Both the position numbers and the translations under genes were made by a program. Shown here piece after piece: positions 1 through 64,000 of a stretch of DNA of 64,000 bases; position 1 is the first letter of the stretch, and every line of letters starts with the position of its first letter. The notes beneath the pieces are model-generated. The model saw nothing but the letters and a program-made list of their open reading frames with translations. It was not told the origin of the DNA and did not search any database. Origin of the DNA: Sulfurospirillum multivorans DSM 12446 (GTDB taxonomy: Bacteria; Campylobacterota; Campylobacteria; Campylobacterales; Sulfurospirillaceae); assembly GCF_000568815.1 (NCBI RefSeq), contig NZ_CP007201.1, forward strand, positions 372,001-436,000, given 5' to 3'.

Positions 1-2
1 AC

Positions 3-899
3 ACGTTTGTGAGTACTGCCGATGCTTTTGCACTGCGTGGGGCAAAAATCGTCTTTGTGGATGTGCGAGCTGAGACCATGAATATGGATGAACGTTTGAT
101 TGAAGCGGCAATTACGCCTAAAACGAGAGCCATTGTGCCTGTGCATTACGCAGGTGTGGGATGCGATATGGATGTTATTATGGACATCGCGAACCGTCAT
201 AATCTTTTTGTCGTTGAAGATGCAGCGCAAGGTTTTGAAGCAACCTACAAAGGCAAACCGCTTGGAACGATTGGGCACTTGGGTGCGTTTAGTTTTCATG
301 AAACAAAAAATGTGACCAGTGGCGGAGAGGGTGGATTGTTACTTATTAACGATGAGCGTTTTTCACAACGTGCCGAGATCATTCGCGAAAAAGGAACGAA
401 CCGTAGCCAATTTTTTAGAGGCATGGTCGATAAATACGGTTGGATGGACATCGGAAGCAGTTACCTGCCCAGCGAACTTCAAGCAGCGTATCTTTGGGGT
501 AATTTAGAAGAGGTGGATGCGATTCAAAATCACCGTTTGAATGCGTGGAAAATGTACTATACACAACTTGAAGGTTTGGCTAAAAAAGGGTTGATTGAAC
601 TTCCTTTTATTCCTGAGGGATGTGTGCATAACGCGCACATGTTCTACTTTAAAGTGAAAGATTTAGAGACGAGAACGGCTCTGTTAGAGCAGTTTAAAGC
701 GCAAAATATCGGTGCAGTGTTTCACTACATTCCCCTTCACAGCGCTCCTGCAGGGCTTAAATACGGTCGTATGTTTGGCGAAGATGTGTACACGACCAAA
801 GAGAGTGAACGACTGGTTCGTTTGCCACTGTATTATGGCATTACCCATGAAGAGATTGACGCGGTTTGTGACATTTTGATGAAATGGAGTGCATGTTAA
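3..899 (+). CDS. wecE: WecE/RffA-like sugar aminotransferase (5' end outside window)
   Basis: PLP-dependent transaminase of the DegT/DnrJ/EryC1/StrS family, probably dTDP-4-keto-6-deoxyglucose (4-amino-4,6-dideoxygalactose) transaminase for surface polysaccharide. The reading frame is open to the first bases of the window and the residues before the GTG at 9 (T-F) continue the family pattern TFVSTA, so the true start lies upstream and about 80 N-terminal residues are missing compared with the usual ~375. EDAAQGFEATYKGKPLG and SFHETKN are visible; the Lys of HETKN (about residue 100 of the visible part) is the PLP-binding lysine. The stop overlaps the start of the next gene (TAATG at 897-901), so the two are probably co-translated. 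Confidence 0.85.
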   Translation, partial: TFVSTADAFALRGAKIVFVDVRAETMNMDERLIEAAITPKTRAIVPVHYAGVGCDMDVIMDIANRHNLFVVEDAAQGFEATYKGKPLGTIGHLGAFSFHETKNVTSGGEGGLLLINDERFSQRAEIIREKGTNRSQFFRGMVDKYGWMDIGSSYLPSELQAAYLWGNLEEVDAIQNHRLNAWKMYYTQLEGLAKKGLIELPFIPEGCVHNAHMFYFKVKDLETRTALLEQFKAQNIGAVFHYIPLHSAPAGLKYGRMFGEDVYTTKESERLVRLPLYYGITHEEIDAVCDILMKWSAC

Positions 900-1261
900 T
901 GGCGCATTTATACATTTTTGGAACGATCTTTTTTACGGTCTACGGACAGCTCGTCATCAAATGGCGCATCCCTTTTCATGGGCATTTACCCGATGCGTCT
1001 GCTGAAAAATTGATTTTTTTGCTCAAACTTTTTTTAGACCCGTTTATTTTAAGTGGCTTTATCTCCGCGTTTGTCGCTTCTCTTTGTTGGATGGCGGCGA
1101 TGACCAAGTTTGAACTGAGCTACGCCTATCCGTTTATGGGAATGACGTTTGTGGTGGTGTTCGTCTCTTCGGTCTTTTTATTTAGTGAGAGTGTGACGCT
1201 TTATAAAATTTTGGGTCTTGCTTTGATTGTGTTGGGTATTGTCATTTCAAGTCGAGGATAA
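899..1261 (+). CDS. Small EamA/SMR-like membrane protein (DMT superfamily)
   Basis: About 120 residues with four predicted membrane helices (LYIFGTIFFTVYGQLVI; FILSGFISAFVASLCW; YPFMGMTFVVVFVSSVFLF; ILGLALIVLGIVIS), the size and shape of SMR/ArnE-type half transporters. It overlaps the stop of the sugar aminotransferase gene, so a role in flipping or modifying a lipid-linked sugar is plausible, but this is inferred from context. In-frame ATGs exist at 884, 893 and 899. I prefer 899 because GGAG at about 886 has normal spacing only to that codon. Confidence 0.7.
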   Translation: MAHLYIFGTIFFTVYGQLVIKWRIPFHGHLPDASAEKLIFLLKLFLDPFILSGFISAFVASLCWMAAMTKFELSYAYPFMGMTFVVVFVSSVFLFSESVTLYKILGLALIVLGIVISSRG

Positions 1262-1269
1262 GCGAAGGT

Positions 1270-1287
1270 GAGGCGAACAATCGCCTC
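1270..1287. terminator. Hairpin between convergent genes
   Basis: GAGGCGA (1270-1276) and TCGCCTC (1281-1287) form a perfect 7-bp stem with a 4-nt loop, followed by TTT and a TTACATGTAA palindrome. It lies between the ends of the convergent DMT and EF-hand genes, so it could terminate from both sides. Confidence 0.55.
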
Positions 1288-1300
1288 TTTACATGTAAGG

Positions 1301-1624
1301 CTATTTTCTGCCTCTGTTTTGCCTGTTTTCCTGCATATGTTTTAATTGACCTGTTTGAAACTCTTCTTTGGTCACTTTACCGTCTTTGTTGGCATCAAAA
1401 TAGGTAAAATCAGGTGAATTAGCAGCGTTTCGCATCGGCATTCCCGCTTTTGCATTCGCACTCATGCGTTCTACTTTAACAGTATCAAACTCCTCTTGGG
1501 TCAACATCCCATCTTTGTTGGTATCGTACGCCTCAAATCCGATGGGACCGCGCGTTGTGTCCACAGCATTTAAACTCAAACCGACCAGACTAACCAGTGC
1601 TAAGCACATGAAAGATTTTTTCAT
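1301..1624 (-). CDS. Periplasmic EF-hand protein
   Basis: A 107-residue protein with an N-terminal signal peptide (MKKSFMCLALVSLVGLSLNA) and two canonical EF-hand loops, DTNKDGMLTQEEF and DANKDGKVTKEEF, each with the Asp/Asn/Glu ligands of a 12-residue calcium loop. The C-terminus is basic (QNRQNRGRK). It is probably a secreted calcium-binding protein. Its start overlaps the stop of the upstream DUF4405 gene by 4 nt (1621-1624), so the two form an operon. Confidence 0.8.
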   Translation of the reverse strand: MKKSFMCLALVSLVGLSLNAVDTTRGPIGFEAYDTNKDGMLTQEEFDTVKVERMSANAKAGMPMRNAANSPDFTYFDANKDGKVTKEEFQTGQLKHMQENRQNRGRK

Positions 1625-2445
1625 TTTGACTCCTTTTGGGTAGATGTTTTAAGTAATTCTAAGAGTTCAATGGGCTTTACATGTAAAGCATCAGCGATCT
1701 CTTTGAGTGTTGAATCCTCAGTAGCATTAAAGCCTTTTTCTCGGATAAGTTCCAGGGCTTTTTCCAGTGCAAAAGTGTGCTGCATGCTTGCATTTTTGAG
1801 CGTTACTTTACCGTATCCTCCACCTTCGCTTAGCGTGGACATTTTGGGTTTAGCATTGATCATATCGAAAATTTGCGCGGGTGATTTGCCATTTTCTTGA
1901 GCAATCTGCGCAATCGTTTTGGTCAGATTGACACCCTTGAGCTTAGAGGCGTTTAATTGCGAAACGATGACAGAGACATTGCGTCCCGTTTTTTGGGAAA
2001 ACTCTTCGAGAGTTGAGAGCTCGGCATGACCGTAAGGTGCTTGGTCGACTTTTTCTTCCCACGAAGCTTTTACCTCCTCTTGAAAGTCCAAAAATTGTTC
2101 AAAAGGTGCCCAATAATAGAGTGTTCCTACGATAAAAAGTAGATTCAAACCAAGGGCGAATAAGAACTCTTTGGTGAAAAGTGAAAAGGATTTGGCTCTG
2201 TTTTTGAGGTAATTTAAAAGCGATCCCCAGTTGAGGTAGATATGAAAAAACATGCCCAGTAAAAAAAGTACCATAAAGGTTACATGTAAATGGGTGTATT
2301 GCGTTTTATCAAGCCCTAGAAGCTCCCAGTTCGTCCAGTTGGCAACCCTGCCTTTGGGCGATAAAAAAAGAATAATACCTGTGTAACTCATGATGAGAAA
2401 CGAAAAACTGATAGACAAAGAGATAAAACGTCGTAGCGAAGACAT
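1621..2445 (-). CDS. DUF4405-type membrane protein
   Basis: 274 residues. The N-terminal part has about four membrane helices with histidines (THLHVTFMVLFLLGMFFHIYLNW) in the arrangement of DUF4405/cytochrome b561-like domains, so heme binding is possible. The soluble C-terminal half has two similar helical segments (TIAQIAQENGKSPAQIFDMI; TLKEIADALHVKPIELLELL). It is first in an operon with the EF-hand gene. A more distant relative lies at 5917-6423. The gene carries two TTACATGTAA palindromes, both read as Leu-His-Val. Function unknown. Confidence 0.7.
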   Translation of the reverse strand: MSSLRRFISLSISFSFLIMSYTGIILFLSPKGRVANWTNWELLGLDKTQYTHLHVTFMVLFLLGMFFHIYLNWGSLLNYLKNRAKSFSLFTKEFLFALGLNLLFIVGTLYYWAPFEQFLDFQEEVKASWEEKVDQAPYGHAELSTLEEFSQKTGRNVSVIVSQLNASKLKGVNLTKTIAQIAQENGKSPAQIFDMINAKPKMSTLSEGGGYGKVTLKNASMQHTFALEKALELIREKGFNATEDSTLKEIADALHVKPIELLELLKTSTQKESK

Positions 2446-2464
2446 AGGAATTCCTTAATTTGCT

Positions 2465-2470
2465 TATAAT
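2465..2470. promoter_or_regulatory. Candidate -10 box in the divergent region before prs
   Basis: TATAAT at 2465-2470 is the best -10-like hexamer in the 136-bp gap between the divergent DUF4405 and prs genes. Nearer prs, GGGTAAAAT at about 2540 could serve as its own -10. A ribosome site (AAAGGA) precedes the prs ATG. No convincing -35 is seen, which is normal for Campylobacterota sigma-70 promoters. Confidence 0.3.
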
Positions 2471-2581
2471 GTGAATAAATACTTCTGTTATTATGGCACT
2501 TTAATGTTAAAAGAGTGTTAACGCTATCTTAAGTCCCTATTGGGTAAAATAGAGCACTTTTTGATGTAAAGGATATTTCAT

Positions 2582-3511
2582 ATGAGAGGCTATAAAGTCT
2601 TTGCAGGAACGGCAAATCCAGAGTTTGCAAAACGAGTGGCAAAACATCTCTCTCTGCCTCTTTCAGCAGCGGAGATTAAACGATTTAGCGATGGCGAAAT
2701 CAGTGTTCAAGTCAGTGAAAGTGTACGTGGAAAAGATGTTTTCATCATTCAATCCACCTGTGCACCAGCGAATATTAATTTAATGGAATTGCTTATTTTA
2801 ACCGATGCGTTGCGAAGAAGCTCCGCCAACAGCATTACAGCCGTTGTGCCTTACTTTGGATACGCAAGACAAGATCGAAAAGCAGCCCCTAGGGTTCCGA
2901 TCACAGCCAAATTGGTCGCGAATATGATGCAAACCGCAGGCATTGATCGTGTTGTAACGATCGACCTTCATGCCGGTCAAATTCAAGGCTTCTTTGATAT
3001 TCCCGTCGATAACCTTTATGGCTCAATCGTCTTTAATGACTACGTGAAAGCTAAAAATCTCAAAAACCCTATTATCGCAAGTCCTGACATCGGTGGCGTC
3101 GCTCGTGCAAGAAGCTTTGCAAAACTCTTGGGTGTGGATATGGTCATCGTCGATAAACGTCGTGAAAAAGCCAATGAGTCTGAGGTGATGAACATCATCG
3201 GTGACGTCACGGGCAAAGATGTGATCTTGGTGGACGATATGATCGATACGGCTGGAACCATCGTCAAAGCGGCTGAAGTCTTGAAGAAAAAAGGGGCTAC
3301 GAGCGTGATGGCATGTTGTACACACGCGGTCTTAAGCGGACCTGCGTATGAGCGCATCACCAAAGGTGAGCTTGATGAATTGATTGTCACGGACACCATT
3401 CCTCTCAAAGAAGCCAATGATAAAATCAAAGTCCTTAGCGTCGCTCCTGTTTTTGCAGAAGTCATTCGTCGTGTCTATCACAATGAAAGTGTCAATGGTC
3501 TCTTTGTTTAA
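2582..3511 (+). CDS. prs: Ribose-phosphate pyrophosphokinase
   Basis: Makes PRPP from ribose 5-phosphate and ATP for nucleotide, histidine and tryptophan synthesis, in the cytosol. The 309-residue length is typical. Visible signatures are [10 protein letters not shown], the divalent-cation/PRPP-synthase stretch [21 protein letters not shown], and the PRPP-binding loop [15 protein letters not shown]. The stop shares a base with the start of lepA (TTTAATG, 3508-3513), so the genes are translationally coupled. Confidence 0.97.
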
Positions 3512-5304
3512 TGCAGAAATATATTCGTAACTTCTCAATTATCGCTCATATCGACCACGGTAAAAGCACACTTGCCGATCGTCTCATTCAAGAGTGTGGT
3601 GCAGTGAGTGCGCGTGAAATGACCGCGCAGATGATGGACACCATGGACATTGAAAAAGAGCGTGGCATTACCATTAAAGCGCAAAGTGTTCGTCTGACGT
3701 ATGTGAAAGATGGACAACCGTATATTCTCAATCTTATCGACACTCCTGGTCACGTTGACTTCTCGTATGAAGTAAGCCGTTCCTTAGCTTCGAGTGATGG
3801 AGCGCTTTTGGTCGTCGATGCCTCTCAGGGCGTTGAAGCACAAACCATTGCCAATGTGTACATTGCCTTAGAAAATAACTTAGAAATTATCCCAGTTCTC
3901 AATAAAATAGACCTTCCTGCAGCGGATCCTGAGCGTGTGAAAGATGAGATCGAACATACCATCGGGCTTGATTGTTCGGAAGCTTTGAGCGTGAGTGCGA
4001 AAAGTGGTATTGGTATTCGAGAACTGCTTGATACGCTAGTCGATAAAATTCCTGCTCCCATAGGCGATGAAAATGCCCCGACTAAAGCGCTTATTTACGA
4101 TAGCTGGTTTGATAACTATCTTGGCGCACTTGCACTTGTCCGTGTTTACGATGGCTCGATCAAAAAAGGGCAAGAAGTTTACGTGATGGGTACGGGCAAA
4201 AAGCACGAAGTGTTAAACCTGATGTATCCGCATCCGCTTGTGCTTGAAAAAACACCGATGATTAAAACGGGCGAAGTGGGCATTGTCGTACTTGGTCTTA
4301 AAAACGTAGGCGATGTTAAAGTAGGTGATACGATTACGGATTTTCGTAACAAAACGAAAGAGCCGATAGCAGGCTTTAAAGAGGTTAAACAGTTTGTATT
4401 TGCGGGACTTTACCCGATTGAAACCGATAAATTTGAAGAACTCAGAGACGCGCTTGATAAGCTAAAACTCAATGACTCAAGCATCTCGTATGAGCCTGAA
4501 ACATCCGCCGCACTGGGATTTGGTTTTAGGGTTGGATTCCTTGGGTTACTTCACATGGAAGTCATTAAAGAGCGTTTGGAGCGAGAGTTTGACCTTGATC
4601 TCATCGCCACCGCACCAACGGTAACCTACAAAGTCAAAACGACCAAAGGCGTTGTTTTAGACATTCAAAACCCAAGTCAACTGCCACCGGTGAATGAATT
4701 TGAAGAGATTCAAGAGCCGTATGTCAAAGCAACCGTTTTAACACCGACAGAATTTTTGGGCAACATTATCATTTTAATGAATAACAAACGGGGTATGCAA
4801 AAAAAGATGGACTATCTTAGTCCTGAGCGTGTACTTTTGGAGTATGAAATTCCTCTTAATGAAATCGTGATGGATTTTTACGACAAACTCAAATCGGTCA
4901 GTAAAGGCTACGCCAGCTTTGATTATGAGCCTATTGGGTATCAAGTCGGTGATTTGGTTAAGCTTGATTTGCTTGTTGCAGGTGAGCCTGTGGATGCACT
5001 TTCCATCATTGTTCCAAGGGTTAGTGCGCAAACCAGAGGACGCGATTTTGTCAAAGCGATGAAAGAGATCGTACCACGACAGCTTTTTGAAGTGGCGATC
5101 CAAGCGAGTATTGGTACCAAAGTTATCGCACGTGAAACCGTTAAATCGATGGGTAAAAACGTTACTGCTAAATGTTATGGTGGCGACATTACCCGAAAGC
5201 GAAAACTGCTTGATAAACAAAAAGAGGGTAAGAAACGTATGAAATCCATCGGTAAAGTCCAATTACCGCAAGAGGCGTTTCTCACCATTCTCAAAATTGA
5301 CTAA
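3511..5304 (+). CDS. lepA: Elongation factor 4 (LepA GTPase)
   Basis: Ribosome-binding translational GTPase. 597 residues, normal for the family. G1 [10 protein letters not shown]3 DTPGHVDF and G4 [11 protein letters not shown] are present, then EF-G-like domains, and the LepA-specific C-terminal region ending in [29 protein letters not shown]. It overlaps prs by one base and is followed 2 nt later by the comF-like gene, so all three probably share a transcript. There is no TTACATGTAA palindrome, as in the other highly conserved genes here. Confidence 0.97.
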
Positions 5305-5306
5305 AG

Positions 5307-5879
5307 ATGCGTTGCCATCTCTGCCTTGGGCTTAGCTGGCAACCGCTTTGTAAGAATTGTTTAGAAACCATTCTGGCTCCAACTCCCGCTTTTAGAATTT
5401 TGGAGAGTGGGCTTAAAGTCTACTCTTTTTACAGCTACAGTGACATAGCCCCACTGCTTCACACCAAACACACCTACATCGGCGCTAAAATCTTCGCTCA
5501 ATTAGGACATCACACTTTCTTTGAATTTTTAAAAACCTTTGAGTTGCCAAAAGGCATTTGCGCCATTCCTATCGACGATCATGTGAGAAACGGCTATTCG
5601 CACAGTGCGATTTTAGCCAAAGCGACCAAGCCTTTTTTAACGCCACTGTATGGAAGTTTAAGGGCGCAAAATCATGAGAGTTATTCAGGTAAAAGCAGAG
5701 CCTTTAGACAAGCCAATAAACGGGATTTCATCCTTACATGTAAAGATGAAATCGATGCTATTTTGATCGATGACATCGTTACCACGGGAAGTACTTTGGA
5801 AGAGGCGCATGAGACACTCAAAAAGCATGGTGTCAATGTTTTGTTTGCCCTAGTGTTGGCAGATGCCAAAGAGGGTTAA
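5307..5879 (+). CDS. comF: ComF family phosphoribosyltransferase-like protein
   Basis: 190 residues. An N-terminal four-cysteine zinc site (MRCHLC..LCKNC) precedes a phosphoribosyltransferase fold with the PRPP loop AILIDDIVTTGSTLEEA. Relatives (ComF/GntX) act in uptake of transforming DNA, with a helicase partner in Gram-positives; whether this copy does so is inference. It starts 2 nt after lepA. One TTACATGTAA palindrome is read here in the other permitted frame as Leu-Thr-Cys-Lys. Confidence 0.85.
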   Translation: MRCHLCLGLSWQPLCKNCLETILAPTPAFRILESGLKVYSFYSYSDIAPLLHTKHTYIGAKIFAQLGHHTFFEFLKTFELPKGICAIPIDDHVRNGYSHSAILAKATKPFLTPLYGSLRAQNHESYSGKSRAFRQANKRDFILTCKDEIDAILIDDIVTTGSTLEEAHETLKKHGVNVLFALVLADAKEG

Positions 5880-5916
5880 AGAAGAAAGCTAATAATTAGC
5901 CTTCAGATAAGCTTAT

Positions 5917-6423
5917 TTATATATTAGCACAGGAACGCGTATCAAGTGTCGATGGGCAATTCTTTTCTACATGTAACTTTATCATCAGCAAGAACAGTTG
6001 ATACATATCTTTGTCATTTGCCTTCGCAATTGTCTTTAATGTATCTTCAACATGTTCAATTTTCACATGATGTTCCAAAAGCTTTTGTTGCAAAAATGTG
6101 GCGTCACAATGAAATAGGACACAGAGTTCTTGAAACGATTGGTTTTTAGTGTTGCGAATCAGAAAATCTATGTTCTCTTCATGATGGATGTGTGTGTTCA
6201 AAAAAATGGCAACACACTCTTGTAAAAGTTTTCGAATCGTACAGCGTCGAAGCCACGCATGGACACCTAAAAGCACAATAATAACCAGCGCTGAAAGTTT
6301 GTGTAAGAACAGATTGGAAGGGGTAGGATGGTTCAGCACAAAAGCGATACCTGTTATATAAAGAACACCAAACATCACCAAAATTGCTACAATAATCAAG
6401 ACTTTTAAAACAGATTCATTCAT
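5917..6423 (-). CDS. Small membrane protein, divergent relative of the DUF4405 protein
   Basis: 168 residues with two N-terminal membrane helices (VLKVLIIVAILVMFGVLYITGIAF; KLSALVIIVLLGVHAWL) and a soluble helical C-terminus. LKTIAKANDKDMYQLFLLMI resembles TIAQIAQENGKSPAQIFDMI of the protein at 1621-2445, and the spacing of the His-containing helix is similar, so I read it as a shortened paralogue. Its start lies 17 nt from the left end of the RAYT element, which may have replaced its promoter. Only a weak ribosome site (GAAAG) is seen. Function unknown. Confidence 0.55.
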   Translation of the reverse strand: MNESVLKVLIIVAILVMFGVLYITGIAFVLNHPTPSNLFLHKLSALVIIVLLGVHAWLRRCTIRKLLQECVAIFLNTHIHHEENIDFLIRNTKNQSFQELCVLFHCDATFLQQKLLEHHVKIEHVEDTLKTIAKANDKDMYQLFLLMIKLHVEKNCPSTLDTRSCANI

Positions 6424-6439
6424 GCATATTCTTTCAAAA

Positions 6440-7287
6440 AGGGGTCAGGGCTAAACTTTTAACTTTTTAACATTCTGTGGTACAATTTTAGCAAAAAAAG
6501 AGGGTAAATATGCCACGAAGATTGCGCATCGAAAATGTGGGCTATCATCACGTTTACAACCGAGGTGTTGCCAAGGGGAAGGTTTTTGAAGATGAAAAGG
6601 ACAAGGCGAAGTTTATTGAACTGATGGCAAGTGCTGCTAGGGAGTACAAGTTTAACATTCATGCGTTTTGTTTGATGGACAACCACTATCACATTTTAGT
6701 GCAAAACACACGTGAAAATCTCTCTTCTGGGATGCGCCAGCTTAACGCACAGTATGCGAGTTACTTCAATAAACGCCATGATCGCGTAGGGCATTTATGG
6801 CAAGACCGCTTCAAATCATGGTACGTTCTAGATATAAAATATCTTTTTACCCTCTTTAAGTACATCGAAAACAACCCCGTAAAAGCAGGGATGAGCCAAA
6901 AAATAGGCGAATATATGTATTGTGCAACGTACAGTATTTTAAAAGATGCCGTGCCACCTTTTTTGCAAAATTCGTTTGTTTTGCGCGATTACAATACTAA
7001 AGAGTTATTGGATCTTTTAAGCATTTCTCTAAGCGTGGCAGAACGTTCAACTATAGATGCGTTTCATCAAACAAAATACAAACACGAAGAGGGACAAATT
7101 GCGCCTTTGCACAAAGAGATGCTTGAAAATTATTTCTTACATGTAAAGAGTAAACAAGAGCGAAACGAAGCAATCAAAAAAGCCTATGAAGATGGGTACA
7201 GCAAAAGTGAGGTTGCACGAAATTGCTCTCTAAGCGTTGCAGGAGTCAGTAAAATCCTCAAAAGTTAAAAATTTAGCCCTGACCCCT
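6440..7287. mobile_element. RAYT (IS200-like) element with 24-bp terminal inverted repeats
   Basis: The transposase gene at 6510-7268 is flanked by inverted repeats: the left arm at 6440-6463 begins AGGGGTCAGGGCTAAA and the right arm at 7264-7287 is its reverse complement with a single mismatch. The right arm contains the transposase stop codon. The right edge is about 60 bp from the gyrA start. The transposase carries one TTACATGTAA palindrome (7137), so this element appears to be long resident. Confidence 0.8.
6510..7268 (+). CDS. REP-associated tyrosine transposase (Y1 HUH type)
   Basis: 252 residues. The HUH motif is seen as FCLMDNHYHILVQ, and the catalytic Tyr candidate lies in FKYIENNPVKAG. 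This is the RAYT/IS200-like fold, which cuts single-stranded DNA at hairpin-bearing ends. The C-terminal 35 residues (NEAIKKAYEDGYSKSEVARNCSLSVAGVSKIL) form a helix-turn-helix extension. It starts at an ATG after AGAGGGTAA. The terminal inverted repeats fit a single-gene, still-complete element. Confidence 0.88.
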   Translation: MPRRLRIENVGYHHVYNRGVAKGKVFEDEKDKAKFIELMASAAREYKFNIHAFCLMDNHYHILVQNTRENLSSGMRQLNAQYASYFNKRHDRVGHLWQDRFKSWYVLDIKYLFTLFKYIENNPVKAGMSQKIGEYMYCATYSILKDAVPPFLQNSFVLRDYNTKELLDLLSISLSVAERSTIDAFHQTKYKHEEGQIAPLHKEMLENYFLHVKSKQERNEAIKKAYEDGYSKSEVARNCSLSVAGVSKILKS

Positions 7288-7311
7288 ATGGAAATGAAAG
7301 GTAAAGTAAAG

Positions 7312-7317
7312 TACAAT
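7312..7317 (+). promoter_or_regulatory. Candidate gyrA -10 box
   Basis: TACAAT at 7312-7317 is about 30 bp upstream of the gyrA ATG and 25 bp beyond the RAYT right end. If it is the real promoter, upstream control elements were displaced by, or are supplied by, the transposon end. Confidence 0.35.
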
Positions 7318-7346
7318 CAAACAATTTTATATTGCAAGGTTAATGA

Positions 7347-9875
7347 ATGGATAATATTTTTGATTCGAACCAAGACATCAAAACGATTAGTATTGAAGAG
7401 TCGATAAAGACCAGTTATCTTGATTACTCGATGAGCGTTATCATCGGTCGTGCACTTCCAGACGCACGTGATGGACTCAAGCCCGTACACAGACGAATTT
7501 TATACGCAATGAACGATCTTGCGATCTCTTCACGTAGTCCGTATAAAAAATCGGCACGTATCGTCGGTGACGTTATCGGTAAATACCATCCACACGGTGA
7601 CACCGCGGTGTATGATGCACTTGTTCGTATGGCTCAGCCGTTTTCAATGCGTATTCCGATTGTTGATGGGCAAGGAAACTTTGGTTCAATAGACGGTGAT
7701 AGTGCTGCTGCGATGCGTTATACCGAAGCACGTATGACACCACTTGCTGAAGAACTTCTTCGTGATCTCGATAAAGATACCGTTGATTTTGTACCCAACT
7801 ACGATGATAGTATGAGTGAACCCGATGTTCTTCCAAGTCGTGTTCCAAACTTGTTGCTGAATGGTTCAAGTGGTATCGCAGTTGGTATGGCAACGAACAT
7901 TCCTCCACACTGTTTGGATGAACTTTTAGATGCACTACTTCTTTTGATTGAAAACCCAGAAGCAACACTTGATGAGATCATGGAGTTTATTAAAGGCCCT
8001 GATTTTCCAACCAGCGGTATCATCTTTGGTAAAAAAGGCATTCTTGAGGCGTACCGAACGGGACGTGGTCGTGTAAGAATACGTTCTAAGGTGCATATTG
8101 AGAAAAAAGGCAATAAAGACATTATTGTTATTGATGAGCTTCCGTATCAAGTTAATAAAGTTCGTTTGATCGAGCAAATTGTAGCACTCGTCAAAGAAAA
8201 GATGCTTGAAGGTATCAGCGAAATCAGAGATGAGAGTGATCGAGATGGTATTCGCCTTGTCATTGAGCTTAAACGTGAAGCGATGAGTGAGATCGTGCTA
8301 AACAATCTTTATAAATCAACCAATCTTGAAGTCACATTTGGTGTTATCTTACTTGCAATTTATAACAAAGAACCAAAAGTCTTTACGCTTATCGAGCTTT
8401 TAAAACTTTTCTTACGTCACCGTAAAACGGTTATTATTCGTCGTACGATTTTTGACCTTGAGAAAGCGAAAGCGAAAGCGCACATTTTAGAAGGTCTTAA
8501 AATCGCGCTTGATAACATTGATGAGATTATCGCCCTTATTAAAGGCAGTGCGGATACCAAAAGTGCGAAAGATGGCTTGATCGAACGCTTTAACCTCAGT
8601 GAAGTTCAAGCAGGTGCGATCCTTGATATGAGACTCCAACGTCTAACTGGACTTGAGAGAGATAAGATTGAAAATGAGCTTGCCGAGCTTCTTCAAGAGA
8701 TCGCGCGTCTTAGCGATATTTTACGCAGTGAAGCGCTTTTAAATGCGCTGATTAAAGAAGAGTTAGTTGAGATTAAAGATAAATTTAAATCAAAACGTAT
8801 CACTGAAATCGTCGATGATTACGATGATATCGACGTGGAAGATTTGATCGCCAATGAGTCCATGGTTGTGACTATTACACACCGTGGTTACATCAAACGT
8901 GTTCCACTCAAACAGTATGAGAAGCAAAAACGTGGTGGTAAAGGCAAAATCGCTGTTACGACGTACGACGATGACTTTATCGAAAGCTTCTTTGTCTCTG
9001 ATACCCATGATACACTCATGTTTGTGACGGATCGCGGACAACTCTACTGGTTGAAAGTCTACCGAATTCCAGAAGGAAGCCGAACCGCAAAAGGTAAAGC
9101 AGTCGTGAACCTCATTCAGCTACAAGCGGATGAAAAAATCATGGCAATCATCCCAACAACCGACTTTGATGAGACCAAATCATTGGCATTCTTTACCAAA
9201 AACGGTGTGATCAAACGTACGAACCTCAGTGAATTTAAAAATATCCGCTCCGTGGGTGTTAGAGCGATTACTTTAGATGATGATGATGAGTTAGTCACCG
9301 CAAAAGTGGTCACCCATGACACAAAATACCTTTTCATTGTAACGAAAAAAGGTATGTGTATCAGATTTGAAGTAGGTGACGCCAGAGAAATTGGAAGAAC
9401 TGCACGAGGTGTTACAGGCATTCGCTTTAAAGAAGAGAATGATAGAGTCGTTGGTGCTGCTGTGATTTACAACGATCAAGAGGAGCTTTTAACCGTAACG
9501 GAAAAAGGTATTGGTAAACGCACTACTGCAGATGAGTACAGATTACAAGGTCGTGGTGGTAAAGGTGTTATTGCTATGAAGCTTACGCCAAAAACAGCCG
9601 ATCTAGTGGGTGTTGTTATTGTTGATGAAGACAAAGACCTTATGGCACTGACCAGCAGTGGTAAGATGATCCGTGTGGATATGGAAACAATCCGTAAAGC
9701 AGGGCGCAATACCAGTGGCGTTAAAGTTGTCTCGGTTGAAGGCAAAGATGTGGTTCAAAGCCTTGCACGTTGCCCTAAAGAAGAGATTGACGAAGGTGAC
9801 GAAATTTTTGATGATGAAGAGAGTTCAAACGATGGCAGTTTGATTGTCTCAGATGATGCGCCAAGCGATGAGTAA
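7347..9875 (+). CDS. gyrA: DNA gyrase subunit A
   Basis: Type IIA topoisomerase subunit that breaks and rejoins DNA to add negative supercoils. 842 residues, with the catalytic Tyr near residue 125 ([10 protein letters not shown]), the winged-helix/tower region and the six-bladed C-terminal domain with a GyrA box (QKRGGKGK). The quinolone-determining region reads [12 protein letters not shown], with Thr86 and Asp90 in Campylobacter-like numbering, the wild-type residues. The C-terminal tail is acidic. No TTACATGTAA palindrome in 2.5 kb. Confidence 0.97.
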
Positions 9876-9923
9876 TTGGAATGGTAGTTGCTTAAAGATA
9901 AAAAAATATTTAAAGGTGTAGCT

Positions 9924-10361
9924 ATGAATAAATGGTTTGTGACACTTTTGGCAAGTTTAGGTTTGATATTAGTGATTTCGGGTTGTTCCTCAAAGTCAGA
10001 ACCCGCAAAAGATCCAAAAGCGGCAATGTATGATTTTAGCAACGAAAAATCATTTGTCGTTTACGGTGAAGGAATTGCGCCCAAAAATACAGTTTCTCCT
10101 GCACAAGCAATAGCCCTTGCAAAACGAGCCGCCATCACAGATGGGTATCGTCAACTTGGAGAGAAGCTGTACGGTGTGAAAATTAATTCAACTGAGACTG
10201 TTCAAGATGCTGCGTTAAAAGACTCTCGTATCACAGCACAAGTCAGCGCACTTGTTAAAGATGCAGCCATAACAGATGCAACCTTTAGAGATGGTCTGTA
10301 CAGCATAAGAATGGAAATTACAATGAGCGCACGTAGGTGGCACGAACTTTTTGCCTATTAA
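9924..10361 (+). CDS. flgP: FlgP-like LPP20-family outer-membrane lipoprotein
   Basis: About 145 residues with a lipoprotein signal (MNKWFVTLLASLGLILVISGCSS; the Cys is the lipidation site) and an LPP20-type domain (AQAIALAKRAAITDGYRQLGEKLYGV). In C. jejuni the gene in this position between gyrA and flgR encodes FlgP, a flagellar basal-disk lipoprotein needed for motility; that transfer rests on gene order plus domain. I chose the ATG at 9924, after AAAGGTG, rather than the upstream TTG, because it begins the signal peptide. Confidence 0.75.
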   Translation: MNKWFVTLLASLGLILVISGCSSKSEPAKDPKAAMYDFSNEKSFVVYGEGIAPKNTVSPAQAIALAKRAAITDGYRQLGEKLYGVKINSTETVQDAALKDSRITAQVSALVKDAAITDATFRDGLYSIRMEITMSARRWHELFAY

Positions 10362-10729
10362 TTTTAGGCACAACACAAGCACTTTTTTGCAGTGATCTTT
10401 TTTGGTTTTCATACAAAATTGTCACTGCAAACAGTATTGTGATTTATGAGCAAAAAAATATTGCTCCTGTCATGATCCCTTTTGAAGGCAAAGCGCAGAA
10501 GTTATGCACACTGCCATTATCAAATACGCAAAATCTTCCAAAAGAGCTGTTTTTGCGAAAACACTTTGATACGATTCTCCCTTGTTTTTATCAGCTCTCC
10601 TCACATCTTCTTGCATGGAACGAACAACATCTCAAATACGGCAATGACAGAATAGAGTTGGTGATCGAGCCGGTACGCTTTACAGTAGACTTTAAAGATG
10701 AATTTGCTACCATAAATGCCATTAGGTAA
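10337..10729 (+). CDS. flgQ: FlgQ-like small exported protein (candidate)
   Basis: 130 residues, GTG start overlapping the end of the FlgP-like gene by 25 nt. The N-terminus (ARTFCLLILGTTQALFCSD) looks like a signal peptide. No domain is recognisable. In C. jejuni the small gene between flgP and flgR is flgQ, required for FlgP stability, so I assign this one by position only. Four scattered cysteines are present. The start is uncertain because no ATG is available near the signal-like segment. Confidence 0.5.
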   Translation: MARTFCLLILGTTQALFCSDLFWFSYKIVTANSIVIYEQKNIAPVMIPFEGKAQKLCTLPLSNTQNLPKELFLRKHFDTILPCFYQLSSHLLAWNEQHLKYGNDRIELVIEPVRFTVDFKDEFATINAIR

Positions 10730-10756
10730 AACTCTTTTTGGCAGGATTGATTCAAA

Positions 10757-11920
10757 ATGCATGTTGCAATTGTAGAAGATGATATAAATATGAGAAAATC
10801 CCTAGAAATCGCTCTAGGTGAGTATGAAGAATTTAAAATTTCTACCTACAAAAGTGCATTGGATGCTCTTAAAAAGATTGATTCAAGTGTTGATTTGATC
10901 GTTACGGACATCAATATGCCAGGCATGGATGGCATTGAGTTTATTAAAAAACTGGATGGGCAGTATGATATTATTGTCATCACAGGCAATGCAACATTGA
11001 GTCGCGCCATTGAGTCCGTGCGTTTGGGTGTCAAAGACTTTTTAACCAAGCCTTTTGAGATCGAAACACTCGTTGAAGCGATCAAGCGACACGATAAAAT
11101 CCGAACCAAAGTTAAAGAGAGTTTTGAAAAGATCGATAGCACCAAAGAAGAAAATGGCGATTTTATAGCCACTTCACCCGAGCTTGAACAAGCACTCACG
11201 ATTGCAAGAAAAGCGGCAAAAACGGATGTCAGTGTTCTTCTTTTAGGTGAAAGTGGTGTGGGTAAAGAGCTTTTTGCCAATTATGTGCATAAAAACTCTC
11301 CACGAGCTAAAAATCCGTTTGTAGCAATCAATATGGCGGCCATTCCTGAAAATCTTTTAGAGAGTGAGCTTTTTGGCTACGAAAAAGGTGCCTTTACTGA
11401 CGCTATTGCGGAGAAAAAGGGCTATTTTGAAGTTGCCAATGGCGGAACGCTTTTCTTGGATGAAATTGGGGAAATGCCGATGATGCTTCAAGCTAAGCTT
11501 TTAAGGGTCATTCAAGAGCGTGTGATGGTGCGTGTGGGTGGCACAAAAGAGTTGCCGATTGATGTGCGTATTGTTTCCGCAACGAATGCCGATATTAAAC
11601 GAAGCATCAAAGAGGGTCAGTTTCGTGAAGACCTGTACTACAGGCTCAATACGATTCCGATTGAAATAGCACCTCTTCGACAACGCAAAGAGGAGATTTT
11701 ACCGATTTGTGAAGTCATTTTAGAGCGTGTGACGAAGAAATATGGTCTGCAAAAACGTTATTTCTCTGGGGAAGCGGTGGAGTCTTTGATGACCTATCGA
11801 TGGCCAGGGAATATAAGGGAGTTGATCTCTGTCGTAGAGCGTGCCGTGATCTTAAGTGATACCGAAGCGATCAGTAAAGAAGATCTCTTTTTAGAGAGTC
11901 GTAATTGGTTTAGTTCGTAA
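10757..11920 (+). CDS. flgR: FlgR-type sigma-54 response regulator lacking a DNA-binding domain
   Basis: Activates sigma-54-dependent flagellar rod, hook and ring genes when phosphorylated by FlgS. The receiver domain has acidic residues near 8-9 and phospho-acceptor Asp51 (TDINMPGMDG). The AAA+ domain has Walker A GESGVGKE (164-171), GAFTDA in place of the usual GAFTGA (211-216), and an arginine-rich sensor region. At 387 residues it ends soon after the AAA+ domain (DLFLESRNWFSS) with no Fis-type helix-turn-helix, as in H. pylori FlgR, which works without binding an enhancer. Confidence 0.88.
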   Translation: MHVAIVEDDINMRKSLEIALGEYEEFKISTYKSALDALKKIDSSVDLIVTDINMPGMDGIEFIKKLDGQYDIIVITGNATLSRAIESVRLGVKDFLTKPFEIETLVEAIKRHDKIRTKVKESFEKIDSTKEENGDFIATSPELEQALTIARKAAKTDVSVLLLGESGVGKELFANYVHKNSPRAKNPFVAINMAAIPENLLESELFGYEKGAFTDAIAEKKGYFEVANGGTLFLDEIGEMPMMLQAKLLRVIQERVMVRVGGTKELPIDVRIVSATNADIKRSIKEGQFREDLYYRLNTIPIEIAPLRQRKEEILPICEVILERVTKKYGLQKRYFSGEAVESLMTYRWPGNIRELISVVERAVILSDTEAISKEDLFLESRNWFSS

Positions 11921-11934
11921 AGATAGCAACACAT

Positions 11935-11985
11935 AGACTTTTTTGATAACTTAATACCAACTCTATTGGGTTATTAAAAAAGTCT
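11935..11985 (+). terminator. Long A/T-rich hairpin after flgR
   Basis: A 16-bp stem with one mismatch: AGACTTTTTTGATAAC (11935-11950) against GTTATTAAAAAAGTCT (11970-11985), enclosing a 19-nt loop that contains a CCAA/TTGG mini-stem. It separates flgR from asd. It has internal T and A runs rather than a classic trailing T tract. Confidence 0.55.
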
Positions 11986-12009
11986 CACATAAAAAATAAG
12001 GTAAGAGAA

Positions 12010-13038
12010 ATGAAAAAGTACAATGTAGCAATCGTTGGAGCTACGGGTGCGGTTGGCGAAGAGCTGTGTAGAGTTTTAGAAGAGGTTGACTTTCCTGTCA
12101 ATAATCTCGTTCCCCTTGCAAGCAGCAAAAGTGCAGGTCTTGAAGTTGAATTCAAAGGTAAAACCTATAAAGTGATTGAGCTTACAGAAAAAGCGTTTGA
12201 TGAGAATGATGTTGAGATCGCATTTTTTAGCGCTGGTGGTGACATCTCAGCGCATTATGCTCCCTTTGCAGCAGAAGCAGGAGCTGTGGTGATTGACAAT
12301 ACCAGCCATTTTAGAATGGATCCCGATGTTCCATTGGTCGTACCTGAGTGTAATCCAGGTGACATTGACCAATGGCAAAACAGAGGTATTATCGCCAATC
12401 CAAACTGTTCAACGATTCAAATGGTACAAGTTTTAAAACCACTCGATGATCTCTTTAACATCACTCGCGTTGATGTCGCAACCTACCAAGCGGTCAGTGG
12501 TGCAGGCAAAAGCGGTATGGAAGAGTTAGTCAATCAAATGCAAGACTTTTTCGCGTTCAAACTGGATCAATGTGAGCCAAAAACATTTGCGCACCAAATT
12601 GCACTCAATGTCATTCCTCATATTGATGTTTTTATGGACAATGACTATACCAAAGAAGAGATGAAAATGGTCAATGAAACTCAAAAAATCTTGGGTAAAA
12701 AAATGGAAATCAGTGCAACATGCGTACGCGTTCCTGTTATGAGAAGTCACTCTGAAGCAATTACGATTCACTTTGAAAAAGATGTTAATTTAGAAAAAGC
12801 CATTGAAGCACTTCAAAATGCAGAAAATGTTGTGGTTTTGGATAACCCCGCTAAAAAAGAGTACCCAATGCCTATCATCTCAACTGATACCAATGAGACT
12901 TACGTGGGAAGAATTCGTAAAGACATCAACCGCGACAACATCCTTCATTTATGGTGTGTTGCCGATCAAATTCGTGTAGGCGCTGCGACCAATGCGATTA
13001 GAATTGCACAAAAATGGATTAAGAGAGAAGAGGCTTAA
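12010..13038 (+). CDS. asd: Aspartate-semialdehyde dehydrogenase
   Basis: Reduces aspartyl phosphate to aspartate semialdehyde for lysine/diaminopimelate, threonine and methionine synthesis. 342 residues. The NADP site is GATGAVGEEL near the start, the catalytic Cys is about residue 133 (NPNCSTIQM), and MRSHSEAITI and RVGAATNAIR follow at the C-terminal side. The ribosome site AAGGTAAGAG precedes the ATG. The stop shares a base with the ATG of the next gene. Confidence 0.96.
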   Translation: MKKYNVAIVGATGAVGEELCRVLEEVDFPVNNLVPLASSKSAGLEVEFKGKTYKVIELTEKAFDENDVEIAFFSAGGDISAHYAPFAAEAGAVVIDNTSHFRMDPDVPLVVPECNPGDIDQWQNRGIIANPNCSTIQMVQVLKPLDDLFNITRVDVATYQAVSGAGKSGMEELVNQMQDFFAFKLDQCEPKTFAHQIALNVIPHIDVFMDNDYTKEEMKMVNETQKILGKKMEISATCVRVPVMRSHSEAITIHFEKDVNLEKAIEALQNAENVVVLDNPAKKEYPMPIISTDTNETYVGRIRKDINRDNILHLWCVADQIRVGAATNAIRIAQKWIKREEA

Positions 13039-13547
13039 TGTTAGAAAAACTTTTTGAGAGAGGGTTATGGTCGACACGACTGATGACTCTCTCAGCGGTG
13101 ATCTTTAGTATTTTAGCAGCCTTTGTACTCTTCTTCTTAGCCAGTGCAGATTTGTATCATGCTGCTGTTTCAACGTATCAGTATTTTTTTATGGGGATTC
13201 ATCCTGCAGATTTTCATGCAGACCTCGTAGCAGAGATTATTGGCGCAGTTGATCTTTATCTCATTGCGCTTGTTCTTTTGATTTTTGGATTTGGTATCTA
13301 TGAGTTATTTATCTCCGATATTGATGTGGCGAAAGATATAGGTGGCGATAAAGTACTGTATGTAAGCTCTTTGGATGAACTGAAAGATAAAATTGCAAAA
13401 GTTATTGTGATGGTATTGATTGTTAACTTTTTCCAACGTGTGCTTCACACAGATTACAAAGGTGCGTTAGAAATGCTCTATTTTGCTTTTTCTATTTTAG
13501 CACTTTCCTTAGGGCTTTATTTTTTACATAAAGGTGGAAAACACTGA
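13038..13547 (+). CDS. yqhA: UPF0114 (YqhA) family membrane protein
   Basis: 169 residues with four predicted membrane helices ([78 protein letters not shown]), matching the UPF0114/YqhA family. The family's role is not established. It overlaps asd by one base and hemE by one base, so it is expressed as the middle gene of asd-yqhA-hemE. Confidence 0.85.
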
Positions 13548-14569
13548 TGATTTTTGTTGATGCGTGTTTTGGTAAAAAAACGCCCTATACGCCTGTATGG
13601 ATGATGCGTCAAGCGGGGCGTTATTTACCTGAGTATATGAAAGTACGTGCACAAGCAGGAGACTTTTTGCGTTTATGCAAAGACCCTGAAAAAGCCTGTG
13701 AAGTGACCCTTCAACCTGTGGATATTTTAGGCGTTGATGCGGCTATTTTATTTAGCGATATTTTAGTGGTTCCCTTAGAAATGGGTATGGAGCTTCAGTT
13801 TTTAAAAGGCGAAGGTCCTGTTTTTTCACACCCGATTACTAATCAAGCGGATTTAGACAAACTCAGTGTTGAAAAAGCGATCGATGGCTTAGCATACGTT
13901 TATGAGACGATTAAACTGATTCGCGGAAAATTGGCTGCCGATAAAGCCCTCATTGGTTTTTGTGGCGCTCCTTGGACACTTGCGACGTATATGATCGAAG
14001 GGCAAGGCACTAAGACGTACGCTCTTGTGAAGAAAATGATCTATTCTAATCCTCAATTTATGCATGCCCTTTTGAAAAAAGTCACTGAAGTGCTTAAAGG
14101 CTATATGGAGCGTCAGATTCAAAGTGGTGCGAATGTCGTGATGATCTTTGACTCATGGGCAGCAGCGCTCGAAGAGAGTGCGTATTTTGAATTTAGCTGG
14201 TCCTATATGAAAGAGATAAGTGCGTATTTGAAATCAAAATACCCGCATGTTCCTGTGATTTTATTCCCAAAAGGTATTAGTGGCTATTTGGATAGAATCG
14301 ATGGTGAATTTGATGTTTTTGGCGTGGATTGGTCAACACCGATTGAGCTTGCTAAAGCAAAATTGGGAGGCAAATATGTCCTTCAAGGCAATATGGAACC
14401 CACACGTCTTTACAGCAAAGAAGCGATTGATGAGGGCATTGAGCATATTGTCACGGTTATGAAAAACGAGAGACATATCTTTAACTTAGGGCATGGCATC
14501 TTGCCTGATATTCCTGTCGAGCATGCAAAATACTTCATTAAACAAGTCCAAACTCGCACCAAAATCTAA
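13547..14569 (+). CDS. hemE: Uroporphyrinogen decarboxylase
   Basis: Removes four acetate carboxyls from uroporphyrinogen III to give coproporphyrinogen III in heme synthesis. 340 residues. Signatures are [13 protein letters not shown] near the N-terminus, [13 protein letters not shown], and [16 protein letters not shown]. It starts at the base where yqhA ends. Heme demand in this organism is supported by the diheme cytochrome-like protein at 54755-56644. Confidence 0.96.
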
Positions 14570-14580
14570 CCATTCTGTGC

Positions 14581-15534
14581 TTGGAAAGTCCAAGCACACT
14601 CTTTACATGTAAAGGATTTCCCATCAGTCAAATTATCTTTGGACCCATTACGTCTAGACGTTTTGGGCAATCCCTTGGCATAGACCTTAGTCCCTCTTCC
14701 AAACAGTGCAATTTTGACTGCCTTTACTGCGAACTTAAAGGGGCAAAAACAGTCGATAAAGTGAGCGATGCACCTTTGGTCAAAGAAGTCTTAAATGCGC
14801 TTAGTGAGGCATTGCTCAAACATCAAAACCTTGATGTCATTACGCTGACAGCCAATGGCGAACCGACACTTTATCCTGACCTTGATGCCTTGGTTGATGG
14901 TATCGTAAAGATCAAAAAAGAGACTAAACTGCTGATTCTTTCCAACGGATCAACAATTATGGATCTTTCCATTCAAAACATCCTCTCAAAACTAGACATT
15001 GTCAAACTCTCTTTAGATTGTGTGAGTCCACAATGCTTTAAAAAGCTTGATCGTGCGCATAAAGGTATCGAGATTAGCCAGATTATCGAAGGCATGAAAA
15101 GCTTTAGAACGCGTTATTTGGGTGAATTGGTCATCGAAATTTTAGTCGTTGAAGGGTTAAATGACACCGAAGAGGAGTTTCAAGCTCTGAGTGCAGTTTT
15201 GCATGACATCAAGCCCGATCGCATCGATGTTAGCACGATTGATCGCCCGCCTGCTTATGCGGTGAAAGGGGTGAGTATCGAGCGTTTAGTAGCGCTTTCA
15301 AGCCTTCTTGAAAGCTTACATGTAAACATTGCTTATAAGAAAAATTACATACCACAAAAGCGTCATTTTAGCCGTGAAGAGATACTCGAGCTTCTCAAGC
15401 GCAGACCGCAAAGTTTTGAAGATATCGCTCTGTGTTTTGATGATCAAAGTCTTGAAAATCTCCATCGTTTGGTCGAAGAAAAGCATTTACATGTAAAGAA
15501 TATTGCAGGGGTGAGTTTTTATAAAGTACTCTAG
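14581..15534 (+). CDS. Radical SAM protein (COG0731-like)
   Basis: About 317 residues with IIFGPITSRRFGQSLGIDLSPSSKQCNFDCLYCEL: the CxxxCxxC motif binds the [4Fe-4S] cluster that cleaves S-adenosylmethionine. The FGP.xSRR.GxSLGIDL lead-in is typical of the wyosine-synthase-like COG0731 group, whose bacterial substrate is unknown. The start is uncertain: a TTG at 14581 is used because no ATG precedes the conserved region. Three TTACATGTAA palindromes lie inside, one at the extreme N-terminus read as Phe-Thr-Cys-Lys. It follows hemE, as I recall for C. jejuni. Confidence 0.8.
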   Translation: MESPSTLFTCKGFPISQIIFGPITSRRFGQSLGIDLSPSSKQCNFDCLYCELKGAKTVDKVSDAPLVKEVLNALSEALLKHQNLDVITLTANGEPTLYPDLDALVDGIVKIKKETKLLILSNGSTIMDLSIQNILSKLDIVKLSLDCVSPQCFKKLDRAHKGIEISQIIEGMKSFRTRYLGELVIEILVVEGLNDTEEEFQALSAVLHDIKPDRIDVSTIDRPPAYAVKGVSIERLVALSSLLESLHVNIAYKKNYIPQKRHFSREEILELLKRRPQSFEDIALCFDDQSLENLHRLVEEKHLHVKNIAGVSFYKVL

Positions 15535-15554
15535 TGGGCGATTTTGCCCACTAG
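15531..15554. terminator. Bidirectional hairpin between radical SAM and TRAP genes
   Basis: CTAGTGGGC (15531-15539) and GCCCACTAG (15546-15554) form a perfect 9-bp stem with a 6-nt loop between two convergent genes. It includes the TAG stop of the radical SAM gene. Confidence 0.7.
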
Positions 15555-15557
15555 AAA

Positions 15558-17633
15558 TTATGCAACCAATCGCTGTTGTTTTTTGTACTTGATGCGTTGA
15601 TTAAAATAGATAAATCCATACAGTCCAAGACCAATCACATAAGAGATGTAATGGCTTGGCAATCCAAGTTGTGTAGCCATAATCTTTGGTAACATTAAAA
15701 ATGGAATAACAAGAATCAACCCGATACGTTCAATCGTATTGATCTTCATTAAGATAAAACTTTGCGTGGCTGAGGTAAAGGCAAACATACCGAGTATTGC
15801 TCCTCCAAAAATGAGTGCTATCTCAAACGGATTGGTGATCCACAACCATTTAGACGCGTCGTTTGGATCTTCTGGATCGACACCGCCGATGAGCAGAAGT
15901 TCATTATTGAAGAAGAACATAAACGGTAATATTCCTGTTCGTATATCATAAATAAACGATTGAATACCCGTAACGATAGGATCACTCTTCGCAATCGCCG
16001 CCGAGGCATACGCTGCCATACCTACAGGAGGCGTGTCATCGGCTAAGATACCAAAATAGAAAACAAACATATGCGCTGCAATCGTTGGAATAAGATAACC
16101 ACTGTTGCCTGCTAATTCCATAATAATGGGTGCCGTTAAGGCTGCCATAACGATATAATTTGCGGTGGTTGGAAGCCCCATACCCAACACGAGTGAGACA
16201 AAAGCTGTCATGAAAAGAACGGCTAAGATGTACCCACCTGAGAGATTATCAATCACTTCGGCTAGAACCAATCCAATGCCCGTCAGTGTCACAGACCCTA
16301 CAATAATGCCCGCAACTGCCGTTGCAATGGCAATAGAAACCATATTTTTAGCCCCCATGACCATGCCATTTCCAATATCGGCAAAGCCTTCAGTAATAAG
16401 GGGAAAGGTTATTTTTTCTTTATTCAAAAATGCTTTAAAAGGTTTTTGAACGACCATGATGACCATCAAAAACATAATGGCACTAAAGGCGGCACTTTGT
16501 GCGGATTGTCGTAGGACAATGAGTGTGTAAATCAAGAAAAAGATCGGAATAAGATAGTGAATCCCTCTGATGAAAATAGGCCATGTACGTCCTAGGACAC
16601 TGGGGTCTTCACCTTTGAGACCGTGTTTTTTTGCTTCTAAGTGAACGATGTAAAACAGTGCGGCATAACATGTAAAGGCAGGAATAAAGGCTGCAAAAAC
16701 GATGTCAGTATAATCAAGCCCTAAAAACTCCGCCATAATAAACGCAGCAGCACCCATAATTGGAGGCATGAGTTGACCATTAACCGAAGCGGCTGTCTCA
16801 ACAGCGGCAGCTTTGTGTGCGCTAAAACCAAGGCGTTTCATCAATGGAATCGTAAACGTACCAACGGTGACGGTATTGGCGATGGATGAGCCTGAGATCA
16901 TACCAAACATTCCCGAAGCCGCAACGGCTGCTTTGGCAGGACCTCCATCGTATCTTCCTAAAATGGTGTACGAAACTTTGATGAAGTATTCACCTGCTCC
17001 TGCTTTGTCAAGGAGTGAGCCAAAAAGAACAAATAAAAAGACAAAACTTGCACTAACACCCAGTGGAACACCAAAAATGCCCTCGGTTGTGAGTACCATT
17101 TGCCCCATAATTTTATTGATACTTGCACCTTTGTGCGCGATCATTTCAGGGAGATAAGGACCAAAATAGTCGTAGAGTAAAAAGACAACTGCCGCAAGCA
17201 TCAAAGGTAGACCCATAACCCTTCGCGACGCTTCAAGGACGATAAGAAGTGTTGTAACACCTACGATGATGTCCATCTGTGTCCAAGCACCTGAACGCAT
17301 CGCAAGATCTCTGTAGGCATACCATTGGTATAAAACTGCCGCAATGCCTACAAGCATAATCACAAAATCATACCATGTGATCGTCGATCTTAGTTTTGGG
17401 CTTTTACTAATAGCATGCATCGCAAACGCAAGGGCGATACCAAAGGCTAAGTGAATCGCTCTAACATGAGCACTGTTGCCTGGATCGATGACAATATAAA
17501 GTTGGTATAAAGACCAACAAAAAGCAATGCTTGCGACAAACCAGTATTGCCATGTATTGGTTTCAAAATCTCTATGACCTTCAAATTCGCTGATGAGTTT
17601 CGCATCATCCAGTCGTTCTTCAAGTGTTTTCAC
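15558..17633 (-). CDS. Fused TRAP transporter permease (4TM-12TM, TAXI type)
   Basis: 691 residues, many membrane helices. The small DctQ-like and large DctM-like subunits are fused in one chain, as in TAXI-type TRAP systems. The conserved region ASGMFGMISGSSIANTVTVGTFTIPLMKRLGFSAHKAAAVETAASVNGQLMPPIMGAAAF marks the DctM core, and GMGLPTTANYIVMAALTAP the second half. Driven by an ion gradient, it imports the ligand delivered by the periplasmic protein encoded just upstream (17706-18659). The substrate cannot be read from sequence. Confidence 0.92.
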   Translation of the reverse strand: MKTLEERLDDAKLISEFEGHRDFETNTWQYWFVASIAFCWSLYQLYIVIDPGNSAHVRAIHLAFGIALAFAMHAISKSPKLRSTITWYDFVIMLVGIAAVLYQWYAYRDLAMRSGAWTQMDIIVGVTTLLIVLEASRRVMGLPLMLAAVVFLLYDYFGPYLPEMIAHKGASINKIMGQMVLTTEGIFGVPLGVSASFVFLFVLFGSLLDKAGAGEYFIKVSYTILGRYDGGPAKAAVAASGMFGMISGSSIANTVTVGTFTIPLMKRLGFSAHKAAAVETAASVNGQLMPPIMGAAAFIMAEFLGLDYTDIVFAAFIPAFTCYAALFYIVHLEAKKHGLKGEDPSVLGRTWPIFIRGIHYLIPIFFLIYTLIVLRQSAQSAAFSAIMFLMVIMVVQKPFKAFLNKEKITFPLITEGFADIGNGMVMGAKNMVSIAIATAVAGIIVGSVTLTGIGLVLAEVIDNLSGGYILAVLFMTAFVSLVLGMGLPTTANYIVMAALTAPIIMELAGNSGYLIPTIAAHMFVFYFGILADDTPPVGMAAYASAAIAKSDPIVTGIQSFIYDIRTGILPFMFFFNNELLLIGGVDPEDPNDASKWLWITNPFEIALIFGGAILGMFAFTSATQSFILMKINTIERIGLILVIPFLMLPKIMATQLGLPSHYISYVIGLGLYGFIYFNQRIKYKKQQRLVA

Positions 17634-17655
17634 GCGTAAACCTTTATGTCAATCT

Positions 17656-17690
17656 GTAAGGCTTCTTTTTTCAAAAAGCCTTACATGTAA
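17656..17690. terminator. Hairpin between TAXI receptor and TRAP permease genes
   Basis: GTAAGGCTT (17656-17664) and AAGCCTTAC (17676-17684) form a 9-bp stem. Its right arm merges with a TTACATGTAA palindrome at 17681-17690. In a minus-strand operon this could attenuate or process the message so that receptor exceeds permease, but that is inference. Confidence 0.4.
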
Positions 17691-17705
17691 GAATCGTTTG
17701 GAGTA

Positions 17706-18659
17706 TTATTTAAGCAGACCCGCTTCTTTAAATGCTTTAATCGCACCTGGATGTTGTGGCACGCTTAAGCCCTCAAGTAAGCTCTCTTTGGTAATCGTTT
17801 TGTATGAAGGGTGAAGCTCTTTAAATTTGTCAAAGTTCTCTAAAATCGTTTTGACAACTTGGTAAACCACTTCATCTTTGACTTTGCTGCTGGTCACAAG
17901 AACGGCTTTAACACCAATGCTTGGAACGTCCTTTGGCACACCTTTGTAGTAAGTACCTGAGATGGTGCCTTTGGCATAGTAAGGGTATTTTTTAACCAAC
18001 GCATCAATCGCAGGACCATCGATAGGAACGATGTTGATGTCTACAGAGTTCGCCGCATCTTTGATGTTAGCGGTTGGATGACCTGCAACGAAGAAGTAAC
18101 CATCGATGTGGTTGTCTTGAAGCATCGTTGGACCTTCGGTCGATTTAAGTTCATTGACAAGCGCTAAGTCGGAGCGTTTGATGCCAAGCGCTTCAAAAAT
18201 AACATCAACCGTCATGTTGGTTCCAGAACCTGGTGAGTCTAGGTTGAGCTTTTTACCTTTTAGATCCGCCATCGTTTTGATGCCTGATTTTTGACTGACA
18301 ACAAGGGCTAGAAGTTCTGGATAAATGGCAATCGCACTACGAAGTTCTGGCACAGCCGCGGTACCTTCAAACTTACCTTCGCCTTTAAATGCTTGGTAAG
18401 CCGTATCACTTTGTGAAATACCAAAATCAAGCTCGCCCGCTTTGATCGTATTCACATTGTAAACCGAACCACCTGTGGACTCTACAGAACACCTGATGTT
18501 GGTCTCTTTTTTGTTCTTGTTCACCATCTGACAGATGGCACCACCCGTTGGATAGTACGTTCCTGTAACGCCACCCGTACCAATCGTGATGAACTCTGCT
18601 GCAAACATAGGAACGCTAAACGCTCCAGCCAATACCAAGCTAATAAGTTTCTTATTCAT
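17706..18659 (-). CDS. TAXI-family TRAP solute-binding protein
   Basis: 317 residues with a Sec signal peptide (MNKKLISLVLAGAFSVPMFAA) followed by FITIGTGGVTGTYYPTGGAICQMVN, the hallmark of TAXI periplasmic receptors. It binds the ligand in the periplasm and delivers it to the fused permease encoded next. The ribosome site GGAGTCC lies just upstream of the ATG. Characterised or proposed ligands of the family include glutamate and dicarboxylates; this one is undefined. Confidence 0.92.
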   Translation of the reverse strand: MNKKLISLVLAGAFSVPMFAAEFITIGTGGVTGTYYPTGGAICQMVNKNKKETNIRCSVESTGGSVYNVNTIKAGELDFGISQSDTAYQAFKGEGKFEGTAAVPELRSAIAIYPELLALVVSQKSGIKTMADLKGKKLNLDSPGSGTNMTVDVIFEALGIKRSDLALVNELKSTEGPTMLQDNHIDGYFFVAGHPTANIKDAANSVDINIVPIDGPAIDALVKKYPYYAKGTISGTYYKGVPKDVPSIGVKAVLVTSSKVKDEVVYQVVKTILENFDKFKELHPSYKTITKESLLEGLSVPQHPGAIKAFKEAGLLK

Positions 18660-18805
18660 AGGGACTCCTTAAAATTAAATCTTTTTATCCTACAATGTTT
18701 CTTCTTACCTTTTCTTGAATGAATCAGCACACGCGTGTAAGATTTATGTTATTTTTAAGATTTGTGTGACAAAAAACTTTTTAACCCATTTTATTAAAAT
18801 ACGTC

Positions 18806-18834
18806 TTGACAATAAAGTATTTTTTAACTATAAT
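18806..18834 (+). promoter_or_regulatory. Consensus sigma-70 promoter of tRNA-Asn
   Basis: TTGACA (18806-18811) and TATAAT (18829-18834) are separated by exactly 17 bp and lie 21 bp upstream of the tRNA gene. A full -35 is unusual for this phylum and suits a strong stable-RNA promoter. Confidence 0.85.
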
Positions 18835-18854
18835 TTCGACCTCATTCAAAGTGT

Positions 18855-18929
<75 letters not shown>

Positions 18930-19040
18930 CTCTCTTTTCTAATACAATCTAATAAAGTCTAAAAATTCCCTAAACATCGAGACTATGGCGATTTTGTTCG
19001 TCTATTGAAATCCAGTAAAAACCAATACCATCTACGACAT

Positions 19041-19060
19041 TAATGTACTTTTTAATGTAC
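19041..19060. repeat. 20-bp direct repeat near the left island end
   Basis: TAATGTACTTTTTAATGTAC at 19041-19060 recurs exactly at 38596-38615, about 70 bp inside the right end. Internally it is a tandem TAATGTAC with a TTTT spacer. The position and symmetry fit arm-type binding sites for the integrase or excisionase. A further AGTACATTAAG lies at about 19094. Confidence 0.75.
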
Positions 19061-19117
19061 TTCGGATAAGATTTATAAAAAGCTTCCTAAAAAAGTACAT
19101 TAAGAGATGAGAAAACC

Positions 19118-27916: not shown

Positions 27917-28408
27917 TTATTTTGGGTCGCTTTTTGGACACAGTTCTGGATAGAAGATGCAAAAGCCATAAACAAGGCGTCTAATCTCTTCTTTTGAGAT
28001 GTAAAATTCTTTTTTGAGCCACTGGTATGTGACGTACAAAATGATTTTTTTGAGCAGTCGTTTCTCAAGCTCTCTTGGTAATTCATTGATGACATTGGAT
28101 TCAATGGTACGCAGTGCCTTTTGGATGCGGCGTATCTCTTTGCGGTGTATTGCTTTAGTGCTAAGAACAATGGCCCTTTTGGTTGTTGAACTAGCATTAA
28201 AATAACATTTTTTGATAATGTAAAAATCAATGTAGTAAATGCTTATTTTGTTTGAAATTGGGAACAAGCTACTTTGATTTTCAAGACGTTTGATCAGTTC
28301 TTTTTTGATAATACCTCGGACAATTTTTTCAATACGATTATTTTTGCTGCCATTATCTTCTGCATTTTCAAAATCAAATGGGACGATCTCTTCTTGTGTT
28401 ATTTCCAT
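27917..28408 (-). CDS. Island hypothetical protein, basic
   Basis: 163 residues, ATG 28408 after AAGGAAAAACC. Rich in Lys/Arg/Ile, with helical stretches (RIEKIVRGIIKKELIKRLENQ; AIHRKEIRRIQKALRTIESNVINELPRELEKRLLKKI), suggesting a nucleic-acid-binding or structural role. No known domain. It is followed by 27466-27873 in the same direction and preceded by three imperfect DNA repeats. Confidence 0.5.
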   Translation of the reverse strand: MEITQEEIVPFDFENAEDNGSKNNRIEKIVRGIIKKELIKRLENQSSLFPISNKISIYYIDFYIIKKCYFNASSTTKRAIVLSTKAIHRKEIRRIQKALRTIESNVINELPRELEKRLLKKIILYVTYQWLKKEFYISKEEIRRLVYGFCIFYPELCPKSDPK

Positions 28409-28429
28409 GGTTTTTCCTTGTGGGTCGTA

Positions 28430-28576
28430 GCCCTTTAACGTAATACCCCTAAACTAGTGATATTTGCGCTCTTTATGTTGTCGCCCTTTAACGTAATACT
28501 CGCTAACCAGTCGCCTAAAAAGCAGGTCGTAACCTTCTTTATATTATCGTTCTACGATAATCAGTAAACTAGTGAC
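28430..28576. repeat. Three imperfect ~55-60-bp tandem repeats
   Basis: GCCCTTTAACGTAATAC occurs exactly at 28430-28446 and 28483-28499, each followed by a form of ACTAGT (CCCTAAACTAGTGAT; TCGCTAACCAGTCGC). A third diverged unit ends with AGTAAACTAGTGACC at about 28563-28576 after an ACGATAAT tract. The spacing is about 53-64 bp. The position, upstream of a minus-strand island gene, fits iterons, an oriT-like site or a structured 5' leader; I cannot choose between these. Confidence 0.6.
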
Positions 28577-28604
28577 CTTATTTTTAGGTACTGTTTGGCA
28601 GAAA

Positions 28605-28631
28605 CTATGGAGAGTAAAGACGCGTAGTCAT
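28605..28631 (-). other. Eight-residue leader-like ORF with a full ribosome site
   Basis: On the minus strand AAGGAGTTTTT is followed by ATG and an eight-codon frame (MTTRLYSP, stop). The AAAACGAATAGT motif, found upstream of several island genes, precedes it by about 30 nt. It is either a leader peptide in front of the tandem-repeat region or the start of a deleted gene. Confidence 0.35.
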
Positions 28632-28694
28632 AAAAACTCCTTGTAATTTTGGTGTATATGACTATTCGTTTTATTTTGGAGGTATTTTTAAAAA

Positions 28695-28929
28695 ATGAGG
28701 GGAATTTACTTTTCAAGAGTGATTTTTTTACGCTCTAAAACCGCCATTCGACTAAATCTGAATTTGAAAGTGATGGTGATTGAGGAAATGAAAACGGTGA
28801 TGTTTTAGTGAAGGATTGATCGGCGGTTTATTCCTAGAGCAAGAGTCGTCTGAATTGGATAGTTTGTATGCGGCGTTACATGACTCGCCCCTTGAAAGGC
28901 AAAGATTAGCCTCCATGAATGACTCTTAA
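28695..28929 (+). pseudogene. Frameshifted small gene, unrecognised
   Basis: GGAGGT at 28678-28683 precedes an ATG at 28695 (MRGIYFSRVIFLRSKTAIRL...MKTVMF, stop). After a one-base shift near 28808 the frame continues (SEGLIGGLFLEQESSELDSL, YAALHDSPLERQRLASMNDS) to a TAA at 28927-28929. Joined, it would encode about 78 residues. The good ribosome site and continuous coding character on both sides suggest a real gene with a frameshift, or a sequencing error. Family unknown. Confidence 0.4.
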
Positions 28930-29032
28930 ATCTAAATATCTTATACACTTATTGGGAGTTGACTGTAAAATTACGAGAGACCATAAGGTATAGCATAAGA
29001 AATGTATCGTATTAGCAGATAGATTGGGGCGA

Positions 29033-29392
29033 TTATACCCCGATCTCTTTCATGGCAACCTTTTGTAAAAAAGCTGAACGGGTAAGATGCAAAGGAGCAA
29101 TAAAATCATCAATCTTTTTAACTAAACGCTCTGGCATAGAAATGTTAATACGAAGGCTTTTATCTGCTTCATTAGGCTCAGCGATACTTTCTTTACTCTC
29201 AAGCATAACCATTACTAAAGCTTTAAATGCTTCTTGGGCAGATTGTAATGCCTCATCAGCACTTTCACCATCACCCATAACGCCTTTGAAGTCTTTATAG
29301 TAAGCAAACCATCCACCACCATCTTCTGGTTTAACTTTTTTAACAATAATCTCATAATCCAAGTTTGTATAATAATCAAGGTTCTTTTTCAT
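29033..29392 (-). CDS. hicB: HicB antitoxin, copy 1
   Basis: 119 residues. The N-terminal HicB RNase-H-like degenerate fold (YEIIVKKVKPEDGGGWFAYYKDFKGVMGDGESADEALQSAQEAFKALV) is followed by a C-terminal ribbon-helix-helix (LRINISMPERLVKKIDDFIAPLHLTRSAFLQKVA) for DNA binding and autoregulation. It overlaps hicA by 4 nt. It neutralises HicA, an mRNA-cleaving toxin. A near-identical second pair lies at 48148-48734. Confidence 0.9.
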   Translation of the reverse strand: MKKNLDYYTNLDYEIIVKKVKPEDGGGWFAYYKDFKGVMGDGESADEALQSAQEAFKALVMVMLESKESIAEPNEADKSLRINISMPERLVKKIDDFIAPLHLTRSAFLQKVAMKEIGV

Positions 29393-29619
29393 TTTATTTC
29401 TCCTAATATCTCTAAAACATGTTTGACGTAAATAGCTTTAATGGGCTTATGATAAGGGATAACAATATGTTCACAAAACTCTTTACGAAATACATAATGA
29501 CTACCACCACTATTCTGACAGGTGTAGCCATAACCTTCTAAAAGCTTCTTGATATCCTCAAATGGAATATCTTTTGGGTTGTTTTTCATCGCTTGCAAAA
29601 GCTTATCTTTTTTACTCAT
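29389..29619 (-). CDS. hicA: HicA toxin, copy 1
   Basis: About 76 residues from MSKKDKLLQAMKN. A dsRBD-like mRNA interferase with the catalytic His in NSGGSHYVFRK, the family-typical GGSH. The seven-residue upstream extension lacks a better ribosome site and I excluded it. It lies next to the 3' end of the tyrosine recombinase gene, an arrangement partly copied at 48 kb. Confidence 0.88.
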   Translation of the reverse strand: MSKKDKLLQAMKNNPKDIPFEDIKKLLEGYGYTCQNSGGSHYVFRKEFCEHIVIPYHKPIKAIYVKHVLEILGEIK

Positions 29620-29692
29620 CCATGCCCTCTCAATACACAATCTTACACAACATTTATTTAAAAGAAATTAAAAAAATCTTTTATGAAAAATT

Positions 29693-30337
29693 TCACATAC
29701 CGTAAAGCCTTGCGTTTGCATTCTCCAACGCCTTATCCAACTCCTGATTGGAATACTTCAAATAGATCAAAGTGCTCTTAATACTCTTATGACCAAGGGC
29801 ATTGCTAACTAAAACGATATTAGCGCCTGAATCTAAAAGGTGAATGGCACGAGAGTGACGCAACGTATGTGGATGAGCTCGTTCTCTTTCTATATTTGCT
29901 TGAGTGGCATATTTGATAAACGCATAATTGTAAGTTGTTCGATCACGATTTTTGAGGATAAAGCCATCTTTGGTGGCATTACGAGAGAGTTGCTCTTGCA
30001 ATATCAATGATTTTAGTCTATCGCTGATTTTAATGAGACGAAAACTATTTTTCTTGCGCTGCTTGAGGTTGATAACTTTCAATCGATTGGTCTCTAAATT
30101 GAGATCACCAAAAGTGAGCTTGAGTGCTTCAGAAATACGGCTTGCTGTTTCATAACATACAAGCCATGCTAAGCGATAGGATGAATCGCTAATGTATAAC
30201 AAAGTATTTAGTTCTGCAACTGAGAGGTATTTGATGTCATCTTCGGCATCATCTTGCTGAATAGGTACAATCTCTTGTTTGCCTCTTTTGATAGGCAACG
30301 TCTCAATAATTTCTGCTTCGATAAGTTCGTGTGTCAT
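29693..30337 (-). CDS. Second tyrosine recombinase of the island
   Basis: About 214 residues from [10 protein letters not shown] (ATG 30337, after TTGGAGCAAACT). The catalytic set is complete: Arg in [24 protein letters not shown] (HxxR), LGHKSIKST and Tyr in LIYLKYSN. It lacks the large N-terminal arm-binding domain, so it resembles small XerD-like or plasmid resolvase-type recombinases that resolve dimers or move cassettes. AAAACGAATAGT is present 30-40 nt upstream of the start. Its last 18 codons reappear at 48.0 kb. Confidence 0.85.
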
Positions 30338-30403
30338 AGTTTGCTCCAAAACAAATAGATTTAATACTATTCGTTTTGAAAACAACACTATTTACAGTAA
30401 ATA

Positions 30404-31441
30404 CTAATACGATGACGGCATAATATATCCACCATTTACAAAACGGCAACCATACCCTTTTGGAAACATCTCATCACGTTTAATCCAATGTTCATTTCCA
30501 TAGTTTTGCACTGGAAAATAAATTTTAATTAGGGAATCTTTCACTTCAAGTATTGGTCCGCAATTACTATCCATTCCACTTTTTAAAGATTTTCTAAATG
30601 ATTCAACATTTTTTTTACGTTCATCACTAGCTTTTTGTTCAGCTTTTGCTTGTGCTAGTTGTTCTTCTTGTCTCTTTTTATTCTCTTCTGCAAGTTTTTT
30701 TTGCTCAGCTTTTTGTTTTTCAATCAATTGATCGCGATTTTTAATGGCAGTAGGTATAAAGTTTTCCTTATCTTTTGATGTGTAATCAGCTATAAATTTA
30801 TCGTAATCTGCAATAGTTCTAGCATTATAGAAAGAACGCTCATATAAAGCTTGCTCGAAATTTGTTTTTTCATTTTCAATGGCATTGAATAAATCAGTTT
30901 GTACTACAGCCTCATTAATCAAATTTTCGTCTATATATCTATGTGATCCGGATGCTAAACCAAAAGTTACTGCCGCAGCTATAATATTTTTTCCAATAGA
31001 CTTCGCAACGCTTGCACTTGTTAATTGGCTAGAGCAAGGGCTATACTGGTCTACTGTTGGTTTGAGCATATAGCTACATTCATAAGTATCTCCCAAGCGA
31101 TGGAAGTTTGTAGTTTTGTAATAAGGAATAACTTCGGCATATGATTGATTAACTCTCAAAATTTCTTGATTTTCATTTTGTCTTTTATCCATAGCTGTAT
31201 CTCGTATTTCAACAATGGACCATCCTCTATCGTTTTTTTCAATTAACGCATAGTAGAACCCACTTTGACTTTTATAAGAACTTTTTGATATTGGCTTTTC
31301 AGGTTTTTTAGTAGTTTCATTAACAGAAGGTTGCTCAGAAGTAGCTTGAGGTACAGTTATATTTTGCTGATTGGAAGATTGTGCACATCCAGATAAAAGG
31401 ATAGAACTTAGAAGGATACAAAAGCTATATTTTAAATTCAT
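30404..31441 (-). CDS. Island lipoprotein with coiled coil
   Basis: 345 residues. Lipoprotein signal MNLKYSFCILLSSILLSGCAQ. A central Lys/Glu/Gln/Ala coiled coil (LIEKQKAEQKKLAEENKKRQEEQLAQAKAEQKASDERKKN) and a C-terminal compact domain (ILEVKDSLIKIYFPVQNYGNEHWIKRDEMFP..CRFVNGGYIMP). It is probably anchored in the outer membrane. It might belong to the conjugation module, for example in entry exclusion, but nothing specific supports this. Confidence 0.65.
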   Translation of the reverse strand: MNLKYSFCILLSSILLSGCAQSSNQQNITVPQATSEQPSVNETTKKPEKPISKSSYKSQSGFYYALIEKNDRGWSIVEIRDTAMDKRQNENQEILRVNQSYAEVIPYYKTTNFHRLGDTYECSYMLKPTVDQYSPCSSQLTSASVAKSIGKNIIAAAVTFGLASGSHRYIDENLINEAVVQTDLFNAIENEKTNFEQALYERSFYNARTIADYDKFIADYTSKDKENFIPTAIKNRDQLIEKQKAEQKKLAEENKKRQEEQLAQAKAEQKASDERKKNVESFRKSLKSGMDSNCGPILEVKDSLIKIYFPVQNYGNEHWIKRDEMFPKGYGCRFVNGGYIMPSSY

Positions 31442-31713
31442 TATTGCTCTCCAAGTGTTAAAATTATTAAATATATATTACATTGTGAAACTTTAATTGG
31501 TAGTTAATAATCATTTTCCTTTTACGAAAATTTCCACATTTTATCTAAATGTTGAAAATTGAGTAACAGAACTAATGTTTGATGGACAAATATATAATCT
31601 AACGAAGTGGAGTTTCAAATGGTTTTCAACAAAATGGGCTATTTTGTTGAATATTCTTAAAAACTCAAGAAAACTTTGGCATAATTAGAAAAATAATCTA
31701 TTTCGGAGCTACT

Positions 31714-32751
31714 TTGGACATAACTGCTGTTGATCTCTTCTGTGGTGCTGGCGGTTTGACACATGGGCTTATTCAAGCTGGCATCAATGTAAAGCTTGGT
31801 GTTGATATTGATCAAAATTGTAAATACCCTTATGAAACTAATAATAATGCCAAGTTTATAGGTTGCTCAGTCGAAGATATTACCGGAAAAGATCTTGCAA
31901 AATATTTCGATACATCTAGTATACGACTATTGGCAGGGTGTGCTCCTTGTCAAACATTTTCAACCTACAATCAAAAAGCGAATTCTACAGATAAGCGTTG
32001 GTGGCTACTAATGCAGTTTTCCCGCTTAGTAAAAGAATCATCTCCAGATATCGTAACTATGGAAAATGTTCCTGGGCTTTTAAGTCAAGATATTTTTCAC
32101 ACTTTTGTTAATAACTTGAAAATGGCAGGCTATTTCGTCGATTATAAAGTGGTCAATTCAGCAGAGTATGGTTTACCACAAAGACGGCGCAGACTCGTTT
32201 TATTAGCGTCCCAAAAGGGACCAATTGAGCTTCTTTCACCAAAGGCATTAGATGTGGAAATCCATACCGTTAGAGATGCTATTGCACATCTACCTAGTTT
32301 AAAGGATGGTGAAATGCATCCAGACGATCCTCTACATCAATGCTCATCTCTATCTTTGTTAAATCGTAAGCGAATGAATGCTTCACTCCCTGGTGGGACA
32401 TGGCGTGATTGGGATGAAGAACTAATTGCTGATTGTCACAAAAAAACCTCTGGTAAAACCTATCCGGGTGTTTATGCTCGTATGGAATGGGATAAACCAG
32501 CTCCTACTATAACTACCCAATACTATGGATTTGGTAATGGTCGATTTGGACATCCTGAGCAAAACAGAGCAATTTCATTACGAGAAGGTGCCATTTTTCA
32601 AGGGTTTCCTAGAGATTATCAATTTATACGCCATGGAGAATCAATAAATAAGAGAATAATTGGTCGTATGATTGGTAATGCCGTGCCTGTCAAATTGGGT
32701 GAAGTAATAGGTAAAAGTATATTGTCACATTTAAAAAACAATTGTGCATAA
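31714..32751 (+). CDS. DNA cytosine-5 methyltransferase
   Basis: 345 residues, TTG start after CGGAGCTAC; the conserved motif I begins at residue 5, so no later start is possible. Motif I VDLFCGAGGLTHGL, motif IV GCAPCQTFS with catalytic Cys79, motif VI ENVPGLL, motif VIII QRRRRLVLLAS, and motifs IX-X RMIGNAVPVKLGEVI. A variable target-recognition region of ordinary size lies between VIII and IX. It heads a three-gene plus-strand cluster without a recognisable restriction nuclease. Preceded by a 272-bp gap with A/T-rich promoter-like sequence. Confidence 0.93.
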   Translation: MDITAVDLFCGAGGLTHGLIQAGINVKLGVDIDQNCKYPYETNNNAKFIGCSVEDITGKDLAKYFDTSSIRLLAGCAPCQTFSTYNQKANSTDKRWWLLMQFSRLVKESSPDIVTMENVPGLLSQDIFHTFVNNLKMAGYFVDYKVVNSAEYGLPQRRRRLVLLASQKGPIELLSPKALDVEIHTVRDAIAHLPSLKDGEMHPDDPLHQCSSLSLLNRKRMNASLPGGTWRDWDEELIADCHKKTSGKTYPGVYARMEWDKPAPTITTQYYGFGNGRFGHPEQNRAISLREGAIFQGFPRDYQFIRHGESINKRIIGRMIGNAVPVKLGEVIGKSILSHLKNNCA

Positions 32752-32785
32752 AAAAATCTAAATCCACACTATTAGGAAAGAACAT

Positions 32786-34192
32786 ATGGAAAATCAGATT
32801 AATGCAGCACCTGCAAAAATATTCTTCGTTGAGATGTTAACAAGAGATATTGATCTTGATGATGCAATACTAGATTTACTAGATAATTCTTTAGATGGGT
32901 TACTAAGATCAACGCTTGCATCAACAGATCAGTATAAAAAGCATAAAGTCGAAATATTTATTGATGCAAATCATTTTATGATACAAGATACATGTGGAGG
33001 AATCCCAACAAAAGTTGCACAAGACTATGCATTTAGAATGGGGCGTCCAGTTGGAGATCTAGATAATAATATTCCTACCATTGGTATGTATGGTATTGGT
33101 ATGAAAAGATCTGTTTTTAAAATGGGTACGGATATCAAAATTTTAAGTCGTAATGATGAACGATGTTTTAAGGTCGAAATTACTAAGAAATGGCTTGAAG
33201 ACGATAATCTATGGATTCTTGATATGCTTGACTGCAATCAAGAAATGCCTAACGAATTTGATAAAGGAACTAGGATTATTGTTACTGACCTATATCCAGG
33301 TATAGCGACTTTATATTCTCCAGACAGTGATTTTCTTGGACGATTAATGGAAAAAATATCAATACATTATGCCTTTGTTTTAAAGCATGGATTTAATATT
33401 TTTGTAAATACAACAGCAATTAAAGGTAAAGAAATTAGTCTATTAATTGATAACAATCCAGCACAATTTTTAGAAAAAAATATAATTGCACCGTATATTT
33501 ACAAAGAGGAGAACGACGGACTAGAAATTACAATAGTGTGCGGCTTAGTCGATGCACCACCTTCACCAGAAGAAGAGTCAATAAGTGCTGAGACAGGGAA
33601 AGTTGATAGAGTAGATGCTGGCTGGACGATTATTTGTAATGATAGAGTTGTATTATATGCTGATAGGAGTAGGTTAACTGGATGGGGAGATGGATTACCC
33701 CAATTTCATTATCAATTTAATACATTAGTTGGCGTTGTAAGCTTTAGAAGCAATACAGCAAATAAGCTTCCTGTTACAACAACAAAACGAGGTGTTGATG
33801 CTTCATCTGATGTATATTTACGAATAAGAAGGAAAATGATTGAAGGAATGAGATTATTTGTTGATTATACTAATAAATGGAAAAATAAGCGAGATATAGA
33901 GCGAAAAAGCATATTACCAAAAGCTAAAAGTGAAACACTTGAAAGCGTTATGATCTCCAAACAATTTGATAGTATTATGTCAACCACAAAAGATGGATAT
34001 GGAGGTAAATTTTTCAAACCTAAACTACCAGAGCCTTCAACAGAAGATGATGGAATGAGAACAATAAAATTTTCAAAACACAAAGATGAAATAAAGCAAA
34101 TTGCATCTGATTATTTTGAAATTGCAGAATTAACAGCATCTCAGGTTGGTGAAAAATGTTTTGATGAAATTTATGCCCGTATAAATGGATAA
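32786..34192 (+). CDS. GHKL (HSP90/MutL/MORC-like) ATPase
   Basis: 468 residues. The Bergerat ATP fold is visible: N-box DAILDLLDNSLDGLL (Asn about 34), G1 DTCGGI, and the ATP lid GMYGIGMKRSVFKMG, then a transducer-like beta/alpha region with TTTKRGVDASSDVY. It is known that MutL/MORC-like GHKL ATPases occur in restriction-modification neighbourhoods, where they are thought to act as ATP-driven clamps or regulators. It lies 34 bp downstream of the methyltransferase and 5 bp upstream of the next gene. The codon use is A/T-rich like the island. Confidence 0.8.
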   Translation: MENQINAAPAKIFFVEMLTRDIDLDDAILDLLDNSLDGLLRSTLASTDQYKKHKVEIFIDANHFMIQDTCGGIPTKVAQDYAFRMGRPVGDLDNNIPTIGMYGIGMKRSVFKMGTDIKILSRNDERCFKVEITKKWLEDDNLWILDMLDCNQEMPNEFDKGTRIIVTDLYPGIATLYSPDSDFLGRLMEKISIHYAFVLKHGFNIFVNTTAIKGKEISLLIDNNPAQFLEKNIIAPYIYKEENDGLEITIVCGLVDAPPSPEEESISAETGKVDRVDAGWTIICNDRVVLYADRSRLTGWGDGLPQFHYQFNTLVGVVSFRSNTANKLPVTTTKRGVDASSDVYLRIRRKMIEGMRLFVDYTNKWKNKRDIERKSILPKAKSETLESVMISKQFDSIMSTTKDGYGGKFFKPKLPEPSTEDDGMRTIKFSKHKDEIKQIASDYFEIAELTASQVGEKCFDEIYARING

Positions 34193-34197
34193 GTAAA

Positions 34198-35169
34198 ATG
34201 TCTGGAGGAAATTTACCCTATCATTTGAGAGTTAAAAAAGAAATAGAGCGCCGTTTATTTGTAGAACAACTGAGACTAATTTCAAAAATCCATGATTTTG
34301 AAGAATATGCTTATATAGGTATGGCTGGTCCTTTTTCTGAAGATTTTAAAATAATGTATGATAGATTCAACTTCAAACATTTCTTTTCATATGAAACAGA
34401 AGAATCCGTTTATAAAAGGCAATCATTTAATATTCCATTTACACACATAAATTATATTAATAACAAAATTTCTACAGTACTAGATCAATACCCACAAATA
34501 GAAATAAAGGATAGCACATCTGTTATTGAAGCTTCTAAAGCAGTCCTTTGGTTAGATTATACGGGCTTCGATTATCAGTTATTAAATGATTTTGAGCGAG
34601 CTATTACGACGCTAGAAAGTGGCAGTGTTATAAAAATAACTCTACTTGCACATGTTTCAAAATTCTATTCATCAGCAACAGAGCCAATGACAATAGTTCG
34701 TGAGAATAGAGTAAGAAAGATTAATGAGGTATTGGGTGAAAATTATTTTTTAGCAGATGTTTTTACTCAAGAAAAAATGACTGAAAAAGACTTTCCTCTT
34801 ACTATCTTTGAGTTATTAAAAAAAATATCTTATTCAGCATTGCGAGGGGGGAAAACAAAATTTCTACCTATTTCATCTTATATTTATCAAGATGGTATGA
34901 CAATGATTACTTTTACTGGAATGATAATCAATCAAGACCAAGAAGATACATTTTTGCAAAAAACAGGCTTGAAAGAATGGATATATGGGCTACAAGCCTC
35001 TCCTCTTCCTTTAAAAATTGAAGTACCCTTCCTATCATTAAAAGAAAAGTTAAACTTAGATGCTTGTTTACCAAATAATCCTAGTAACTTGGATTATTTT
35101 GAAGGTTTAGAATTTCAGTCATATGAAAAATTCCATCGATTTTATCCTACTTATGCAAAGATTTTTTAA
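34198..35169 (+). CDS. Rossmann-like partner protein of the methyltransferase-GHKL cluster
   Basis: 323 residues, no family I can name with certainty. YAYIGMAGPFSEDFKIMYDRFNFKHFFSYETEESVYKRQ looks like the nucleotide/SAM-binding start of a Rossmann fold (Gly-rich turn, then an acidic end of strand 2), and KAVLWLDYTGFDYQLLNDF resembles the strand-4 acidic motif of methyltransferase-like proteins. The canonical Gly triplet is weak, so it may bind but not catalyse, or be a nuclease of unknown type. The close spacing to the GHKL gene implies it works with it. Confidence 0.5.
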   Translation: MSGGNLPYHLRVKKEIERRLFVEQLRLISKIHDFEEYAYIGMAGPFSEDFKIMYDRFNFKHFFSYETEESVYKRQSFNIPFTHINYINNKISTVLDQYPQIEIKDSTSVIEASKAVLWLDYTGFDYQLLNDFERAITTLESGSVIKITLLAHVSKFYSSATEPMTIVRENRVRKINEVLGENYFLADVFTQEKMTEKDFPLTIFELLKKISYSALRGGKTKFLPISSYIYQDGMTMITFTGMIINQDQEDTFLQKTGLKEWIYGLQASPLPLKIEVPFLSLKEKLNLDACLPNNPSNLDYFEGLEFQSYEKFHRFYPTYAKIF

Positions 35170-35201
35170 AAATCTTCAAATATAGCCTTTTGATATACAA
35201 A

Positions 35202-35229
35202 GGAGCTAATCTTTTTTTGAAATAGCTCC
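35202..35229 (+). terminator. Hairpin after the methyltransferase-GHKL cluster
   Basis: GGAGCTA (35202-35208) and TAGCTCC (35223-35229) form a 7-bp stem with a loop containing seven T. It follows the last gene of the cluster by about 30 bp. Confidence 0.45.
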
Positions 35230-35320
35230 AATGGAACTACAAAAAATTTATTTGCACACGTATTCTTTTTCGTTTATATCCAAGATAGATCAAACATATT
35301 TATTTGCAGAATACTTTCAA

Positions 35321-35453
35321 GGTATTAAATGGCATTCGCCTAATGACACGCATCCGATAGTGTGTTAAATTCTTGTACTATATTCCTAAATCAGATATCG
35401 ATTAAAAGGTATTATTTGGCATTCGCCAAGGTATTAAATAGCATTCGTTTTAG
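35321..35453. repeat. GGTATTAAATGGCATTCG repeats, left group (three copies)
   Basis: GGTATTAAATGGCATTCGCC (35321-35340), GGTATTATTTGGCATTCGCC (35408-35427) and GGTATTAAATAGCATTCGTT (from 35430) are direct copies; the last two are separated by AA. Inverted copies occur at 36958-36978 and about 37060-37076. The group lies downstream of the tiny-membrane-protein operon. I see no convincing gene in 35170-35620; an open frame at 35362-35568 has no ribosome site and looks spurious. Confidence 0.7.
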
Positions 35454-35479
35454 TGATTTTAGAGCTGAAGAAAGAAAAA

Positions 35480-35507
35480 AACGCTCGAACCGGGCAATCC
35501 GAGCGTT
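35480..35507. terminator. Hairpin AACGCTCG/CGAGCGTT
   Basis: A perfect 8-bp stem (35480-35487 and 35500-35507) with a 12-nt loop, preceded by a run of A. Read on the minus strand it is followed by a T tract, so it probably terminates the minus-strand operon of small membrane proteins. Confidence 0.6.
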
Positions 35508-35620
35508 CATCTTAAAATTGGTAGGTTATTCACAAAAAGGAGGTAGTGTCTTACACGTAAAAGTATAGAAGAATAGGTTAAATGCTTTCGTAACCTTTTG
35601 TTAATCAAAAGCCAACAAGT

Positions 35621-35809
35621 TCAAAAATAACGATTGAACCAACTTTTAAGCCAAAAACTCTTTGAATATTTTCCAATAAAACATGAAAGAATCCCGATCA
35701 TGACTAAAAACCAACATAACACTGTACCTTTCCATGACGTATCGATCACACTGACAAGCAATGCTGCAATCAAGAGAAAAATACCATAGGCATATTTGGT
35801 AATGCTCAT
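35621..35809 (-). CDS. Tiny membrane protein 5 of the island operon
   Basis: 62 residues with two hydrophobic segments (YGIFLLIAALLVSVI; TVLCWFLVMIGILSCFIG) and a basic C-terminus. Its ATG overlaps the stop of the 31-residue gene before it (TCATGA on the minus strand), so it depends on translational coupling and lacks its own clear ribosome site. Last gene of the operon. No family recognised. Confidence 0.5.
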   Translation of the reverse strand: MSITKYAYGIFLLIAALLVSVIDTSWKGTVLCWFLVMIGILSCFIGKYSKSFWLKSWFNRYF

Positions 35810-35901
35810 GAGGATTTATTTTTCCTCTCATGGAGTAGTTTTCCCAATGCCAAGAAGCCTGCAAATATCAGTAAAATCATTAGAATGTTTTCTAACGTCA
35901 T
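35806..35901 (-). CDS. Tiny membrane protein 4 (31 residues)
   Basis: MTLENILMILLIFAGFLALG, then KLLHERKNKSS, stop: one membrane helix with a basic tail. It has the best ribosome site of the operon (GAGGAGAAAAGAA before ATG 35901) and is coupled by ATGA overlap to the 62-residue gene. It is easily missed because it is so short. Confidence 0.6.
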   Translation of the reverse strand: MTLENILMILLIFAGFLALGKLLHERKNKSS

Positions 35902-35928
35902 TTCTTTTCTCCTCTAATCTCCATAGCT

Positions 35929-36111
35929 TTATCCTTCCATGTCTGCTTGCCAACGTTTTTTAACTGCTAGGCTAATTTTTTCTTTATAGGATAATCGTTG
36001 ATTTTTAATACGATTTTTTCTCACATCGTTTCCTAGTTTTGTAAGAAATAATGTCGCCATCAGACCTAAAATACTTAGTATTAATGCGATAGTTGGACCA
36101 TCAATTTTCAT
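35929..36111 (-). CDS. Tiny membrane protein 3
   Basis: 60 residues: one N-terminal membrane helix (IALILSILGLMATLFLTKL) and a strongly basic cytoplasmic tail (GNDVRKNRIKNQRLSYKEKISLAVKKRWQAD). The start overlaps the stop of the preceding gene by 4 nt. The layout of a short anchor plus basic tail is shared by the neighbours. Confidence 0.6.
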   Translation of the reverse strand: MKIDGPTIALILSILGLMATLFLTKLGNDVRKNRIKNQRLSYKEKISLAVKKRWQADMEG

Positions 36112-36419
36112 TGCTTTGCCTTATCTTCAGTGACATCGTGCGTTGATGTTACTGATTTTTGCATTTGCATCAAAGTTTCAAATTCTTTAAGCGTTTCGTC
36201 TAAAAGACGTCTTTCGTTTTGATCATCGATATGATATACCTCATACTTAAATTCAGGATGCAATATTTGATAGCTACGGCGTGCGATCTCCTTTGCTAAA
36301 AAGCGATTTAGTGCTATTTTATAGCGCTTATTGAATGATCTCATCATAAACGTATAGATAACAAGTGCTGCAAGAATCGCAAAAATAAACAATAGTGTTG
36401 ATAAAGAAACATCTATCAT
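36108..36419 (-). CDS. Small membrane protein 2
   Basis: 103 residues: an N-terminal membrane helix (LLFIFAILAALVIYTFMM) followed by a charged domain (RYKIALNRFLAKEIARRSYQILHPEFKYEVYHIDDQNERRLLDETLKEFETLMQMQ). The 4-nt overlap at both ends places it in the five-gene operon. No family recognised. Confidence 0.6.
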   Translation of the reverse strand: MIDVSLSTLLFIFAILAALVIYTFMMRSFNKRYKIALNRFLAKEIARRSYQILHPEFKYEVYHIDDQNERRLLDETLKEFETLMQMQKSVTSTHDVTEDKAKQ

Positions 36420-36790
36420 AGCTTTACCTTTCCTTCTGTAGTATCTTGCACTGGCGATACATACTCAAGAAGTTTTTCGTATCGCTCAATTGGTATCATG
36501 ACAGCCATAAGCGTATCATCTTTCATAATGCCAATTTTTTCAAGCTTTTGAGAGGTTAAGGCATCAAGATACTGATCTATATTATTTGCAATGCTATCAA
36601 CGCATTTAATCTCAGCCAGCGTAAAAGGGATCTGGACTTGTGTGGTATTGTCACTTTGTTCTTGATTGGAATAATTTTGAAGCGCTTGTTTTGCCTGTTT
36701 TCGATCAATATACCATATCGCTATTTTTAGGTTCATAGCCGTAATGAGTATGAGAACTCCAGCTAAAACAGTGAGTTGGATTGGTGACAT
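36416..36790 (-). CDS. Small membrane protein 1, operon leader
   Basis: 124 residues: an N-terminal membrane helix (LTVLAGVLILITAMNLKIAIWYI) and a soluble part whose MKDDTLMAVMIPIERYEKLLEYV recalls the Phd/YefM antitoxin pattern (a short strand then IPIxxYExLLE). The start follows AGGAGTTTTTAC. A variant of the AAAACGAATAGT motif (AAACCGAATAGTC) lies about 25 nt upstream. It could be a membrane-tethered antitoxin-like protein, but this rests on a short resemblance. Confidence 0.6.
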   Translation of the reverse strand: MSPIQLTVLAGVLILITAMNLKIAIWYIDRKQAKQALQNYSNQEQSDNTTQVQIPFTLAEIKCVDSIANNIDQYLDALTSQKLEKIGIMKDDTLMAVMIPIERYEKLLEYVSPVQDTTEGKVKL

Positions 36791-36957
36791 GTAAAAACTC
36801 CTTTTTGAGACTATTCGGTTTGAATAGAGCTCTTCATTTGATTTAGATAAATGAAGTTAAGAAGTTTTTGGAAGTTTGTTTTTGAAAGATAAAAAGCATT
36901 CTACTACTTTGGTTAAAAAAATCAAGAGATTTTGAGAAAAATAGCGTAATTTTATGA

Positions 36958-37076
36958 AACGAATGCCATTTAATACCTTTTAATTGGTACGTGATTTTAT
37001 AATATAGTGTCAGAATTTGACACAGTATCGGTTATGTGTCATTATTCAAAGATATGCAAATGCCATTTAATACTTA
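36958..37076. repeat. GGTATTAAATGGCATTCG repeats, right inverted group
   Basis: AAACGAATGCCATTTAATAC at 36958 is the reverse complement of the left-group unit, and AATGCCATTTAATACTT at about 37059 is a second, shorter inverted copy. Between them are a TATAAT and a GTGTCA dyad. With the left group they frame the small-membrane-protein operon. Confidence 0.7.
36998..37023 (+). promoter_or_regulatory. -10 box with GTGTCA dyad
   Basis: TATAAT (36998-37003) is followed directly by GTGTCA GAATT TGACAC (37007-37023), a perfect 6-bp dyad, with another TGTGTCA about 13 nt further on. It looks like a repressor-controlled promoter. No convincing plus-strand gene follows before 37349; a 61-residue frame beginning inside the dyad has no ribosome site. 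A short RNA is possible. Confidence 0.5.
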
Positions 37077-37167
37077 TGAAATATCCTTGTGCTACTTATC
37101 TAGAGATGCTTCTATTAAAAATTCTATCACAATGTTTCGTACAGAGTTTTTATTTTAACAAAATTAA

Positions 37168-37196
37168 ACTTTTACAAAAAAATATTTTGTAAAAGT
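37168..37196. terminator. A/T-rich 12-bp hairpin
   Basis: ACTTTTACAAAA (37168-37179) and TTTTGTAAAAGT (37185-37196) form a perfect stem with a 5-nt loop. It could end a short transcript starting at the GTGTCA promoter, giving an RNA of roughly 190 nt. Confidence 0.4.
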
Positions 37197-37267
37197 TCTA
37201 AAGTTGTATAAGTAATTTATATCCATATTTTAGGAATATTTATATAGTAATTGAGGGGATTGTATAT

Positions 37268-37325
37268 TTGACAATTCGGCAGATATTGCCTATAATTATA
37301 TTATAAAAAACGGCAGATATTGCCG
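37268..37325 (+). promoter_or_regulatory. Consensus promoter with two operators for the toxin-antitoxin pair
   Basis: TTGACA (37268-37273) and TATAAT (37291-37296) are spaced by 17 bp. CGGCAGATATTGCC occurs inside the spacer (37277-37290) and again just past the -10 (37311-37325, there with full dyad CGGCA-GATAT-TGCCG). Two operators covering a promoter fit autorepression by the HTH protein encoded 24 bp downstream. Confidence 0.85.
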
Positions 37326-37348
37326 AAAAGTAAGAAAAGGAGTTTTTG

Positions 37349-37834
37349 ATGACACAGACACAAATGGTAAAGCTTCTTGGTGTCTCTGATAGAACTTTAA
37401 GAAGCTGGAAAACAAATCGAAATAGCCTTTATACATTACTTGATCGATTGGATTTTAATCAATCAGAAGAGTTACTTTCTCAAAAAGACAATATGCATGT
37501 TAAAAAACTTTTAGAAAATCAAGAGTATTTTCAAGAGTATAGATCGTTTGAAAAAGAGCTCTTTAAGTTTTTGGTTTCAAAATTTGACACGAATATACTC
37601 AAAAAAATGGCAAAAGACACTGCACTTTCAAAAGAAGCACGAGCAAGAAGTGCATACTTGTATACTTTTTTAACAAAAAAACCTCTCAAACTAAGCTTTT
37701 CATTGAATAAAAAAGTAGGTCTATACCATGGAAGAAAGCAAGAATCTGGAGATGGCTTGGCTGATTATTATGGACTTTTAAGCGGTGTGGATGCCAATAG
37801 ATTTAATCAATACAAAACAAAAGGGAACAATTGA
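37349..37834 (+). CDS. HTH antitoxin-like regulator
   Basis: 161 residues from ATG 37349 after AAGGAGTTTTTG. The N-terminal helix-turn-helix (TQTQMVKLLGVSDRTLRSWKTNRNSLYTLLDRLD) resembles that of the candidate repressor at 22036. The C-terminal helical domain is basic and could bind the toxin. The stop overlaps the start of the nucleotidyltransferase gene (TGATG). The twin CGGCA operators just upstream are its likely target. Confidence 0.7.
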   Translation: MTQTQMVKLLGVSDRTLRSWKTNRNSLYTLLDRLDFNQSEELLSQKDNMHVKKLLENQEYFQEYRSFEKELFKFLVSKFDTNILKKMAKDTALSKEARARSAYLYTFLTKKPLKLSFSLNKKVGLYHGRKQESGDGLADYYGLLSGVDANRFNQYKTKGNN

Positions 37835-38400
37835 TGAATACTTCACTCGAAGATGCCGTAAGAGAAATGATGCAAAAAATTAGTAAGAATATACGGGGAG
37901 CAAGTAAAAAAATGCCCGTCAATGTGTATATAACGGGAGGAATTGCGATTCATTTTCATACTGCCGCTAGAGTGTCAAAAGATTTGGATGCAATTATTGA
38001 TCAAAACATCAATATTCCCAGTAAATTAACGGTACTTTGGCAAAATGAGAACGGTGAATTTGAAGAACTGGCCTATGATTATAACTACAGCCCAACGCTT
38101 GGACTTATGCATGAAGATTATGATAGAAGGGCCATATTCAAGTTTAGTATCGATGATAAGCTTAATGTTTATATTTTAGATCCAGTAGATTTAATTATTT
38201 CAAAATTATCACGATTTGGAGAGCAAGACCAAGAAGATATCCAAAGAATTATACAAAACGACCTTGTTAATAAAAGTCAACTTGAAGAATTAGCTAATGA
38301 CGCTATCACAATAGCAAGTGCAGGTAGACCCGAAACCTTTAAACTGCATCTTGCGTTGACACTTGAAATGTTTGATGAAATACCCAGGGATGTTCAGTAA
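37834..38400 (+). CDS. Nucleotidyltransferase-like toxin (DUF6036/AbiEii-like)
   Basis: 188 residues. PVNVYITGGIAIHFHTAARVSKDLDAIID is the nucleotidyltransferase start: the GG(I/S)A turn then a D-x-D catalytic pair (KDLDAII). VYILDPVDLIISKLSRFGEQDQEDIQRII is the helical part typical of DUF6036/AbiEii-like proteins, which in related toxin-antitoxin or phage-abortive systems modify tRNA or protein. Translationally coupled to the HTH gene. Last island gene before attR. Confidence 0.75.
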   Translation: MNTSLEDAVREMMQKISKNIRGASKKMPVNVYITGGIAIHFHTAARVSKDLDAIIDQNINIPSKLTVLWQNENGEFEELAYDYNYSPTLGLMHEDYDRRAIFKFSIDDKLNVYILDPVDLIISKLSRFGEQDQEDIQRIIQNDLVNKSQLEELANDAITIASAGRPETFKLHLALTLEMFDEIPRDVQ

Positions 38401-38595
38401 ATCACTTTATATCGCTCAATATAGTCTCTCTCCTTGCACAATCTTAAACGAAGTGCTTAGGCTTTTAAAAGAATTTTTTGTCTAGAACGGCTCTTCGTCT
38501 GACACTTAGTATTGAACATTTGTTACTTGGAAGAGTTGAATATGGTATAATCAAAACAAGACTATAAGATTTACATGATCATACTAGAAAATTAT

Positions 38596-38615
38596 TAATG
38601 TACTTTTTAATGTAC
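38596..38615. repeat. 20-bp direct repeat near the right island end
   Basis: An exact copy of TAATGTACTTTTTAATGTAC found at 19041-19060. Here it lies 50 bp inside attR. The 38401-38665 gap also holds a TATAAT at 38546-38551 but no gene that I can support. Confidence 0.75.
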
Positions 38616-38665
38616 CTTATTTTAAAAATATATATTTAAGTACTAAAAAATAGGCATGTTAGAGA

Positions 38666-38692
38666 CCAGCATTCGAGCCACTCTTTTTTAAT
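38666..38692 (+). repeat. attR: imperfect copy of the tRNA-Asn 3' end
   Basis: CCAGCATTCGAGCCACTCTT aligns with the tRNA 3' end at 18914 (CCAGCATTCGGAGCC...) with one base missing, then a T-rich tract and AATA. It marks the right junction of the roughly 19.8-kb island. TTACATGTAA palindromes resume beyond this point. Confidence 0.8.
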
Positions 38693-38732
38693 ATTTTCCT
38701 CAAAATTTCTTTTCACTCACACAAATCTTTGC

Positions 38733-38738
38733 TATAAT
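38733..38738 (+). promoter_or_regulatory. -10 box of sbcDC
   Basis: TATAAT at 38733-38738, with T-rich sequence upstream, sits 28 bp before the sbcD GTG. It lies just outside attR, so the promoter belongs to the resident chromosome. Confidence 0.6.
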
Positions 38739-38765
38739 CGGAAGAAATAATCACAAAGAAGCACC

Positions 38766-39884
38766 GTGAAATTGATTCATTTTTCGGACACACATTTAGG
38801 CTTTAACGATTTAGACACTGTAAATGCGCTAGGCATCAACCAACGAGAGGCTGATTTTTACGATGCTTTCTCACAGGTCATCGAGCAAATCAAAATCCTA
38901 AAACCTGACTACATTATCCACACGGGTGATCTCTTTCACCGCCCATCCCCTAGTAACCGAGCCATCACCTTTGCCCTTGAGCAATTCAAACTCATCGAAG
39001 CACTGAATATCCCGTTTATCATGATAGCGGGCAATCACTCCACGCCTCGAACCAACCTAAGCTCTCCAATTTTAAAAATATTTGAAAACTTCAAAAACGT
39101 TTATGTCTCATACAATCAAGAGTACAAAAAAATAGAGTTTGACGACGTGGTTTTTCACACCTTACCGCATATGCACGATGAGAGCAAAGCACTTTCCCAA
39201 ATCGAACTGTGCGAAGCAAATCTCGATGCAACCAAACGCAACATTATGATGCTTCACTGCTCTGTAGGTGCGCACTATCTCATGGCTGAGTTTGGTGAAT
39301 GGGTTTATCCGCATGATAAAGAGAGCCTTTTTTCTAAGATGGATTATGTCGCCCTTGGGCATTGGCATGGATTTGGAAAAGTCGGCAAACACGAAAATGT
39401 TTACTATGCAGGTTCCACCGAACGCACCAGTTTAAATGACAAACGCAACTCTAAAGGCTTTGCGCTTGTCACACTGGATGAGTCTTTACATGTAAACTAC
39501 CATGAGATAACTATACGCCCCATCAAAACCTACGAGATTGATTGTGAAGACTACGAGCAATCAGTTGAGGCTTTACATGTAAACGATATAAAAGACGCCC
39601 TCGTCGAAGTGAAACTGACCCATCTCACCCCTTTGCAGTCCATCGACATCCAAACCCGTGACATCAAAAATCTTTTTGGCGAAGCTTTACATGTAAGCAT
39701 CAAACGAGAGTTCAAACAAACCAACGGTGAAGCCACACTAAATGACATCGAAGCACTCTCTTTGGAAACGTATTTTTTAGAACACATCAAAGAAGAGAGT
39801 CAGCCTGAAGAGTTTGAGCGGCTCAAAGGCAAAATCCAAGGCTTGTTTAGTGCCTACGAAGAGGTGAGCGATGATACTCTCTAA
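38766..39884 (+). CDS. sbcD: SbcD/Mre11-type DNA nuclease subunit
   Basis: 372 residues, GTG start. Phosphoesterase motifs run in order: FSDTHLG, HTGDLFHR, AGNHSTPR, MLHCSVG and ALGHWHGFG, which hold the two-metal site. With SbcC it opens hairpins and trims protein-blocked double-strand ends. It overlaps sbcC by 14 nt. Three TTACATGTAA palindromes, all read as Leu-His-Val, lie in the less conserved C-terminal third (39486, 39573, 39687). Confidence 0.93.
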   Translation: MKLIHFSDTHLGFNDLDTVNALGINQREADFYDAFSQVIEQIKILKPDYIIHTGDLFHRPSPSNRAITFALEQFKLIEALNIPFIMIAGNHSTPRTNLSSPILKIFENFKNVYVSYNQEYKKIEFDDVVFHTLPHMHDESKALSQIELCEANLDATKRNIMMLHCSVGAHYLMAEFGEWVYPHDKESLFSKMDYVALGHWHGFGKVGKHENVYYAGSTERTSLNDKRNSKGFALVTLDESLHVNYHEITIRPIKTYEIDCEDYEQSVEALHVNDIKDALVEVKLTHLTPLQSIDIQTRDIKNLFGEALHVSIKREFKQTNGEATLNDIEALSLETYFLEHIKEESQPEEFERLKGKIQGLFSAYEEVSDDTL

Positions 39885-42240
39885 GCTTCACCTTGAAAAC
39901 TTCAAACGCTACACCTCTTTTGATATCGAGTTTGGCGAAGGGCTTATCGGCATCATCGGTAAAAATGGCAGTGGCAAATCGACTCTTTTTGAAGCGATAC
40001 TTTTCGCGCTTTATGGCGAGCTTCGAAACAAAAAATTTAAAGAAGTCATACGAAATGCCAGTGCAAGTGATAAAGATGCCGTTTTAGTTGAGCTTGATTT
40101 TGAGTTTGAAGGCATGGCGTACAAAGTCATGCGTGAGTTTCGAGGCAAAGCCCTCAGTGCCAATGCCAAGCTTTATAAAAACGGCGAGCTTACCACCAGT
40201 GGCGCGCGAGAAGTCACCGTGGCTATCACGAAGCTAACGAAGATGAGTAAAGAGGCATTTTTGCATACACTTTTTGCTTCTCAAAAGGAACTGACAAGTC
40301 TTAGCACACTTAAAAATGAAGATCGAAAAAAGATGATACGAAAACTTCTTGGGCTTGAGAAGATTGATTTTGTGGAAAATGAACTCATTGAAAAAAGCAG
40401 GGAACTCAAACGTGACATCGCAGCAAGTGCAGAATTTCTTTTAGGCGAAGAAGAGCTCAAAAGTAAAACAGTGTTGATAAAAGAGACAACCGCCATAAAA
40501 CAAGCGTTTGAAAAAGAGGTCAAAACCAAATCCACGGAACTAGAAACCACCAAAAAACAAGAGTTACATGTAAAGCAAGAACTCGAACTTTTTGTCAAAA
40601 CGAAAGAGCAGAAACAAAAGTTCATCGGCGAACTTTCCCTCATCAAAAACGACATTAACGCAAACATAGCTACTCAAACCAAACTTACCACAGAGCTTAA
40701 AGCCTTAGAAACGAAAGTCAAAGAACTTAAAAGTTTAAGCACCGTTAAAAAAGAGTACGAATCTTTGTCAACAAAGCTAAAAGAGCAAGAAACTCTTAAA
40801 AATATTCAGATAAAAAAAGAGGGTTTGGAAAAAGAGCAAACCCAGTTGCGTGCCCAGTACACCAAAGCCAAAGCAGACATCGCAACTTTGGAAGAGCAAA
40901 CCAAACCCTATGAAACACTCTTGGGGCAAAAAAAAGAAAATGAAGCTTTACATGTAAAGATAAAAACCGAACTTGCGAACAAGCAAACAGAGCAAAAACA
41001 ACTCCAAAATGAATTCTCAGCTGAACAGCGAGTCGTCTTAGACACACAACAAAAAATTGCCAAGATACAAAGCTTAGGTCGAGAATCAAACTGCCCTACC
41101 TGTACCAGACAACTACTTGATGAATACGACAATGTCATCGCCTCCCTAAACGACATCGTGCAAAAAACGCAAAGTCAAAAGATAGACAAAACCAAAGCAA
41201 AACTTGAACTCTTAAACAAACAGATAGGAGAGCTTGAACTTCAAAAAGAGCAAACCCAAAAAGCCTTACATGTAAATGAGACAGCGCTAAGTTTGATAGC
41301 AAGCAAGCAAAAAGATTTGGCAAGTGCCAAAGAGCATTTTACGAAGGTCAGTGAACAAGGCAAACGCAACAAAGAAGAACTTGACAAACTCGCACAACAC
41401 GCTTACGATGAAGCCTTACATGTAAGCCTACAAAAAAGCTTTTTGGAGTTAAAACCAAAGTACGAAGCCGTCCTAAGCCTTGAAACTGAACTCAAACGAG
41501 AGCAGGGCGTGAGAGAGGATTTGGCACTTACATGTAAGAGTGCAGAAGCTTTACATGTAAAAGAAAAAGAGAAAGAAATGGAAGTTACCAAAACACTGTA
41601 CGATGAGCCAAAACACACCGCAAAAAAAAGCGAATACGACGAACTTCAAAAGCAAAAAGAGAAACAATACAGCGTTATTTCGGAGATAAAAGAAAAAATA
41701 GCCAAGAATGAGGGCGAGATAAAAACCTTGCAAAACGCTCTTGAAAATAACGACATACAACTTAAAAAAGTACAGAGTAAAAAAGACGATTTGCAAGACT
41801 ATGAGAAAATCAAACTAAGCCTTAGTGAGTTTAAAACAAAACTCAACTCAAAAATAGCCCCACGCATCTCCCAAATCGCTTCCCAAATGTACGCCACCAT
41901 CACCAAAGGCAAATACCAATACATCGAAGTGAACAACGACTTTGACTTTTTCATCTACGACGAGGGCAAATGCTACCCCATAGAACGCTTCAGCGGCGGC
42001 GAAATAGACCTTGCCAACTTAGTGCTTCGCATCGCCATCTCCAAAACACTGAGTGAACTGAACGGTGCAAGCAGTGTGGGATTTTTAGCCTTCGATGAAG
42101 TCTTCGGAAGCCAAGATGAAAACAGAAGAATGGAAATCTTAGAAGCGTTTCATACCATAAAAGAACAGTACAGACAGATATTTTTGATAAGTCACGAGAT
42201 GGAGATAAAAGAGATGTTTGAGAGAGTTGTGGAGTTGTAA
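39871..42240 (+). CDS. sbcC: SbcC/Rad50-type SMC ATPase
   Basis: 789 residues. Walker A GKNGSGKST near residue 30, a long coiled coil broken at about residue 407 by the zinc hook NCPTC, the ABC signature FSGGE near 707 and Walker B FLAFDEVFG near 738. Six TTACATGTAA palindromes (40564, 40948, 41266, 41416, 41528, 41551) lie only in the coiled coil, five read as Leu-His-Val and one as Leu-Thr-Cys-Lys, and none in the ATPase lobes. The chain is shorter than E. coli SbcC (~1050). Confidence 0.93.
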   Translation: MILSKLHLENFKRYTSFDIEFGEGLIGIIGKNGSGKSTLFEAILFALYGELRNKKFKEVIRNASASDKDAVLVELDFEFEGMAYKVMREFRGKALSANAKLYKNGELTTSGAREVTVAITKLTKMSKEAFLHTLFASQKELTSLSTLKNEDRKKMIRKLLGLEKIDFVENELIEKSRELKRDIAASAEFLLGEEELKSKTVLIKETTAIKQAFEKEVKTKSTELETTKKQELHVKQELELFVKTKEQKQKFIGELSLIKNDINANIATQTKLTTELKALETKVKELKSLSTVKKEYESLSTKLKEQETLKNIQIKKEGLEKEQTQLRAQYTKAKADIATLEEQTKPYETLLGQKKENEALHVKIKTELANKQTEQKQLQNEFSAEQRVVLDTQQKIAKIQSLGRESNCPTCTRQLLDEYDNVIASLNDIVQKTQSQKIDKTKAKLELLNKQIGELELQKEQTQKALHVNETALSLIASKQKDLASAKEHFTKVSEQGKRNKEELDKLAQHAYDEALHVSLQKSFLELKPKYEAVLSLETELKREQGVREDLALTCKSAEALHVKEKEKEMEVTKTLYDEPKHTAKKSEYDELQKQKEKQYSVISEIKEKIAKNEGEIKTLQNALENNDIQLKKVQSKKDDLQDYEKIKLSLSEFKTKLNSKIAPRISQIASQMYATITKGKYQYIEVNNDFDFFIYDEGKCYPIERFSGGEIDLANLVLRIAISKTLSELNGASSVGFLAFDEVFGSQDENRRMEILEAFHTIKEQYRQIFLISHEMEIKEMFERVVEL

Positions 42241-42262
42241 GAAACAAAAAAAGGAAAAGATA

Positions 42263-43968
42263 ATGGATGAATTAGATAGTTTACTTCAAGTGTTTAAAGA
42301 GATTGACAATAACTTAAAAAATTCAATGATTAAAAATCGTATAAACCTTTATAATAAAGATTTTGACTATGAAAAATTAGTAAAAATAATAAAAGAGTAT
42401 ATTGAAAATTTCAATATACTCAGAGAAACCAGTGAAGATGAATTAATAAATGATATTAAAAAGAAAGCTACTAATATTTTGTCTTCTACAAAAGAAGAAT
42501 ATTTTAATGTTCATTCTTTTACAAATGATGCAATATCTTTAATTGAAAAAGTTCCTCATGCTAATATAAATCTAAAGATTTTAAAAAAATCTCCAATGTT
42601 AATTGGTGCAGAAATAGAAAATAAATTTTACTTATATCTACTGGAAAGAAATTATCAACAAGAGTACATTTTAAGAAATGTTCGATCAAGAGTTAGTGAG
42701 CAAATACGTGCAGAATATGATTTTGTAATTCAGGATATACAAAAAAATATTATTGCATATATTGAAGTTAAAGTAGCAAAAAATAAACAAATTTTGTCAA
42801 ATGTGGTTAATCAAGTGCGCCAGAAATTATATCATGATAAAAATATAGCATTTTATTTAGTTGTTTATTTGAGTGATACACAAAAATTTATTTATATTTT
42901 ATTAGATGGCGAGAAAGAAATAAATTTAAATGAGTTTCCATCCTATGATGAATTGATAAATAATAGTCCATATCAAACTTTAGTAAAACACACAAATTGG
43001 AATAATTTTGTTAATAGTGTAGATTTTCAGAAACTTGCAAATATTCAAAAGCATAAAAAAGACTTAAATTATGAAGAAGGGGAAAAAGTAAGAGTATTTT
43101 TGAATCAATATGCTATTTCATTGCAAGAAAAGGTACCCGAACTAAAATCTTATAAGTGGAAACTAAATCAAGCATCAACACAAATACAATGGACTGATGA
43201 CAATGGTTTTAGGTTAAGTTTTTATAAAGGAGATAGTCTTCCCACATCTACACAAATAAATATTACATTCTGGGCAAGTTGGTATGGCGGAATTTTTATA
43301 AAAGATAATAAAAATCTTATTTTTAGCAGACCTGAAATAATAGATGACCTTAAAAAAGAATATCCTAATATGGAATTTGCAAAAGATAAGCAACATGTTA
43401 TGGCTATTCATTTTAAAAATGGTATGCCTAAGGAAAATGAAGTAATAGTTGCTATACAACAATTATTGGCTATTTTAGAAAACATTAAATCGTTAAATGG
43501 TAGTAAATCAATAGAAAGCGAAGTATCTACCGAAAATGGAAAAAATATAGCTATACCATTACAAATTGCAATTAAGAAAAAATCAGAGATGCAATCAGTT
43601 CTTGGTGTAGAAGCTGTTGCTAATACATTATCTTCTGTTATAGTGAAAGAATTTGATGATAGTGGAATGATGATAGGGATATTTGGAAAATGGGGGAGAG
43701 GGAAAACACATTTTTCTCATAGATTATGGGTATCAATAGAAGAAAAAAAATCAAACTATATTCGTGTTTCTTTTTCAGCATGGAAATATCAAGATACAAA
43801 AGCATCTTGGGCTTATCTTTATGAAAATATTTTTGCTGCATATCTTGATGATTTAAGAAATGAAAATACATATATTAAAAAATTAAAAAAATGGACTACT
43901 AACAATACTTGGCACAAATTAGTAGATAATTTAGATAACTTTTATATTGAAAAGAAAAAAATATTTAA
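42263..43968 (+). pseudogene. Nuclease-KAP P-loop ATPase gene, 5' part (split by IS256)
   Basis: From ATG 42263 (after AAGGAAAAG) to the IS junction. The N-terminal half has a PD-(D/E)xK-like core (RAEYDFVIQD ... AYIEVKVAKNKQILSNVVNQVRQKL), suggesting a nuclease or nuclease-like domain. Walker A is MIGIFGKWGRGKTH near residue 472, the KAP-type P-loop. The frame runs on for 34 codons into the IS before a stop. Joined to 45288-46395, leaving out the IS and one 8-bp duplication, it makes one frame of 2814 bases, exactly 938 codons. Confidence 0.85.
43961..43968. repeat. Target site duplication, left
   Basis: ATATTTAA directly precedes the IS at 43961-43968 and recurs directly after it at 45280-45287. 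This is the 8-bp duplication expected for IS256-family insertion. Confidence 0.95.
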
Positions 43969-53675: not shown

Positions 53676-54061
53676 AAAGCGACCAATTCATTGGCGACTT
53701 CGATGAGATTTCCATCGGGGTCGCGAAAATAAACCGATAAAAGATCACTCCTTGCGCCAGTGCGCTTTACGGGGCCTTCAATGCAGACAACGCCACACTG
53801 GTGCAGATGCTCTAAGAACTGAGAAATAGGCATTTGCGTGATCAAACATAGATCGGCTGAGCCTGCCATTGGGTGTGTCGCTTTGGGTTTGAACTCATGT
53901 CCGACTTCATGCAAATTGATTTTGCTATGCCCAAATTTGAGTGCTTTTCGACCTTTGAAGGTGATCTCATCCATCTGCAAAACCGCGGTATAAAAAGCAC
54001 AACTTTGTTCAATACTTGCAACCGTCAAAACAAGATGATCAAGATGTGAAATAAGCGACAT
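53672..54061 (-). CDS. VOC-family (glyoxalase-like) protein
   Basis: 129 residues with the vicinal-oxygen-chelate fold: HLDHLVLTVASIEQSCAFYTAVLQM at the start and SVYFRDPDGNLIEVAN at the end, including His and Glu metal ligands. Similar proteins include virulence-protein-like dioxygenase/glyoxalase homologues. The substrate is not predictable. The stop overlaps the end of the convergent DDAH-like gene by 4 nt. Confidence 0.85.
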   Translation of the reverse strand: MSLISHLDHLVLTVASIEQSCAFYTAVLQMDEITFKGRKALKFGHSKINLHEVGHEFKPKATHPMAGSADLCLITQMPISQFLEHLHQCGVVCIEGPVKRTGARSDLLSVYFRDPDGNLIEVANELVAF

Positions 54062-54075
54062 AGCTTTCCTTTGAG

Positions 54076-54101
54076 AAAGAGGAGGGGGTTAACTCCTCTT
54101 T
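54076..54101. terminator. Hairpin between PfpI and VOC genes
   Basis: AAAGAGGAG (54076-54084) and CTCCTCTTT (54093-54101) form a 9-bp stem with an 8-nt loop, followed on the plus strand by a TTACATGTAA palindrome. It may end transcription of the pfpI-like gene before the VOC gene. Confidence 0.45.
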
Positions 54102-54114
54102 TACATGTAACGTT

Positions 54115-54693
54115 TTAGAGCGTGATTTTTGTTCCCAAAACGACGAGAAATTTAGCGATCCACTGAGGATGTGCTGGCCATGCAGGAGCGGTGACAAGGT
54201 TGCCATCCACGGTTGCTTCAGTCACTTCGATAGACGCATAGGTTCCGCCCGCTTTCGTGACTTCAGGTGCGCATGCAGGGTAGGCTGAACAACTTTTTCC
54301 TCCGAGTACATCAGCAGCTGCAAGCAGTTGAGCCCCGTGGCAAATCGCTGCGATGGGTTTGTTGGTTTTGGCAAAATGGCGTACCATCTCTAGCACTTTT
54401 TCATTGAGCCTCAAATATTCAGGAGCGCGACCTCCCGGTACTACAAGCGCATCAAACTCTTCGGCTTTGATGGCGTCAAATGTGCCATTAAGTGTAAAAT
54501 TGTGACCTGGTTTTTCACTGTAAGTCTGGTCTCCCTCAAAATCATGAATCGCTGTGCGGATAAACTCACCCGCTTTTTTGTTTGGGCAAACAGCGATCAC
54601 CGTGTGACCCACTGCCCCTAACGCTTGAAAAGGCACCATAACTTCGTAATCTTCAACGTAGTCTCCGACGATAAACAGAATTTTTTTTGCCAT
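54115..54693 (-). CDS. DJ-1/PfpI family protein
   Basis: About 192 residues. The class-I glutamine-amidotransferase-like fold with the Cys nucleophile elbow [16 protein letters not shown] and the acidic partner in [12 protein letters not shown]. Relatives are proteases, glyoxalases or chaperones. MMAKK offers two starts; I take the second ATG, after AAAGGAGTC. It lies upstream of the VOC gene in the same direction with a hairpin between. Confidence 0.85.
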
Positions 54694-54754
54694 CATGACT
54701 CCTTTTAAAATGGTGTTATGTTTGATTATAGCCCGTAAAGATTATAAAATCAAA

Positions 54755-56644
54755 TTATTTGTAAGCCTTCTCATAAACCAAAGGATAGTTTAAAAGTGGC
54801 AGATATTCGCCATCATACGACACATCGTTTTCATCGATCAATGTTTCTACGATGCCCGCACCTTCCGTCAATGTTGCCTCTTTTTCGATGGGACGATCGG
54901 TGATGATCTCACCTATGTGATACGCTGTTCCATCAAGGTGTGTGTACGTCTCTTTGCCAACTCTAAAGTAACGATACGTAAAAGGTGTTTGAGCAAACAC
55001 ATCTTTTCCCAACGTGAAGCGTTGTGTCGCGACGACTTTTCGATACCCAATAGCCGCATTTAAAGCCTCTTTTTCAGTGGGATAAAGCAGTCTTGGGTGA
55101 ATAAAACCCTCGTTTGTCAGATACGCTTTTGCTTCCACAAATTCAGTCATCAGCTTTACATGTAAACGTTGTTGCTCTACTAACGTGCTAGGATTTGACA
55201 CATCCAAAGGACGCCAGTTATCGCTGTAACCGCGCTCTTTGGTAATGCTTTCCTTCAAAAAAGCTTCCATACTCTCAGGCATAACGCCGTACAGATTGGC
55301 TCCGACAACATGCTTTAAAAAATATCCAAATTCGCCTTGATGTGTTTTGCGGTTGAGCGGATCACCTCTACCTGAAGTCGCTTTGCCTTCTTTTAAAGTG
55401 TAAGCGAGATAATCCATCTCACCCCAGCCCAGCTTTTCGGGAAATTTACGAGGAAATGCCCACGTCGAATCAATCGTGTTGCTGCTCCCTGAGGTAAACG
55501 AGGAGGGCTCAAAACCGTAGTTATCGCTATGGCATCCCACACATTGCATTAACTCTTCGCCTTTTTGAGCCCTTAAATGACCCTTGGCATCTTCGATGAA
55601 ACCAGCGAGTATCCAGCCTGCACCGTTGTTGATCCACCCTTGTTTTTCGTTGAGATAGAGGGGTGCATTTTCCTCTTTTTCCGCCGCTTCCCCTGGGTAA
55701 TACATACGCGTTTTAACCATATAACGTATCTCTTTCACCCGTGTGGCACGTGTGCCATTTTTGCGAAGATCGACATAATGCAAAGGATGAGCAAACTCGG
55801 TGTAAAGTGGGTAAAGTCCACGGTGAACCTCTACCTCATTCGCCTTTCCGTAGTAGGTTTTAGGATCATTCGGCTCAAGTCTGTCGGTAATGGCGCGTTC
55901 TAAAAGATCAAGGTTTTGAGCATAAATGAGCTCACTCCACGCCCCTTTTTCATCTTGCATAAAGGCTTTAGGCAGGCGAATGTAAATGCCAGAGACACTG
56001 CCGCTCATCGGTGTGAAAATACCATAAGGCATAAAGTTAATCGCACGCCAGCCTGTCATATCTGCAAACAAAGCGCGTGTTTTAGCTTTGGTTCGCACAA
56101 AACCATCCTCTTTGGCTGGAAGATCGGAGGGGCTTAGGTCAGGAAATAGCCGCCAAGATGACGCATCGTCTCCATTTTCCCACCCCACTTTTCCACCACG
56201 CTTGGCATAGGCTTCGCTCCAATTGTCTTCTTCTAAATAGCCAAGCATTTTAGTTTCATCAAAACGGTTAGGGCTTTGTTGATAGGCTGTTTCTAACTTT
56301 TCAGGAAAGAGAGTGTTTTCCCAAGGATTGATGCTGGGTGATTTGGTTTGCTGGGTTGCAGGGGCAAAACTGTAGGTGGTTTGCAGATTACCCGTAATGC
56401 TTGAAAGTCCTGCTTGGGGGTTGTTGTTGCCAAGACGTGCGCGAGCAGGGGCATTGGTGTGGCAGAACATACAGGCGTTTTGAGTTCCACCACTCGTTTC
56501 GATGTAGCACTGCGCAGGGATGTTCGCATACGGGTTTGCAAAGATTGTTCGACTGACAAATTCACCTTTCAATGAGCCGCCAAAGCTCACGACGGAGCTA
56601 AGGCAGAGTGTGAAAAGGAGGCGATTAAAGCCCTGGGATGCCAT
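54755..56644 (-). CDS. Periplasmic diheme cytochrome c-like protein
   Basis: 629 residues with a signal peptide (RLLFTLCLSSVVSFGGSLKG) and two CxxCH heme motifs: NACMFCHTNAP near residue 60 and QCVGCHSDNYG near residue 372. No full family match is recognised; the rest is a large soluble periplasmic domain. It overlaps the PhoX gene by 20 nt and follows it in the same operon, so the two may work together, perhaps in an oxidoreductase-phosphatase pathway. One palindrome is read as Leu-His-Val. Confidence 0.7.
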   Translation of the reverse strand: MASQGFNRLLFTLCLSSVVSFGGSLKGEFVSRTIFANPYANIPAQCYIETSGGTQNACMFCHTNAPARARLGNNNPQAGLSSITGNLQTTYSFAPATQQTKSPSINPWENTLFPEKLETAYQQSPNRFDETKMLGYLEEDNWSEAYAKRGGKVGWENGDDASSWRLFPDLSPSDLPAKEDGFVRTKAKTRALFADMTGWRAINFMPYGIFTPMSGSVSGIYIRLPKAFMQDEKGAWSELIYAQNLDLLERAITDRLEPNDPKTYYGKANEVEVHRGLYPLYTEFAHPLHYVDLRKNGTRATRVKEIRYMVKTRMYYPGEAAEKEENAPLYLNEKQGWINNGAGWILAGFIEDAKGHLRAQKGEELMQCVGCHSDNYGFEPSSFTSGSSNTIDSTWAFPRKFPEKLGWGEMDYLAYTLKEGKATSGRGDPLNRKTHQGEFGYFLKHVVGANLYGVMPESMEAFLKESITKERGYSDNWRPLDVSNPSTLVEQQRLHVKLMTEFVEAKAYLTNEGFIHPRLLYPTEKEALNAAIGYRKVVATQRFTLGKDVFAQTPFTYRYFRVGKETYTHLDGTAYHIGEIITDRPIEKEATLTEGAGIVETLIDENDVSYDGEYLPLLNYPLVYEKAYK

Positions 56645-58478
56645 AAATATACCCTACAGGCGCTTGGAATTTATCGATTTTTGGAGCAACTTTGCTTTGA
56701 AGGTCTTTATCCATCGTTTTGATAAAATCGCCTTGATGTTGCGCGTTGCTCATGATGTACGCAAAGCCGTTCATATTTTCAACCACTTGAAGTCCTGTGG
56801 ATTCTGCACCTGCGGGAGTGGAGAGAATGCGAGAGAGCTTTTTCGTATCAATGTTATACGCCCAAACGAAGTTATTGACATGCGTTCCACTGTCTTCACC
56901 GATGAAAAGTGTGCGAGCACGTGAGGAGTAAAAGAGGTTGTCGGTGTTGGCTATTTTATCGACGGCACAGGTATTTCCAAGTGCATCGGTAGCGATCTCT
57001 TCACCCAAAAGTGCGGAAGGCACAGACATACGCGTAGGCACAAAATCACTTTTTATCAACTCTCCATTGCTGTCTTTAATGCCAGAGGCAAGGGCGACTT
57101 CATAGGTTCCACCACAGCGGTTTTTAGCGACTTTGATGTCGTCTTTGGCAAACGTCGTATCTTTTGCCATTCCTTTTTCGATGTACGACATGGCGATGTA
57201 GAGTTTTTTATCTTCTTTATTAAACGCGACACCTTCCATTTTGTTAAACTCTGTCGTAGCTCCTAAATAAGCGGCATAACGACGTGTCTCTAAAAATGCG
57301 GCAGCGCGTTCCATGTTTGGTTTGAGTTTAAGGTACTCGATCTCAGAGTGTCCCGCTTTTACCGCTTTAAAACCTTCGTGTTTTTTCGGGTCAAATTCTG
57401 CTGGAGCGTACGCTTCAAAGATGTCATTAAAACTCAGTTTCTCTTTCCATTGAGAAACCTCTTCAGAGCTTGCGTGTCCTAGCTTGATCCAACTGAGTTT
57501 GGCTTGTCCACCATCTCGTGCGCCATCTTCATTCGTTTGAGACCAAATGGCGGCATACAGTGTACCGTTATCTAAATCTTTTGCTTTATCGCCTATGTAC
57601 ATGTAAAGCCCCACTTGTGCACCATCATCGCCAAAAAAAGCTGTTTTTTCATCGCTCATGATTTTTGCCATCTCCCATGTTCCACGCCCCATAGCGTAGT
57701 GTTTGGTAACCGTGGTTTTGCTCGTGTCATTGACTGCAACTTCGGTGATGTAACCATAATCATAAGCTTTAGCCTCTTTTTTACCTTCAAAATAGAGCTC
57801 ACTCATGGCTTTAAGCCCTTTTTGCGCGGCTTTGTAGTTTTTTCCACTTGCGGCGGTAAAGTAAAGATCGTAATCCTCTTCGCTACCTAAGTGGGTGTTC
57901 CAAGGTGTTTGCGACCCAGCACAGGGAATCCAGATGCCGCCCACTTTAGAAAAATCAATCGGATACTGATCGACCGCTTTGAGTTTGCCATTTTTGGCAT
58001 CTTGTTTGATGGACGTGAGTGTCATACTCATAGGAGCGCGGTTATGCCAGATGTCACTTTTCTCAGCCGAAGAGCCATCGCTTAAAATCCAGTCATATTC
58101 GTAGTGTGTGACAAGATAGAGTGAACCATTGACATTTAAGAGTGAATTGCTATCGGGTGTTTCAGCGATGAGCGGTTTTCCAAAAGGGTCCATCAAGGGT
58201 TTCATGGACATAGAGTAGAGTTGTCCTGCGGGATTTTTGTTGGTGCCGACTTTATCTTTTACCCCAAAAAGTGTTTCATACGAGAGGGCTCTTTGTATCT
58301 TTCCACCGTTTGCAGTGTGGATGATGACTTTGGCTTCTGAGTACGCTTTTGCCATTTTTTCAGGCGTGCTTGGCGCATCCATACCTATAAATTCAACCAT
58401 GCTTCCTGCGCATAAGCTTGATGCCACGAAAGAAAGAGATACACAGAGTGTTTTGAGAGATTTCACGAAAGCCTCCAA
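56625..58478 (-). CDS. phoX: PhoX-family (DUF839) phosphatase-like protein
   Basis: 617 residues. Signal peptide MEAFVKSLKTLCVSLSFVASSLCA of Sec type, unlike the Tat signal usual in PhoX. ETPDSNSLLNVNGSLYLVTHYEYDW and KLSWIKLGHAS fit the DUF839 beta-propeller that holds iron and calcium in PhoX alkaline phosphatase. The catalytic set cannot be checked fully by eye. Its 3' end overlaps the diheme protein gene by 20 nt, an unusual pairing. Confidence 0.8.
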   Translation of the reverse strand: MEAFVKSLKTLCVSLSFVASSLCAGSMVEFIGMDAPSTPEKMAKAYSEAKVIIHTANGGKIQRALSYETLFGVKDKVGTNKNPAGQLYSMSMKPLMDPFGKPLIAETPDSNSLLNVNGSLYLVTHYEYDWILSDGSSAEKSDIWHNRAPMSMTLTSIKQDAKNGKLKAVDQYPIDFSKVGGIWIPCAGSQTPWNTHLGSEEDYDLYFTAASGKNYKAAQKGLKAMSELYFEGKKEAKAYDYGYITEVAVNDTSKTTVTKHYAMGRGTWEMAKIMSDEKTAFFGDDGAQVGLYMYIGDKAKDLDNGTLYAAIWSQTNEDGARDGGQAKLSWIKLGHASSEEVSQWKEKLSFNDIFEAYAPAEFDPKKHEGFKAVKAGHSEIEYLKLKPNMERAAAFLETRRYAAYLGATTEFNKMEGVAFNKEDKKLYIAMSYIEKGMAKDTTFAKDDIKVAKNRCGGTYEVALASGIKDSNGELIKSDFVPTRMSVPSALLGEEIATDALGNTCAVDKIANTDNLFYSSRARTLFIGEDSGTHVNNFVWAYNIDTKKLSRILSTPAGAESTGLQVVENMNGFAYIMSNAQHQGDFIKTMDKDLQSKVAPKIDKFQAPVGYIYGIPGL

Positions 58479-58589
58479 ATAAGATTTTGATACGATAATC
58501 GTAAGCTAGAACAGTTACAAGGATATTACAATCTTAAAAATAAGCGTTAATGGCAACAACTATGCCACACTTGAAGCAAGCTGATTTAG

Positions 58590-58731
58590 AATAGAGTTCT
58601 TGCAAAACTCAATTTGCAAGAAGGAAAAGCACCCAAGGTGCGCGGGCATTCCGCCGAGGAAAACCCAGTGTTAGCGTAGCTTTTAGAGCTTTGCTTTAAA
58701 AGCGTGTTGAGAGTTCTGTAAGAACTCTAAT
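58590..58731 (+). repeat. 142-bp structured repeat, copy A
   Basis: Begins AATAGAGTTCTTGCAAAACT and ends with AGAACTCTAAT, giving terminal inverted repeats (AGAGTTCT/AGAACTCT). Internal hairpins include GCACCCAAGGTGC and a TAGCTTTTAGAGC/TTTAAAAGCG stem. An inverted copy of about 143 bp lies at 60330-60472, roughly 80% or more alike by eye. It looks like a MITE or an ancient non-autonomous element. The rest of 58479-58755 holds no gene. Confidence 0.75.
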
Positions 58732-58755
58732 AAATGAAATTCACAAGGAGAAAAA

Positions 58756-59496
58756 ATGAGAAAATTTCTAGCACTGTTGATGCTCTTTATTTGTGCGACA
58801 CTTTCGTTTGCGAAAGAGGGTTTTGTTACGTATGTGGTTGATGGAAAAACGTACGAGGGTTACTATAGCACCCCCTCAGATGAGGCACCCCTTGTTTTTA
58901 TTATTCACGACTGGGATGGGCTCAATGAGTACGAGATGACACGCGCAAAGATGCTCAATGATCTGGGCTATGGTGCCTTTGCGATAGACCTTTTTGGCAA
59001 AGGCGTCAAACCTGTTACGATGGATGAAAAAAAAGCACTGACCAACGCGCTTTACAATGATAGGGCTAAGATGCGAAAGCTTCTGGATGCGAGTTACCAA
59101 GCGGCTAAAAAAGAGGGTGCAAACGTGGCAAATTCTATAGGAATTGGTTACTGTTTTGGCGGCGCAGCACTTTTGGAGATGGCGCGCATGGGAACCCCAC
59201 TCAAAGGGTTTGTCAGTTTTCACGGAGGTTTAGCAACGCCTGCTGGAGAAGACTACACGCAAACAAAAGGCTTTGTGCTTATATTACACGGATCAGCCGA
59301 TGAGAGCGTGAGTTTAGACGAATTTGCAGGACTCGCCAAAGAGCTTGAAAAAACAGGCATCAAGCATGAGATGATCACCTACAGTGGCGCTCCTCACGCA
59401 TTTACTGTTTTTGGAACCGAGCGATACCGAGAAGCTGCTGATAAAAAATCGTGGAGAAGATTGGTCGAATTTGTCGATGAAACACTCTCAAAATAG
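58756..59496 (+). CDS. Dienelactone hydrolase family protein, exported
   Basis: 246 residues with a signal peptide (MRKFLALLMLFICATLSFA). Alpha/beta hydrolase with Cys nucleophile in GIGYCFGGAAL (about residue 132), Asp after HGSAD and His in SGAPHAFTVF. ATG follows a clear AAGGAGAAAAA. The substrate is unknown; the family ranges from dienelactone to cyclic ester hydrolysis. It is bracketed by the two inverted 142-bp repeats. Confidence 0.88.
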   Translation: MRKFLALLMLFICATLSFAKEGFVTYVVDGKTYEGYYSTPSDEAPLVFIIHDWDGLNEYEMTRAKMLNDLGYGAFAIDLFGKGVKPVTMDEKKALTNALYNDRAKMRKLLDASYQAAKKEGANVANSIGIGYCFGGAALLEMARMGTPLKGFVSFHGGLATPAGEDYTQTKGFVLILHGSADESVSLDEFAGLAKELEKTGIKHEMITYSGAPHAFTVFGTERYREAADKKSWRRLVEFVDETLSK

Positions 59497-59540
59497 GGTA
59501 TGTTTTTTGCTTGTACCTTTACATGTAAAAGGAGTTCGCC

Positions 59541-59903
59541 ATGGATAACAGACTATTTGAAATCGACCCGTACGCAGGGGTGAGTTACGGACTTTACAAT
59601 TCGCTCAAAGGTGAAGAGGGGAGTTTTGAGGACTTTTTGCTTCACTATGACTCCACAGGTGCGAGTGAAGGCGATAGCTCATGGCTGACCGATTTGATCA
59701 ACCAAGATACACTGAGCGCCCTCTCCTCTACCACGGTGCTTGAAGCGATGAATACGCTGGGTGTAAGTGCGCTTGATTTTGGCAATTCTACGACCTATTT
59801 TGACTCTCAAGTCTACGCGGCTAAAATGCAGTTGATGCAAGCTTTTAGCCAGCGTGATGATTATGAAGAGATGAAACCTTTATTGGACCAGTTGATGAGT
59901 TAA
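59541..59903 (+). CDS. Small acidic hypothetical protein
   Basis: 120 residues, no family recognised. Acidic, Ser/Thr-rich, and without signal or membrane helices; the pattern EEGSFEDFLLHYDSTGASEGDSSWLTDLINQDTL recalls flagellar or secreted adaptor-type proteins, but nothing firm. ATG 59541 follows AAGGAG, directly after a TTACATGTAA palindrome (59519). The stop overlaps the convergent gene by 4 nt. Confidence 0.65.
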   Translation: MDNRLFEIDPYAGVSYGLYNSLKGEEGSFEDFLLHYDSTGASEGDSSWLTDLINQDTLSALSSTTVLEAMNTLGVSALDFGNSTTYFDSQVYAAKMQLMQAFSQRDDYEEMKPLLDQLMS

Positions 59904-60253
59904 CGGCAAACGTAGGTGATGATGTCCGATTGAATCGAGCCAATCACAGGTTTTACCCATGGTTTTGGCGTATCCGTTGAGATCGCTTTAGCCGATTTGA
60001 TACTATTGCCCAATTCGCGAATCACACGTGAAGGACAGTTGATTTCAACTTTGATGTAAAGCATGGTGTCGTAGCTTAAACGCTTTAGTGTAACATTGTA
60101 AAGTGTCGTTTTTTTGCTCTCTTCAACAATGTAGTATTTGTAGATGTCTTTTTGCACCGTACGGGGCACTTCTACTTCACCTCTACTCGCACCAAAACAG
60201 TTCACTGCTAGTGTAAGTGCTACTATCATTCCAAAAAATTTTTGAATTTTCAT
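59900..60253 (-). CDS. Small periplasmic hypothetical protein
   Basis: 117 residues with a signal peptide (MKIQKFFGMIVALTLAVNCFGASRG). The mature part has two cysteines (INCPSRV; ITYVCR), perhaps a disulfide, and a beta-rich pattern (YNVTLKRLSYDTMLYIKVEI). The ribosome site AGGAGATCC precedes ATG. No family recognised. Convergent with the gene before it. Confidence 0.65.
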   Translation of the reverse strand: MKIQKFFGMIVALTLAVNCFGASRGEVEVPRTVQKDIYKYYIVEESKKTTLYNVTLKRLSYDTMLYIKVEINCPSRVIRELGNSIKSAKAISTDTPKPWVKPVIGSIQSDIITYVCR

Positions 60254-60329
60254 GTGGATCTCCTAATGTCAATCTATGAGTTATTCTATCAAAAGCAGTC
60301 TCAATCTGGCTTAAGCGAAATTATCTATT

Positions 60330-60472
60330 ATTAGAGTTCTACAAGAACTCTGCAACACGCTTTTACAGCAAAGCTGTAAAAGCTACGTTAACACTGGGTT
60401 TTCTTCGGCAGAAAGCCCACGCACCTTTGGTGCTTTCCCTTCTTGCAAAACTTAATCTGCAAAAACTCTATT
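60330..60472 (-). repeat. 142-bp structured repeat, copy B (inverted)
   Basis: The reverse complement of this stretch starts AATAGAGTTTTTGCAGAT and follows copy A (58590-58731) throughout, sharing AAAACCCAGTGTTA, CGTAGCTTTTA and AAAAGCGTGTTG blocks. The two copies flank three genes in inverted orientation, so the segment between them could invert by recombination. Confidence 0.75.
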
Positions 60473-60558
60473 AAAGCGTCACTATTTCATTATTTATGAT
60501 CTTTTTAGATACAATTGAACTGTTTACAGTGGTATACGTTTGCAAGAGGGGGCTTTGC

Positions 60559-61863
60559 ATGGGAAATAGTGTCGATAAAGAGCAAGAGCAAAAAGAGAAG
60601 ATTAAGCATCTCTCCAAAGAGCTTCGCGCCGTGCAGAAAAATCTTGTGGAGCAGTTTTACACCGACCCACTCACGCGCCTTCCCAACCTCTATAAATTGC
60701 GCCATGATCTCGAAGAGGTTAGTGATTTTACACTGATTATTGCCAACATTGACAACTTCAAACTGCTCAATGATTTTTACGGGTTTGTTGTGGGCGATTT
60801 CATCTTAGAATCTTTTGCAAAAAGCCTTAAAACCGAACTTCAAGATGTGAGCGTTTACCGTATGGCGGGCGATGAATTTGCCATTTTACTGCATGAACGC
60901 ATGAGTTTTTACCTCTTGAAAAATTACCTCACCTATCTCTCCCGTCAACTCACCCATCTGAAGTACGCTTACGCGCAAACGGAGATTTACGTTGACTGCA
61001 CGCTTTCATCCAGTGCTAGTTTTTCACACAGTGACATCTTTTCCAAAGTGAGTATGGCACTCAAATATGCCAAAAGAGAACAACTCAAGTTTTGGATCTT
61101 TGAAGATACAATGAACTTCTCGCAAGAGTACGAAAGCAACCTCAAATACGCCACTAAAGTGCGTAAAGCCATTATGGATTTCTCAGGTATCGTGCCTTAT
61201 TTCCAACCCATCATCGACAACAAAACCGACGAAATCATCAAGTTTGAAGCACTCTCCCGTTTGGTCGACGAAGAGGGCGTCATCCACTCACCGCACAATT
61301 TTATTCCCATCGCGAAGATGATTAAAGTCTACGATAAAATCACGATGGCGATCATCGACAAAAGTTTTAAAGTGTTTGAAACGCATCCATTTGATTTTAG
61401 CATCAACCTCTCGTTTGAGGACATCATTAACGAAGAGATTTACGATTTTATCATCCGAAAACTGCGTGATTCCAACATGGGGCATCGCGTCACGTTTGAA
61501 CTGTTAGAGTCTGAACGGGTCAATGACTTCAACAAAGTGATGCACTTTTTCAATGAGATCAAGCGCTACGGTGCCAAAGTCGCGATCGATGATTTTGGAA
61601 GTGGATTTTCCAACTTCTCTTACATCATCAAGCTGAATCCCGATTTTATCAAGATCGATGGCAGCCTCATCAAAGACATCGACAAAGATAAAAATGCCCA
61701 AATCGTTGTGGAAACCATTGTCGACTTCTCCAAAAAAATGGGCATCAAAACCGTCGCAGAATTCGTCCACTCCAGTACAGTTCTCTCCACGGTCAAACAG
61801 CTTGGCATCGACTACTCGCAGGGCTATTTCATCGACATGCCATCCCCTCAGATCGATCTGTAA
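60559..61863 (+). CDS. GGDEF-EAL cyclic-di-GMP protein
   Basis: About 434 residues, no membrane helix. A short coiled coil (KEQEQKEKIKHLSKELRAVQKNLVEQF), a GGDEF domain with AGDEF in place of GGDEF, and an EAL domain with KFEALSRL, ELLESERV and IDDFGSGFSNFSYI, the metal ligands of an active phosphodiesterase. A net phosphodiesterase is likely. I chose ATG 60559 because GAGGGGG lies 6 nt upstream and a TACAAT -10 lies inside the longer frame starting at 60496. Confidence 0.85.
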   Translation: MGNSVDKEQEQKEKIKHLSKELRAVQKNLVEQFYTDPLTRLPNLYKLRHDLEEVSDFTLIIANIDNFKLLNDFYGFVVGDFILESFAKSLKTELQDVSVYRMAGDEFAILLHERMSFYLLKNYLTYLSRQLTHLKYAYAQTEIYVDCTLSSSASFSHSDIFSKVSMALKYAKREQLKFWIFEDTMNFSQEYESNLKYATKVRKAIMDFSGIVPYFQPIIDNKTDEIIKFEALSRLVDEEGVIHSPHNFIPIAKMIKVYDKITMAIIDKSFKVFETHPFDFSINLSFEDIINEEIYDFIIRKLRDSNMGHRVTFELLESERVNDFNKVMHFFNEIKRYGAKVAIDDFGSGFSNFSYIIKLNPDFIKIDGSLIKDIDKDKNAQIVVETIVDFSKKMGIKTVAEFVHSSTVLSTVKQLGIDYSQGYFIDMPSPQIDL

Positions 61864-61881
61864 CATCGTTACATGTAAAGA

Positions 61882-62232
61882 CTAAGCCACTTCCGTATCC
61901 CACAAAATACTCACGCCGTATTCGGGATCGGGAATGACGTACTTAAAGTATTCGCTCGTTCCCTTCCGCCCATGCAACCGCACCGCAATCTGCCCCTCTT
62001 TTAAAAGTTGCTTCATCTCGTATTCGCTTAGACTGCGTTTATTCCAGCGTAAAAACGTGTTAGAGTAAACCCGAAACCGACACGAAGAAGTGGCACTAAA
62101 AACATAATCATCGTTAATGTCACGCTCTTTTATTGCATGCTCACAGCTGTAAAGATTGACCTTTTGACCTTGAATGGTAAGCTTTTGGGAGATCACATTA
62201 CCACCGCAATACGGGCATTTGCCAAGAATCAT
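61882..62232 (-). CDS. Zinc-ribbon protein, topoisomerase-tail-like
   Basis: 116 residues. The N-terminal CPYCGG and a later Cys (LYSCEH) suggest a zinc ribbon like those at topoisomerase I C-termini, followed by SATSSCRFRVYSNTFLRWNKRSLSEYEMKQLLKEGQIAVRL, which resembles toprim-associated tail repeats. Probably a nucleic-acid-binding protein. No partner identified. Confidence 0.6.
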   Translation of the reverse strand: MILGKCPYCGGNVISQKLTIQGQKVNLYSCEHAIKERDINDDYVFSATSSCRFRVYSNTFLRWNKRSLSEYEMKQLLKEGQIAVRLHGRKGTSEYFKYVIPDPEYGVSILWDTEVA

Positions 62233-62340
62233 TATGCACCTCAGTTTTGATTTATGGGGTTATGGTAGCAAAGTGGGAAGTAAGAGGTTGAAAATATTTC
62301 AATTTGAAAGAAAAGGAAGAGACAATCTCTTCCTTTGATG

Positions 62341-62745
62341 TTAAAAAATTGGAACGTTATATTTTTTCATACACGCTGTTAATTTTTCTAAGTATTCAGG
62401 ATTATTTTCACCAGTCGCTGGTGGAACACGTAAATTGCAACATAAAACGGATAGTGTCGCATTGTCTTTTGTTGTTGCGGTTAATGATTCAGGTACATAA
62501 GCTAGCAATCCTGAGCCATTGTAGAGTTTATCGATCTCATCATGGGTTAATGAATAAATAATGCCACTCGCTTTACTGTTTTCATCTCTTAACAACGTTG
62601 CCAACTTCCCGATTCTGAGTTTATAACCTTTTACTGTGGCAATTCTGGGATTTCGAGGTGTTACCTCTTTGCTAGTGAGGATTTCTGGATCCATATATAA
62701 CCCATAAAAAAAGACTTCGTGTAGTCTATGTTCTGAATTGTCCAT
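62341..62745 (-). CDS. Gamma-glutamylcyclotransferase-like (AIG2) protein
   Basis: 134 residues. HEVFFYGLYMDPEIL matches the AIG2/GGCT start (FxYGxLMxPExL), and ASGIIYSLTHDEIDKLYNGSGL the later conserved turn. The usual catalytic Glu lies near this turn but I cannot place it with certainty. Possible roles include glutathione-derived or furamycin-like turnover; the substrate is undefined. Confidence 0.75.
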   Translation of the reverse strand: MDNSEHRLHEVFFYGLYMDPEILTSKEVTPRNPRIATVKGYKLRIGKLATLLRDENSKASGIIYSLTHDEIDKLYNGSGLLAYVPESLTATTKDNATLSVLCCNLRVPPATGENNPEYLEKLTACMKKYNVPIF

Positions 62746-62796
62746 GTGTAAATTCCTTTATAAATAGTTTTTTTCAGATTACATTTTGTAGTTACT

Positions 62797-63219
62797 TTAC
62801 AAAAACCTCTCCACAAAACGATCCAAATCTTCATCGCTCATCGCGCCACTTACGCGCTCAACTTCCACGCCATCTTTAAAAACGATCAGCGTAGGAATCG
62901 AGCGAATTTTAAAGCGTGAAGCCAAAAATTGTTCGGCTTCGGTATCGACTTTGGCAAATAAAACGCGCAACGGATAGGCTCGGGCGGCTTGTTGGAAGGT
63001 GGGGGCGAAGGCTTTGCATGGGGCGCACCACGGTGCCCAGAAGTCGACGATGACGGGCACATCGGTATTACCTAGAACGGCTTCAAGAATGTCGCTGGTC
63101 AGAGCGATGGGATGTGGGTCGAGCAGGGAAGTTTGGCACTTCCCGCAATTTGCTTTTTTGTAGACTTCGAGTTTTGGGACATTATTGGTAGCCAAACAGT
63201 TGGGACAGATGACTTTCAT
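62797..63219 (-). CDS. trxC: Thioredoxin 2 (TrxC-like)
   Basis: 140 residues. An N-terminal zinc site made of CPNC (5-8) and CGKC (25-28) precedes a thioredoxin fold with active site WCAPC (Cys65, Cys68) and cis-Pro in IPTLIVF. It reduces disulfides in oxidative stress. It starts 3 nt after the next gene's stop, so it is downstream of the DUF4392 gene in one operon. Confidence 0.92.
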   Translation of the reverse strand: MKVICPNCLATNNVPKLEVYKKANCGKCQTSLLDPHPIALTSDILEAVLGNTDVPVIVDFWAPWCAPCKAFAPTFQQAARAYPLRVLFAKVDTEAEQFLASRFKIRSIPTLIVFKDGVEVERVSGAMSDEDLDRFVERFL

Positions 63220-63222
63220 GAT

Positions 63223-64000
63223 TTATCCTTGTGTTGCGTATGCTTTTAAGGCGCTGAGTATTTCAGGTTCTATCGACCACTCTTTGCCATCGACTGACAT
63301 CACGGATTCTCGTTTGATGCCGTCTACTGAGCCTTTGGAGACGATAAATTCAAGGTATTTTTCAACCTCTTCAAAGCTGGGTAAAACGTTTACATGTAAA
63401 ACTTTTTCAAGCTCTGCGATAAAACCGTATCCGCCCCAGTTGGAAACCGATGCGATCATCGGGTAGTCGCAGGGAATGACGCAGTAGTCGTAGAAAAATT
63501 CTTTATCTTTCAAAACTTCTTCAAAGCTTCCCATGCCCACTTCATTGCCACCATCGCCGATGCCAAAGCTTGGAGCGGTTTTGCTTCCTAGTTTGAAAAG
63601 CTCATCGACAGGAGCGGTGAACTCTTTGATGTTCACACCACGCGAGTTGAGGTAAAGCCCTTCATGGTTTTGTCCGCAACGCTCGATGGAGAGATGTGCG
63701 ATGGGTTTGTAGGTGTCTAAAAGCATTTCGTATTCTTGGTGGCTTAGCCCTTCAAGCGGGATGTAGAGGGTTTTGATATCAAAAAAATAGTCCTCGCAAA
63801 AATGGTCGGTCACGATAACAGGCGTGTATCCTAGTTTTTCAAACGCTTTGGCTAAAAAGTAAGCGCCTAAAGGACCATCGGTTTCTGCAAAACCTGCCAC
63901 GTAAAAACCGGTGTAGATGAAAACAACGCCTTTATCTAGTTTCAGGAAAGCGTGAACAGCCTTTTTAGTGTGTTCATGGGGAAAATGAGCCTGAATTTTG
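63223..64000 (-). CDS. DUF4392 / D-glutamate cyclase-like protein (5' end outside window)
   Basis: The frame stays open to the last base of the window, so the true start lies beyond. The visible part has VVFIYTGFYVAGFAETDGPLGAYFLAKAFEKLGYTPVIVTD and SFGIGDGGNEVGMGSFEEVL, the glycine-rich nucleotide-type motifs of DUF4392 proteins, which are related to D-glutamate cyclase. A palindrome is read as Leu-His-Val. It leads an operon with the thioredoxin gene. Confidence 0.75.
   Translation of the reverse strand, partial: KIQAHFPHEHTKKAVHAFLKLDKGVVFIYTGFYVAGFAETDGPLGAYFLAKAFEKLGYTPVIVTDHFCEDYFFDIKTLYIPLEGLSHQEYEMLLDTYKPIAHLSIERCGQNHEGLYLNSRGVNIKEFTAPVDELFKLGSKTAPSFGIGDGGNEVGMGSFEEVLKDKEFFYDYCVIPCDYPMIASVSNWGGYGFIAELEKVLHVNVLPSFEEVEKYLEFIVSKGSVDGIKRESVMSVDGKEWSIEPEILSALKAYATQG

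What the first reader, a model, noticed from the sequence alone, without database searches (positions are those of the whole stretch)
1289..63399. A highly iterated palindrome, TTACATGTAA, is scattered through the resident genome
I count 31 perfect copies of a 10-bp palindrome in 64 kb. With about 60% A+T and independent bases, well under one is expected. Copies occur on both coding strands and between genes, so it is neither a protein motif nor a codon effect. Known analogues are HIP1 of cyanobacteria and the DNA-uptake sequences of Pasteurellaceae and Neisseria. I know of no published description for this sequence. Possible roles are uptake specificity, a methylation or repair landmark, or a nucleoid-protein site.
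Basis: partly seen in the sequence, partly recalled or inferred. Interest (0 to 1): 0.85.

Follow-up and report, generated by a model that had tools for sequence, protein, structure and literature searches.

The report
Genome-wide repeated DNA palindrome, possible tag
A ten-letter DNA palindrome is stamped about once every two thousand letters across the genomes of a group of sulfur bacteria and kept almost unchanged by evolution; it may be a "self" tag used when the cells take up DNA, though its reader protein is not yet known.

Summary
Confirmed. The window holds 31 TTACATGTAA; its 3.18-Mb genome holds 1484, against 2 for the reversed control. All 24 genus genomes examined are enriched (21 have 411-1496 copies). 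Sister genera carry dialects on the core TACATGTA (CTACATGTAG, or mixed ends); part of a second family has it; the other families of the order sampled do not. The signal is very sharp: 217 perfect and only 52 one-mismatch copies in 464 kb. Against a relative 93% identical, 61 of 61 alignable copies are unchanged, with 0 synonymous changes in 132 codons where about 25 are expected. Nested species G009 and G017 lost most copies. New here: AA/TT steps in the flanks are phased with the helix (peaks about 7, 17 and 28 bp from the core, coding and intergenic). Copies favour gene ends and intergenic hairpins, and none is in the 19.6-kb integrative element of the window. Best reading: a palindromic DNA-uptake signal working like Haemophilus/Neisseria uptake sequences (about 0.5); rivals are a HIP1-like methylation landmark and a DNA-wrapping site. 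A solitary adenine methyltransferase tracks the motif in the genus but is neither necessary nor sufficient across genera. Uptake was not measured and no receptor was found.

The parts
1289..1298 (.). TTACATGTAA copy 1, intergenic
1677..1686 (.). TTACATGTAA copy 2, in ORF
2280..2289 (.). TTACATGTAA copy 3, in ORF
5734..5743 (.). TTACATGTAA copy 4, in ORF
7137..7146 (.). TTACATGTAA copy 5, in ORF
14603..14612 (.). TTACATGTAA copy 6, in ORF
15316..15325 (.). TTACATGTAA copy 7, in ORF
15487..15496 (.). TTACATGTAA copy 8, in ORF
17681..17690 (.). TTACATGTAA copy 9, intergenic
19039..38615 (.). Motif-free integrative element (22-bp direct repeats at both ends, integrase, TraG-like, DNA methylase); the negative-control stretch
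   Evidence: 0 of 31 copies
39486..39495 (.). TTACATGTAA copy 10, in ORF
39573..39582 (.). TTACATGTAA copy 11, in ORF
39687..39696 (.). TTACATGTAA copy 12, in ORF
40564..40573 (.). TTACATGTAA copy 13, in ORF
40948..40957 (.). TTACATGTAA copy 14, in ORF
41266..41275 (.). TTACATGTAA copy 15, in ORF
41416..41425 (.). TTACATGTAA copy 16, in ORF
41528..41537 (.). TTACATGTAA copy 17, in ORF; first of a 23-bp-spaced pair
41551..41560 (.). TTACATGTAA copy 18, in ORF; second of that pair
47482..47491 (.). TTACATGTAA copy 19, in ORF
47560..47569 (.). TTACATGTAA copy 20, in ORF
47764..47773 (.). TTACATGTAA copy 21, in ORF
47933..47942 (.). TTACATGTAA copy 22, counted as coding by the ORF heuristic (end of a short ORF)
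48789..48798 (.). TTACATGTAA copy 23, intergenic
49780..49789 (.). TTACATGTAA copy 24, in ORF
50665..50674 (.). TTACATGTAA copy 25, in ORF
53659..53668 (.). TTACATGTAA copy 26, in ORF
54101..54110 (.). TTACATGTAA copy 27, intergenic
55156..55165 (.). TTACATGTAA copy 28, in ORF
59519..59528 (.). TTACATGTAA copy 29, intergenic
61869..61878 (.). TTACATGTAA copy 30, intergenic between convergent ORFs
63390..63399 (.). TTACATGTAA copy 31, in ORF

Best explanation
The palindrome is the core of a DNA-uptake recognition element. A competence receptor (not identified) binds the symmetric core TTACATGTAA, probably as a dimer, and bends flanking DNA whose A/T steps are phased with the helix. Shown here: the iteration, its sharpness, strong constraint also at synonymous positions, the phased flanks, dialects between genera, losses in nested species, absence from the integrative element of the window, and presence of the ComEC channel.
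For: 411 to 1496 copies in 21 of 24 genus genomes, 238, 168 and 49 in the others. Dialects on one core: CTACATGTAG 117-220 copies in five g2 genomes that have only 9-23 TTACATGTAA. Dispensable: G009 has 49 and G017 238 copies although their PyrG is 96% identical to that of G000; 0 of 10 and 0 of 3 aligned G000 sites survive there (recount). Flank phasing: AA/TT amplitude 0.077 against a mean of 0.008 and a maximum of 0.0245 in 1000 random sets, in coding and intergenic sites alike, same phase in four of six other sets of genomes tested; the Haemophilus uptake consensus likewise has two A/T tracts about a helical turn apart beside its core (PMC1939737, passages). Intergenic density 5 times the coding density; convergent > tandem > divergent, the reverse of what a promoter regulator would give; 62 of 143 coding copies in the last 30% of genes (p 0.0007), as uptake sequences in Pasteurellaceae favour gene termini (PMC2346458, abstract); copies at the tip or in the stem of chosen intergenic hairpins. 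0 of 31 in the 19.6-kb integrative element (9.1 expected at genome density, p 1e-4). ComEC in 54 of 57 genomes tested. A phylum precedent for selective uptake: Campylobacter jejuni requires DNA methylated at RAATTY (PMC8468864, which prints RATTY, passages; PMC10046745 passages).
Against: No uptake measurement exists. ComEC is present in motif-poor genomes too (G009, G017, G059), so this competence gene does not track the motif. The minor-pilin family searched as a possible receptor (PF12019) was found in 0 of 50 genomes. The known uptake sequences considered here are not palindromes. The core is sharper than theirs: over-representation falls 280-fold from 0 to 1 mismatch, against 92- and 82-fold reported for Haemophilus and gonococcal sequences (PMC1939737). 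Phased flanks fit a DNA-wrapping protein equally well. Some viral contigs, picked because they hold a close pair, carry up to 7 copies in 12 kb (hosts unknown), so foreign DNA is not always free of it.
Confidence: 0.5

Rival explanations
1. HIP1-like methylation landmark: a solitary adenine methyltransferase modifies the CATG/ACATGT core and a reader of the methylated palindrome (repair, recombination, or methyl-dependent uptake as in C. jejuni) keeps it.
For: G000 has a 327-aa D12-class methyltransferase; no restriction gene was recognised among the nine neighbouring ORFs scanned. In the genus it is present in 17 of 24 genomes; among the 19 that are at least 90% complete, motif density is higher with it (14) than without (5) (p 0.002, not corrected for kinship). 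In f17, 6 of 9 genomes with 19 or more copies have it against 4 of 36 others (Fisher p 0.0016). Four of the five complete genus genomes without it are decayed (one-mismatch excess per perfect copy 1.1-3.4 in G009, G017, G021, G022). The family is also in f14 genomes, which I take for Helicobacter-like; M.HpyI of H. pylori targets CATG and is universal there (PMC10423294 passages); that the two are one family is inferred. HIP1 was linked to orphan methyltransferases (PMC4390886, start of abstract and passages).
Against: Neither necessary nor sufficient: absent from the clade G013+G018 (934 and 840 copies, ratio 0.29 and 0.16) and from G110 (567), G143 (340), G306 (225 of the C..G dialect) and G224 (202 of the C..G dialect); present in G059 and in other families without the motif. 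G010 and G014 have it and are still blurred (ratio 1.5 and 0.7). No association in family f1 outside the genus (p 0.78). CATG outside the motif is not enriched (0.70 of expectation in G000). No methylation data.
Confidence: 0.2
2. Chromosome-architecture site: an abundant DNA-wrapping protein or topoisomerase is placed by the palindrome, the phased A/T flanks giving the bend.
For: Helical phasing of AA/TT over about 30 bp of flank; the weaker flank of a copy is still above random; pairs spaced 18-23 bp, 9 against 0.5 expected, and a spacing peak at 19-22 bp (43 of 99 close spacings) in loci fetched by a pair pattern; extreme conservation; weak trend of lower density away from coordinate 1 (rho -0.44, p 0.053).
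Against: Near-complete loss in G009 and strong loss in G017 close to rich relatives, a patchy second family and end dialects are odd for a housekeeping function. Two of the close pairs were folded and are hairpins. The two flanks of a copy are weakly anti-correlated (r -0.17).
Confidence: 0.2
3. Transcription-regulator operator or terminator element only.
For: Four single-copy and two paired intergenic examples, chosen by eye, fold at -15.8 to -22.8 kcal/mol, z -4.1 to -7.0.
Against: Most sampled copies are inside genes (143 of 217) and divergent intergenic regions have the lowest density.
Confidence: 0.04

Closest known systems
HIP1, GCGATCGC, of cyanobacteria
   Same: Perfect palindrome at high frequency; alternative palindromes in some relatives; orphan methyltransferases in carriers (PMC4390886, start of abstract and passages).
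   Different: Different sequence and phylum; helically phased flanks (not examined for HIP1 here); the methyltransferase link fails in several lineages.
USS of Pasteurellaceae (AAGTGCGGT plus A/T tracts)
   Same: Copy density of the same order (Haemophilus figure recalled), phased A/T tracts beside the core (PMC1939737 passages), bias to gene ends (PMC2346458 abstract).
   Different: USS is asymmetric with both tracts on one side; here the core is symmetric and the phasing, averaged over copies, is on either side. Uptake untested.
DUS and its dialects in Neisseriaceae
   Same: Relatives differ by single bases on a common core; copies serve in hairpins (comparison recalled).
   Different: DUS is not palindromic; its receptor ComP was not searched for.
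CtsM / methylated RAATTY of Campylobacter jejuni
   Same: Same phylum; palindromic site; adenine methyltransferase; uptake discrimination (PMC8468864 passages; PMC8627207 passages).
   Different: RAATTY is very common (28,482 sites in one C. coli genome), not a sharply iterated 10-mer; homology of the Sulfurospirillum enzyme to CtsM was not tested.

Membership tests
Highly iterated palindrome (HIP-like) | Perfect palindrome far above Markov expectation genome-wide | tested here: met
   1484 copies, reversed control 2; 464-kb sample 217 against 0.66 expected
HIP1 proper | Sequence GCGATCGC in cyanobacteria | tested here: not met
   Different sequence; the dense named carriers are Campylobacterota
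HIP1 proper | Methyltransferase for the core in genomes rich in the palindrome | tested here: inconclusive
   Candidate in 17 of 24 genus genomes; absent from G013, G018, G110, G143, G224, G306; specificity unknown
DNA uptake sequence (DUS/USS) | Preferential uptake of DNA carrying it | not testable with these tools
   Needs an experiment
DNA uptake sequence (DUS/USS) | Carriers have a competence DNA channel | tested here: met
   ComEC in 54 of 57, but also in motif-poor genomes
DNA uptake sequence (DUS/USS) | Receptor pilin (ComP in Neisseria) | not tested
   ComP family not searched; the GspH-type family PF12019 found in 0 of 50
DNA uptake sequence (DUS/USS) | Dialects between relatives | tested here: met
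   TTACATGTAA, CTACATGTAG and mixed ends
USS | A/T tracts in phase with the helix beside the core | tested here: met
   flanks of both sides pooled, the two flanks of a copy weakly anti-correlated
DUS/USS | Asymmetric core | tested here: not met
   Perfect palindrome; so I do not file it as a DUS or USS member, only as working like one
Chi (RecBCD/AddAB) | Polar, non-palindromic site | tested here: not met
   A palindrome has no polarity

The most novel reading that the evidence does not exclude
A palindromic DNA-uptake element with helically phased flanks and genus dialects, used by Sulfurospirillaceae and some Sulfurimonas-like bacteria and read as a bent complex on a symmetric core: an independently evolved kind of self-DNA recognition and the first iterated uptake sequence in Campylobacterota.
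Probability: 0.42. Interest if true: 0.9.

Novelty: new variant of a known kind. Interest (0 to 1): 0.8.

Why it matters
Few iterated genome signatures are understood; the significance of HIP1, described in 1995, was still called little known in 2015 (PMC4390886, passage). Here is another family of iterated palindromes, in cultured species with complete genomes, with dialects, natural losses inside one genus and a structural signature in the flanks. If it is an uptake tag it would explain species-selective gene exchange in environmental Campylobacterota and could help to transform organohalide respirers.

Tried and rejected
Codon or peptide effect: rejected; copies are 5 times denser between genes, and coding copies use two main frames (99 as LHV, 39 as TC; 5 in the frame that ends in a stop). 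Spread as part of a longer copied element: rejected; beyond the core and a weak flank consensus the surroundings differ from copy to copy. Biased composition: rejected by Markov models and the reversed control. CATG-wide enrichment: rejected, 0.70 of expectation outside the motif in G000. The methyltransferase as sole cause: looked good in the genus, then failed in G013+G018 and in sister genera. ComEC loss as cause of motif loss: rejected. PF01555 methyltransferases: none in G000. PF12019 minor pilins: 0 of 50. TATCATGATA of G059 as a dialect: doubtful, it shows no phased flanks. Solved relatives of the methyltransferase by sequence: none convincing, best E 0.2. A first pyrG tree mixed strands and was discarded, redone. 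Viral contigs with motif pairs: 47 stretches, 26 of which hold only the pair; a few hold 5-7 copies; hosts not determined. Corrections made on checking: one search counted one G000 site twice (two fetched stretches overlap by 4 kb) and the reverse count included overlapping G006 stretches; both were recounted and the recounts are used here. One search also holds that 4-kb overlap; the headline phasing test does not.
Full report
OBSERVATION. TTACATGTAA occurs 31 times in the window; shuffles give 0.07 on average, and Markov models of order 1-4 give 0.09-0.26. The window is C1:372001-436000 of a single-contig genome, G000, of 3,175,729 bases with 1484 copies; the same letters read backwards occur twice.

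DISTRIBUTION. All 24 genus genomes examined are enriched: 21 have 411-1496 copies, G017 238, G022 168, G009 49; controls 0-10. Of 398 genomes of the order, enrichment is confined to family f1 and part of f17; in the other families counts are 0-11 and controls 0-9. f17 probably is Sulfurimonadaceae, inferred from Sulfurimonas hits. So I saw no other dense carrier, but the list is incomplete.

DIALECTS. The shared part is TACATGTA. In g2 the ends are often C..G: CTACATGTAG 202, 220, 186, 142 and 117 copies in G224, G278, G312, G329 and G340, against 9-23 TTACATGTAA. In the genus g1 CTACATGTAG occurs 0-7 times in each of 24 genomes. G306 (g3) has 225 against 22. G266 (122/265), G145 (41/446), G123 (40/107), G357 (62/97), G373 (36/87), G194 (62/96) and G339 (70/77) are mixed. 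Some are weak in both (G295 18/12, G346 17/6, G289 15/29), and G059 carries another palindrome, TATCATGATA (166 copies; 39 in G318, at most 15 elsewhere among 45 genomes).

SHARPNESS AND CONSTRAINT. In 464 kb of G000 there are 217 perfect copies and 52 one-mismatch copies, where chance alone would give 20 of the latter. With a base-composition model the drop in over-representation from 0 to 1 mismatch is 280-fold, against 92 and 82 for Haemophilus and gonococcal uptake sequences (PMC1939737, passages). Between G000 and G006 (about 93% identical) 61 of 61 alignable copies are intact, 33 expected from flank identity; 48 of 109 copies had no alignable partner in the DNA fetched. In the other direction 60 of 63 are intact, with 118 of 181 not alignable. 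In 132 in-motif codons there are 0 synonymous and 0 amino-acid changes; the synonymous rates for the same codons elsewhere (7-26%) predict about 25 (the sum is mine). In a 36-kb region with 17 sites, at about 80% regional identity, 6 of 6 alignable sites are intact in each of G002, G003 and G016, with flanks only 64-69% identical and 0.2-0.4 expected; G013 keeps 5 of 7, G001 8 of 10, G004 6 of 7. So sites sit in fast-changing surroundings and yet hardly change.

LOSS. G009 and G017 branch among rich species (PyrG 96% identical to G000; the tree resolves their exact place weakly). Of the 17 sites, 10 align in G009 and 0 survive; 3 align in G017 and 0 survive; G010, G014 and G022 keep 0 of 2 each, G021 2 of 5. 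The one-mismatch excess over the reversed control per perfect copy is 0.12-0.25 in most rich genomes, 0.29 in G013, but 3.4 in G009, 1.3 in G017, 1.1 in G021 and 1.4 in G022; G010 (1.5), G014 (0.7), G019 (0.46) and G023 (0.42) are also raised (my arithmetic). The system is therefore dispensable.

ANATOMY. The flanks prefer T, then C/G, next to the core. AA/TT steps peak about 7, 17 and 28 bp outside the core (left and right flanks pooled, since a palindrome has no direction). In G000 alone (428 flanks) the amplitude at 10.5 bp is 0.077 against mean 0.008 and maximum 0.0245 in 1000 random sets; best periods 11-11.75; coding 0.078, intergenic 0.079; in-frame coding controls reach at most 0.029 in 500; a codon-context control gives 0.010, and non-motif ACATGT and CATG sites 0.017 (104 flanks) and 0.004. 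Left and right means are equal (1.85 and 1.83 against 0.56 at random), the weaker flank of a copy is still above random, the spread of scores is that of random flanks (2.01 against 1.99), and the two flanks of a copy are weakly anti-correlated (r -0.17, p 0.013): on balance phasing on both sides with some compensation, but copies with one strong flank are not excluded. TACATGTA sites of g2, G010, G194 and f17 show the same phase (6, 1, 14 and 10 of 300 random sets reach them); G110 has 14 of 300 but another phase (9.1); G266, with 24 flanks, and ATCATGAT of G059 are not significant.

PLACEMENT. Copies are 1.7/kb between genes against 0.34/kb within (my division); convergent 2.62, tandem 1.71, divergent 0.97 per kb; spacings of 18-23 bp are in excess, 9 against 0.5. 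Six intergenic examples chosen by eye fold as strong hairpins with the core at the tip or in the stem. Coding copies favour the last 30% of genes, 62 of 143, p 0.0007; the excess in the last half is not significant (83 of 143, p 0.065). Genes were picked by an ORF heuristic.

FOREIGN DNA. None of 31 copies is in 19039-38615, bounded by a 22-bp direct repeat, beside tRNA-Asn 18855-18929, with integrase, TraG-like, transposase and C5-methylase genes and 34.4% G+C against 41.3%; 9.1 copies would be expected at genome density. The first 22.6 kb of plasmid pSDCE1 have 3 copies, about a third of chromosomal density. Against a simple rule, some viral contigs fetched because they hold a close pair carry 5-7 copies (L330, L331, L344, L345, L356); I did not determine their hosts.

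CANDIDATE FACTORS. A D12-class adenine methyltransferase (G000 C1:2827666-2828649, minus strand) lies among metabolic genes; a T5orf172-domain gene stands 2.3 kb away. It tracks the motif in the genus and f17 but not in the rest of f1, and a clade without it (G013, G018; G018 only 86% complete) keeps 934 and 840 copies. As 'present' I counted near full-length matches far stronger than the weaker D12 relatives (E about 1e-60 or worse), and G012 from two partial matches. ComEC is in 54 of 57 genomes, motif-rich or poor. PF12019 pilins are in 0 of 50.

INTERPRETATION. Sharpness, constraint and dialects call for a specific reader. Dispensability, patchiness, gene-end and hairpin placement and the phased A/T flanks together resemble uptake sequences more than a housekeeping binding site. 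Campylobacter jejuni already shows methylation-selective uptake in this phylum (PMC8468864, PMC10046745, PMC8627207; passages). I put uptake at 0.5, methylation landmark 0.2, architectural site 0.2; the recounts did not change these odds. It works like an uptake sequence but is not filed as DUS or USS, since the core is palindromic and uptake was not measured.

LITERATURE. Ten searches of an open-licence library showed me no description; subscription papers were not searched. Of the papers cited I saw passages (PMC4390886, PMC1939737, PMC10423294, PMC8468864, PMC8627207, PMC10046745) or the abstract (PMC2346458); none was read whole.

Noticed in passing
window 19039-38615: A 19.6-kb integrative element with 22-bp perfect direct repeats at both ends, beside tRNA-Asn, carrying integrase, TraG-like protein, C5 DNA methylase, a GHKL-type ATPase gene and a Mutator-family IS.
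   Followed up: partly
window 22832-24034 and 44028-45230: Two identical copies (1203 bp, 100%) of a Mutator-family transposase gene, one inside the element and one outside.
   Followed up: partly
L016:4586-14140: A CRISPR-like array with 147 copies of a repeat unit, the first two 66 bp apart, in the same genome.
   Followed up: no
G059 (L039-L043): A different iterated palindrome, TATCATGATA (166 copies in the genome), with no phased flanks at ATCATGAT sites.
   Followed up: partly
G010 (L221, L278, L311-L314): Besides TTACATGTAA, half-altered forms TGACATGTAA (9) and CGACATGTAA (6) are enriched: perhaps an asymmetric dialect.
   Followed up: no
L318:1692-2732: Plasmid pSDCE1 of S. diekertiae carries a relative (47.5% identical) of the chromosomal methyltransferase.
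   Followed up: no
L345, L330, L331, L344, L356: Viral contigs (IMG/VR) with 5-7 copies of TTACATGTAA in 4-15 kb; they may be phages of motif-bearing hosts.
   Followed up: no
L251:362 against the window genome: One G006 site differs from G000 at 6 of 10 bases at once, suggesting gain or loss by local replacement and not by single mutations.
   Followed up: no
G000, 20 sampled stretches (L006-L025): Motif density tends to fall with distance from coordinate 1 (rho -0.44, p 0.053).
   Followed up: no
L268:4685-5332 (minus): A T5orf172/MUG113-domain gene 2.3 kb from the solitary methyltransferase; such domains are, from memory, related to GIY-YIG nucleases.
   Followed up: no

Follow-up and report, generated by a model that had tools for sequence, protein, structure and literature searches.

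A conserved trio of C5-cytosine methyltransferase, MORC-type ATPase and PF20553 protein, probably a defence system without a recognisable DNA-cutting enzyme

The window, a stretch of 64,000 nucleotides from Sulfurospirillum multivorans DSM 12446 (contig NZ_CP007201.1, positions 372,001 to 436,000), contains three co-directional genes on its forward strand: a C5-cytosine DNA methyltransferase (gene 1; 31714..32751, 345 aa, TTG start), a MORC-type GHKL ATPase (gene 2; 32786..34192, 468 aa) and a PF20553 Methyltransf_35 protein (gene 3; 34198..35169, 323 aa). A first-pass annotation, made from the letters of the sequence, had described three same-strand genes with gaps of 34 bp (gene 1/gene 2) and 5 bp (gene 2/gene 3), and the open reading frames were confirmed at these coordinates. 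The region directly upstream of gene 1 (31657..31713, forward strand) contains a possible promoter with an extended –10 element (31657-31685) and a Shine-Dalgarno-like CGGAGC in front of the TTG start; the promoter-like matches in this interval are not above chance.

The same annotation had placed the genes in an integrated island, which is well founded. Its left edge (18855..20377, forward strand) consists of a tRNA-Asn gene (18855-18929) and a tyrosine integrase ORF (19118-20377), and a TraG_N conjugation gene lies within the island. The GC content of the island is about 0.28-0.41, mostly below 0.37, compared with about 0.41-0.47 in the flanks. The 13-mer CTTTACATGTAAA, present in 842 copies in the host genome, does not occur between 18.9 and 38.8 kb, where about five copies would be expected (P about 0.005, assuming that copies are spread at random). 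Within the phylum, PF20553 was found in a single genome out of 298, and the genomes sampled from the same genus all lack it. Low GC, the tRNA-Asn/integrase pair, TraG_N, the rarity of PF20553 and the absence of the 13-mer together support a recent foreign origin. A search of the window for another att copy of the tRNA-Asn end found none.

Gene 1 was correctly recognized as a cytosine methyltransferase: it matches the C5 DNA methylase family PF00145 with 204 bits in Pfam, and its catalytic PCQ and ENV motifs are intact. Both motifs are kept in all 121 C5 homologues of at least 320 aa.

Gene 2, for which a Bergerat-fold ATPase had been proposed, indeed belongs to the GHKL ATPases (HATPase_c_3, PF13589, 35 bits in Pfam). 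It carries motif I (DLLDNSLDG), motif II (DTCGGI) and motif III (GMYGIGMKR), and among 137 ATPase sequences motif I is retained in 136, D.CGG in 137 and G.YG.GMKR in 136. The position of the general base, Asp30 in the window protein, is an Asp in all 136 sequences scored. Since GHKL ATPases of the established kind use a Glu here, ATPase turnover may be slow. The AlphaFold2 model (pLDDT 87) matches mouse MORC3 best among solved structures (5ix2, Z 22.6, 297 residues, rmsd 3.7), followed by human MORC4 (7k7t, Z 21.6), with Hsp90 (20.5) and topoisomerase VI behind. A profile search of the PDB also placed MORC3 and MORC4 on top, with weak scores (E 0.045-0.056). Residues 279-289, GWTIICNDRVV, represent the S5-domain motif that unifies the MORCs, defined as GhXhhpXXRhl by Iyer, Abhiman & Aravind (2008; PMC2292703); 134 of 137 homologues keep it. 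Based on the GHKL motifs, this motif and a fold nearest to that of eukaryotic MORCs, the ATPase qualifies as a prokaryotic MORC as defined in the literature. In PHROGs, it belongs to phrog_20521 (505 bits), a family whose function is unassigned there.

The third protein had initially been left without a fold that could be named. This has to be revised: it is a member of PF20553, Methyltransf_35, "Putative O-methyltransferase" (219 bits against a cut-off of 27 in Pfam), the same model matches 67 of 67 gene 3 homologues, and the predicted structure (pLDDT 93.6, pTM 0.92) shows a class I SAM-methyltransferase fold. Methyltransferases are the top matches of this model with both Foldseek and VIA; VIA-align only re-ranks Foldseek matches, and families missing from its list therefore carry no weight. 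The PHROGs entry phrog_19983 (201 bits) is again one with function unassigned there. The structure prediction and family search of the 323-residue protein suggested by the first-pass annotation thus returned a methyltransferase fold and no restriction endonuclease. As a candidate restriction endonuclease gene 3 was rejected, because sequence searches of Pfam, NCBIfam, PADLOC and the PDB yielded no nuclease match.

Thirteen positions are invariant in the 67 PF20553 homologues (Y8, R11, K14, R18, Y39, R74, W118, D120, T148, Y230, D232, E283 and P317), including an N-terminal stretch YxxRxxKxxxR. W118-x-D120 lies on strand 4, T148 on strand 5 and E66 at the end of strand 2, and of the SAM-pocket positions G43 is kept in 94%, E66 in 96% and D120 in 100% of the sequences. 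The conserved positions fall where the SAM and substrate sites lie in the class I fold, and for this reason SAM binding by the PF20553 protein is likely; catalysis is plausible but putative. In motif I, an invariant Tyr39 replaces the usual acidic residue, indicating that PF20553 may depart from conventional methyltransferases. D120 is not followed by a PP-(Y/F) motif.

The best solved match of the PF20553 model is Trm1 (3axs, Z 15.0, 218 residues, rmsd 3.8), the tRNA N2,N2-dimethylguanosine-26 methyltransferase, at 11% identity; the next matches outside Trm1 reach Z 13.0. Membership in the Trm1 family was rejected, since it would rest on the fold match without profile similarity: hhalign of the Trm1 family PF02005 (as a two-sequence profile) against PF20553 gave a probability of 0.15%, and PF02005 is absent from the Pfam matches of gene 3. 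In the absence of a profile link, we do not claim an RNA substrate for PF20553. The two also differ in context, tRNA modification in one case and defence in the other.

To relate the window to other genomes, loci were fetched by their ATPase. Alignments were needed to find relatives: a search of viral contigs with a single window protein gave nothing, and neither did a blastn search of E. coli with the window gene; the E. coli version was reached via a prophage homologue. Scans with the ATPase alignment led to 51 IMG/VR loci and 288 GTDB genome places, the best 80 of which form our GTDB set. PF20553 is encoded in 132 of the 134 loci that hold the ATPase, and in 123 a C5 methylase lies within the examined stretch; the methylase is missing nearby in the remaining 11, several of them cyanobacterial. 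Because many prophage loci are near-identical, we counted again at less than 90% ATPase identity, which left 85 non-redundant loci with all three genes. The scans reached Pseudomonadota, Cyanobacteriota, Bacillota, Planctomycetota, Acidobacteriota, Bacteroidota, Campylobacterota and other phyla. Searches begun from PF20553 gave the same partners, and in one locus found in this way (G514) both genes are broken. The possibility that the three genes rarely occur together elsewhere can thus be dismissed, and the trio is, by comparison of these loci, a real conserved module.

The distance from gene 2 to gene 3 has a median of –4 bp and is within 15 bp in either direction in 130 of 132 loci, a gene arrangement that shows the two to be translationally coupled. 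The methylase gene takes one of two positions. In 29 loci it precedes the pair in the operon, as it does in the window, with a median gap of 15 bp; in 68 it follows the pair in convergent orientation, and the 3′ ends overlap.

The first-pass annotation had observed that the helicase and nuclease partners usual for such ATPases are missing, and neither a helicase nor Vsr adjoins the trio in the window. A cognate restriction endonuclease was not detected in the trio with Pfam, NCBIfam or PADLOC, and the only nuclease neighbours conserved elsewhere are optional: 30 loci have Vsr (PF03852), and a few have HNH. In five loci, a second, longer GHKL protein is located beside the C5 gene. About a dozen loci, among them L003, L112 and L115, embed the module in DISARM, with DrmD, DrmMI, DrmA, DrmB and DrmC; for representative loci the DISARM proteins were confirmed by PADLOC models. 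A search with the gene 3 protein also revealed an ATPase-PF20553 pair within a DISARM locus on a Microvirga plasmid. The suggestion that the window represents a one-off minimal arrangement is therefore not upheld: across the loci compared, the trio usually comes without a helicase, and embedding in DISARM is the minority case.

The methylase has a history of its own. The window C5 protein shares 52-56% identity with its counterparts in DISARM loci and no more than 31% with the methylases of other compact modules, and it falls within a 15-member clade (support 1.0) that includes 10 DISARM C5s. Its ATPase and PF20553 partners fall outside the DISARM clades of their own trees (mean identity 0.39 and 0.28); these placements rest on one FastTree run per gene. 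A relative from Sulfurovum (L058) shows the same hybrid make-up, and three loci (L119, L124 and L133) represent the converse case, a trio of the DISARM lineage standing alone. A DISARM-type C5 next to partners that are not of this type points to a swap of the methylase. Its exchange while the two partners stay together is what would be expected of a gene that supplies the self mark.

Mobile elements carry the module repeatedly. The filamentous Pseudomonas phage PfAC20, likewise reached with the gene 3 protein, harbors ATPase, PF20553 and C5 methylase as cargo; the paper on this phage noted only the methylase and scored the system as an incomplete RM (PMC11878078). PADLOC models, too, cover only the methylase and neither gene 2 nor gene 3, and both observations indicate that such systems are being missed. 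The trio of E. coli strain M21170 (locus L138, 15996-19511) is located in a P2-like prophage between the portal gene Q and the replication gene A, a placement based on one locus examined in full. A near-identical module is present in 45 of 5,426 complete E. coli genomes, and all 12 of the modules listed are annotated as ATP-binding protein, O-methyltransferase and DNA cytosine methyltransferase. Genes of portal and replication type also flank about 20 more viral loci. The Q-A interval is the P2 old/tin hotspot, from which Rousset (2022; PMC9122126) reports 169 systems, with many validated anti-phage systems at this site. The hotspot also houses other cargo. The prophage evidence shows carriage of the module at a defence site.

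The early proposal of a defence role gains from the P2 old/tin hotspot in E. coli, the Pf phage cargo and the DISARM loci. Because the trio is conserved across phyla and often prophage-borne at an anti-phage spot, it is probably an uncharacterised defence system without a recognisable DNA-cutting enzyme. Its closest published parallels are the MORC and paraMORC neighbourhoods of Iyer, Abhiman & Aravind (2008; PMC2292703), whose predicted MORC restriction-modification systems include a minority that pair MORC and methylase without a helicase. They share with the trio a GHKL+S5 ATPase, the MORC motif, an adjoining C5 gene and sometimes Vsr; the trio differs in having no constant nuclease or helicase partner, and the accessible part of that paper does not describe a PF20553 partner or residence in prophages or DISARM. 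The triads of C5 methylase, Response_reg_2 and HEF_HK paraMORC described by Bellieny-Rabelo (2021; PMC8011034) also combine a C5 gene with a HATPase_c_3 protein plus a small partner and have Vsr or HNH in the vicinity. Their partner is Response_reg_2 and their ATPase carries HEF_HK/HATPase_c, whereas the partner in the trio is PF20553. In DISARM, the ATPase-PF20553 pair lies between drmMI and drmA in the dozen embedded loci, next to a related C5, and the window methylase is of DISARM type; most modules nevertheless stand alone, the window ATPase and PF20553 group outside the DISARM clade, and PADLOC and Pfam searches of eight island proteins of the window revealed no Drm proteins (no DrmA, DrmB, DrmC or DrmD). 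Type II restriction-modification systems resemble the trio in an operon of C5 and partner genes with an exchangeable methylase, but no endonuclease gene was found in the trio. Our search, which did not extend to subscription papers and supplements, found no paper on PF20553, none that describes or tests the C5-MORC-PF20553 trio and no experiment showing defence by it. The MORC restriction-modification kind to which the trio would belong has so far only been predicted.

Comparison of sequences and structures establishes that the three genes are associated and that genes 2 and 3 are coupled; it also establishes the folds, the C5 motifs, the exchange of the methylase and the residence in prophages, the hotspot and DISARM. 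On this basis we propose a restriction-modification-like anti-phage module in which the C5 methylase would mark self and MORC and PF20553 would block unmarked DNA without a dedicated nuclease, a reading that we judge to have an even chance of being right. Eukaryotic MORCs act as ATP-gated dimeric DNA clamps. In the proposed sequence of events, the methylase would mark the carrier's own DNA, and the MORC-type ATPase, as such a clamp, would engage incoming DNA that lacks the mark. The PF20553 protein, as its obligate partner, would be recruited to the nucleic acid caught by the clamp; SAM-dependent modification there, combined with clamping or compaction by MORC, might stop phage replication or expression with no dedicated nuclease involved. 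PF20553 could be a catalytic or a regulatory partner and the block chemical modification, compaction or both; the third protein is a possible effector. A more specific form, nuclease-free immunity in which a cytosine-methylation-guided MORC silences foreign DNA and the partner methyltransferase adds a second mark, is put forward tentatively and is clearly less probable.

Three other explanations were weighed. PF20553 could be a non-catalytic SAM- or DNA-binding specificity subunit, with MORC compaction by itself blocking DNA that lacks (or carries) the C5 mark. The MORC fold and motif of the ATPase fit this idea, as do the Tyr in place of the motif I acid, the missing PP-(Y/F) after D120 and the lack of profile similarity between PF20553 and Trm1; the conservation of G43, E66 and D120 in the SAM pocket, however, would be unusual for a dead enzyme, and we consider this explanation unlikely. 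Slightly less likely again is a nuclease acting in trans, with MORC and PF20553 recognizing the DNA and Vsr or HNH, where encoded, or host nucleases cleaving it. The 30 Vsr loci and the few with HNH make some nuclease help possible, but the window, nearly all prophage loci and most loci overall lack both enzymes, and Vsr accompanies C5 methylases generally, repairing deaminated 5-methylcytosine. That GHKL proteins commonly drive nucleases, as in Iyer et al. (2008; PMC2292703), speaks for this explanation.

We regard it as equally improbable that the trio does not serve defence and is instead an epigenetic or addiction cassette that protects or regulates its mobile element. Its carriers, P2-like prophages, the Pf phage and integrated islands, would suit such a role, and C5 alone would shield the DNA of the element from host restriction. 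Yet simple self-methylation needs no two extra conserved genes, and the occurrence of the module in DISARM loci and in many phyla, along with the independent exchange of C5, also argues against a cassette of this type.

With the compact E. coli version, carried by prophages at a proven defence hotspot, a defence role can be tested directly. If the module works without a nuclease, as in the reading we prefer, it would join methylation-guided discrimination of self and non-self with DNA compaction by MORC, and it would have a bearing on how MORC-mediated silencing arose in eukaryotes. The MORC proteins of animals and plants function in gene silencing; a bacterial module that silences by MORC, if it proves true, would be the counterpart of the MORC-based silencing of transposons in these organisms.

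The MORC-type GHKL ATPase that lies between the C5 methylase and the PF20553 methyltransferase-like protein in the trio carries an unusual motif I: the general-base position (residue 30 of the window protein) is occupied by Asp in 136/136 ATPase homologues, in place of the usual Glu.

Homologous loci elsewhere show several variations of the three-gene arrangement. At L104 (positions 9998-17091), a single C5 methylase gene and an HNH gene are flanked by two facing ATPase-PF20553 pairs, the second of which is encoded on the opposite strand. Five further loci (L064, L071, L074, L082 and L108) contain a second, longer GHKL paralogue of 546-610 aa beside the C5 gene or the trio. This paralogue likewise harbors a MORC-type motif and possibly corresponds to the paraMORC1 pairing mentioned in Iyer 2008 (PMC2292703). 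In genome G514 (L148/L149), the ATPase and PF20553 genes of one copy are both broken, which suggests that they decayed jointly. In the cyanobacterial loci L069, L070, L075, L079 and L080, the ATPase-PF20553 pair occurs without a nearby C5 methylase, which may be located elsewhere or have been replaced.

The window also contains a HicAB-like toxin-antitoxin pair (29033-29640), and the HicB-like antitoxin gene has an almost identical duplicate 19 kb away (48375-48734). An insertion element (43969-45279), with an 8-bp target duplication, ATATTTAA, interrupts a KAP NTPase gene (42218-46395) whose N-terminal region appears nuclease-like. The transposase of this element is identical to a second transposase copy in the window (22832-24034).

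Finally, the 13-mer CTTTACATGTAAA, which contains the palindromic core TTTACATGTAAA, is present in 842 copies in the 3.18 Mb genome (416 + 426 by strand), compared to 0 copies of its reversed control. Copies in the window lie at 1675, 14601, 39484, 39571, 40946, 41549, 47480, 47762, 48787, 55154 and 59517. The repeat occurs within genes, and in the SbcC-like protein the repeat is translated as ALHVK. A literature search retrieved no description of this repeat as an uptake- or HIP1-like signature. All 18 other genomes of the genus tested contain it (7 to 883 copies each, mostly hundreds), and it is essentially never present outside the genus. CTTTACATGTAAA looks like a genus-specific signature of an uptake- or HIP1-like kind.
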